A DNA stretch of 32,498 nt from Prevotella sp. (GTDB lineage: Bacteria; Bacteroidota; Bacteroidia; Bacteroidales; Bacteroidaceae). Positions 1 through 32,498 of the stretch are shown piece after piece. The DNA lies in the NCBI GenBank assembly GCA_017475005.1, contig JAFVGI010000051.1, forward strand, positions 1 through 32,498, in the 5' to 3' direction. The notes beneath the pieces were generated by a model. The model did not search any database. It worked only from the letters and a program-made list of their open reading frames with translations, and was not told the DNA's origin. The position numbers and the translations under genes are program-made. Numbering within the stretch: position 1 is the first letter of the stretch; every line of letters starts with the position of its first letter.

Positions 1-14
1 AATGAAAATGCATT

Positions 15-46
15 TGACACGATGACACGATGTCACGATGTCACGA
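15..46. repeat. four-unit octamer tandem array
   Basis: Four perfect, contiguous 8-bp units: TGACACGA at 15-22 and 23-30, then TGTCACGA at 31-38 and 39-46. The switch from TGACA to TGTCA in mid-array creates the palindrome TGACA-CGA-TGTCA at 23-35, so it could be a dimeric protein site. Function unknown. Confidence 0.8.
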
Positions 47-84
47 ACCACAAGTAATATTCTTCTACGAATTAGGTTATAACA

Positions 85-250
85 GAGGCGTACCATGCGT
101 ACCACGCGTACCAAATGGTATTTTAAAAGTATTATAAAAAAGGAGTATCTTTATCTTTATATTATATTAATATAATATAAAAATTGAATAGAGAAAAATA
201 TGGTTAATTAAAAAAATGAAATGGTACGCATGGTACGCATGGTACGCCTC
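85..250. repeat. nested inverted repeat with GCGTACC iterons
   Basis: The left arm (85-112) and right arm (223-250) are 28-bp inverted copies differing at one base. Each arm has three GCGTACC words exactly 9 bp apart: 88, 97 and 106 on the left, and reverse-oriented at 223, 232 and 241 on the right. A perfect 26-bp AT palindrome (156-181) lies between them. The arms are centred on 167.5 and the palindrome on 168.5, so the two are concentric within 1 bp. No ORF lies inside. An iteron/origin-like site, a recombination site or a small non-autonomous element are all possible. Confidence 0.8.
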
Positions 251-308
251 AAACACCGCTTAAATTTATTAACATTTTTTAAGTCATCAAAATACTCTTC
301 AAAACCTA

Positions 309-339
309 TTGTAAGGGTGTAAAATTATTAGTAATTTTG
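309..339 (+). promoter_or_regulatory. promoter-like TTG-N20-TAATTTTG
   Basis: TTG at 309-311, 20 bases, then TAATTTTG at 332-339 fit the Bacteroidetes -33/-7 pattern. It is followed at once by GTCCCC, as in the promoter-like site at the right edge (32296-32326). No convincing plus-strand gene follows, so it may be a relic or serve an RNA. Confidence 0.35.
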
Positions 340-533
340 TCCCCAGAAAAAAGGGCAAAAAATTTGCTACAGGCGCATGAAAATAATTTTTTGGCGCCTA
401 AAACACAAAAAAGCGCTGGATTTCATCCGACCTTTTCTCGCCATGGCAATGCTCAAACAAGCTTGGCATTGCTCATCTGGCTTAACGAAAACGTTCTTTG
501 ACTTATTGATACAACAAACTCTAAAGAGCTACC

Positions 534-1984
534 TTACTTGCAGAATGGACGGAGGTTCCACTTGGAGTTGTCGCTCTGGAAGTCGTATTCTGCGAGGGTT
601 GGCGTAGAGTCGGCTGCAGAATAGATGACATAGCTGGTATTGACATCCTGCTGACCTGGTATACGCTTTGGCATAATGCGGTAAGTGCCGTCAACAAGCT
701 GCTCGATGCGCCAGAGCTGTTCGTCAGCACCAGTGAACTCTGGTGTCGTGATGAGCTCAAGATTTGCTGTAGCTGCCAAGGCACGATCGGTGCCGGCAAT
801 GGTAATCTTAAAGTACGGATTGCTGAGATAGCCCCCTACCCCTTCTGTCTCCACCGGAGTAATGGTCCACAGCTGGTTAGGACGGAACATATAGTCGCCG
901 CAACGCAGGGCAATGTCTCCCTTTGGCCAAGTGCCAACAACGCTGTCGAGAGGCTGCGGAGCAATCTGCACAACGGGCTTGGAGAGGTCAAGCTGCCAGA
1001 AGCGCTCACGCTTTTGATACATGCGGACGAAGTCAACAGCCAACTCCAGGGAATAGCCGCGACGCTCTGAGAGAAGAGCGTATGTACCACCCTTAAAATG
1101 CTCTCCTGCTACGGGCCAGCCGTTCTTCCAAAGCAGAGGACGGACAGCAAGGACGGAACGACCGCTGCGATTGAAATCGGCTTCAAAATGGCACGACATT
1201 ATCTCAACGCCTTCGTCGATGACGGTGCGTCCGAAGTGTCCGGGACCTGTGGCATTATCGCCGGCACAGATGACCATACGGCCACCTCCGTGGAACATAT
1301 CACGACCTACATTATCGAGGTAAGGCCCTTCCACACTGCGTGACCTACCAACCACTATGTTATAGGTGCTGTTGACACCATCGCAGCAGGTGCCGTGAGT
1401 GCCAAGAAGATAGTACCAGCCATCACGATAGATAAGGTCGGTAGCCTCGCAGTCGATGGCGATATCCTTCTCTATATTGCCCTTCATGCGATAGCCTGTA
1501 GAGGGGTCGAGTTCTATGAGGCGGATAGTACCGAAATAGGTGCCGTAGCATACCCATAAACGTCCTGTCTGAGGGTCGAGCAACAGACCTGGGTCGATGG
1601 CATCCTGATCTTCCATACCATCGCTGGAACATACCTCTATGGCTTCCGTCCACTTAAAGTCGGGCGACTTCGGGTCGAGAGTCTTATTCCACATTGTGAG
1701 GATGCGTCCGTTATGGCCACCATTAAGACCACCGCCTGTAGCACCATAGATGCAGAGATAGCGGTCACCTATCTTCATGACATCGGGAGCAGCACCACCG
1801 CCTGGGCGGTCAGCACCACTGTGCCAGGACCAGCCGTCATCGGAGATGAGTCCGCCACCACCTGTGCCGAAGGTGTAGTATTTCCCTTCGCAAAACGCTA
1901 TTGTGGATGGGTCATGAATATATGGAGCGCCACTTTGGGCGAAGCAGAGTGAAGAGTGAAGAATAGGAGAAGTATTTTTTTCAT
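534..1984 (-). CDS. GH43 arabinanase-like protein with ricin-type domain; 5' end frameshifted
   Basis: Secreted glycoside hydrolase of family GH43 (five-bladed beta-propeller), probably acting on alpha-L-arabinosyl links. The GH43 base motif IHDPS is encoded around 1913. Numbered from the Met codon at 1778, the other carboxylates are D62 (AIDPG) and E111 (CEATD). Residues about 315-414 look like a ricin-type beta-trefoil (QLWRI). The ATG at 1982-1984 opens a clear signal peptide (MKKILLLFFTLHS), but that frame stops at TAG 1898-1900. The GH43 frame is open from about 1985 without an ATG before 1778, and starting at 1778 would lose the catalytic base. The break falls at two GAGTGAA units (1947-1960); a third unit would join signal and enzyme. 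So it is a frameshifted or phase-variable gene, or there is a sequence error. It is last in the minus-strand xylan cluster. Confidence 0.75.
1947..1960. repeat. heptamer pair inside the GH43 signal-peptide region
   Basis: Two GAGTGAA units (1947-1953, 1954-1960) with a partial third. Two units put the signal peptide and enzyme out of frame; three would restore a continuous frame. Confidence 0.65.
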
Positions 1985-1988
1985 AGCT

Positions 1989-2023
1989 GTTTAGTGTTTA
2001 GTGGTTAGCGGTTAGCGGTTAAA
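1989..2023. repeat. heptamer array A (5 units)
   Basis: Five contiguous 7-bp units: GTTTAGT twice, GGTTAGC twice, GGTTAAA. It fills the gap between two GH43 genes. It supplies the last residues (LTANR) and the TAA stop (2005-2007) of the upstream gene, and on the minus strand carries one TAA per unit. Confidence 0.85.
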
Positions 2024-3603
2024 GAATAATTCTTCACGGGTTGTCCTTTCTCATCGACGAAGCGGACGCACATATCGCTGAGTCCGGGGCCGTTGATGAT
2101 GGCACCACGAAGGGTGTTACGTCCTTTCTTGAGGGTGAGACGTTGTGACATTCCATCATCTTCCACCATACGGCGGTCGCCCTCAAGGAGTAATACCTCT
2201 GTCCCATTGAGCCACCACATAGAGGCACCGTTGGAGCCTACAGCAAGGCGCACACCTTCTATGTCGGCAGGACAATCGATAACCGTCTCGCACCAAAACA
2301 GGGAGCCGTAGGTCTGCTTGCCATATTGCTCAGCAAAACGGAACAGCTTCATGTTATATGTCTCGCTTTCAAGGTCGTACCACTTACCCTTCTGCTTTGG
2401 CAGCTTTGACAGTTCGTCAGCAAACTTGTTACGAAGCCACGAGTCGGTGAAGATAACGTTGGAACGTATCTCCTGACGGATGGGTTCGAGCATGTGCCAA
2501 CGTCTTATAAAACCTTGCTCATCGGGCTGCGAAGGTGCTGCTTTGGCTGGCACTAGAGAGAAGTATTTTGGATGCGGAGCTGTTGAGAGAATACCGCCAC
2601 CACGAATGGTCGGCTTAATCTCGGGAATAGTGCCGTCATCATTGAACTTTACCTTCTCGATGCGTACAGAACGGCGTTTGTCATCATTTGGAGACAGGTC
2701 GTTGCGATGATAGAAGAGATACCACTGTCCCTTATACTCCACGAAGCTGTGGTGGTTTGTCCAGCAGCCATTGTCATGTTCAGCCATAAAGACGCCCTTG
2801 AAGTCCCAAGGTCCGAGAGGCGACTTCGACATAGCATAGGCGAGTGTCTCGGTAGGATTGTCGCCATCAACACCTTTCTTGCCTCGAACCCACGGGAAGG
2901 TGAGATAATACCAGTCGCCGCGACGGAAGACAAAGGGACCTTCCTTGAAGCCTTCAGGCAAACCCTTCATCTCTTCGCCGCCCATCATAACAGGAGGCAT
3001 CTCGGGAGAGCCCTCACGACGTGGGAAACGCACTTCCTGCAGCTTGCCGTCAAGTTCCTTCATATTGGCCTTGAGCCTTGCTCCGCGAATGCCTCCACCG
3101 CCCCAGTAGATATATGCTTTGCCGTCGTTATCGACAAGCACGCAGGGGTCGATGCCGCTGATACCCTTGATGGGTTCCTGTTCACACACAAAAGGTCCTA
3201 CAGGACTGTCGGCAACGGCAACACCAATAGCGAAGCCACGCCCGGAACGGGGTGCATCAGGGAAATAGAAATAATACTTTCCGTCTTTCTCCACACAATC
3301 GGGAGCCCACATAGAATAGGCGTCGGGCTTACCCCAAGGCACTTGCTCCTGAGACAGAATGACACCATGATCGGTCCATTCGGCAAGATTCTCGGAAGAG
3401 AAGACATGATAGTCGGCCATACAGAACCAATCCTGCCGCTGTCCCTGTGGGGGTACTATATCGTGCGAGGGATACAGGTACACCTTGTTATTAAACACAC
3501 GCGCCGTAGGGTCAGCAGTAAACTGATCGCGGATAATGGGATTCTGTGCCACAGCCGTAACTGCAAGGCACAGACCCAGAGTGGAAAGGATTATCTTTTT
3601 CAT
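2005..3603 (-). CDS. secreted GH43 beta-xylosidase/arabinofuranosidase-like hydrolase
   Basis: 532 residues with an N-terminal signal peptide (MKKIILSTLG..., ending AVAQ). The GH43 triad is visible: base D31 (TADPTARVF), pKa modulator D152 (SGIDPCVLVD) and acid E221 (KEGPFVF). The blade motif NHHSFVEYKGQWYLFYHR is typical of xylosidase/arabinofuranosidase members. The propeller ends near residue 345. Residues about 360-532 form an extra beta-rich region (WWLNGTEVLLLEG, LKKGRNTLRG) resembling a jelly-roll carbohydrate-binding fold; I cannot assign its family. It lies 56 bp after the esterase-xylanase gene on the same strand, which fits release of xylose or arabinose from oligosaccharides made by that enzyme. 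Exact specificity cannot be read from sequence. The last residues and stop come from heptamer array A. Confidence 0.88.
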   Translation of the reverse strand: MKKIILSTLGLCLAVTAVAQNPIIRDQFTADPTARVFNNKVYLYPSHDIVPPQGQRQDWFCMADYHVFSSENLAEWTDHGVILSQEQVPWGKPDAYSMWAPDCVEKDGKYYFYFPDAPRSGRGFAIGVAVADSPVGPFVCEQEPIKGISGIDPCVLVDNDGKAYIYWGGGGIRGARLKANMKELDGKLQEVRFPRREGSPEMPPVMMGGEEMKGLPEGFKEGPFVFRRGDWYYLTFPWVRGKKGVDGDNPTETLAYAMSKSPLGPWDFKGVFMAEHDNGCWTNHHSFVEYKGQWYLFYHRNDLSPNDDKRRSVRIEKVKFNDDGTIPEIKPTIRGGGILSTAPHPKYFSLVPAKAAPSQPDEQGFIRRWHMLEPIRQEIRSNVIFTDSWLRNKFADELSKLPKQKGKWYDLESETYNMKLFRFAEQYGKQTYGSLFWCETVIDCPADIEGVRLAVGSNGASMWWLNGTEVLLLEGDRRMVEDDGMSQRLTLKKGRNTLRGAIINGPGLSDMCVRFVDEKGQPVKNYSLTANR

Positions 3604-3659
3604 TAAAACCTGAAACTTGTAATCGGCTTTGCCGCTTCGCTAGTCGAAGAAACCTGAAA

Positions 3660-6600
3660 CTATTTAAACAACATCGGAGCCATCTCACGCAGAGAGCGAC
3701 GCCAGGTAAGGAATTCGTGTGCTGTACCCTCGCTGATGAAGCCGTGAGCATTATATCCTGCAGCCTTCAGAGCATCAACACTCTTGCGGATGCCGTCAGG
3801 ATTTTCCTTAGAGCCACAACTCTCGAAAATCACGCGAACAGCCTTTGTGTCCTTGATATCCTCAGGAGCGTATGTGCCACCGCTGAGAAGTCCCCAATAA
3901 CCAAACACCTCAGGACGACGTGTGGTGATGAGCTTTGTCTCGACGCCACCCATTGACAGACCTGCCATAGCGCGGTTCCACTTGTCAGCCTTTGTGAGAT
4001 AGTTGGCATCGATGAACGGCACGAGTTCGTCAACAAGAAGTGTCTCGAACTCCTTAGCGGTGAAGCTGCCGATAGTGCCGAACTTTATATCGTTGGTGAG
4101 ACCGTATGCCATCACGATGATAAATGGCTTTATCTTACCTTCAGCAAGGAGGTTGTCCATTATGAGACCTGCATGTCCCTGACGGCTCCAGCTTGTCTCG
4201 TTCTCACCCCAGCCATGCTGCAGATAGAGCACAGGGAAACGTTCCTGCTTGCCCTTGACAAGCTTTCCGTATGTTGGAGGAAGATACACCATAGCGGTCT
4301 GCATCTTACCCTGACTTGGAGAATAATAGAGCACCTCCTGAACAGCGCCGTGAGGAATGTCTGTGCGAAGAGCATAGAAGTCCTGGTCGGGAGCAGGAAT
4401 CTCTATACCGCTCTCCCAACGGCAGGAACCGAAGTAGTTGTGTGTGCCAGGATCGTTGACAACAGCGCCGTCGATGGTGAGGTGATAGTAATGGAAACCA
4501 GGATCCATAGGACCTTCGGTAGTTCCTGTCCAGACGCCATCCTTGTCCTTACGGAGAACAGTACCACCACTGCCTCCAAGACCCAGGCTTACTATAACAG
4601 ACTTTGCATCAGGAGCAACCACACGGAAGCGGGCATAGCCTTCAGAATTAACCATAGGATACTGCTGACCAGGCTGGTTCATAGGGTTGGAAACAAAATC
4701 CTCCTTTGGCTTAACATTATCAAGAGAAGCATTGAAATTCTTCACAATAAGATATGAACGCTTTGGCTTGAGATTCTCGTCAAACACAAGCGGATGGTTG
4801 TTTACACCAAGCCATGAGTCGCGGTCAGAGAGGTTCCAGAACGTAACACAGTCGATGACGTCGCTATGTCTTCTGAAGATACGGAAGATGCGGTTGTACT
4901 GGTCTTCCTGCATCGTGCTGAGATATGATGTCAGAGGCTTTGACTCACCACGTGAGAACTGCAGCTGGCCGCCCTGTTCGGTATTAGTGCGGAGGTCGAG
5001 CTCTGTAACATGGATGTGCTTTACCAACTCGGAATACTTCGTAATAGCAGCCTCGAGTTCTTCCTCAGAAGGACCATAGATGTTGTAGTGACCCTGCATA
5101 CCGATACCATCGATAGGCACACCCTGTTCCTTCATCTTCTTCACCATATTATATATACGGTCGCGTTTGCCTGGGTCGCACTCGTTGTAGTCATTGTAGA
5201 ACAGCAACGCATTAGGATCTGCCTCACGAGCAAACTCAAATGCCTTGGCGATAAATTCGTCGCCACACAGCTGATACAGCTTGCTGTCACGATAAGGATT
5301 AGCAGGGCGTCCAGGACGTCCGAAAGTCCTGTCGGCAATAGCCTCGTTCACTACGTCCCAGCAATAAACGATGTCCTTATAGCGATTTATTACAGTATGA
5401 ATATGTTCGCGCAGGCGCTCGTAGAACACCTCTTTCTTTACCATACGGCCTTTCTTGTCGTAGAGCATCCAGTCAGTAAACTGTGAATGCCAGCAGAGAC
5501 AATGGCCACGCAGAGGAATGTTGTTCTCGCGGCAGTAGTTGGCTACGCTGTCAGCACCGCCCCAGTTCCAGACGCCTTCCTTCGGATGTACTGAAATAGG
5601 CTTCATGGTATTCTCTGCGGTAACGCTGTTGAATTCCTTTTTTATAAGTTGCATCTGCTCTGGAGCCGATACATTGCGACGATTTACTGCAACACCAATC
5701 TTGAAGTAGTCTTTGTAAGTATCTTTCATACCGAGTGCAGCATTAGGGTCAGCAGGACCTCTTTGTCCCCTTGCTGGTCGGTTGCTCCTTACGCTGTTGA
5801 GGAAGTTAACCATCTTCTGGAGATTCTCCTCTGTGTACATCGCAGGACCTCCGTGACCACCTTCTGCAGGATATGTTGCTTCTACCTTGACGCCTGCTGC
5901 CTTCAACAGTTCGTAGAACTTCTTACCCTGACAAACAGGCACCACATTATCCTTCTCACCGTGGAAGATGATAATAGGTGGGCAGTTTCTGTTGATATAG
6001 TTCGTAGCGCTCAGGCTAAGATATTTGTCCGGCTCCTTGTCGAGTTTTGACTTCAGCAGCACATCCTCAGGGCTATCCTTACCCATAGTGATATGATTTC
6101 CGCAATCCATTGCTGTCAAATCAACAGGACCTGACCAGTCGCAGGCAGCATTAATGAAGCTTGGCATATTTGTATATTGTCCCAAGTTACCCTCAAGGTC
6201 AATGTTGACAGAACCAACCTTCGCATTCTTTGTACCATTGGTGGTAGCCATGATAGAAGCGAGGTGCCCACCGCTGGAGAATCCGCTGGTAGCGATGAAT
6301 GATGGGTCGAACTTATATTTCTTTGCTTCGCCGCGTATAAAACGTACTACGGCACGGATATCATGAATCTGTGCTGGCCACTGAGCCTCTGTACTGCTGC
6401 GATGATTAGGACATACTACAGCATAGCCGGCATTGAGCAGTGATTTCACAATCGTACCGAGGTCTGCCATCCCTTTGCTGTTGTTGCTGAACCAAGCACT
6501 GCCGTAGATGTGAACAACTACGGGATAGCTCTCCTTTTGCTGTTTAGGTAAATAGATGTCGCAAGTGTGATATGCCTGGCCGTCACCAACATAATTGACA

Positions 6601-6728
6601 TCCTTCCATTCCTGAGAAGTCTCGAGTTTTGCATTCTGCTGTACACCTCCAAAACCACCTGCAGGCTGCGCTGACAAGTTCAGAATACTAAACAACGAAC
6701 ACAGAAATAAATAAAAAAAGCGTTTCAT
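3660..6728 (-). CDS. trifunctional secreted esterase - GH10 xylanase - CE1 feruloyl esterase
   Basis: 1022 residues with signal peptide 1-20. Residues about 35-315 are an alpha/beta-hydrolase of acetyl-xylan/feruloyl esterase type: nucleophile S151 (GFSSGG), probable D260 and H292 (GGHGG). Residues about 335-670 are GH10 endo-xylanase: acid/base E462 (WDVVNEA) and nucleophile E576 (HVTELDLR). Residues about 690-775 are an immunoglobulin/CBM48-like linker domain (YARFRVVAPDAKSVIV). Residues about 795-1022 are CE1 feruloyl esterase: QHGWGENE, S925 (GLSMGG), H1004 (TAHEF). GH10-CE1 fusions are known in rumen Prevotella (the Xyn10D-Fae1A type); here a second esterase is added in front. All catalytic motifs look intact. 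It is first gene of the minus-strand xylan cluster, with a promoter-like box at 6812-6819. The acyl specificity of the first esterase is inference. Confidence 0.93.
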   Translation of the reverse strand: MKRFFYLFLCSLFSILNLSAQPAGGFGGVQQNAKLETSQEWKDVNYVGDGQAYHTCDIYLPKQQKESYPVVVHIYGSAWFSNNSKGMADLGTIVKSLLNAGYAVVCPNHRSSTEAQWPAQIHDIRAVVRFIRGEAKKYKFDPSFIATSGFSSGGHLASIMATTNGTKNAKVGSVNIDLEGNLGQYTNMPSFINAACDWSGPVDLTAMDCGNHITMGKDSPEDVLLKSKLDKEPDKYLSLSATNYINRNCPPIIIFHGEKDNVVPVCQGKKFYELLKAAGVKVEATYPAEGGHGGPAMYTEENLQKMVNFLNSVRSNRPARGQRGPADPNAALGMKDTYKDYFKIGVAVNRRNVSAPEQMQLIKKEFNSVTAENTMKPISVHPKEGVWNWGGADSVANYCRENNIPLRGHCLCWHSQFTDWMLYDKKGRMVKKEVFYERLREHIHTVINRYKDIVYCWDVVNEAIADRTFGRPGRPANPYRDSKLYQLCGDEFIAKAFEFAREADPNALLFYNDYNECDPGKRDRIYNMVKKMKEQGVPIDGIGMQGHYNIYGPSEEELEAAITKYSELVKHIHVTELDLRTNTEQGGQLQFSRGESKPLTSYLSTMQEDQYNRIFRIFRRHSDVIDCVTFWNLSDRDSWLGVNNHPLVFDENLKPKRSYLIVKNFNASLDNVKPKEDFVSNPMNQPGQQYPMVNSEGYARFRVVAPDAKSVIVSLGLGGSGGTVLRKDKDGVWTGTTEGPMDPGFHYYHLTIDGAVVNDPGTHNYFGSCRWESGIEIPAPDQDFYALRTDIPHGAVQEVLYYSPSQGKMQTAMVYLPPTYGKLVKGKQERFPVLYLQHGWGENETSWSRQGHAGLIMDNLLAEGKIKPFIIVMAYGLTNDIKFGTIGSFTAKEFETLLVDELVPFIDANYLTKADKWNRAMAGLSMGGVETKLITTRRPEVFGYWGLLSGGTYAPEDIKDTKAVRVIFESCGSKENPDGIRKSVDALKAAGYNAHGFISEGTAHEFLTWRRSLREMAPMLFK

Positions 6729-6752
6729 AATTTATTTTATTGTTTAATTTTT

Positions 6753-6780
6753 TGGTTATTGTTTATCGGTTATTGGTTAT
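6753..6780. repeat. heptamer array B (4 units)
   Basis: Units TGGTTAT, TGTTTAT, CGGTTAT, TGGTTAT in strict 7-bp register. It lies in the presumed 5' leader of the xylanase gene, between its -7 box and ATG, so it is the only array in a leader of a divergent spacer rather than at a gene end. Confidence 0.75.
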
Positions 6781-6811
6781 CGACCACAACTATTAGACGA
6801 AAATTCGACCG

Positions 6812-6819
6812 CAAAGATA
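6812..6819 (-). promoter_or_regulatory. -7 box of the xylan cluster
   Basis: On the minus strand this reads TATCTTTG, a match to TAnnTTTG, about 85 bp before the ATG at 6728. No clear -33 TTTG is present at 19-21 bp, as expected of an activator-dependent promoter. Confidence 0.5.
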
Positions 6820-6849
6820 CTAAGAATATGATAAAAATTCTTTTTCTAT

Positions 6850-6896
6850 TGTATCATAAACTTTATTTCTTATCCCGTTGTACCGATATGTATCAT
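6850..6896. promoter_or_regulatory. direct repeat TGTATCAT upstream of the xylan promoter
   Basis: Identical octamers TGTATCAT at 6850-6857 and 6889-6896 (39 bp apart), each followed by a purine and AA, lie just upstream of the -7 box at 6812-6819. Position and spacing suit binding by a xylan-responsive activator; the regulator is not in the window. Confidence 0.3.
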
Positions 6897-6938
6897 GAAA
6901 TGAAATAAGTTTGTTATTAGTATTTTCAATGAAACCGC

Positions 6939-6974
6939 AAAAAAAATAGCCCCGACAGAAAAACTGCCGAGGCT
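6939..6974 (-). terminator. intrinsic terminator after the transglycosylase gene
   Basis: On the minus strand an 11-bp stem (arms 6964-6974 and 6948-6958, closed by two G-U pairs, 5-base loop) is followed by A and a run of eight U (6939-6946). It lies 40 bp past the stop at 7014. The G-U pairs make it far stronger on minus than on plus, which fixes its direction. Confidence 0.8.
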
Positions 6975-6991
6975 GTATTTTGTAAAAAGTC

Positions 6992-7026
6992 TTTAACCGT
7001 TAAACGTTAAACGTTAACCGTTATAA
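6992..7026. repeat. heptamer array C (5 units)
   Basis: Units TTTAACC, GTTAAAC twice, GTTAACC, GTTATAA. It encodes the last residues and the TAA stop (7014-7016) of the transglycosylase-like gene. TTAA in most units gives stops on both strands. Confidence 0.85.
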
Positions 7027-7451
7027 TGACGCATCACCTTATTATAGTATCTCTGGGTTGCACGAACAGAATAGCGTGCGCCACCATTCCAGATGCGGAT
7101 AGCTTTTTCTACACTATTTGATGGATTGTACTTACTCATGTAAATTACAAACATCTCTCTTGACTTCTCCTTGCTGAAACGGTCATTAAGCTTAAAACGC
7201 TTTGATGAACCTCTCTGCTTCAGGATAGCATTACAGTCGTAAACCAAGCCTGGTGAAATCTGCATGACACCAACGTATGGACCACACACGGCACGTGCGT
7301 TACCTCCGCTCTCTACTTTTGTGATGGCATCCATTACAGGACCCCAATCAAACTCTTCATCCTCTTCAACACGAGCAATTGCGCTGAGTGAGAACACAGC
7401 GATAAATGCTAAACAAATTACTTTCTTAAAAAAATTATCTCCAAATATCAT
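7014..7451 (-). CDS. small secreted lytic-transglycosylase-like (SLT) protein
   Basis: 145 residues from the Met at 7451. Signal peptide 1-26 (FFKKVICLAFIAVFSLSAIA), then a lysozyme-like SLT core: probable catalytic E47 (KVESGG), GPYVGVMQISP (57-67) and RIWNGGARYS (119-128). It would cleave peptidoglycan glycan strands in the periplasm. The frame is open further upstream to an ATG at 7577, but that codon lies inside the -7 box at 7575-7582, so it cannot be the start. A Met at 7559 is possible; 7451 is preferred because it places the hydrophobic segment as a signal peptide. It is shorter than typical SLT enzymes and has no LysM repeats. It is transcribed alone: a promoter at 7575-7606, a terminator at 6939-6974, and array C forming the gene end. 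Confidence 0.8.
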   Translation of the reverse strand: MIFGDNFFKKVICLAFIAVFSLSAIARVEEDEEFDWGPVMDAITKVESGGNARAVCGPYVGVMQISPGLVYDCNAILKQRGSSKRFKLNDRFSKEKSREMFVIYMSKYNPSNSVEKAIRIWNGGARYSVRATQRYYNKVMRHYNG

Positions 7452-7574
7452 GACTTTGATTTTGGTGGAACATAGATACGAGATGACAAATCCAAATGTA
7501 CTACAAATAAATAATGTAGATAAGAGATGTCGGTGGGGGTAATCTCGTACCGCAATCATTTTGATTTGCGAGTG

Positions 7575-7606
7575 CAAAGGTAAAAAGAATATTTTGTGTG
7601 CGCAAA
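7575..7606 (-). promoter_or_regulatory. promoter of the transglycosylase-like gene
   Basis: On the minus strand TTTG (7603-7606), 20 bases, then TACCTTTG (7575-7582), a full Bacteroidetes match. Transcription would begin near 7568, leaving a leader of about 117 nt before the ATG at 7451. Confidence 0.65.
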
Positions 7607-7737
7607 CAATTTTACATTTAATGTGGATATTTTAATGATTTTTTGATATGTATCAACATGGTAATAATTTTTATTCTTTTTTAACAACTTAATTTCTTTT
7701 ATTGTATTTTTCGGGCTGAAATATAAAATATTTTTTA

Positions 7738-7745
7738 TATCTTTG
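7738..7745 (+). promoter_or_regulatory. -7 box of purM and the 14-gene run
   Basis: TATCTTTG matches TAnnTTTG and lies 25 bp before the purM ATG. The -33 element is poor. It is the only clear promoter I can see for the following co-directional genes. Confidence 0.5.
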
Positions 7746-7770
7746 CAGCGCGTAATTAAGTTTTTGAAAT

Positions 7771-8937
7771 ATGGACAACAGATATATGCTACGCGGTGTT
7801 AGTGCTGCGAAAGAGGATGTTCACAACGCCATAAAGAATATCGACAAGGGTATCTTCCCACAGGCTTTCTGTAAGATTATCCCTGATATATTGGGTGGCG
7901 ATGAGGAATATTGTAACATAATGCATGCTGACGGTGCTGGAACAAAGTCGAGCCTGGCATACATGTATTGGAAAGAGACTGGCGACCTTTCGGTTTGGAA
8001 GGGTATTGCTCAGGATGCGTTGATAATGAATACCGACGACCTGCTGTGTGTTGGTGCTGTGGATAACATTCTGGTCTCAAGCACTATAGGCAGAAACAAG
8101 ATGTTGGTACCAGGAGAGGTGATTAGTGCAATCATCAATGGTACAGACGAACTGCTGAAGGAAATGCGCGAGATGGGTGTAGGAATCTATGCTACTGGCG
8201 GAGAGACGGCTGACGTTGGTGACCTGACAAGAACCATCATTGTCGATTCTACCGTAACGTGCAGAATGAAGCGCAGCGATGTGATAGACAATGCCAACAT
8301 CCGTCCAGGAGACGTGATAGTAGGTCTGGCAAGCTTCGGACAGGCTACATACGAGAAGGAATATAATGGCGGTATGGGTAGCAACGGACTGACTTCCGCA
8401 CGCCACGATGTCTTTGCAAAGTATTATGCAGAGAAATATCCTGAGAGCTATGACCATGCAGTACCGAACGAATTGGTATATTCCGGTTCTTGCAGATTTG
8501 AGGACGAAGTAGAATACAGCCCTGTCAACGCAGGAAAACTGGTTCTCTCCCCTACCCGCACCTATGCTCCGGTAATAAAGAAGCTGCTCGACATGATGCG
8601 CAGCGATATACACGGAATGGTACACTGTACTGGTGGTGCACAGACAAAGGTGCTGCATTTTGTTAGTGACAACTGTAAGGTGATAAAGGACAATATGTTC
8701 CCTGTGCCACCTCTCTTCAAACTGATACACGACCAAAGCGGAACAGATTGGAAGGAGATGTACAAGGTGTTCAATATGGGACATCGTATGGAGATATATG
8801 TATCACCTGAGAATGCTGAGAAGGTGATAGAAGTCAGCAAATCCTTCAATATCGACGCACAGATAGTCGGTAGAATAGAGGAAGGCAAGAAGTCGCTGAC
8901 TATCAAATCAGAATTTGGAGAATTTGATTACGTATGA
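7771..8937 (+). CDS. purM: phosphoribosylformylglycinamidine cyclo-ligase (AIR synthase)
   Basis: 388 residues. The cytoplasmic enzyme closes FGAM to aminoimidazole ribonucleotide with ATP, the fifth purine step. Visible motifs: an N-terminal MLRGVSAAKEDV, HADGAGTKSSLA (about 53-64) matching the PurM glycine-rich ATP/Mg region, AQDALIMNTDDLLCVGA (about 81-97), GGETADVGDL (about 144-153), and HCTGGAQTKVL (about 288-298) in the C-terminal AIRS domain. It is of the divergent Bacteroidetes form, somewhat longer than the roughly 345-residue E. coli enzyme. Its last codon overlaps the prfA start by ATGA, indicating translational coupling. It is the first gene of the long plus-strand run. Confidence 0.9.
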   Translation: MDNRYMLRGVSAAKEDVHNAIKNIDKGIFPQAFCKIIPDILGGDEEYCNIMHADGAGTKSSLAYMYWKETGDLSVWKGIAQDALIMNTDDLLCVGAVDNILVSSTIGRNKMLVPGEVISAIINGTDELLKEMREMGVGIYATGGETADVGDLTRTIIVDSTVTCRMKRSDVIDNANIRPGDVIVGLASFGQATYEKEYNGGMGSNGLTSARHDVFAKYYAEKYPESYDHAVPNELVYSGSCRFEDEVEYSPVNAGKLVLSPTRTYAPVIKKLLDMMRSDIHGMVHCTGGAQTKVLHFVSDNCKVIKDNMFPVPPLFKLIHDQSGTDWKEMYKVFNMGHRMEIYVSPENAEKVIEVSKSFNIDAQIVGRIEEGKKSLTIKSEFGEFDYV

Positions 8938-10034
8938 ATTTATTAGAGAAACTAGACGGCCTTGAGGCACGCTATGAAGAGGTTACGACACTTATCACCG
9001 ACCCAAGTGTCATAGCTGATCAGCAGCGTTTCGTAAAGCTGACACGAGAATATAAGGACCTCGGTGACATTATGGCAATCCGCAAGAGATATATTGCTTG
9101 TCTGGATGCCATCAAGGAGGCAAAGGATATCATTGCCAACGAGAGTGATGCCGAGATGAAGGAGATGGCCCGTGAGCAGTTGAATGAAAACGAACCGATG
9201 CTCCCTTCCCTAGAAGAAGAGATTAAGATAGCCCTCGTACCAAAAGACCCGGAGGATGCCAAGAACATAGAAATGGAGATACGTGCAGGAACAGGTGGCG
9301 ACGAAGCTTGTCTGTTTGCCGGCGACCTGTTCAGGATGTATAAGGCTTTCTGTGAGTCAAAGGGATGGAACCTCTCTGTAACAGATGTCTCGGAAGGTGC
9401 TGTAGGAGGATATAAAGAGATAGACTTTGCCGTAAGTGGCGATGGTGTCTATGGTATCATGAAGTACGAATCGGGAGTACATCGTGTACAACGTGTTCCT
9501 GTAACAGAGAGCAACGGCAGAATGCAGACATCTGCAGCAACAGTTGCTGTATTGCCAGAGGCAGACCCGTTTGAGGTGAATATCAACGAGGGAGAGATAA
9601 AATGGGATACCTTCCGTTCCAGCGGTGCCGGTGGTCAGAATGTGAACAAGGTAGAATCCGGCGTTCGTGCCCGCTATATGTGGAAAAACCCTAATACCGG
9701 AGAGGTGGAGGAAATCCTGATAGAATGTACCGAAACACGTGACCAGCCAAAGAACAAGGAACGTGCTTTGGCTCGTCTGAGGACATACATCTATGACCGT
9801 GAGCACCAGAAATACCTGGACGACATAGCGTCAAGAAGAAAGACTCTCGTCAGCACTGGTGACCGTTCGGCAAAGATACGTACATACAACTTCCCACAAG
9901 GACGTGTGACAGACCATCGCATAGGATATACCACTCACGACCTGCAGGGTTTCCTCGGTGGTGACATCCAGGCAATGATAGATGCGCTGATAGTTGCAGA
10001 GAATGCCGAGAGAATGAAAGAAGCAGAACTATAA
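8934..10034 (+). CDS. prfA: peptide chain release factor 1
   Basis: 366 residues, usual RF1 length. It recognises UAA and UAG in the ribosomal A site and triggers peptidyl-tRNA hydrolysis. The GGQ motif is at 233-235 (GAGGQNVNKVE). The codon-reading tripeptide is P189-V190-T191 in RVPVTESNGR, the RF1-type PxT rather than the SPF of RF2. The ATG overlaps the purM stop by four bases. Frequent TAA stops in the window, several inside heptamer arrays, make this factor pertinent. Confidence 0.96.
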   Translation: MNLLEKLDGLEARYEEVTTLITDPSVIADQQRFVKLTREYKDLGDIMAIRKRYIACLDAIKEAKDIIANESDAEMKEMAREQLNENEPMLPSLEEEIKIALVPKDPEDAKNIEMEIRAGTGGDEACLFAGDLFRMYKAFCESKGWNLSVTDVSEGAVGGYKEIDFAVSGDGVYGIMKYESGVHRVQRVPVTESNGRMQTSAATVAVLPEADPFEVNINEGEIKWDTFRSSGAGGQNVNKVESGVRARYMWKNPNTGEVEEILIECTETRDQPKNKERALARLRTYIYDREHQKYLDDIASRRKTLVSTGDRSAKIRTYNFPQGRVTDHRIGYTTHDLQGFLGGDIQAMIDALIVAENAERMKEAEL

Positions 10035-10050
10035 ATACATATTTTGCATT

Positions 10051-10203
10051 ATGGGAGTATTCACCAGTATAAAGAAAAAAGAAGAGAAAGAGGATGAGCG
10101 CACTATGCCCGCCTCTGAATTCATAGACCGCTTGACCAGAATACAGCAAAAGCAAGATCAGCAAAAGGATATCCCTTATACAGAAATGCCAAAAGACAAT
10201 TAA
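10051..10203 (+). CDS. 50-residue charged small protein
   Basis: ATG at 10051 and TAA at 10201-10203 give 50 residues beginning MGVFTSIKKKEEKEDE and containing ASEFIDRLTRIQQKQ. The first half is highly charged and the middle looks helical; there is no signal peptide or membrane segment. It sits 16 bp after prfA and 9 bp before pyrF, in the same direction, so it is very likely co-transcribed. I recognise no family. Its tight fit between two real genes is the main support; function unknown. Confidence 0.55.
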   Translation: MGVFTSIKKKEEKEDERTMPASEFIDRLTRIQQKQDQQKDIPYTEMPKDN

Positions 10204-10212
10204 GACAATATT

Positions 10213-11049
10213 ATGACAAGACAGCAATTAATAGAGCAGATCTTCAAGAAGAAGTCTTTTCTGTGTGTAGGACTTGACGTCGATATGGACAAGATACCAG
10301 CGTACTTGCTTGACGACGAAGATCCTATTTTCTCCTTCAACAGGAAAATAATAGACTATACAGCTCCCTACACAGTAGCATACAAGCCAAACCTGGCATT
10401 CTATGAGGCATACGGCCAGAAGGGATATATAGCCTTCGAGAAAACTGTGATGTATATACAACAGAGGTATCCGGAGATGTTTATCATAGCAGATGCTAAG
10501 CGTGGCGATATCGGCAACACCTCAAAGATGTATGCTAAGACATTTTTCGACACCTACAGAGTTGACGCCCTCACAGTAGCGCCTTATATGGGAGAAGACT
10601 CTGTGACACCATTTCTCAATGGCTACGAGAACAGATGGGTGATTCTCTTAGCGCTGACATCAAACAAGGGTTCTGCGGATTTCCAGCAGGATGCTGATGT
10701 AAATGGCGAGAGACTCTTTGAGAAGGTTATCCGTAAGTCACAGCAATGGGGAACACCAGAGAATATGATGTATGTGGTGGGAGCTACACGCGGAGAAATG
10801 TTCAAAGACGTCAGAAAGGTTGCTCCTGACCATTTCCTGCTTGTTCCTGGCGTTGGAGCACAAGGTGGTTCGCTGCAGGAGGTCTGTGAATATGGAATGA
10901 CAAAAGACTGCGGACTGCTCGTAAACTCTTCTCGTGGAATAATATATGCTGACAATACGGAATTCTTTGCAGACACAGCAGCCCAGAAGGCAAAAGAACT
11001 GCAGGAACAGATGGCAGCAGAGTTGGGGAAATTGAAAATTGATAATTGA
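10213..11049 (+). CDS. pyrF: orotidine-5'-phosphate decarboxylase (subfamily 2)
   Basis: 278 residues, the longer subfamily found in Bacteroidetes and Actinobacteria. It decarboxylates OMP to UMP, the last step of pyrimidine synthesis. The catalytic Asp-Lys-Asp signature is ADAKRGDIG (D94, K96, D99). [14 protein letters not shown] at about 16-29 is the first strand of the barrel and [10 protein letters not shown] (about 215-224) the phosphate-binding loop. Its last residues (KLKIDN) and TGA stop (11047-11049) are encoded by heptamer array D, so the C terminus appears to have been rewritten by the array. Confidence 0.95.
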
Positions 11050-11064
11050 CAATTGATAATTGAA
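11030..11064. repeat. heptamer array D (5 units)
   Basis: Units AATTGAA, AATTGAT, AATTGAC, AATTGAT, AATTGAA. It runs from the last pyrF codons through its stop into the 26-bp spacer before lpxD. Each unit holds a TGA. Confidence 0.85.
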
Positions 11065-11075
11065 ACCGATTGATT

Positions 11076-12125
11076 ATGGAATTCAGCGCAAAGCAAATAG
11101 CAGAATTGATACAGGGACGTGTAGAGGGTAATCCTGATGCATGTATCAACACGTTTGCAAAGATAGAAGAAGGAAAGCCTGGTGCTATCTCGTTTCTCTC
11201 GAATGCAAAATATATCAACTATATATACGATACAGAATCAAGCGTAGTTCTTGTTGACGAGGCATTGGTGTTGGAGAAGCCGGTAAAGGCTACCCTGATA
11301 CGTGTAAAGAGTGCTTATGAAGCTGTGGCAAAACTGCTGCAGATGTATGACTCTATGAAGCCAAAGCGCAAGGGTATTGACAGCCTCGCCTTCATAGACC
11401 CGACAGCAAAGATTGGTGAAGACTGCTATATAGGTCCGTTTGTTGCCATAGGTCCTAATGTGACTATCGGAAACGGCTGTGTGCTGCATCCTCATGTTAC
11501 AGTAGGTCAGAATGCTACTGTTGGCAATAACACAGAGATATATTCCAATGCCGTGATATATCATGACTGCAAGGTGGGAAACAACTGTATCCTGCATGCC
11601 GGTTGTGTCGTTGGTGCTGACGGATTCGGTTTTGCACCATCAGAACATGGATATGACAAGATACCACAGATAGGTATCGTAACAGTAGAAGACAATGTAG
11701 AGATTGGTGCCAACACATGTATTGACCGCTCTACAATGGGTTCTACATACGTTCGTAAGGGCGTGAAGCTCGACAATCTGGTGCAGATAGCACACAATAC
11801 TGATATTGGTGAGAATACTGTAATGTCTTCACAGGTAGGTATTGCAGGAAGTACAAAGGTTGGAAAATGGTGTATGTTCGGTGGACAGGTAGGCATAGCA
11901 GGCCACATCACTATAGGCAATAATGTACACCTTGGAGCACAGTCAGGTGTTCCGGGAAGCCTTAAGGATGGTGAGAACCTCATCGGTACCCCTCCTATCC
12001 CACTGACAAACTATTTCCGCTCATCGGCAATCTTTAAACGTCTGCCGGATATGTATCGTCAGATGAATGAAATGCAAAAGACCATTAACGAACTGCAGGC
12101 ACAACTTGCAGAATTAAAGAAATAA
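11076..12125 (+). CDS. lpxD: UDP-3-O-acylglucosamine N-acyltransferase
   Basis: 349 residues from the ATG at 11076; an in-frame TTG at 11070 is not needed. It adds the N-linked hydroxyacyl chain to UDP-3-O-acylglucosamine, the third step of lipid A synthesis. Residues 1-95 are the LpxD N-terminal domain ([10 protein letters not shown]), followed by many hexapeptide repeats of the left-handed beta-helix ([30 protein letters not shown]) and a C-terminal helix ([20 protein letters not shown]). The catalytic histidine is H240 in [10 protein letters not shown], and GADGFGFAP (180-188) is the family signature. It lies 9 bp before lpxC-fabZ. Confidence 0.95.
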
Positions 12126-12134
12126 ATACTAACA

Positions 12135-13520
12135 ATGAACAAGCAAAACACTCTGAAGGGGTCTTTCTCACTATGTGGTAAGGGACTTCACACTGGTATA
12201 AATCTCACAGTGACCTTCAACCCTGCCCCAGAAAACCACGGGTACAAGATACAACGCATTGATCTGGATGGAATGCCTGTTATCAATGCTGTAGCAGAGA
12301 ATGTCGTAGATACCCAACGTGGTACTGTGGTAGCAAAAGGAGACGCTCGTGTATCAACAATAGAACATGCTATGGCAGCTCTCTATGCTATGGGTATAGA
12401 TAACTGTCTGATACAGGTTAATGGACCGGAGTTCCCTATCCTCGACGGCTCAGCAATGATTTATGTAAACAAAATCAATGAAGTGGGAATACAGCAGCAG
12501 AATGCTCCGAAAGACTATTATATCATAAGGAAAAAGATTGAAGTAAGAGACGAGAACACCGGTTCTGTGATTACTATTCTTCCTGATGAGGAATTCTCTA
12601 TTACGGCAATGTGTTCATACAAGTCAAAGTTTATTGACTCACAATTTGCCACCATCGACGATATGTCACAATTCCCTACTGAGGTGGCTTCTGCTCGCAC
12701 TTTCGTATTTGTGAGGGAGATTATGGCATTGCTGCAAGCAGGACTTATTAAGGGCGGTGACTTGGATAATGCTATCGTGATATACGAAAACGAGCAGCCA
12801 CAGGAAGTTATCGACAATCTCTGTGACAAACTTGGTTATGACCGCATGGATGCAACAAAGCTGGGATACCTGCAGCACAAGCCTCTTTCATGGGAAAACG
12901 AATGTACCCGTCACAAGTTGCTTGACATCATTGGTGATATGGCCTTAATAGGAAAGCCTCTGAAAGGTAGAATTATCGCAACACGTCCGGGACATACTGT
13001 AAACAATAAGTTTGCTCGCCTGATGCGCCAGGAAATTCATAAGCACGAGATTCAGGCTCCAATATATGACCCCAACCAGGAACCGATTCTTGATGTGAAT
13101 CGTATTCGTCAGGTGCTGCCACATCGATACCCTATGCAGTTAGTCGATAAGATTATCAGCATATCAGGAACAACGATTGTTGGTGTAAAGAATGTTACCA
13201 GCAACGAGCCGTTCTTCACAGGACACTTCCCTGAAGAACCTGTTATGCCAGGAGTGCTGATGATAGAGGCTATGAGTCAGTGTGGTGCCCTGTTGGTACT
13301 GAACACTCTGGAGGATCCTGAGCGTTGGACATCATACTTCCTGAAGATTGACAACGTAAAATACAGAAAGAAGGTGGTACCTGGTGATACCTTGATATTC
13401 AAGGTAGAACTGCTGGGACCTGTTCGTCATGGAATATCATCAATGCAAGGATGGATATTCGTTGGTGACCAACTTGTAGCAGAGGCTACATTTACCGGAC
13501 AGATGGTAAAGAATAAATGA
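12135..13520 (+). CDS. lpxC-fabZ: bifunctional UDP-3-O-acyl-GlcNAc deacetylase / 3-hydroxyacyl-ACP dehydratase
   Basis: 461 residues made of two enzymes, a fusion typical of Bacteroidetes. Residues 1-about 305 are LpxC, the committed zinc deacetylase of lipid A synthesis: H78 in STIEHAMAAL, and H260 and D264 in TRHKLLDIIGD. Residues about 315-461 are FabZ, which dehydrates 3-hydroxyacyl-ACP: ILPHRYPMQLVD (327-338), catalytic H364 in FTGHFPEEPVMPG, and E378 in MIEAMSQ. The fusion joins the enzyme that commits 3-hydroxyacyl chains to lipid A with the one that diverts 3-hydroxyacyl-ACP to fatty acids, so their ratio is fixed. It lies between lpxD and lpxA. Confidence 0.97.
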   Translation: MNKQNTLKGSFSLCGKGLHTGINLTVTFNPAPENHGYKIQRIDLDGMPVINAVAENVVDTQRGTVVAKGDARVSTIEHAMAALYAMGIDNCLIQVNGPEFPILDGSAMIYVNKINEVGIQQQNAPKDYYIIRKKIEVRDENTGSVITILPDEEFSITAMCSYKSKFIDSQFATIDDMSQFPTEVASARTFVFVREIMALLQAGLIKGGDLDNAIVIYENEQPQEVIDNLCDKLGYDRMDATKLGYLQHKPLSWENECTRHKLLDIIGDMALIGKPLKGRIIATRPGHTVNNKFARLMRQEIHKHEIQAPIYDPNQEPILDVNRIRQVLPHRYPMQLVDKIISISGTTIVGVKNVTSNEPFFTGHFPEEPVMPGVLMIEAMSQCGALLVLNTLEDPERWTSYFLKIDNVKYRKKVVPGDTLIFKVELLGPVRHGISSMQGWIFVGDQLVAEATFTGQMVKNK

Positions 13521-13543
13521 TAACAATATAAAGAACAGAATAC

Positions 13544-14314
13544 ATGAATACAATCAGTCCATTAGCATATGTTCATCCTGATGCGAAGTTGGGTGATAAT
13601 AATATTATCGGTCCTTTCTGCTATATCGATGCAGATGTAGTGATTGGCGATAATAATGTTATGCAGAACAGCGTCACTCTCAATCAGGGACTCCGAATGG
13701 GAAACGGCAACGAAATCATGCCAGGAGCATCATTATCTACCAAGCCGCAGGATTTGAAATTCAAGGGCGAAATAACAACATGTCAGATTGGTGACAACAA
13801 CTCCATCCGAGAGAATGTCACTATCTCACGAGGAACTTTCTCAAAAGGTACTACGATTGTTGGTAGTAACAACCTCCTGATGGAGAATATGCATATTGCC
13901 CACGATTGTGTGATAGGTAATGGATGTATTATCGGCAACTCCACCAAATTCGCAGGAGAAGTGATAGTAGATGATAATGCTATCATCTCTGCAGAGGTTC
14001 TCGTACACCAGTTTGTACACATTGGTGGATATGTTATGGTACAGGGAGGATGCCGCACATCGCAGGATATTCCGCCATATGTCATAGCAGGAAAAGAGCC
14101 TATACGTTTTGCTGGACTTAATCTGATAGGTCTTCGCAGACGTGGCTTTGACAATGATACTATTCTTGCTATTCGTGAAGCATATAACACCATTTACTCA
14201 AAGGGTATTATCAAGGAAGGATTGGAAGAGGTGCGTAAAACAATGAAGATTACACCTGAGATACAGTATGTCCTTGACTTCATAGAAAAAGCAGAAAGAG
14301 GCATCATAAGGTGA
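13544..14314 (+). CDS. lpxA: UDP-N-acetylglucosamine O-acyltransferase
   Basis: 256 residues, close to the usual length. It transfers a 3-hydroxyacyl chain from ACP to UDP-GlcNAc, the first lipid A step. Hexapeptide repeats fill the N-terminal two thirds (IGDNNVMQNSVTL, IVGSNNLLMENMHIAHDCVIG). The catalytic histidine is H120 in MHIAHDC. The C-terminal helical domain has the family motif GLNLIGLRRRGF (about 190-201). Its TGA stop overlaps the GTG start of miaA. The order lpxD, lpxC-fabZ, lpxA is the Bacteroidetes arrangement. Confidence 0.97.
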   Translation: MNTISPLAYVHPDAKLGDNNIIGPFCYIDADVVIGDNNVMQNSVTLNQGLRMGNGNEIMPGASLSTKPQDLKFKGEITTCQIGDNNSIRENVTISRGTFSKGTTIVGSNNLLMENMHIAHDCVIGNGCIIGNSTKFAGEVIVDDNAIISAEVLVHQFVHIGGYVMVQGGCRTSQDIPPYVIAGKEPIRFAGLNLIGLRRRGFDNDTILAIREAYNTIYSKGIIKEGLEEVRKTMKITPEIQYVLDFIEKAERGIIR

Positions 14315-15246
14315 ACCTGATTGTCATAACTGGTCCTACGGGAGTTGGAAAGACAGACCTGACGCTGGAGATAGCAGAGCACTATGGGCTCGATATCATA
14401 AATGCTGATTCTCGACAGATATATGCAGAGATTCCAATAGGAACAGCAGCACCGACAGAAGAACAGCTGGCAAGAGTGAAGCATCACTTCGTCGGAACAC
14501 GACATATCGGTGACTACTACTCTGCTTCCCTGTATGAACAGGATGTGATGAAACTGCTGATGGTGTCAAAAGAAAAACAGAAGGACACCTGCATTATGAG
14601 CGGCGGCTCAATGATGTATATCGATGCTGTATGTAATGGTATAGACGATATCCCCACCATACGTGATGATATTCGTATAATGATGAAGGAACGTCTGGCA
14701 ACAGAAGGACTCGAGGCTCTTGTGGAAGAGCTGAAAGAAATGGACCCGGAACATTGGGAGATTGTAGATAAACACAATCCTAGAAGAGTGGTTCACGCTC
14801 TGGAGATATGCCATCAGACAGGAAAGACTTATACCTCCTTCAGAAAAAACAGTATGGCCCCAGGCAGCATAAGGACACTACCCGATGGCACAGAACTGGA
14901 TATAATAAAGATAGGTATCACGCGAGAGAGAGAAGAACTGTATGAACGCATCAATCAGCGTGTGCTGCAGATGGTGGGAAAAGGACTTGTTGAGGAAGCA
15001 CGACGGATGTTGCCAAACCGAAATGAGAACGCCCTGAATACTGTAGGATACAAGGAGATGTTCAAATACTTCGATGGAGAGATTCCTGTAGAAGAAGCAA
15101 TACGGCAGATACAGAGTCACACCCGAGAGTATGCCCGCAAACAGTTGACATGGTATAAGAAGGACCCGACAGTAAATTGGTATAACCTTTCTGATAAAAC
15201 AATAACAACAAGAAATATAATTGAAAACATTAATAACCATATTTAA
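14311..15246 (+). CDS. miaA: tRNA dimethylallyltransferase
   Basis: 311 residues with a GTG start overlapping the lpxA stop (GTGA). It attaches a dimethylallyl group to N6 of A37 in tRNAs reading UNN codons. The P-loop GPTGVGKT is at 8-15, followed by DIINADSRQIYAEIPIGTA (about 29-47), which binds the tRNA and catalytic base. SGGSMMYIDAVCNGID (about 96-111) and QSHTREYARKQLTWYKK (about 269-285) are further family signatures. The next gene probably starts at TTG 15221, inside the last 26 bp of this one. Confidence 0.95.
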   Translation: MNLIVITGPTGVGKTDLTLEIAEHYGLDIINADSRQIYAEIPIGTAAPTEEQLARVKHHFVGTRHIGDYYSASLYEQDVMKLLMVSKEKQKDTCIMSGGSMMYIDAVCNGIDDIPTIRDDIRIMMKERLATEGLEALVEELKEMDPEHWEIVDKHNPRRVVHALEICHQTGKTYTSFRKNSMAPGSIRTLPDGTELDIIKIGITREREELYERINQRVLQMVGKGLVEEARRMLPNRNENALNTVGYKEMFKYFDGEIPVEEAIRQIQSHTREYARKQLTWYKKDPTVNWYNLSDKTITTRNIIENINNHI

Positions 15247-17587
15247 AAGTCTGTGGAGCTTTCTGAAGAAAGTATGGCACAAGACTGTAAAGTTTTGTAA
15301 GTGGTATCACACCACCTATGTCAATCATAACAGATATGTAAAGGCAACAATGTTGTTTTGCACAATGATTGTAGCCTTTTTCCTGTATCTCGGTGCTGTT
15401 GATATGAATTTTCTGTGGCTGTTTGGTAAATCACCAGGCTGGATAGAGATTAGTCAACACAAGACATCCGTAGCATCAGAGATATACAGCGCTGACGGTG
15501 TATTGATAGGGAAATTCTACAATGAGAACCGTACTCCAGTAGAATATGATGAGGTGGCACCTGATTTCTGGACAGCCCTCATAGATACTGAGGACGAACG
15601 TTATTACAGCCATTGGGGCATAGATCCTCTGGGCATCATCGGTGCTGTGAAAGATGCTATAACAGGAAAAGGAGGACGTGGCGCTTCAACCATCACACAG
15701 CAGCTTGCCAAAAACATGTTCCGAGTAAGAACCCAGTATAGTACAGGTATATTGGGACGATTACCTGGGCTCGCAATCCTGATAATGAAGACAAAGGAAT
15801 GGATTACGGCAACAAAGCTGGAGATATACTTCTCCATAGCGATGGGACGTGAAGACGGTAAGAGGGAGATATTAAGGCAATATGCCAATACTGTTGATTT
15901 CGGACATAATGCCTATGGCATAAAGACTGCTGCAAAGACGTATTTCGACTGTACACCAAAAGAATTGTCCACAGACAAAGCAGCAATACTTGTTGGATTA
16001 CTAAAGGGAACAACCGTTTTCAACCCTATCTCCCACCCTGAGAATGCTCTGCAGAGACGTAATGTCGTAATGAATAATATGGTGGAGCATGGACATCTTG
16101 CACAGGCAGAATATGACAAACTGAAGAATCTTCCTTTGGGCCTGAAGTTTGTACAACTGGACAGTGAGAAAACAGGCATCGCACCATATTTCCGTGGGGC
16201 AATAGCAAAATATGTAAAGAGTCTAAGCGAAGAGATTGACGACCTTTCTGACTTGGATTTATATAATGATGGCCTAAAGATTTACACTACCCTTGATACC
16301 AGAATGCAGAAATATGCTGAGGAAGCAGCAAAAAAGCAGATGGAGGTGGTGCAGAAGAACTTTGATGCTCATTGGAAGAATATGGAGCCTTGGCGTGATG
16401 AACACGGAAAGGTTATTCCTAATTTTATAGAAGATATCGCTAAGCGACTATATGAGAAGGATCCAAAAGCATTGGAGGACTCTGCTTTCTATGAGCACAC
16501 CTTAGACTCCATACGCAAAATGGTCAGCTATATGCATTGTGCCTTTGTTGCTATGGAACCACAAACAGGACACGTGAAAGCCTGGGTGGGTGACATTGAC
16601 TATGACAAATGGAAATATGATAAGGTGACGGCAATGCGTCAGCCTGGTTCTACATTCAAGCTGTTTGTCTATACAGAAGCAATGGAACAGGGATTGACAC
16701 CTTGTGACAAGCGAAGGGATGAGTTCTTTTCAATGGAGGTATGGGATAAGGCTCAAAAGAAAAATGTTATCTGGAGTCCTACAAACGCCAATGGTACATT
16801 CTCTAATGACTCTATGCCTCTTAAGACTGCCTTCGCGCAAAGTATCAACTCTGTAGCAGTACGACTTGGTCAGGAAGTGGGTATCAGCCATATTGCAGAA
16901 ACAGCTCACAATATGGGTATTGTAAGTCCTCTTGATGAGACACCGTCACTTGCCTTGGGGTCTAGCGATGTAAACCTGTTGGAACTGACAAATGCTTACT
17001 GCACCATAGCAGCAAATGGTAAGACTCATCCTGATCCGATATTGATAACACGTATAGAGGACCACGAAGGAAATGTGATATACACTGCTCCTACAGAACA
17101 ACGTCAGAGTATTTCAGAAAGAGCTGCGGTACTGATGCAGACAATGCTGATGGCTGGTCTTACAGAGCATAATGGTACTTCGATGGCACTTAACAGGTAT
17201 GTGGGCAATTATCACGATACAGACTTTGGTGGTAAGACAGGAACCTCAAACAACCATTCTGATGCATGGTTTATGGGTGTCTCACCAAAACTTGTTGTAG
17301 GAGCATGGGTTGGTGGAGAGTATCGTTGCATACACTTCCGTACTGGTGCCTTGGGACAGGGTTCTAGGACTGCTCTGCCTATCTGTGGTCTTTTCCTCGA
17401 AAAAGTATTTGCTGATAAACGATTCAGCAATTATCATGCACACTTTGTAAAAGACCCAACGTTGTTGGAATCATATATGTATGATTGCAGCTATGTCCAA
17501 CAAGCTCATCCTGACACATTGTCTGTGGACACCATAGATATAGAAGGGATGCTTAATGAGGAAGATGTTACATTTGAGAATATATGA
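15221..17587 (+). CDS. class A penicillin-binding protein (PBP1A-type transglycosylase/transpeptidase)
   Basis: 788 residues. It polymerises lipid II and cross-links peptidoglycan at the inner membrane. A short basic cytoplasmic tail is followed by a transmembrane helix (about 43-68). The GT51 domain has catalytic E124 (DTEDERYYSHWG) and GASTITQQLAKN. The transpeptidase has S477-T-F-K480 (RQPGSTFK), SIN (QSINSVAVR) and KTG (FGGKTGTSN). The proposed start is TTG at 15221, within miaA: there is no in-frame ATG before the membrane helix, and the tail is compositionally normal. The final ATGA overlaps the next gene, which also acts on peptidoglycan. Confidence 0.94.
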   Translation: MKTLITIFKSLWSFLKKVWHKTVKFCKWYHTTYVNHNRYVKATMLFCTMIVAFFLYLGAVDMNFLWLFGKSPGWIEISQHKTSVASEIYSADGVLIGKFYNENRTPVEYDEVAPDFWTALIDTEDERYYSHWGIDPLGIIGAVKDAITGKGGRGASTITQQLAKNMFRVRTQYSTGILGRLPGLAILIMKTKEWITATKLEIYFSIAMGREDGKREILRQYANTVDFGHNAYGIKTAAKTYFDCTPKELSTDKAAILVGLLKGTTVFNPISHPENALQRRNVVMNNMVEHGHLAQAEYDKLKNLPLGLKFVQLDSEKTGIAPYFRGAIAKYVKSLSEEIDDLSDLDLYNDGLKIYTTLDTRMQKYAEEAAKKQMEVVQKNFDAHWKNMEPWRDEHGKVIPNFIEDIAKRLYEKDPKALEDSAFYEHTLDSIRKMVSYMHCAFVAMEPQTGHVKAWVGDIDYDKWKYDKVTAMRQPGSTFKLFVYTEAMEQGLTPCDKRRDEFFSMEVWDKAQKKNVIWSPTNANGTFSNDSMPLKTAFAQSINSVAVRLGQEVGISHIAETAHNMGIVSPLDETPSLALGSSDVNLLELTNAYCTIAANGKTHPDPILITRIEDHEGNVIYTAPTEQRQSISERAAVLMQTMLMAGLTEHNGTSMALNRYVGNYHDTDFGGKTGTSNNHSDAWFMGVSPKLVVGAWVGGEYRCIHFRTGALGQGSRTALPICGLFLEKVFADKRFSNYHAHFVKDPTLLESYMYDCSYVQQAHPDTLSVDTIDIEGMLNEEDVTFENI

Positions 17588-19056
17588 AAAAACAATTAAT
17601 ATACTTGATTCTTGCGTTTGTCACTCTTAATGTCAGCGCACAGATAAAACGTGAATTCCGTGGGGCATGGATACAATGTGTCAACGGCCAATTCCTTGGT
17701 ATGGGAACAGAGAAGATGCAGCAAACTCTGCTTTATCAACTCGATGAACTGCAGAAAGATGGTGTCAATGCTATTATCTTTCAGGTGCGCCCCGAATGTG
17801 ATGCCCTCTATGCTTCATCATACGAACCTTGGAGCCGCTTCCTGACTGGTCATCAGGGTACACCTCCTTCTCCCTATTGGGACCCTCTGTTCTGGATGAT
17901 AAATGAATGCCACAAACGTGGTATGGAACTGCATGCCTGGATAAATCCTTATAGGGCAAAAACAAAGAATACTACAGAGTTGGCACGTAATCACATAGCA
18001 ATGCAACGTCCAGACCTTGTATTCCCTTACGATGGTTTGTTTATACTGAATCCTGCACGTCGGGAAAACAGTACCTATATATGTAAGATCGTTGCTGACA
18101 TCCTGAGAAGATATGATGTTGACGGATTGCATATAGATGATTATTTCTACCCTTATCCTGCTCAAGGAAGTGTTATAGCTGACGAGGCAGACTATCGTTC
18201 AAACAGTTATGGCATATCAAATATTGGTGACTGGCGCAGAAACAATGTTAATATGTTCATAAAAGAACTCCACGATACAATAGAATCGATTAAACCTTGG
18301 GTGAAGTTCGGAGTATCTCCTTTCGGAATATACAGAAACCAAAGAAGTGATCCTAAAGGTTCTATGACCAACGGACTACAGAATTATGACGACCTTTATG
18401 CTGACATCATGCTGTGGGTCAACAATGGATGGATTGATTATTGTGTACCCCAGATATATTGGGAGATAGGCAATAAGGCTGCTGATTACAAGACACTCAT
18501 AAACTGGTGGACAGCAAATTGTACCAACCGTCCTCTTTATATAGGTGAGGACATAGAGAGAACTGTGAAGTTTGGTCAGCAAGCAGCAAAACGCCAGTTA
18601 CACACATCTTTATTAAACCCGTCGTCTTCTCTTTCGGGTACTGTATTATGGTATGCGAAGGCTGCTGTTGACAATGTGGGCGGATATGCTTCAAACCTGA
18701 GAAACAATTATTGGCGCTACCCTGCCCTACAGCCGCTGATGCCTTTCAAGAAAGGTGGTAATCCGGGGAAGGTAAAGAAAGTAAAACCTATATGGACAAG
18801 TGATGGATATGTACTTTTCTGGGAAGCACCAAAGACAAAAGATATACTTAGTACAGCATATAAATATGTAGTATATCGTTTCAACAGTAATGAGACAATA
18901 AATATTGAAGACCCGTCACATATTGTGGCAATAACACATAACACTTGGTATAACCTTCCATATCAGAACGGTCAAACCAAATATGTATACGTTGTTACAG
19001 CTCTTGACAGAATGAGTAATGAGAGTACAAAAGTAAAAAAGAAAGTAAAACTATAA
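17584..19056 (+). CDS. secreted GHL10-family (DUF187) glycosidase, DigH-like
   Basis: 490 residues: signal peptide 1-19 ([12 protein letters not shown]), GHL10/DUF187 catalytic barrel (about 22-385) and a fibronectin-III-like tail (about 395-490, [17 protein letters not shown]). Family motifs are [12 protein letters not shown] near the N terminus, [15 protein letters not shown] (about 63-77), [12 protein letters not shown] (about 116-127) and [13 protein letters not shown] (about 181-193); the carboxylates in the last are good catalytic candidates. The E. coli relative DigH (YddW) cleaves peptide-stripped peptidoglycan at division. Direct coupling to a class A PBP supports a cell-wall role here, rather than a dietary glycan role; that is inference. 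Confidence 0.82.
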
Positions 19057-19072
19057 ATATAATTTTTATAAT

Positions 19073-20353
19073 ATGGAACGCGACAACAAAATCTTCGAGC
19101 TCATTGAGAATGAGCACCAGCGTCAGCTCAAAGGAATTGAGCTTATCGCATCAGAGAATTTCGTAAGTGATCAGGTAATGGAAGCTATGGGCTCCTATTG
19201 CACTAATAAGTATGCAGAGGGATATCCTGGCCATCGCTACTATGGCGGCTGTCAGGTAGTTGACCAGATTGAGCAGCTCGCTATCGACCGTGCTTGTGAA
19301 CTGTTTGGTGCAGAATATGCAAACGTACAGCCTCACTCAGGTGCACAGGCAAATGCTGCAGTACTTCTTGCAGTACTCAAGCCTGGCGATTGCTTCATGG
19401 GTCTTAACCTCGATCATGGAGGCCACCTTTCACATGGTTCTTTGGTAAATACATCAGGAATCCTGTATCGTCCTATCGGTTATAACCTCAACAAGGAGAC
19501 AGGACGTGTGGATTATGACGAGATGGAGAAATTGGCAAAGGAAAACAAGCCAAAACTCATCATCGGTGGTGGCTCTGCTTACTCTCGTGAGTGGGATTAT
19601 GCACGCATGAGAAAGATTGCTGACGAAGTGGGCGCTCTTCTCATGATTGATATGGCACACCCTGCAGGACTCATTGCAGCTGGACTGTTGGAGAATCCTG
19701 TAAAATATGCACACATCGTAACAACAACAACCCATAAGACTCTTCGTGGTCCTCGCGGTGGTCTTATCCTTCTCGGAAAGGACTTCGATAATCCTTGGGG
19801 ATATACTACTCCAAAGGGTGTTGTTAAGAAGATGTCTCAACTGCTTAACTCTGCAGTGTTCCCAGGACAACAGGGTGGTCCATTGGAGCATGTCATTGCT
19901 GCTAAGGCTGTTGCTTTCGGTGAGGCCCTCAAGCCAGAGTTCAAGGAATATGCTAAGCAGGTAAAGAAGAATGCATCAGTATTAGCAGACGAACTGGTAA
20001 AGCGTGGATTTACTATTGTCAGCGGTGGTACAGACAACCACTCTATGCTTGTTGACCTGCGCTCTAAATATCCTGATCTGACAGGTAAAGTTGCTGAGAA
20101 TGCGCTCGTTGCTGCAGATATCACCATAAATAAGAATATGGTGCCATTTGATACACGTTCTGCATTCCAGACATCTGGCTTCCGTCTCGGAACACCTGCT
20201 ATTACCACACGTGGTGCGAAAGAAGATCTTATGGTGAAGATTGCTGCGTGGATAGAAGAAGTGCTCAATGACCCTGAGAACGAAAACGTAATAGCAAAGG
20301 TTCGCGGTGAGGTGAATGCCGAGATGAAGAACTACCCACTCTTTGCATGGTAA
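19073..20353 (+). CDS. glyA: serine hydroxymethyltransferase
   Basis: 426 residues. The cytoplasmic PLP enzyme interconverts serine plus tetrahydrofolate with glycine plus methylene-THF, the main one-carbon source. The PLP lysine is K222 in [15 protein letters not shown]. Other signatures are [10 protein letters not shown] (23-32), [16 protein letters not shown] (45-60) and [12 protein letters not shown] (86-97). It starts 17 bp after the GHL10 gene and its stop overlaps the map ATG by 7 bp. One-carbon units feed the purine pathway that purM, earlier in the run, belongs to. Confidence 0.97.
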
Positions 20354-21213
20354 AAACAAGGAAACGTCGTTGGCACTGTCTGCCCAATCAGGAACCGACA
20401 GAGCTTGACAGAAAAATAATGTATTGGGAGGACCGTGGGAAACTCGTTCCTACACGTGACCTCATAAAGACTCCCGAACAAATAGAAGGCATCCGTCGCT
20501 CTGGTGTCATAAACACTGCAGTGCTGGATGCTGTCGAGGCTGCCATACACCCAGGCATGAATACACAGGAGATAGATGACATCTGCATGGATATGTGCAA
20601 AAAACATGATGCCATACCTGCATGCCTGGGGTATGAGGGCTTCCCGAAATCTGTGTGTACATCAATAAACGAGGTGGTTGCCCACGGCATACCAAAAGAG
20701 GAAGATATCCTTGAAGAAGGCGACATCATAAATGTTGACTTTACTACAATAAAGGATGGATATTATGCTGATGCTTCACGTATGTTCATCGTTGGTGGCA
20801 AGACAACTCCTGAAAAGGAACAGCTTGTCAGAGTAGCAAAGGAATGTCTCGAAATTGGTATGGAGGCAGCAAAGCCTTTCTGTTTTGTTGGTGATATTGG
20901 GCATGCAATAGAGAAACATGCTAAGAGATACCACTATGGTGTTGTTCGTGATTTAGCCGGACATGGTGTCGGACTGAAGTTTCATGAAGAACCCGATATC
21001 GACCACTACGGACATCGTGGTGAAGGAATGTTACTCGTTCCTGGTATGGTGTTTACTATTGAACCAATGATTAACATGGGTACATGGGAAGTATTCGTTG
21101 ATGCTGATGACCCTTATGAGTGGGAAGTCATCTCTGGCGACGAGTTGCCTTCAGCACAATGGGAGCACACATTATTAATGACAGATCATGGAGTTGAAAT
21201 CCTCACATACTGA
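20347..21213 (+). CDS. map: type I methionine aminopeptidase with N-terminal extension
   Basis: 288 residues. It removes the initiator methionine from new proteins. Metal ligands of the pita-bread fold are visible: two Asp in [17 protein letters not shown], His in [12 protein letters not shown], Glu in FTIEPM and Glu in QWEHTLLMT. Residues 1-about 40 ([13 protein letters not shown]...) are a basic extension absent from the shortest forms and resemble the linker extensions of class Ib/c enzymes, but I see no zinc-finger cysteine set. Since Bacteroidales usually carry another map near ribosomal genes, this may be a second paralogue (inference). It overlaps glyA upstream and tsaD downstream. Confidence 0.93.
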
Positions 21214-22231
21214 TTATATACTCGCAATAGAAAGCAGCTGCGATGATACATCAGCTGCCGTGATGCAGGGTACTACATTGCTGTCTAATGTTACGGCATC
21301 GCAGGATGTTCACAGAATATATGGTGGCGTTGTTCCTGAGTTAGCATCAAGGGCACACCAGCAGAATATTGTTCCTGTAGTAGATCACGCCCTGAAGAGC
21401 GCTGGTATTACGAAAGAACAGCTTTCTGCAATAGCCTTCACAAGAGGACCAGGACTGATGGGCTCACTTCTCGTAGGAGTGAATTTTGCAAAAGGTATGG
21501 CAGAAGCCCTCAATATCCCTCTAATAGATGTAAACCATCTGCAGGGACACGTGATGGCACACTTCATACAGGAGCCCGATAGCGAGAATACTACTCCACC
21601 ACTACCCTTTCTGTGTCTTCTCGTATCAGGTGGTAACTCGCAAATAGTAAAGGTGAATGCCTATAATGATATGGAGGTACTTGGACAGACTATCGATGAT
21701 GCTGCTGGTGAAGCAATCGATAAGTGTTCGAAGGTAATGGGACTAGGATATCCTGGAGGTCCTATTATTGACAGATTGGCACGCAAAGGAAATCCAAAGG
21801 CATATACCTTTGCAGAACCACATATACCAGGACTCAACTATAGTTTCTCTGGTCTCAAGACATCATTCCTGTATTCTATGCAGAAATGGGTAGAAGAAGA
21901 TCCTGACTTCATAGAACATCACAAGGAAGATATTGCAGCATCCCTAGAATGGACAATTGTTGATATCCTGATGAAAAAACTGAAACTGGCTGTTAAGCAG
22001 ACAGGTATTAAACATGTTGCTGTAGCTGGTGGTGTGTCTGCAAATAATGGACTTCGTAACGCTTTTCATGATTATGCAAAAAGGTATGGATGGACTATAT
22101 ATATCCCAAAGTTCTCATACACCACAGATAATGCCGCAATGATTGGCTGTGTCGCTACATTCAAACTAAAGGACAAAGACTTCTGCCCTATTGATGCACC
22201 AGCATTCTCGAAGGTTACTTTCGCTAATTGA
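21188..22231 (+). CDS. tsaD: tRNA N6-threonylcarbamoyladenosine transferase subunit
   Basis: 347 residues. With TsaB and TsaE it transfers threonylcarbamoyl from TC-AMP to A37 of tRNAs reading ANN codons. The ASKHA N-terminal motif ILAIESSCDDTSAAV (11-25) and metal-binding HLQGHVMAH (about 118-126) are present, as are PFLCLLVSGGNSQIV (about 141-155) and the C-terminal VAGGVSANNGLR (about 280-291) and YTTDNAAMIG. The ATG at 21188 lies inside map, giving a 26-bp overlap. With miaA, this is the second A37-modifying enzyme in the run. Confidence 0.97.
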   Translation: MELKSSHTDYILAIESSCDDTSAAVMQGTTLLSNVTASQDVHRIYGGVVPELASRAHQQNIVPVVDHALKSAGITKEQLSAIAFTRGPGLMGSLLVGVNFAKGMAEALNIPLIDVNHLQGHVMAHFIQEPDSENTTPPLPFLCLLVSGGNSQIVKVNAYNDMEVLGQTIDDAAGEAIDKCSKVMGLGYPGGPIIDRLARKGNPKAYTFAEPHIPGLNYSFSGLKTSFLYSMQKWVEEDPDFIEHHKEDIAASLEWTIVDILMKKLKLAVKQTGIKHVAVAGGVSANNGLRNAFHDYAKRYGWTIYIPKFSYTTDNAAMIGCVATFKLKDKDFCPIDAPAFSKVTFAN

Positions 22232-22271
22232 GAAAAGAGAATTTGAAATACAACTTTTAAAATATATAAAA

Positions 22272-22811
22272 ATGGAATTTGAAAACAAGGTATTAAGTAA
22301 GATTATACTCGAGAAATTATACGAGAGTGGTAAGAGCATCGCTACTGCAGAGTCATGCACATCAGGAAAGATTGGCGAAGTAATCACCTCTACCCCAGGT
22401 GCTTCTGCATACTATAAAGGTGGTACCATTTGTTATTCCAACTTTGCCAAGACAAAAGTGCTTGGTATTGATGCAAACCTCATTGAGGAGAAGAATGCAG
22501 TTTCCGAGGAAGTGGCATGTGAGATGGTAAAAGGTGTTATTGACCTAATGGAAGCTGATTATGCTATTGCTACTACGGGCTTTGCAGGTCCTGGTGCCGA
22601 CCCTGGTTTTAAGGTCGGAACTATTTGGATTGCCTATGGTTCCAGAGATGATATCCGCACCCTGCTGATAGAAGAAGATGAGGGACGTGAAGAGAATCTC
22701 AGAAATGCCACAGCCAAGGCTCTACAGCTATTTGTAGAATATCTTCGTGAGATTTATCCAGATCCAACAGACTTTGATTCTGTACCAAAGCCTGGGGATA
22801 ATCTCGACTAG
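22272..22811 (+). CDS. CinA C-terminal-type nicotinamide-nucleotide amidase
   Basis: 179 residues from the ATG at 22272; the frame is open further upstream, but that part would overlap tsaD and is not family-like. It is the stand-alone CinA C-terminal domain (PncC type), which deamidates nicotinamide mononucleotide to nicotinate mononucleotide in pyridine-nucleotide recycling. Motifs: TAESCTSGKIGE with the catalytic serine in SC(T)SG, PGASAYYKGGTICYSN, and TTGFAGPGADPGFKVGTIWIA. No N-terminal MoCF domain is present. It is last in the plus-strand run and convergent with the SGNH hydrolase, whose stop is 16 bp away. Confidence 0.88.
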   Translation: MEFENKVLSKIILEKLYESGKSIATAESCTSGKIGEVITSTPGASAYYKGGTICYSNFAKTKVLGIDANLIEEKNAVSEEVACEMVKGVIDLMEADYAIATTGFAGPGADPGFKVGTIWIAYGSRDDIRTLLIEEDEGREENLRNATAKALQLFVEYLREIYPDPTDFDSVPKPGDNLD

Positions 22812-22826
22812 GATTATTTATATCGT

Positions 22827-23528
22827 TTAGAAATTCTTTTCAAACCATGTCCTACCAACTGGTAGGAAGAGATTGTGGCCTGTTTCATTAAGGTGTGCTG
22901 TGTCTGTTCCCTTACCTCCCTGGAAGTATTTTTTGCGGAACTCTACGTCACGCACCTTTATGATGCAGGCATTATCATAATTCCACAGCACTGGAATTTT
23001 ATACTTCTTGCATACCTTCTTTATTATGTTACAAACATCCGCAAAGCCGGGTCTGTCAACATACCAGGGGGTAACAAAACCTATCTGTGCTTTCGGACAT
23101 AATGTCTTGATTCCCTTAATCATAGTCACAAGGGAATCCTTGAACATCTTAAGAGAATCTTTGTACATCTTAGGATTGTTCACTGCTCGTGCCACCATAT
23201 CAGCATCATTATGTCCTGCAATGATAATGACATAATCAGCATTAGGCTCCATCGCCTTATAACGTTGCCACATAGCAGGCCCGAAATTCCATTTGCCATC
23301 ATGGGTCCTGTCAAAGGCTATACATGACCCGTTCTTGCCATAGTTGTTGTAAGTAAAGCCTTTCTCCTGAGCCAGTTTATAGTGCCATGCCTCTGTATAG
23401 GGACAACGATGGTTGGCAACATAAGAGTCACCTATAATATTAAAAATCTTCTGCCCTTTTACAGCAATAAATGCTGCACCCATTAAGATGCAGCATATGA
23501 TAATACGAATTCTCATTAAATATCTCAC
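22827..23528 (-). CDS. secreted SGNH/GDSL hydrolase
   Basis: 233 residues (a Met at position 5 is an alternative start), signal peptide about 1-25. SGNH blocks: nucleophile S35 in IIGDSYVAN, GKNGS (64-68), GHND (105-108) with the oxyanion Asn, and D209-x-x-H212 in TDTAHLNETGH. Such enzymes are secreted esterases, often deacetylating glycans. Its place behind uxaA and a LacI-type regulator suggests removal of acetyl or other esters from uronic-acid-containing polysaccharide; that is inference from context only. Confidence 0.82.
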   Translation of the reverse strand: MRYLMRIRIIICCILMGAAFIAVKGQKIFNIIGDSYVANHRCPYTEAWHYKLAQEKGFTYNNYGKNGSCIAFDRTHDGKWNFGPAMWQRYKAMEPNADYVIIIAGHNDADMVARAVNNPKMYKDSLKMFKDSLVTMIKGIKTLCPKAQIGFVTPWYVDRPGFADVCNIIKKVCKKYKIPVLWNYDNACIIKVRDVEFRKKYFQGGKGTDTAHLNETGHNLFLPVGRTWFEKNF

Positions 23529-23535
23529 TTTATTC

Positions 23536-23563
23536 TTTAACCGTTAACCGATAACCGTTAACC
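23536..23563. repeat. heptamer array E (4 units)
   Basis: Units TTTAACC, GTTAACC, GATAACC, GTTAACC fill the 46-bp spacer between uxaA (stop near 23575) and the SGNH hydrolase start (23528). GTTAACC is shared with array C, on a different operon. Confidence 0.85.
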
Positions 23564-23574
23564 ATTATTCATAA

Positions 23575-25068
23575 CTAAAGCGTCACTCCATTCTTAAAGA
23601 TGGATATCTCCTGATAACCATTTATCTCATTCTTTGCTTTCTCACCAGAAGCCACAGCAAGAACTTTATCAATAAATTCTGCAGTCAGTTCTTTCATGGT
23701 CTTTTTGTCAACCAACTGTCCTGCATTGAAATCTATCCAGTTATTCTTGCGATTATACAGGTCATTGTTTGTGGATATCTTCATTGTTGGTACGAAGGTA
23801 CCGAATGGTGTTCCTCTTCCTGTTGAGAACAATACGAGATGACATCCTGCTGATGCTAATGCTGTAGCAGCAACAAGATCATTACCTGGTGCTGATAACA
23901 GATTCAATCCGTTAACCTTCAAGCGGTCTCCATACTCCAATACACCACTCACTGGAGCTCTGCCACATTTTTGTGTGCATCCTAAGGCCTTGTCTTCCAA
24001 TGTTGATATACCACCAGCCTTATTACCTGGTGAAGGATTCTCACCTACTGGTTCTCCATGTGACAGGAAATATTCCTTGAAGTTATTGATAAGAGATACT
24101 GTCTGGTCAAATAACTCCTTTGTCTCACAACGATTCATAAGAATTGTCTCTGCACCAAACATCTCAGGCACTTCTGTAAGAATAGATGTTCCACCCTGTG
24201 CTACAAGCCAGTCGGAGAATTCTCCCTCAAGTGGATTTGCTGTAATACCAGAGAGACCGTCTGAACCACCGCACTTCAGTCCTACACGTAACTTTGAAAC
24301 AGGAACATCAACACGCTTGTCCTCTTTTGCAATGTTATAAATACCACGTAAAATGTTCATGCAGTATTCTGTTTCGTCACCTTCAACTTTTTGTGTGACA
24401 ACCAGCTTTATGCGATCTTTGTCATAGTCACCGAGCATTTCCATAAAGGCATCCGGCTGGTTGTTCTCACAACCTAATGAGAGAACCAATACTCCACCAG
24501 CATTTGGATGAAGAACGATGTCGCGCAGAATCTTTCGTGTTGACTCATGGTCTTCTGACAACTGGGAGCATCCATAGTTATGATTCCATGCATGAACACC
24601 ATCAATACCTTGCAGACCGGTTTCCTGCTTGAGGGTGTTTGCCAGACGTTCTGCTATACCATTAACGCATCCTACAGTAGGTACAATCCAAATCTCGTTA
24701 CGTACTCCGATATCACCGTTCTTACGAACATATCCCTTAAAAGTCCTGTCCTCCTTCGCTATTGTCAGCTTTTCGTTTACGGGATTATAGGTGTATTCTA
24801 GGGTGCCGGCAAGATTTGTCTTAAGATTATTCTCATTAACCCACTCTCCGGCTTTCAGGGCTTTTCGTGCATGACCTATAGGATAACCGTATTTAATTAT
24901 ATCTTCTCCTTCTGCCTTGTCAGTAAGCAATACTTTGTGTCCCTGAGGGGTGTCTTGAAGTAAAATGACGGTTTTTCCGTCAACATTGATTTCCTCCCCC
25001 TTCTTCATTGGCTGCAGACACACAACAACAGAGTCAGCAGGATTGATTTTCAAAAATTTCTGTTCCAT
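23575..25068 (-). CDS. uxaA: altronate dehydratase
   Basis: 497 residues. It dehydrates D-altronate to 2-keto-3-deoxygluconate in galacturonate catabolism. Residues 1-about 95 are the SAF/UxaA N-terminal domain (SVVVCLQPMKKGEEI, YGYPIGHARKALKAGEWV) and the rest is the UxaA C-terminal domain (GYVRKNGDIGVRNEIW, VHAWNHNYGCSQ, LKCGGSDGLSGITANP, GCTQKCGRAPV). Histidines and cysteines suit the iron/metal-dependent mechanism. The product is the substrate of KdgK, encoded divergently nearby. It lies 94 bp downstream of the LacI-type regulator on the same strand. Confidence 0.94.
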   Translation of the reverse strand: MEQKFLKINPADSVVVCLQPMKKGEEINVDGKTVILLQDTPQGHKVLLTDKAEGEDIIKYGYPIGHARKALKAGEWVNENNLKTNLAGTLEYTYNPVNEKLTIAKEDRTFKGYVRKNGDIGVRNEIWIVPTVGCVNGIAERLANTLKQETGLQGIDGVHAWNHNYGCSQLSEDHESTRKILRDIVLHPNAGGVLVLSLGCENNQPDAFMEMLGDYDKDRIKLVVTQKVEGDETEYCMNILRGIYNIAKEDKRVDVPVSKLRVGLKCGGSDGLSGITANPLEGEFSDWLVAQGGTSILTEVPEMFGAETILMNRCETKELFDQTVSLINNFKEYFLSHGEPVGENPSPGNKAGGISTLEDKALGCTQKCGRAPVSGVLEYGDRLKVNGLNLLSAPGNDLVAATALASAGCHLVLFSTGRGTPFGTFVPTMKISTNNDLYNRKNNWIDFNAGQLVDKKTMKELTAEFIDKVLAVASGEKAKNEINGYQEISIFKNGVTL

Positions 25069-25112
25069 TTCTAATTAGTCAGTTTTATAATAGTATTTAT
25101 ATCTCTTAATTC

Positions 25113-25168
25113 AATAACCAATAACCAATAACCAATAACCAATAACCTATAAACTTTAACCGTTAAAT
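25113..25168. repeat. heptamer array F (8 units)
   Basis: Five AATAACC units, then TATAAAC, TTTAACC and GTTAAAT, in unbroken 7-bp register. It covers most of the lacI-uxaA spacer and supplies the TAA stop of the regulator (25163-25165). Unit sequence changes along the array but the period does not. Confidence 0.88.
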
Positions 25169-26230
25169 CTGTGTTCTGCGATAGAAAGCCATATTCTCCC
25201 TTGCCAGTATCTCTATCGGCATATAGTTTACAGGAGTGACATTACGCTTCAGCACAACAGCTCTTACAAGAGCATCGACACTGTAGTATCCCTGCTGGTA
25301 TCCATGCTGCGCTATGATGAAAGAAATACTTCCTTCATTAAGACATCTGGCGTTCTTCTCAACCATATCATAACCCATTATCTGAATATTGCGCCTGTTT
25401 GTCTGTAACAGGAAATCACCAACCAGATGAGCTTTGGAATTCATCGTGATACAATGGTGTGTCTTAGGATGGGTAGAGAAATATTTCTCCAATATAACCT
25501 GATTCTGCTTCTTCGTATTTTGATACGGCAAGTCCAGTGTGTTTATCTTTACATCAGGAAAATGGTCTGTCATATAGTGACGGAATCCCACCTCACGGTT
25601 ATCCTGCTGTTTCGATGCAACATTCTTTCCATCCAATGTCTGCTTCATCAGCATTATCTCAGTTTCCTTCGATGCTATGAGCATTAGCATCTTTGCAGCA
25701 AAGTATCCTGATGCAAAAGAATCCTGACCATAGAATGCCAATGGCCTTAAATCAGGCAGATAAGAATCCAGCAAGACAAAAGGAATGTTCCTCTCATGTA
25801 GTTCATCTGTGAAAACACGAGTATAATCTAGCTTTGATGGCACAATAGCAACACCGTCAGGATTTGAATCCAATATCCTTTCATATTGTTCCTGGAACGA
25901 TTTAACATCATTGCGCACATAGTACAGATGATTAATGTGCACATTGAAATCCTTTCGTGCCTCACAACATTTCTTCTGCCCCTCTTCGACTTCTGACCAA
26001 TATGCTTCGCTGTCATGTCGAGGCATGAGGCATATAAATTCGTATCGTTTATTGGATGCCAGTGCGCTGGCATAAGCATTGGGTTCATAATTCATCTCCT
26101 CCAATGCTGCCTTTACTTTAGCTAGAGCTTTTTTCGAGACATTAGGACGGTTGTGTAGTACCCTGTCAACCGTTCCTGACGATACACCTGCTCTCTCAGC
26201 AATGTCTTTTATCGTAATACGTTCATTCAT
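25163..26230 (-). CDS. LacI-family transcriptional regulator
   Basis: 355 residues. The N-terminal LacI helix-turn-helix is clear (ITIKDIAERAGVSSGTVDRVL, 5-25) with hinge helix NAYASALASN (about 56-65). The rest is a periplasmic-binding-like sugar-sensing domain (YEFICLMPRHDSEAYWSEVEE onward, GYDMVEKNARCLNEGSISFI). It is divergent from kdgK across a 237-bp spacer and co-directional with uxaA, so it probably controls both sugar-acid units. A 9-bp inverted repeat at 26367-26392 is a candidate operator. The inducer is likely a uronate intermediate; inference. Confidence 0.9.
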   Translation of the reverse strand: MNERITIKDIAERAGVSSGTVDRVLHNRPNVSKKALAKVKAALEEMNYEPNAYASALASNKRYEFICLMPRHDSEAYWSEVEEGQKKCCEARKDFNVHINHLYYVRNDVKSFQEQYERILDSNPDGVAIVPSKLDYTRVFTDELHERNIPFVLLDSYLPDLRPLAFYGQDSFASGYFAAKMLMLIASKETEIMLMKQTLDGKNVASKQQDNREVGFRHYMTDHFPDVKINTLDLPYQNTKKQNQVILEKYFSTHPKTHHCITMNSKAHLVGDFLLQTNRRNIQIMGYDMVEKNARCLNEGSISFIIAQHGYQQGYYSVDALVRAVVLKRNVTPVNYMPIEILARENMAFYRRTQI

Positions 26231-26293
26231 TGTCCCTGTGTTTTAGTTTAAATTCTATTGTGAGTGTTGTTACGGTTTTAGAGAAAATCGCAA

Positions 26294-26301
26294 CAAATGT
26301 A
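26294..26301 (-). promoter_or_regulatory. -7 box of the lacI-uxaA unit
   Basis: On the minus strand TACATTTG matches TAnnTTTG, 64 bp before the regulator ATG. No good -33 element is seen. Confidence 0.42.
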
Positions 26302-26366
26302 GTAATTTTTTATGAATTGTTTATTACACAATGCAAAATTTTGATGTACACACAGTGAAAATATGT

Positions 26367-26392
26367 TAATTGTAACCTAGATATTACAATTA
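26367..26392. promoter_or_regulatory. inverted repeat, candidate operator
   Basis: Arms TAATTGTAA (26367-26375) and TTACAATTA (26384-26392) are perfect inverted repeats with an 8-bp spacer. They overlap the -33 region of the kdgK promoter, a place where binding would block polymerase. It lacks the central CG common in LacI-family operators, so the cognate protein is uncertain. Confidence 0.45.
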
Positions 26393-26408
26393 TTCAATTG
26401 TTTATTGT

Positions 26409-26416
26409 TACCTTTG
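26409..26416 (+). promoter_or_regulatory. -7 box of kdgK-eda
   Basis: TACCTTTG matches TAnnTTTG and lies 52 bp before the kdgK ATG. The same octamer forms the -7 box at 7575-7582. The -33 region is weak and lies in the inverted repeat. Confidence 0.55.
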
Positions 26417-26467
26417 CAGACAAATGCATATAATATAAACCTCTAAAACTAACTTTTTTAATCAAAA

Positions 26468-27490
26468 ATGGCAAAAGTTGTAACATTGGGCGAGATTATG
26501 CTCCGCCTTTCTCCTAACGGTCAAGACCGTTTCATTCAAACAGACATTTTCCGTATCATCCCTGGCGGCGGTGAAGCTAACGTAGCAATTAGTTGTGCTA
26601 ACTATGGTCACGATGCATATTTCGTATCAAAACTCCCAGCACACGAAATCGGACAGATAGCAGTCAATTCTCTTCGTCGATATGGTGTTAATACACAGTT
26701 TATTGCTCGCGGTGGTGATCGTGTAGGTCTTTACTATTGTGAGACAGGTGCATCAATGCGTCCTTCAAAGGTCATCTACGATCGTGCTAACAGTGCCATT
26801 GCAGAGGCTGACCCATCTGATTTCGACTTTGATGTTATCATGGAAGGTGCTCAGTGGTTCCATTGGTCTGGTATCACTCCTGCTATTTCTGATAAGGCTG
26901 CAGAACTGACAAAACTGGCTTGTGAGGCTGCAAAGCGTCATGGCGTGACAGTATCTGTTGACCTCAACTTCCGTAAGAAATTGTGGACTTCTGAAAAAGC
27001 TATCTCTGTTATGCGTCCTCTCATGAAATATGTTGATGTATGTATAGGTAATGAGGAAGATGCAGAACTCTGTCTTGGCTTCAAGCCTGATGCTGACGTT
27101 GAAGGCGGTGAGACAAATGCAGAGGGTTACAAGGGTATCTTCGAGCAGATGATGAAGGAATTCGGATTCAAGTATGTTGTTTCTACACTCCGTGAGTCAT
27201 TCTCTGCTACATTCAATGGCTGGAAAGCTATGATATATGATGGTAAGGAATTCTACCAGTCAAAGCGTTATGAAATCAATCCTATCATCGACCGTGTTGG
27301 TGGTGGTGACTCTTTCTCTGGTGGTCTCATTCATGGTCTTCTGACAAAGCCAACACAGGGTGAAGCTCTTGAGTTCGCTGTTGCTGCATCAGCTCTGAAG
27401 CATACTATCAATGGTGACTATAACCTTGTTAATGCTGCTGAGGTAGAGGCTCTCGCTGGTGGTAATGCAAACGGACGCGTACAGCGTTAA
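26468..27490 (+). CDS. kdgK: 2-keto-3-deoxygluconate kinase (PfkB family)
   Basis: 340 residues. It phosphorylates 2-keto-3-deoxygluconate to KDPG with ATP in the cytoplasm. PfkB signatures: IIPGGGEANVAISC (30-43) and DRVGGGDSFSGGLIHG (275-290) with catalytic base D281. The family is broad, but the direct neighbour eda and the nearby uxaA make the KDG kinase assignment strong. The stop is followed at once by heptamer array G. Confidence 0.92.
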   Translation: MAKVVTLGEIMLRLSPNGQDRFIQTDIFRIIPGGGEANVAISCANYGHDAYFVSKLPAHEIGQIAVNSLRRYGVNTQFIARGGDRVGLYYCETGASMRPSKVIYDRANSAIAEADPSDFDFDVIMEGAQWFHWSGITPAISDKAAELTKLACEAAKRHGVTVSVDLNFRKKLWTSEKAISVMRPLMKYVDVCIGNEEDAELCLGFKPDADVEGGETNAEGYKGIFEQMMKEFGFKYVVSTLRESFSATFNGWKAMIYDGKEFYQSKRYEINPIIDRVGGGDSFSGGLIHGLLTKPTQGEALEFAVAASALKHTINGDYNLVNAAEVEALAGGNANGRVQR

Positions 27491-27532
27491 TGACAATTGA
27501 TAATTGACAATTGAAAGTTGAAAGTTAATAAT
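27491..27532. repeat. heptamer array G (6 units)
   Basis: Units TGACAAT, TGATAAT, TGACAAT, TGAAAGT twice, TAATAAT. It fills the kdgK-eda gap exactly, from the kdgK stop (27488-27490) to one base before the eda ATG. Every unit contains TGA or TAA. It is the same word family as array D. Confidence 0.87.
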
Positions 27533-27533
27533 T

Positions 27534-28202
27534 ATGGCAAAATTTGATAAATTTCAGGTGATGGCAAAGATTGCTGCCGCACCTATGGTTCCAGTTTTCT
27601 ATAACAAAGATATCGAGATTTGTAAGAATGTCATCAAGGCATGCTATGATGGTGGCGTTCGCGCTTTTGAGTTCACCAATCGTGGAGACTTCGCACATGA
27701 GGTTTTTGACGAACTCTCTAAGTGGGTTAACAAAGAATGCCCTGAATTGGCTCTTGGTATAGGTAGTGTCGTTGATGCTCCTACAGCAGCTCTTTACATC
27801 CAGATGGGTGCAAACTTTGTTGTTGGTCCACTCTTCAATCCTGATATCGCTGTTGTCTGCAATCGTCGTTGTGTGACCTACTGCCCAGGATGTCTCACAC
27901 CATCAGAGATTGGTAAGGCACAGGAAGTTGGCTGTGACTTCACAAAGGTATTCCCAGGTGATGTTGTTGGTCCAAATCTTATCAAAGGACTCATGGCTCC
28001 AATGCCTTGGTCAAAGATTATGGTTACTGGCGGTGTTGCTCCTGAGAAAGAGAATCTCGAGAGTTGGTTCAAGGCTGGCGTATTCTGTGTTGGTATGGGC
28101 TCTAAGTTATTCCCAAAAGACAAGGTAGCAGCTGGCGACTGGCAGTACGTTACCGACAAGTGTAAAGAAGCTCTTGGCTACTGCAATGCAGCTAAGGCCT
28201 AA
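27534..28202 (+). CDS. eda: KDPG (2-keto-3-deoxy-6-phosphogluconate) aldolase
   Basis: 222 residues. It cleaves KDPG to pyruvate and glyceraldehyde-3-phosphate, the last Entner-Doudoroff/uronate step. The Schiff-base lysine is K138 in [12 protein letters not shown], and E46 in [11 protein letters not shown] is the catalytic acid/base. [12 protein letters not shown] (94-105) is the family phosphate-side strand. It is co-transcribed with kdgK. A terminator hairpin begins 17 bp after the stop, inside the start of the next gene. Confidence 0.95.
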
Positions 28203-30834
28203 CATTGCGATATATATTGGCTCCACATGGCTTATTATGGCTATGTGGAGCCTTTTGTTGTGTACACCTGCTATGGCCCAAAAGGGAACAATAGCCTATG
28301 AGGTGTTACAGATGGACTCTTGTCGCATGAGAGCTGACAGTAAAGAGTTCTATCTGCATAAATACAATTTTGACAAACACATCAACAATGCCACTCCAGC
28401 AGAGCAAATACAGGCACAACTCATCTATGCTGATTTCCTGTTGCAGATGAGACAGTTCAAAGAGGCTCGTGCAGTTGTCGATTCTGTCGCTCTCCATGTG
28501 GCATATACTGATTCCTTGCTCTTCCTGAATTATCTTTACCATCAGGGAAAAGTGAGTTTCATCCCTGTTAACATCCAGAAGAACAAAGCCCTCATACAAA
28601 AGGGTTACGATGCGTTGGTGCAATGTTACATATTGTCAACACGAAGAAAGATTGATGAATACCGAGCTCTCTCTATGCAAGCCTTGAGTATGTATTTTTC
28701 TTACGACAGCATCTTTGCTATTGTTCGCGCCTATGATGCTCCCTCAGTACGATATATCAACGAATACAATGTTCCTGACTCGCTGTTGGCAGGAAATCTT
28801 GCAGAACGCACTCTGAGCATACTTCTTAATGGCAATAATGCATACCTGATTGCTGATGCCTGGCGCAATCTAAGCAGTTGCTATTTTCGTATTGGTGAAC
28901 CCCAGAAATCTGTTGAATGCCTGAATATGGCACTTGCCATTCCTGCTATTGATGATATGCCGGAACTGAAGACTTCCATAGCAGAGCAGATGTCTCTCTC
29001 CTACTCTGCCATGGATGATAAATTTCACAGCGACTATTATCGGAATATGTATCTCGACCTGCAGGATAGCACAAGACAGGACAGACAACTCGAGGCACGT
29101 GTGTTGGCACTCAATCAGACCACCAGTCGTATATGGATTCTGGTTTACATTGCCTGTGGAGTATTCATACTGTTGCTGATTTCCGTCATTACACTCATCC
29201 ATAACCATAAGGCTAACAAAATAAAGAAGGCTGACTTCGAAGAACTGGAAGAGAAACTGGCTCTTATGAAGTTAGAGAATACCAAGAGCATTCGTGCTAT
29301 GGTGGAACAGCGTGCCTGTGTTCAGGTTATTAATGGTATGCTGCCTCTTATCGAACGCATGGGACAGGCTGCTAAAAATGGAAAGATGGATTACTGTCAG
29401 GAACTGGCTCATGAGATAAATCGCCAGAACAATATGCTGACAGAATGGATTAAGATGCGACGAGGTGATATCCGCCCACATATAGAAAATGTAAATCTCA
29501 GTGATATCTTCTCTGTAATCAAAAAGACATCCACATCTACGACAAAAACCAATATAAAGGCTGACTCTTCTGCTGTGGTGAAAGCTGACAAAGCCCTGAC
29601 ATTGTTCCTCGTAAACACCCTTGTTGACAATGCCCGCAAAAGTGGTGCAACAGAAATAGATGTTAATGCCACTACTGGTAGCAACTATGCAGAAATAAGT
29701 GTCACAGACAATGGCAAGGGAATGACGGAAGAACAGCTGGCTCACCTCTTTGAATATAAACAGATTGATGGCAAGGGTGGCTTTGGTCTTCAGAACTGTC
29801 GTGGCATCATCGACCGTTATAAGAAGATTTCTTCTCTCTTTTCTGTCTGCATGATAAGTGCAAAGTCTGCTCTTGGTAAAGGCACTACGATATCGTTCCG
29901 TCTGCCACTCATAAAGAGTATTGTCATTGCTCTTGTCTCCCTCCTCAGCATCAGTATGCAAGCCAAGGAGATAGACAGATATGCTGACAGCCTTTACAAC
30001 TGCAATATCCAGGGCAGGTATTCTGATGCCCTGCTCTATGCTGACTCTTGTCGTGCTCATAGTGCAGATGCTGATTCTATAGTTTTGCTTTCAGTATATA
30101 ATGAGGAGGCTGTAGCATCTCTTGCTATGCACCAATGGACTCGTTATTTTAGCAGTAACTGGCAATATACCCTGCTCTATCGTGAACTAACTGCAGACAA
30201 GTCACTGCCTGACTATTACCGCAGTATGCAGCGTGCAGAGTTGCAGGCTAATATAGCAATGCTGGTAGTACTCATCCTTATCCTGTCGCTCATACCATTA
30301 GTGTGGTATCTGTACTTGAAGCCTATTGTCATACAGCGTCGGAAGGAACGTGAACGCAGGAATAACCTTGAGGAAGAGATAGCAGCCTTAAGGCAGGAGA
30401 ATGAACGTCTGCATGTCACCTCCAGCATCACAGACAATCAGTTGTCAACAGTAAAGCATGAGACGATGTACTATCCTTCTCGCATACTGCAGCTAATCAG
30501 TAGCAATGCGCCACAGGAGGAAATCTCCAATGCCATAGAATACTATAGGGAACTGTGTCTGATGCTCACCTCGAAAGTGCTGAAGCAAAAGCCGATGAAT
30601 TCTGATACCCTGCAGGAATTACGTGATTTCCTCCAACTCCTCATAAAGCGTCATAAGGAAGACCCGTTGACAGAAGAACAGGTATCAAGACTCTTCACCA
30701 TCGACACCCCACACACCGACTATCTCGTAATGCGACAGATAATGCGTGAAATTGGAGAAATAACCCACAATCGCAATTCCGGCATCACAGCCACATACCA
30801 AAACGGCAAAACCCAAATAACTCTTAATTCTTAA
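28186..30834 (+). CDS. orphan TPR-type sensor kinase with a C-terminal second membrane module
   Basis: 882 residues from the ATG at 28186 (an in-frame TTG at 28174 and ATGs at 28237/28243 are alternatives). Numbered from 28174: signal peptide ending about 36 (CTPAMAQ), helical TPR-like sensor (about 40-310), transmembrane 318-343, coiled coil, HATPase (about 470-577) with N-box [13 protein letters not shown] (512-516) and GKGGFGLQ (533-540). After it come a hydrophobic segment (580-596), a second TPR-like stretch (600-690), transmembrane 693-717, coiled coil and [12 protein letters not shown] with H762. It recalls the DUF5112/DUF5113 kinases of Bacteroidetes, from memory. The usual H-box position before the HATPase lacks a histidine. 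No response regulator is adjacent. Its first 16 bp overlap eda and its stop is in array H. Confidence 0.8.
28219..28260 (+). terminator. intrinsic terminator of kdgK-eda within the kinase signal-peptide codons
   Basis: Perfect 10-bp arms GGCTCCACAT (28219-28228) and ATGTGGAGCC (28243-28252), 14-base loop, followed by TTTTGTTG. It lies 17 bp past the eda stop, the normal place for a terminator, yet is translated as part of the sensor kinase signal peptide. The kinase may therefore be expressed by read-through only. Confidence 0.75.
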
Positions 30835-30887
30835 CTCTTAACTCTTAATTCTTAACTCTTAATTCTTAACTCTTAACTCTTAACTCT
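30818..30887. repeat. heptamer array H (10 units)
   Basis: Ten perfect contiguous units, seven TAACTCT and three TAATTCT, over 70 bp. It forms the last codons and the TAA stop (30832-30834) of the sensor kinase and the entire spacer to mnmE, whose GTG is 4 bp further on. Most junctions give TTAA, so stops occur on both strands. Confidence 0.92.
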
Positions 30888-30891
30888 AGTT

Positions 30892-32190
30892 GTGTCCACA
30901 ATAGCAGCCATAGCAACAGCACCAGGAGGTGCAATAGGAATCATACGCGTCTCAGGCCCTGACGCCATAAGCATCGTAGATAGTGTCTTCTCAAAAGACA
31001 TCCACGACGCCAAAGGCTACACCCTTCACTACGGAGAGATAACCTCGCCCCACAGCCCTCAGCCCATCGATGATGTCCTCGTCAGCGTCTTCCGTGCTCC
31101 TCATTCATATACAGGCGAAGACAGTATCGAGATTTCCTGTCATGGTTCCAGATATATTCTTGAGACGATTCTCTCATTACTGGTAGAGAAAGGATGTCTC
31201 ATGGCACAGCCTGGTGAGTTTACACAGCGGGCTTTTCTCAATGGCAAGATGGACCTTACACAGGCAGAGGCTGTTGCTGACCTTATAGCATCGTCCAATG
31301 CTTCACAACATCGCATTGCCATAAACCAGATGCGTGGTGGCATAACATCACGTTTGCATGAACTGCGGGACAAGCTGCTTCATCTCACCTCTCTCTTGGA
31401 ATTGGAGTTGGACTTCTCCGACCATGAGGAACTGGAGTTTGCTGACCGTTCTGAATTGGAAGATGTAGCTCACTCCATAGAACTGGAGATAACAAAACTG
31501 CTGGAATCTTTCTCTGCTGGTAATGCCATAAAGAATGGTATTCCTGTGGCTATTATCGGTGCTCCAAATGTCGGAAAATCCACTCTTCTTAATGCACTCC
31601 TTGGTGATGACCGTGCTATAGTAAGTGATATTCAGGGTACCACTCGCGACCTCATCGAAGACACCATAACAATCGAGGGACGTCTTTTCCGATTCATTGA
31701 TACGGCAGGCATTCGTCATACTGATGACACAATAGAAAATCTTGGTATAGAACGTTCGCTGAAAGCAGCAAAGAAGGCTCGTATTATCATCCTCATGCGT
31801 GATGACGAACACGACTACCCCATTCTTCCTCCCCTTGGGAGGACCGAGGTGGGGTCCCCTATCATCATCCGCATCCACAATAAGTCTGAAAATTTCCAGG
31901 CTCTTCATGGTATTGGTATTGATGAACTGAAGCAGAAGTTAGTCTATTCTGCTCCAGCCAATGACGATGCTGTTGTTGTCAACCAACGTCATAAGGAAGC
32001 CCTCACAATGGCGCTGGCAGATATCCAGCGTGCCATAGACGCACTCACGCAAGGCCTCAGTGGAGACCTCGTCTCAGAAGACCTCCGCCTCTGCATCCAA
32101 CACCTGGCTGACATCCTCGGTGGCGAAGGCACCATCACCACACCAGAAGTCCTCGCCAACATCTTCAAACACTTCTGCGTGGGAAAATAG
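30892..32190 (+). CDS. mnmE: tRNA modification GTPase MnmE
   Basis: 432 residues, GTG start chosen because the next residues (STIAAIATAPGGAIGIIRVSG) are the canonical N terminus and array H with its stops lies right upstream. With MnmG it makes the cmnm5U34 modification of tRNA wobble uridines. Domains: tetrahydrofolate-binding N domain (1-about 118), helical domain, inserted G domain (about 217-350) and terminal CVGK with the catalytic Cys429. G1 is GAPNVGKS (223-230) with the potassium-binding Asn226, G2 GTTRD, G3 DTAG (270-273), G4 NKSE (330-333). The G-domain part after G3 is shorter than usual and includes an odd GC-rich stretch (PILPPLGRTEVG, 310-321). No normal G5 motif is evident. Confidence 0.92.
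   Translation: MSTIAAIATAPGGAIGIIRVSGPDAISIVDSVFSKDIHDAKGYTLHYGEITSPHSPQPIDDVLVSVFRAPHSYTGEDSIEISCHGSRYILETILSLLVEKGCLMAQPGEFTQRAFLNGKMDLTQAEAVADLIASSNASQHRIAINQMRGGITSRLHELRDKLLHLTSLLELELDFSDHEELEFADRSELEDVAHSIELEITKLLESFSAGNAIKNGIPVAIIGAPNVGKSTLLNALLGDDRAIVSDIQGTTRDLIEDTITIEGRLFRFIDTAGIRHTDDTIENLGIERSLKAAKKARIIILMRDDEHDYPILPPLGRTEVGSPIIIRIHNKSENFQALHGIGIDELKQKLVYSAPANDDAVVVNQRHKEALTMALADIQRAIDALTQGLSGDLVSEDLRLCIQHLADILGGEGTITTPEVLANIFKHFCVGK
31828..31857. repeat. GC-rich double hairpin inside mnmE
   Basis: Arms CCTCCC (31828-31833) and GGGAGG (31837-31842), then GGACC (31841-31845) and GGTCC (31853-31857), stand out from the AT-rich gene. They encode PPLGRTEVG in the G domain. This resembles GC-rich CCTCCCC...GGGAGG repeats seen between genes in Bacteroidetes (from memory), here apparently exapted as coding sequence. 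Confidence 0.4.
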
Positions 32191-32211
32191 TCCAATTGCA
32201 AAGAAACACAT

Positions 32212-32316
32212 AAAATCTGCAAAAATAAGCCCGTAAATCCCTTATTTTCAAGTGTTAAAGATTGTTCGGGTTTTTGCAGATTTTTGATTTAGGTATTGTT
32301 TGTTTGCAGATTTTTG
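32212..32316. repeat. inverted and direct repeats upstream of the recombinase
   Basis: The 14-bp AAAATCTGCAAAAA (32212-32225) is exactly inverted at 32271-32284. TTTGCAGATTTTTG occurs twice in direct orientation (32273-32286 and 32303-32316). A weaker AT hairpin, AAAATAAG/CTTATTTT (32222-32229, 32241-32248), could be an mnmE terminator. These suit recombinase arm sites or autoregulation. Confidence 0.6.
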
Positions 32317-32326
32317 CCTAACTTTG
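32296..32326 (+). promoter_or_regulatory. promoter of the recombinase-like gene
   Basis: TTG (32296-32298), 20 bases, TAACTTTG (32319-32326) fit the Bacteroidetes consensus. It gives a leader of about 110 nt with four GTCCCCC words before the ATG at 32440. Confidence 0.5.
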
Positions 32327-32398
32327 TCCCCCAGATGTCCCCCAAAGAGTGACGCACCCCCCATTTTTTGTCCCCCGAAAGATGGTTTTTTGTCCCCC
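32326..32398. repeat. four GTCCCCC words spaced in multiples of 11 bp
   Basis: GTCCCCC starts at 32326, 32337, 32370 and 32392: steps of 11, 33 and 22. Such spacing puts the words on about one face of the helix, as in cooperative protein sites. They lie in the leader of the recombinase-like gene. Confidence 0.65.
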
Positions 32399-32439
32399 GT
32401 GGCGACATTTGGTAGTAACTCGTTAAAACTATAAAGGCA

Positions 32440-32498
32440 ATGGCAAAGAAACAAACATCAACAACTCAACGAGGACAAGTCAAGCTTCGTGAAAAGAA
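32440..32498 (+). CDS. start of a tyrosine recombinase/integrase (partial)
   Basis: The frame opens at ATG 32440 and runs off the window after 19 residues (MAKKQTSTTQRGQVKLREK). The Gln-Arg-Gly-x-Val-Lys-Leu-Arg pattern resembles the arm-binding N terminus of Bacteroidales phage-type integrases; with so few residues this is tentative. Its repeat-rich leader and the location right after mnmE fit an integrated element beginning here. No tRNA gene is seen at the junction. Confidence 0.5.
   Translation, partial: MAKKQTSTTQRGQVKLREK

Follow-up and report, generated by a model that had tools for sequence, protein, structure and literature searches.

Tandem arrays of seven-base units with changing words at gene ends in a clade of Prevotella

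What makes the spacers of one bacterial genome carry contiguous repeats that differ in their word and agree in a period of seven bases? Eight such arrays had been reported, from the sequence alone, in a 32,498-nt stretch of Prevotella sp. DNA (the whole of which is referred to here as the window), and all eight were confirmed letter by letter at these positions:

1989-2023, minus strand: GTTTAGT/GGTTAGC heptamer array of 5 units, over the stop codon of a GH43 gene (2005-3603, minus strand).
6753-6780, no strand assigned: weak TGGTTAT/CGGTTAT heptamer array of 4 units, upstream of a xylanase/esterase gene (3660-6728, minus strand).
6992-7026, minus strand: TTAACCG/TTAAACG heptamer array of 5 units, which includes the stop of gene 7014-7577 (minus strand).
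11030-11064, plus strand: AATTGAN heptamer array of 5 units, over the stop of an OMP decarboxylase gene (pyrF-like), near the lpxD start.
23536-23563, no strand assigned: TTAACCG/ATAACCG heptamer array of 4 units, between genes 23575-25068 and 22827-23528 (both minus strand).
25113-25168, minus strand: array of 8 units, AATAACC five times and then grading into TATAAAC, TTTAACC and GTTAAAT, over the stop of a LacI-type regulator gene (25163-26230, minus strand).
27491-27532, plus strand: heptamer array of 6 units, TGACAAT grading into TGAAAGT, filling the spacer between a PfkB kinase gene and a KDPG aldolase gene.
30818-30887, plus strand: TAACTCT/TAATTCT heptamer array of 10 units, which includes the stop of gene 28174-30834 and reaches the mnmE start.

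The stop codons at 2005, 7014, 11047, 25163 and 30832 lie inside five of these arrays, as had been claimed, and the sixth array at a gene end starts at 27491, gene 26468-27490 stopping one base before it. The lag-7 score exceeds 12 in seven of the eight; the weakest array, at 6753-6780, scores 10, and Tandem Repeats Finder reports periods of 7 and 14 there.

The period was assessed in an own-genome sample (G000) comprising the window and up to 20 kb of each of contigs C1-C20, or 328,107 of the 2,361,937 bases of this rumen-type Prevotella, with a lag-7 score of at least 12 as the main array threshold and of at least 9 in spacer comparisons with close relatives. The sample contains 71 arrays of period 7, 5 of period 8 and none of period 5 or 10; with 71 arrays in 328 kb and 31 in 160 kb, the clade carries about 200 in each megabase. 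Sixty-one of 76 own-genome arrays are mainly intergenic. At a score of at least 12, 61 period-7 arrays lie mainly in spacers, against 0.2 in second-order Markov sequence, and spacer arrays at other periods number zero (5, 6 and 10), six (8), three (9) and four (11). Autocorrelation over 143 own-genome spacers relative to shuffled spacers gives a z of 23.4 at lag 7, against 5.8 at lag 6 and 5.5 at lag 8. When contig L015, which is dense in repeats, is left out, these values are 13.0, 7.2 and 4.9, and lag 2 reaches 12.3 owing to low-order structure that simple shuffling removes. The window by itself yields 6.5 (lag 7), 1.6 (lag 6), 2.2 (lag 8) and 9.6 (lag 14), the excess of lag 14 over lag 7 being expected if pairs of units are copied. 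Register is strict, with 1 of 102 array 3' ends continuing at a match of at least 6/7 after a shift of 1-3 bases; an exception is the counterpart of 6992-7026 in the relative G101, which is partly octameric (AACCGTTA). An assembly artefact was ruled out by the presence of arrays in other assemblies and in the one-contig genome G045. The single period, the many words, the indel-free drift and the preference for gene ends described in the original prediction all held up, as did its view that one slipping word is insufficient as an explanation. Neither of the outcomes it had named as refuting came about: lag 7 stands apart from lags 6 and 8 in the own-genome sample, and relatives have an array in 18 of the 22 comparisons in which the window does.

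Placement was examined with genes called as longest open reading frames (ORFs), whose start codons are uncertain; arrays lying at least 80% inside called ORFs were excluded from the spacer tests and are reported separately, and 13 G000 arrays that lack a gene on one side did not enter the orientation tests. Among spacers of at least 14 nt, 29 of 111 tandem ones hold arrays in G000 and 15 of 52 in the relative G098. The corresponding figures are 7 of 20 and 5 of 10 for convergent spacers (together 12 of 30) and 1 of 23 and 0 of 11 for divergent spacers (together 1 of 34). A stop codon is touched by 28 of 77 arrays. Array density in convergent spacers is 0.17-0.21 up to 40 nt past the stop and 0.02 beyond 320 nt, and this fall, in spacers with no promoter to protect, gives a hint that some cause operates where genes end. 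Within tandem spacers the density near starts (0.15 at 10-40 nt) about equals that near stops (0.13-0.18) because these spacers are short.

The arrays had been suggested to be frame-independent stop cassettes. On this reading, selection would keep the units for their regular stops, which close every frame after a gene and would halt read-through or frameshifted ribosomes; octamers (8 mod 3 = 2) would likewise close all frames. In addition to the stop codons inside five of the eight window arrays, a sense stop per unit is present in 57 of 62 tandem-context spacer arrays, against 42.9 for composition-matched spacer heptamers. However, arrays lacking sense stops tend to count as ORF by construction, and with ORF-internal arrays included the counts are 59 of 80 (50.3 expected) in sense and 58 of 80 (42.0) in antisense, an excess at least equal on the strand where it is useless to a stop cassette. 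The excess is also similar at a distance from gene stops: stop triplets occur in 63 of 68 arrays within 10 nt of a stop (51.1 in shuffled units) and in 26 of 30 beyond 40 nt (19.5), with 43 of 68 against 31.8 on the antisense strand, in counts that skip L191 positions overlapping L029, include a few repeated loci (G001 is the genome of L037, G007 that of L040) and extend to L195-L230, which lie outside the genus and hold 5 heptamer arrays in all. Furthermore, the arrays are lineage-specific: a 280-kb sample drawn from four Prevotella genomes outside the clade (G016, G024, G061, G084) has none of period 7. A selected function as stop cassettes is hence judged improbable.

The words themselves follow certain regularities. 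A TTRAARG-like grammar scores 3.07, against 2.57-2.78 in 12 null sets, and purines and pyrimidines are grouped, with only two switches per unit in 75 of 145 arrays versus 48.9 after shuffling (both counts include L195-L230 and the few repeated loci, and the latter skips the L191 overlap). The word pattern is in sense orientation in 57 of 67 arrays within 10 nt of a stop and in 15 of 30 beyond 40 nt, again including L195-L230 and skipping the L191 overlap; a given word can occur in both orientations. These regularities, together with the location of most arrays in spacers likely to be transcribed, would suit tiled sites for a single-strand binding protein of low specificity (cold-shock or S1 type), with a seven-base footprint at mRNA 3' ends and in operon spacers; for CspB, one protein per heptamer and weak sequence specificity are cited in PMC4679880. 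Such a role is nevertheless quite unlikely given the even orientation away from stops, the identical word in both orientations, the replacement of words at conserved sites and the existence of an octamer genome (G224). RNA-level binding deduced from strand bias was rejected: spacer arrays are in sense in 82 of 113 cases, yet more than 40 nt away from stops the count is 15 of 30, and among ORF-internal arrays it is 14 of 40.

Comparison with relatives, taken as the best 80 of at least 582 with one genome per species, separates the fate of sites from that of words. When spacers were compared with those of five close genomes (score at least 9), 18 of 83 comparisons had an array in both, 4 in the window only, 8 in the relative only and 53 in neither (Fisher p 9e-9, the comparisons not being independent); orthologous arrays are therefore present in 18 of the 22 comparisons in which the window has one. 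The site at 11030-11064 bears a heptamer array in all five close relatives (score at least 9), with the words AAAGTGA, ACATTGA, ACGTTGA, TTAAGAG and AAGTGAA, and the spacer of 25113-25168 shows five words across five genomes, two of which differ by one base. At the counterpart of 1989-2023, G098 has a GGTTAG-type array and G101 has TTGACAA; in G101 the spacer matching 6753-6780 holds a long ACTAATC array. For 6992-7026, G100 has the related word TTAACCT, G101 has TTAACCC together with the octamer noted above, and the lag-7 scan found no array in G098. At 23536-23563 a different word, TCAATTA, is found in G100 and no array in G102, while related words occur at 27491-27532 in G098 and G100. The site at 30818-30887 has the identical word in G098, no array in G101 or G102, and in G100 an in-register gradient of TAACTCC, TAACTTT, TAATTAT, AAATTTT, CAATTCT and CAATTAT. 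Orthologous word pairs are at most one change apart in 9 of 24 cases, against 13 of 228 non-orthologous pairs, and unit numbers differ between species. Words shift through point substitutions, which become frequent among the units of an array. At 7 of the 18 shared sites, the words differ by 3-4 changes, a distance similar to that between unrelated words.

A rather likely account is that the arrays are satellite-like heptamer repeats shaped by whole-unit slippage, drifting words and selection against their presence in genes and promoters. A seven-base unit would first arise from a slip of about that length, later slippage would gain or lose whole units so that unit length is inherited, and substitutions spreading or being lost among units would turn the word over. 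Purifying selection may then confine the arrays, as a seven-base step breaks the frame within a gene and would disturb promoters in a divergent spacer. At a gene end, by contrast, a stop-bearing unit closes every frame within 21 bases, which would render length changes nearly harmless; the stop triplet may accordingly represent a price of survival rather than a purpose. Slippage alone leaves the words 3-4 changes apart at shared sites unexplained unless arrays were replaced or reborn there, and in its neutral form it predicts neither a single unit length per genome (7 here, 8 in another Prevotella) nor a vocabulary common to distant Prevotella species.

That vocabulary comprises 16 of 43 distinct words, against 4.7 expected (sd 1.9; maximum 11 in 500), after exclusion of six short loci (L184, L186-L190) that come from genomes of the clade itself. 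Horizontal or intragenomic spread, in which site-to-site copying from a few founders fixes both unit length and vocabulary, would account for words held by several species and for contig C7 (L015), where composite arrays of the same words occupy several spacers. It is considered very unlikely: 9 of the 18 shared orthologous sites have words at most one change apart, as descent in place would give, and no conserved flanks, terminal repeats or transposases were noticed beside the arrays in what was not a systematic search.

Unit length differs within the genus. The Prevotella genome G224 has mostly octamers (22 octamer versus 3 heptamer arrays), and spacers with heptamers versus octamers number 42 and 5 in G000 against 3 and 16 in G224 (Fisher 2e-8). 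This genome-wide consistency would favor a trans-acting enzyme (a nuclease, polymerase or reverse transcriptase) that measures the unit and builds the arrays, but four similar words account for 13 of the 22 G224 octamer arrays. In an exploratory set, a shortened large subunit of exonuclease VII (XseA) appeared linked to unit length, the ratio of heptamer- to octamer-dominated loci being 0:4 with the full-length form (13 loci, including L049, which carries both forms and was counted as full) and 22:1 with the short form (39 loci); even there the difference in heptamer density was nonsignificant (p 0.087), and the tree-based pairs, though agreeing in 4 of 4, reached only p 0.125. The link failed a test on new loci that had been fixed beforehand: XseA was full in 2, short in 5 and without a match in 1 of the octamer-dominated loci (G001, full, was dropped after the result as the genome of the already used L037), and full in 1, short in 3 and without a match in 1 of the heptamer-dominated loci. 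Genomes with full-length XseA gave heptamer to octamer ratios of 3:1 (G258), 1:1 (G260) and 3:0 (G249) in new stretches, and 6:1 in G045. As for the templating process raised in the original prediction, a reverse transcriptase (PF00078, RVT_1) was not found in six of seven array-rich genomes, mostly incomplete drafts, G098 having one, whereas it was found in all seven other genomes (one below cut-off). Neither this reverse transcriptase nor the MutL domain PF01119, present in 14 of 14 genomes, fits the distribution of arrays. An enzyme of this kind, like the templating idea, is regarded as having little probability. The broader proposal that each Prevotella lineage has a genome-wide unit-length setting (7 in the window clade, 8 in G224) across many gene-end words is doubtful; if true, a replication, repair or transcription factor would measure the unit, and the arrays would be a record of that factor.

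Heptamer repeats in bacteria are an old observation whose cause is unsettled in the literature searched. The STRR heptanucleotides of cyanobacteria are tandem heptamers with several words, and by description the Prevotella arrays are alike in both respects. Three tandem heptanucleotides are mentioned for Calothrix (PMC4692102). Mrazek, Guo and Shah (2007), as cited in PMC4679880 and PMC4692102, found heptanucleotides to be the commonest class of long simple sequence repeats in most genomes and proposed polymerase slippage with a seven-base contact. Like those repeats as cited, the Prevotella heptamers exceed chance and neighbouring periods and are mostly intergenic; unlike them, they combine many coexisting AT-rich words, imperfect arrays and sites that persist while their words change, and one relative mostly uses eight.

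The statement that no published description was known did not stand, given that PMC4679880 and PMC4692102 record an excess of heptamers, stops in all three frames and repeats overlapping the upstream stop codon for other bacteria. MacGregor (2015; PMC4679880) described TAACTGA direct repeats in Beggiatoaceae, cyanobacteria and five Bacteroidetes, which have in common with the Prevotella arrays spacer heptamers, stops in all frames and some upstream stop-codon overlap. In that study, some Bacteroidetes spacers mix other heptamers with TAACTGA, and indels in the repeats of two Cyanothece strains mostly come in steps of seven. In the main genome of that study one word dominates and lies mostly just upstream of start codons, whereas the Prevotella arrays show an orientation bias at the upstream stop and occur in 12 of 30 convergent, startless spacers and 1 of 34 divergent ones, which have only starts. 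TAACTGA, in any rotation or strand, does not occur among the 39 words listed for the clade or the 47 listed for distant genomes. The GGGAATC and GGGGA(C/T)T repeats known from Xanthomonas and Nostoc similarly avoid divergent genes (only 7-8%), and most of those in Xanthomonas are flanked by the same genes in two species and vary in length and sequence (PMC4692102); they are G-rich, quadruplex-forming and of one consensus, whereas the Prevotella words are AT-rich, with no GGG or CCC among the 39 clade words as read from the word list. The literature searched did not yield a case of many words at a single period, of word replacement at conserved sites, of a vocabulary common among Prevotella or of a mostly-octamer Prevotella genome. 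The clade supplies dense arrays, array-rich and array-poor relatives, conserved sites with changing words and an octamer relative, and what sets the seven-base step is now open to comparative and laboratory tests.

Hairpin-forming words were rejected as a general feature: palindromic units are unenriched among 36 distinct words (3 versus 3.2), and their enrichment per array (22 of 89 versus 12.9) arises because a few such words recur. The window contains no RNA families at gathering scores and no tRNAs. Read by eye, the array at 6992-7026 is followed by a terminator-like hairpin at about 6938-6975. Phase-variation contingency repeats sit inside or before surface genes and switch frame or promoter. 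Regarding gene context, which was considered for the eight window arrays only, several follow stops beside housekeeping genes (pyrF, lpxD, mnmE), and two lie beside secreted-type glycosidases.

All eight heptamer arrays placed in the window by the original prediction (1989-2023, 6753-6780, 6992-7026, 11030-11064, 23536-23563, 25113-25168, 27491-27532 and 30818-30887) were confirmed as described; five contain the stop codon of a gene, and a sixth begins directly after a gene end. The genes adjoining them are ordinary, encoding GH43 and GH10 enzymes, release factor, OMP decarboxylase, LpxD, LpxC-FabZ, a LacI-type regulator, PfkB kinase, KDPG aldolase and MnmE. The window corresponds to contig C42 in a 72-contig genome of 2.36 Mb. 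Its closest named relatives, among the best 80 of at least 582, are drafts assigned to Prevotellaceae, several with titles that point to rumen studies. The window also carries an octamer array at 15-46 (TGACACGA) and two nonamer arrays at 88-113 and 221-247 (GCGTACCAT/GCGTACCAC and ATGGTACGC), which are nearly reverse complements and could form a hairpin.

The seven-base period greatly exceeds chance. Within 328 kb (14%) of the window's own genome, 61 period-7 arrays fall mostly within spacers and 15 mostly within called ORFs, the 61 comparing with 0.2 in a Markov sequence control. Spacer arrays of other periods number zero at 5, 6 and 10, six at 8, three at 9 and four at 11, while the 34 and 15 found at 14 and 21 arise because these are multiples of 7. 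Lag 7 stands apart from its neighbours in this sample (z 23.4 vs 5.8 at lag 6 and 5.5 at lag 8), in keeping with the constant period originally claimed. Contig C7 contributes many arrays by itself; 45 of 71 heptamer arrays are left after dropping it, and the period-7 excess persists (z 13.0 vs 7.2 and 4.9 at lags 6 and 8; lag 2 reaches 12.3). The register is strict, with a shifted continuation at only 1 of 102 array 3' ends.

Spacer-by-spacer comparison of the window with five close genomes (G098 and G100-G103; repeat-match score at least 9) revealed that arrays recur in orthologous spacers, as anticipated, being present in both at 18, in the window only at 4, in the relative only at 8 and in neither at 53. 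The spacer between the OMP decarboxylase and LpxD genes carries an array in all five relatives, with mostly related words, and that between the LacI-type gene and its neighbor carries five words in five genomes (AATAACC, GACCTTA, AATTATC, AATTATG and GTAAACC). Before mnmE, TAACTCT-like units are common to the window and G098, the G100 array passes from TAACTCC at its start to CAATTAT at its end with the register kept throughout, and the array is absent from this spacer in G101 and G102. The nearest words at the 18 shared sites differ by 0-1 changes in nine, 2 in two and 3-4 in seven, distances that lean low because each is the nearest of several; by the fairer pair count, words lie within one change in 9 of 24 orthologous pairs vs 13 of 228 others. 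Orthologous spacers thus show word replacement with the period retained, and such turnover at conserved sites weakens claims for the importance of a fixed recognition word.

The favored explanation is whole-unit slippage with word turnover, filtered by selection: slippage would add or remove whole units, words would turn over within arrays, and selection would filter where arrays persist. Slippage is outlined for other bacteria in PMC4679880 and PMC4692102, which cite Mrazek and colleagues for the idea that the polymerase may hold a stretch of seven bases. The closest published case found, in PMC4692102, involves a single consensus that varies in length and sequence where spacers are shared, unlike the one-period word replacement at conserved sites seen here. 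Among the matches listed, which cover few subscription journals, no publication was found on this replacement, on Prevotella heptamer arrays or on a division of species into heptamer and octamer users.

A rival explanation, that the arrays serve as frame-independent stop cassettes, draws on the enrichment of stop triplets in their units above composition-matched and shuffled controls. This excess, however, extends to the antisense strand and is seen far from gene ends as well as near them. Word orientation is biased only in arrays at or nearly at a stop (57 of 67 within 10 nt), the bias being absent beyond 40 nt (15 of 30), and it is expected there because a gene-end array without an in-frame stop would be read as part of a longer gene. 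The cassette is therefore rejected as the main function but retained as a rival to slippage under selection, which remains favored.

Position relative to genes is uneven. In the window's genome and G098, arrays occupy 44 of 163 tandem, 12 of 30 convergent and 1 of 34 divergent spacers; across all sampled loci, mostly Prevotella, the counts are 112, 26 and 6 arrays for 1323, 251 and 303 spacers available, respectively. Density is maximal 0-40 nt past the stop codon in convergent spacers and high toward both ends of tandem spacers, since the latter are short. On contig C7 (locus L015, 1-8000), long composite heptamer spacers with a similar recurring word order (ACTCTAA, ACTATAA, CCTTTAA, CCGTTAA, CAATAAC) separate several genes. 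A heptamer array (5454-5490) supplies the first residues of a called DNA alkylation repair gene there (4666-5526); arrays may therefore extend proteins at their N terminus or cause genes to be miscalled.

Array spectra in sampled genomes (score at least 13)
G000, the window's own genome: 71 heptamer, 5 octamer arrays; 328 kb
G098, close genome (88% in a test gene): 31 heptamer, 5 octamer; 160 kb
G045: 6 heptamer, 1 octamer; 80 kb
G015: 4 heptamer, 2 octamer; 80 kb
G010: 1 heptamer, 0 octamer; 80 kb
G001: 0 heptamer, 1 octamer; 54 kb
G075: 0 heptamer, 1 octamer; 40 kb
G016, G024, G061 and G084: neither type; 280 kb together

Beyond the genus, heptamer arrays are sparse: two in 289 kb at order level (both from one genome, in a set of 16 stretches with one from the same family), two in 220 kb at class level and one in 173 kb at phylum level. 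On an LpxC tree of 81 proteins, array-rich and array-poor loci are scattered, with at least 11 changes, as judged from only about 20 kb per species.

Across the sampled loci, 162 spacer arrays comprise 71 distinct words once rotation and strand are merged. Their weak common pattern, TTRAARG, scores 3.07 vs 2.57-2.78 in 12 null sets, and distant Prevotella reuse words of the window's clade more often than expected (16 of 43 distinct words vs 4.7); the vocabulary is therefore not free. This restriction may reflect a process that favors certain sequences, movement from one genome to another or compositional effects that the null does not capture.

About 44 aligned residues are missing from the exonuclease VII large subunit (XseA) of G000, G098, G100 and G102, and in G228 the alignment places the gap elsewhere within that region; such shortening, in at least two forms, occurs in many Prevotella (L251-L255). 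The region is a coiled-coil arm. Among 52 loci, heptamer- to octamer-dominated cases number 22:1 with short XseA vs 0:4 with long XseA. This association was not repeated in other loci under a criterion fixed beforehand, and XseA length is not claimed as a determinant of unit length.

One Prevotella genome, G224 (octamer arrays in L052, L232, L233 and L235), is dominated by octamers, with 22 octamer vs 3 heptamer arrays in 115 kb (16 vs 3 spacers); of its 11 octamer words, four similar ones account for 13 of the 22 arrays. Some of these arrays form inverted pairs after genes, such as GTTGTTTA followed by CAAACAAC, which, judging from sequence, could fold into terminator-like hairpins built of repeats. 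Seven- and eight-base units are mixed in locus L240 of G226, where AACCTTA alternates with AAACCTTA at 100-177 and 939-1030, giving a telomere-like appearance.
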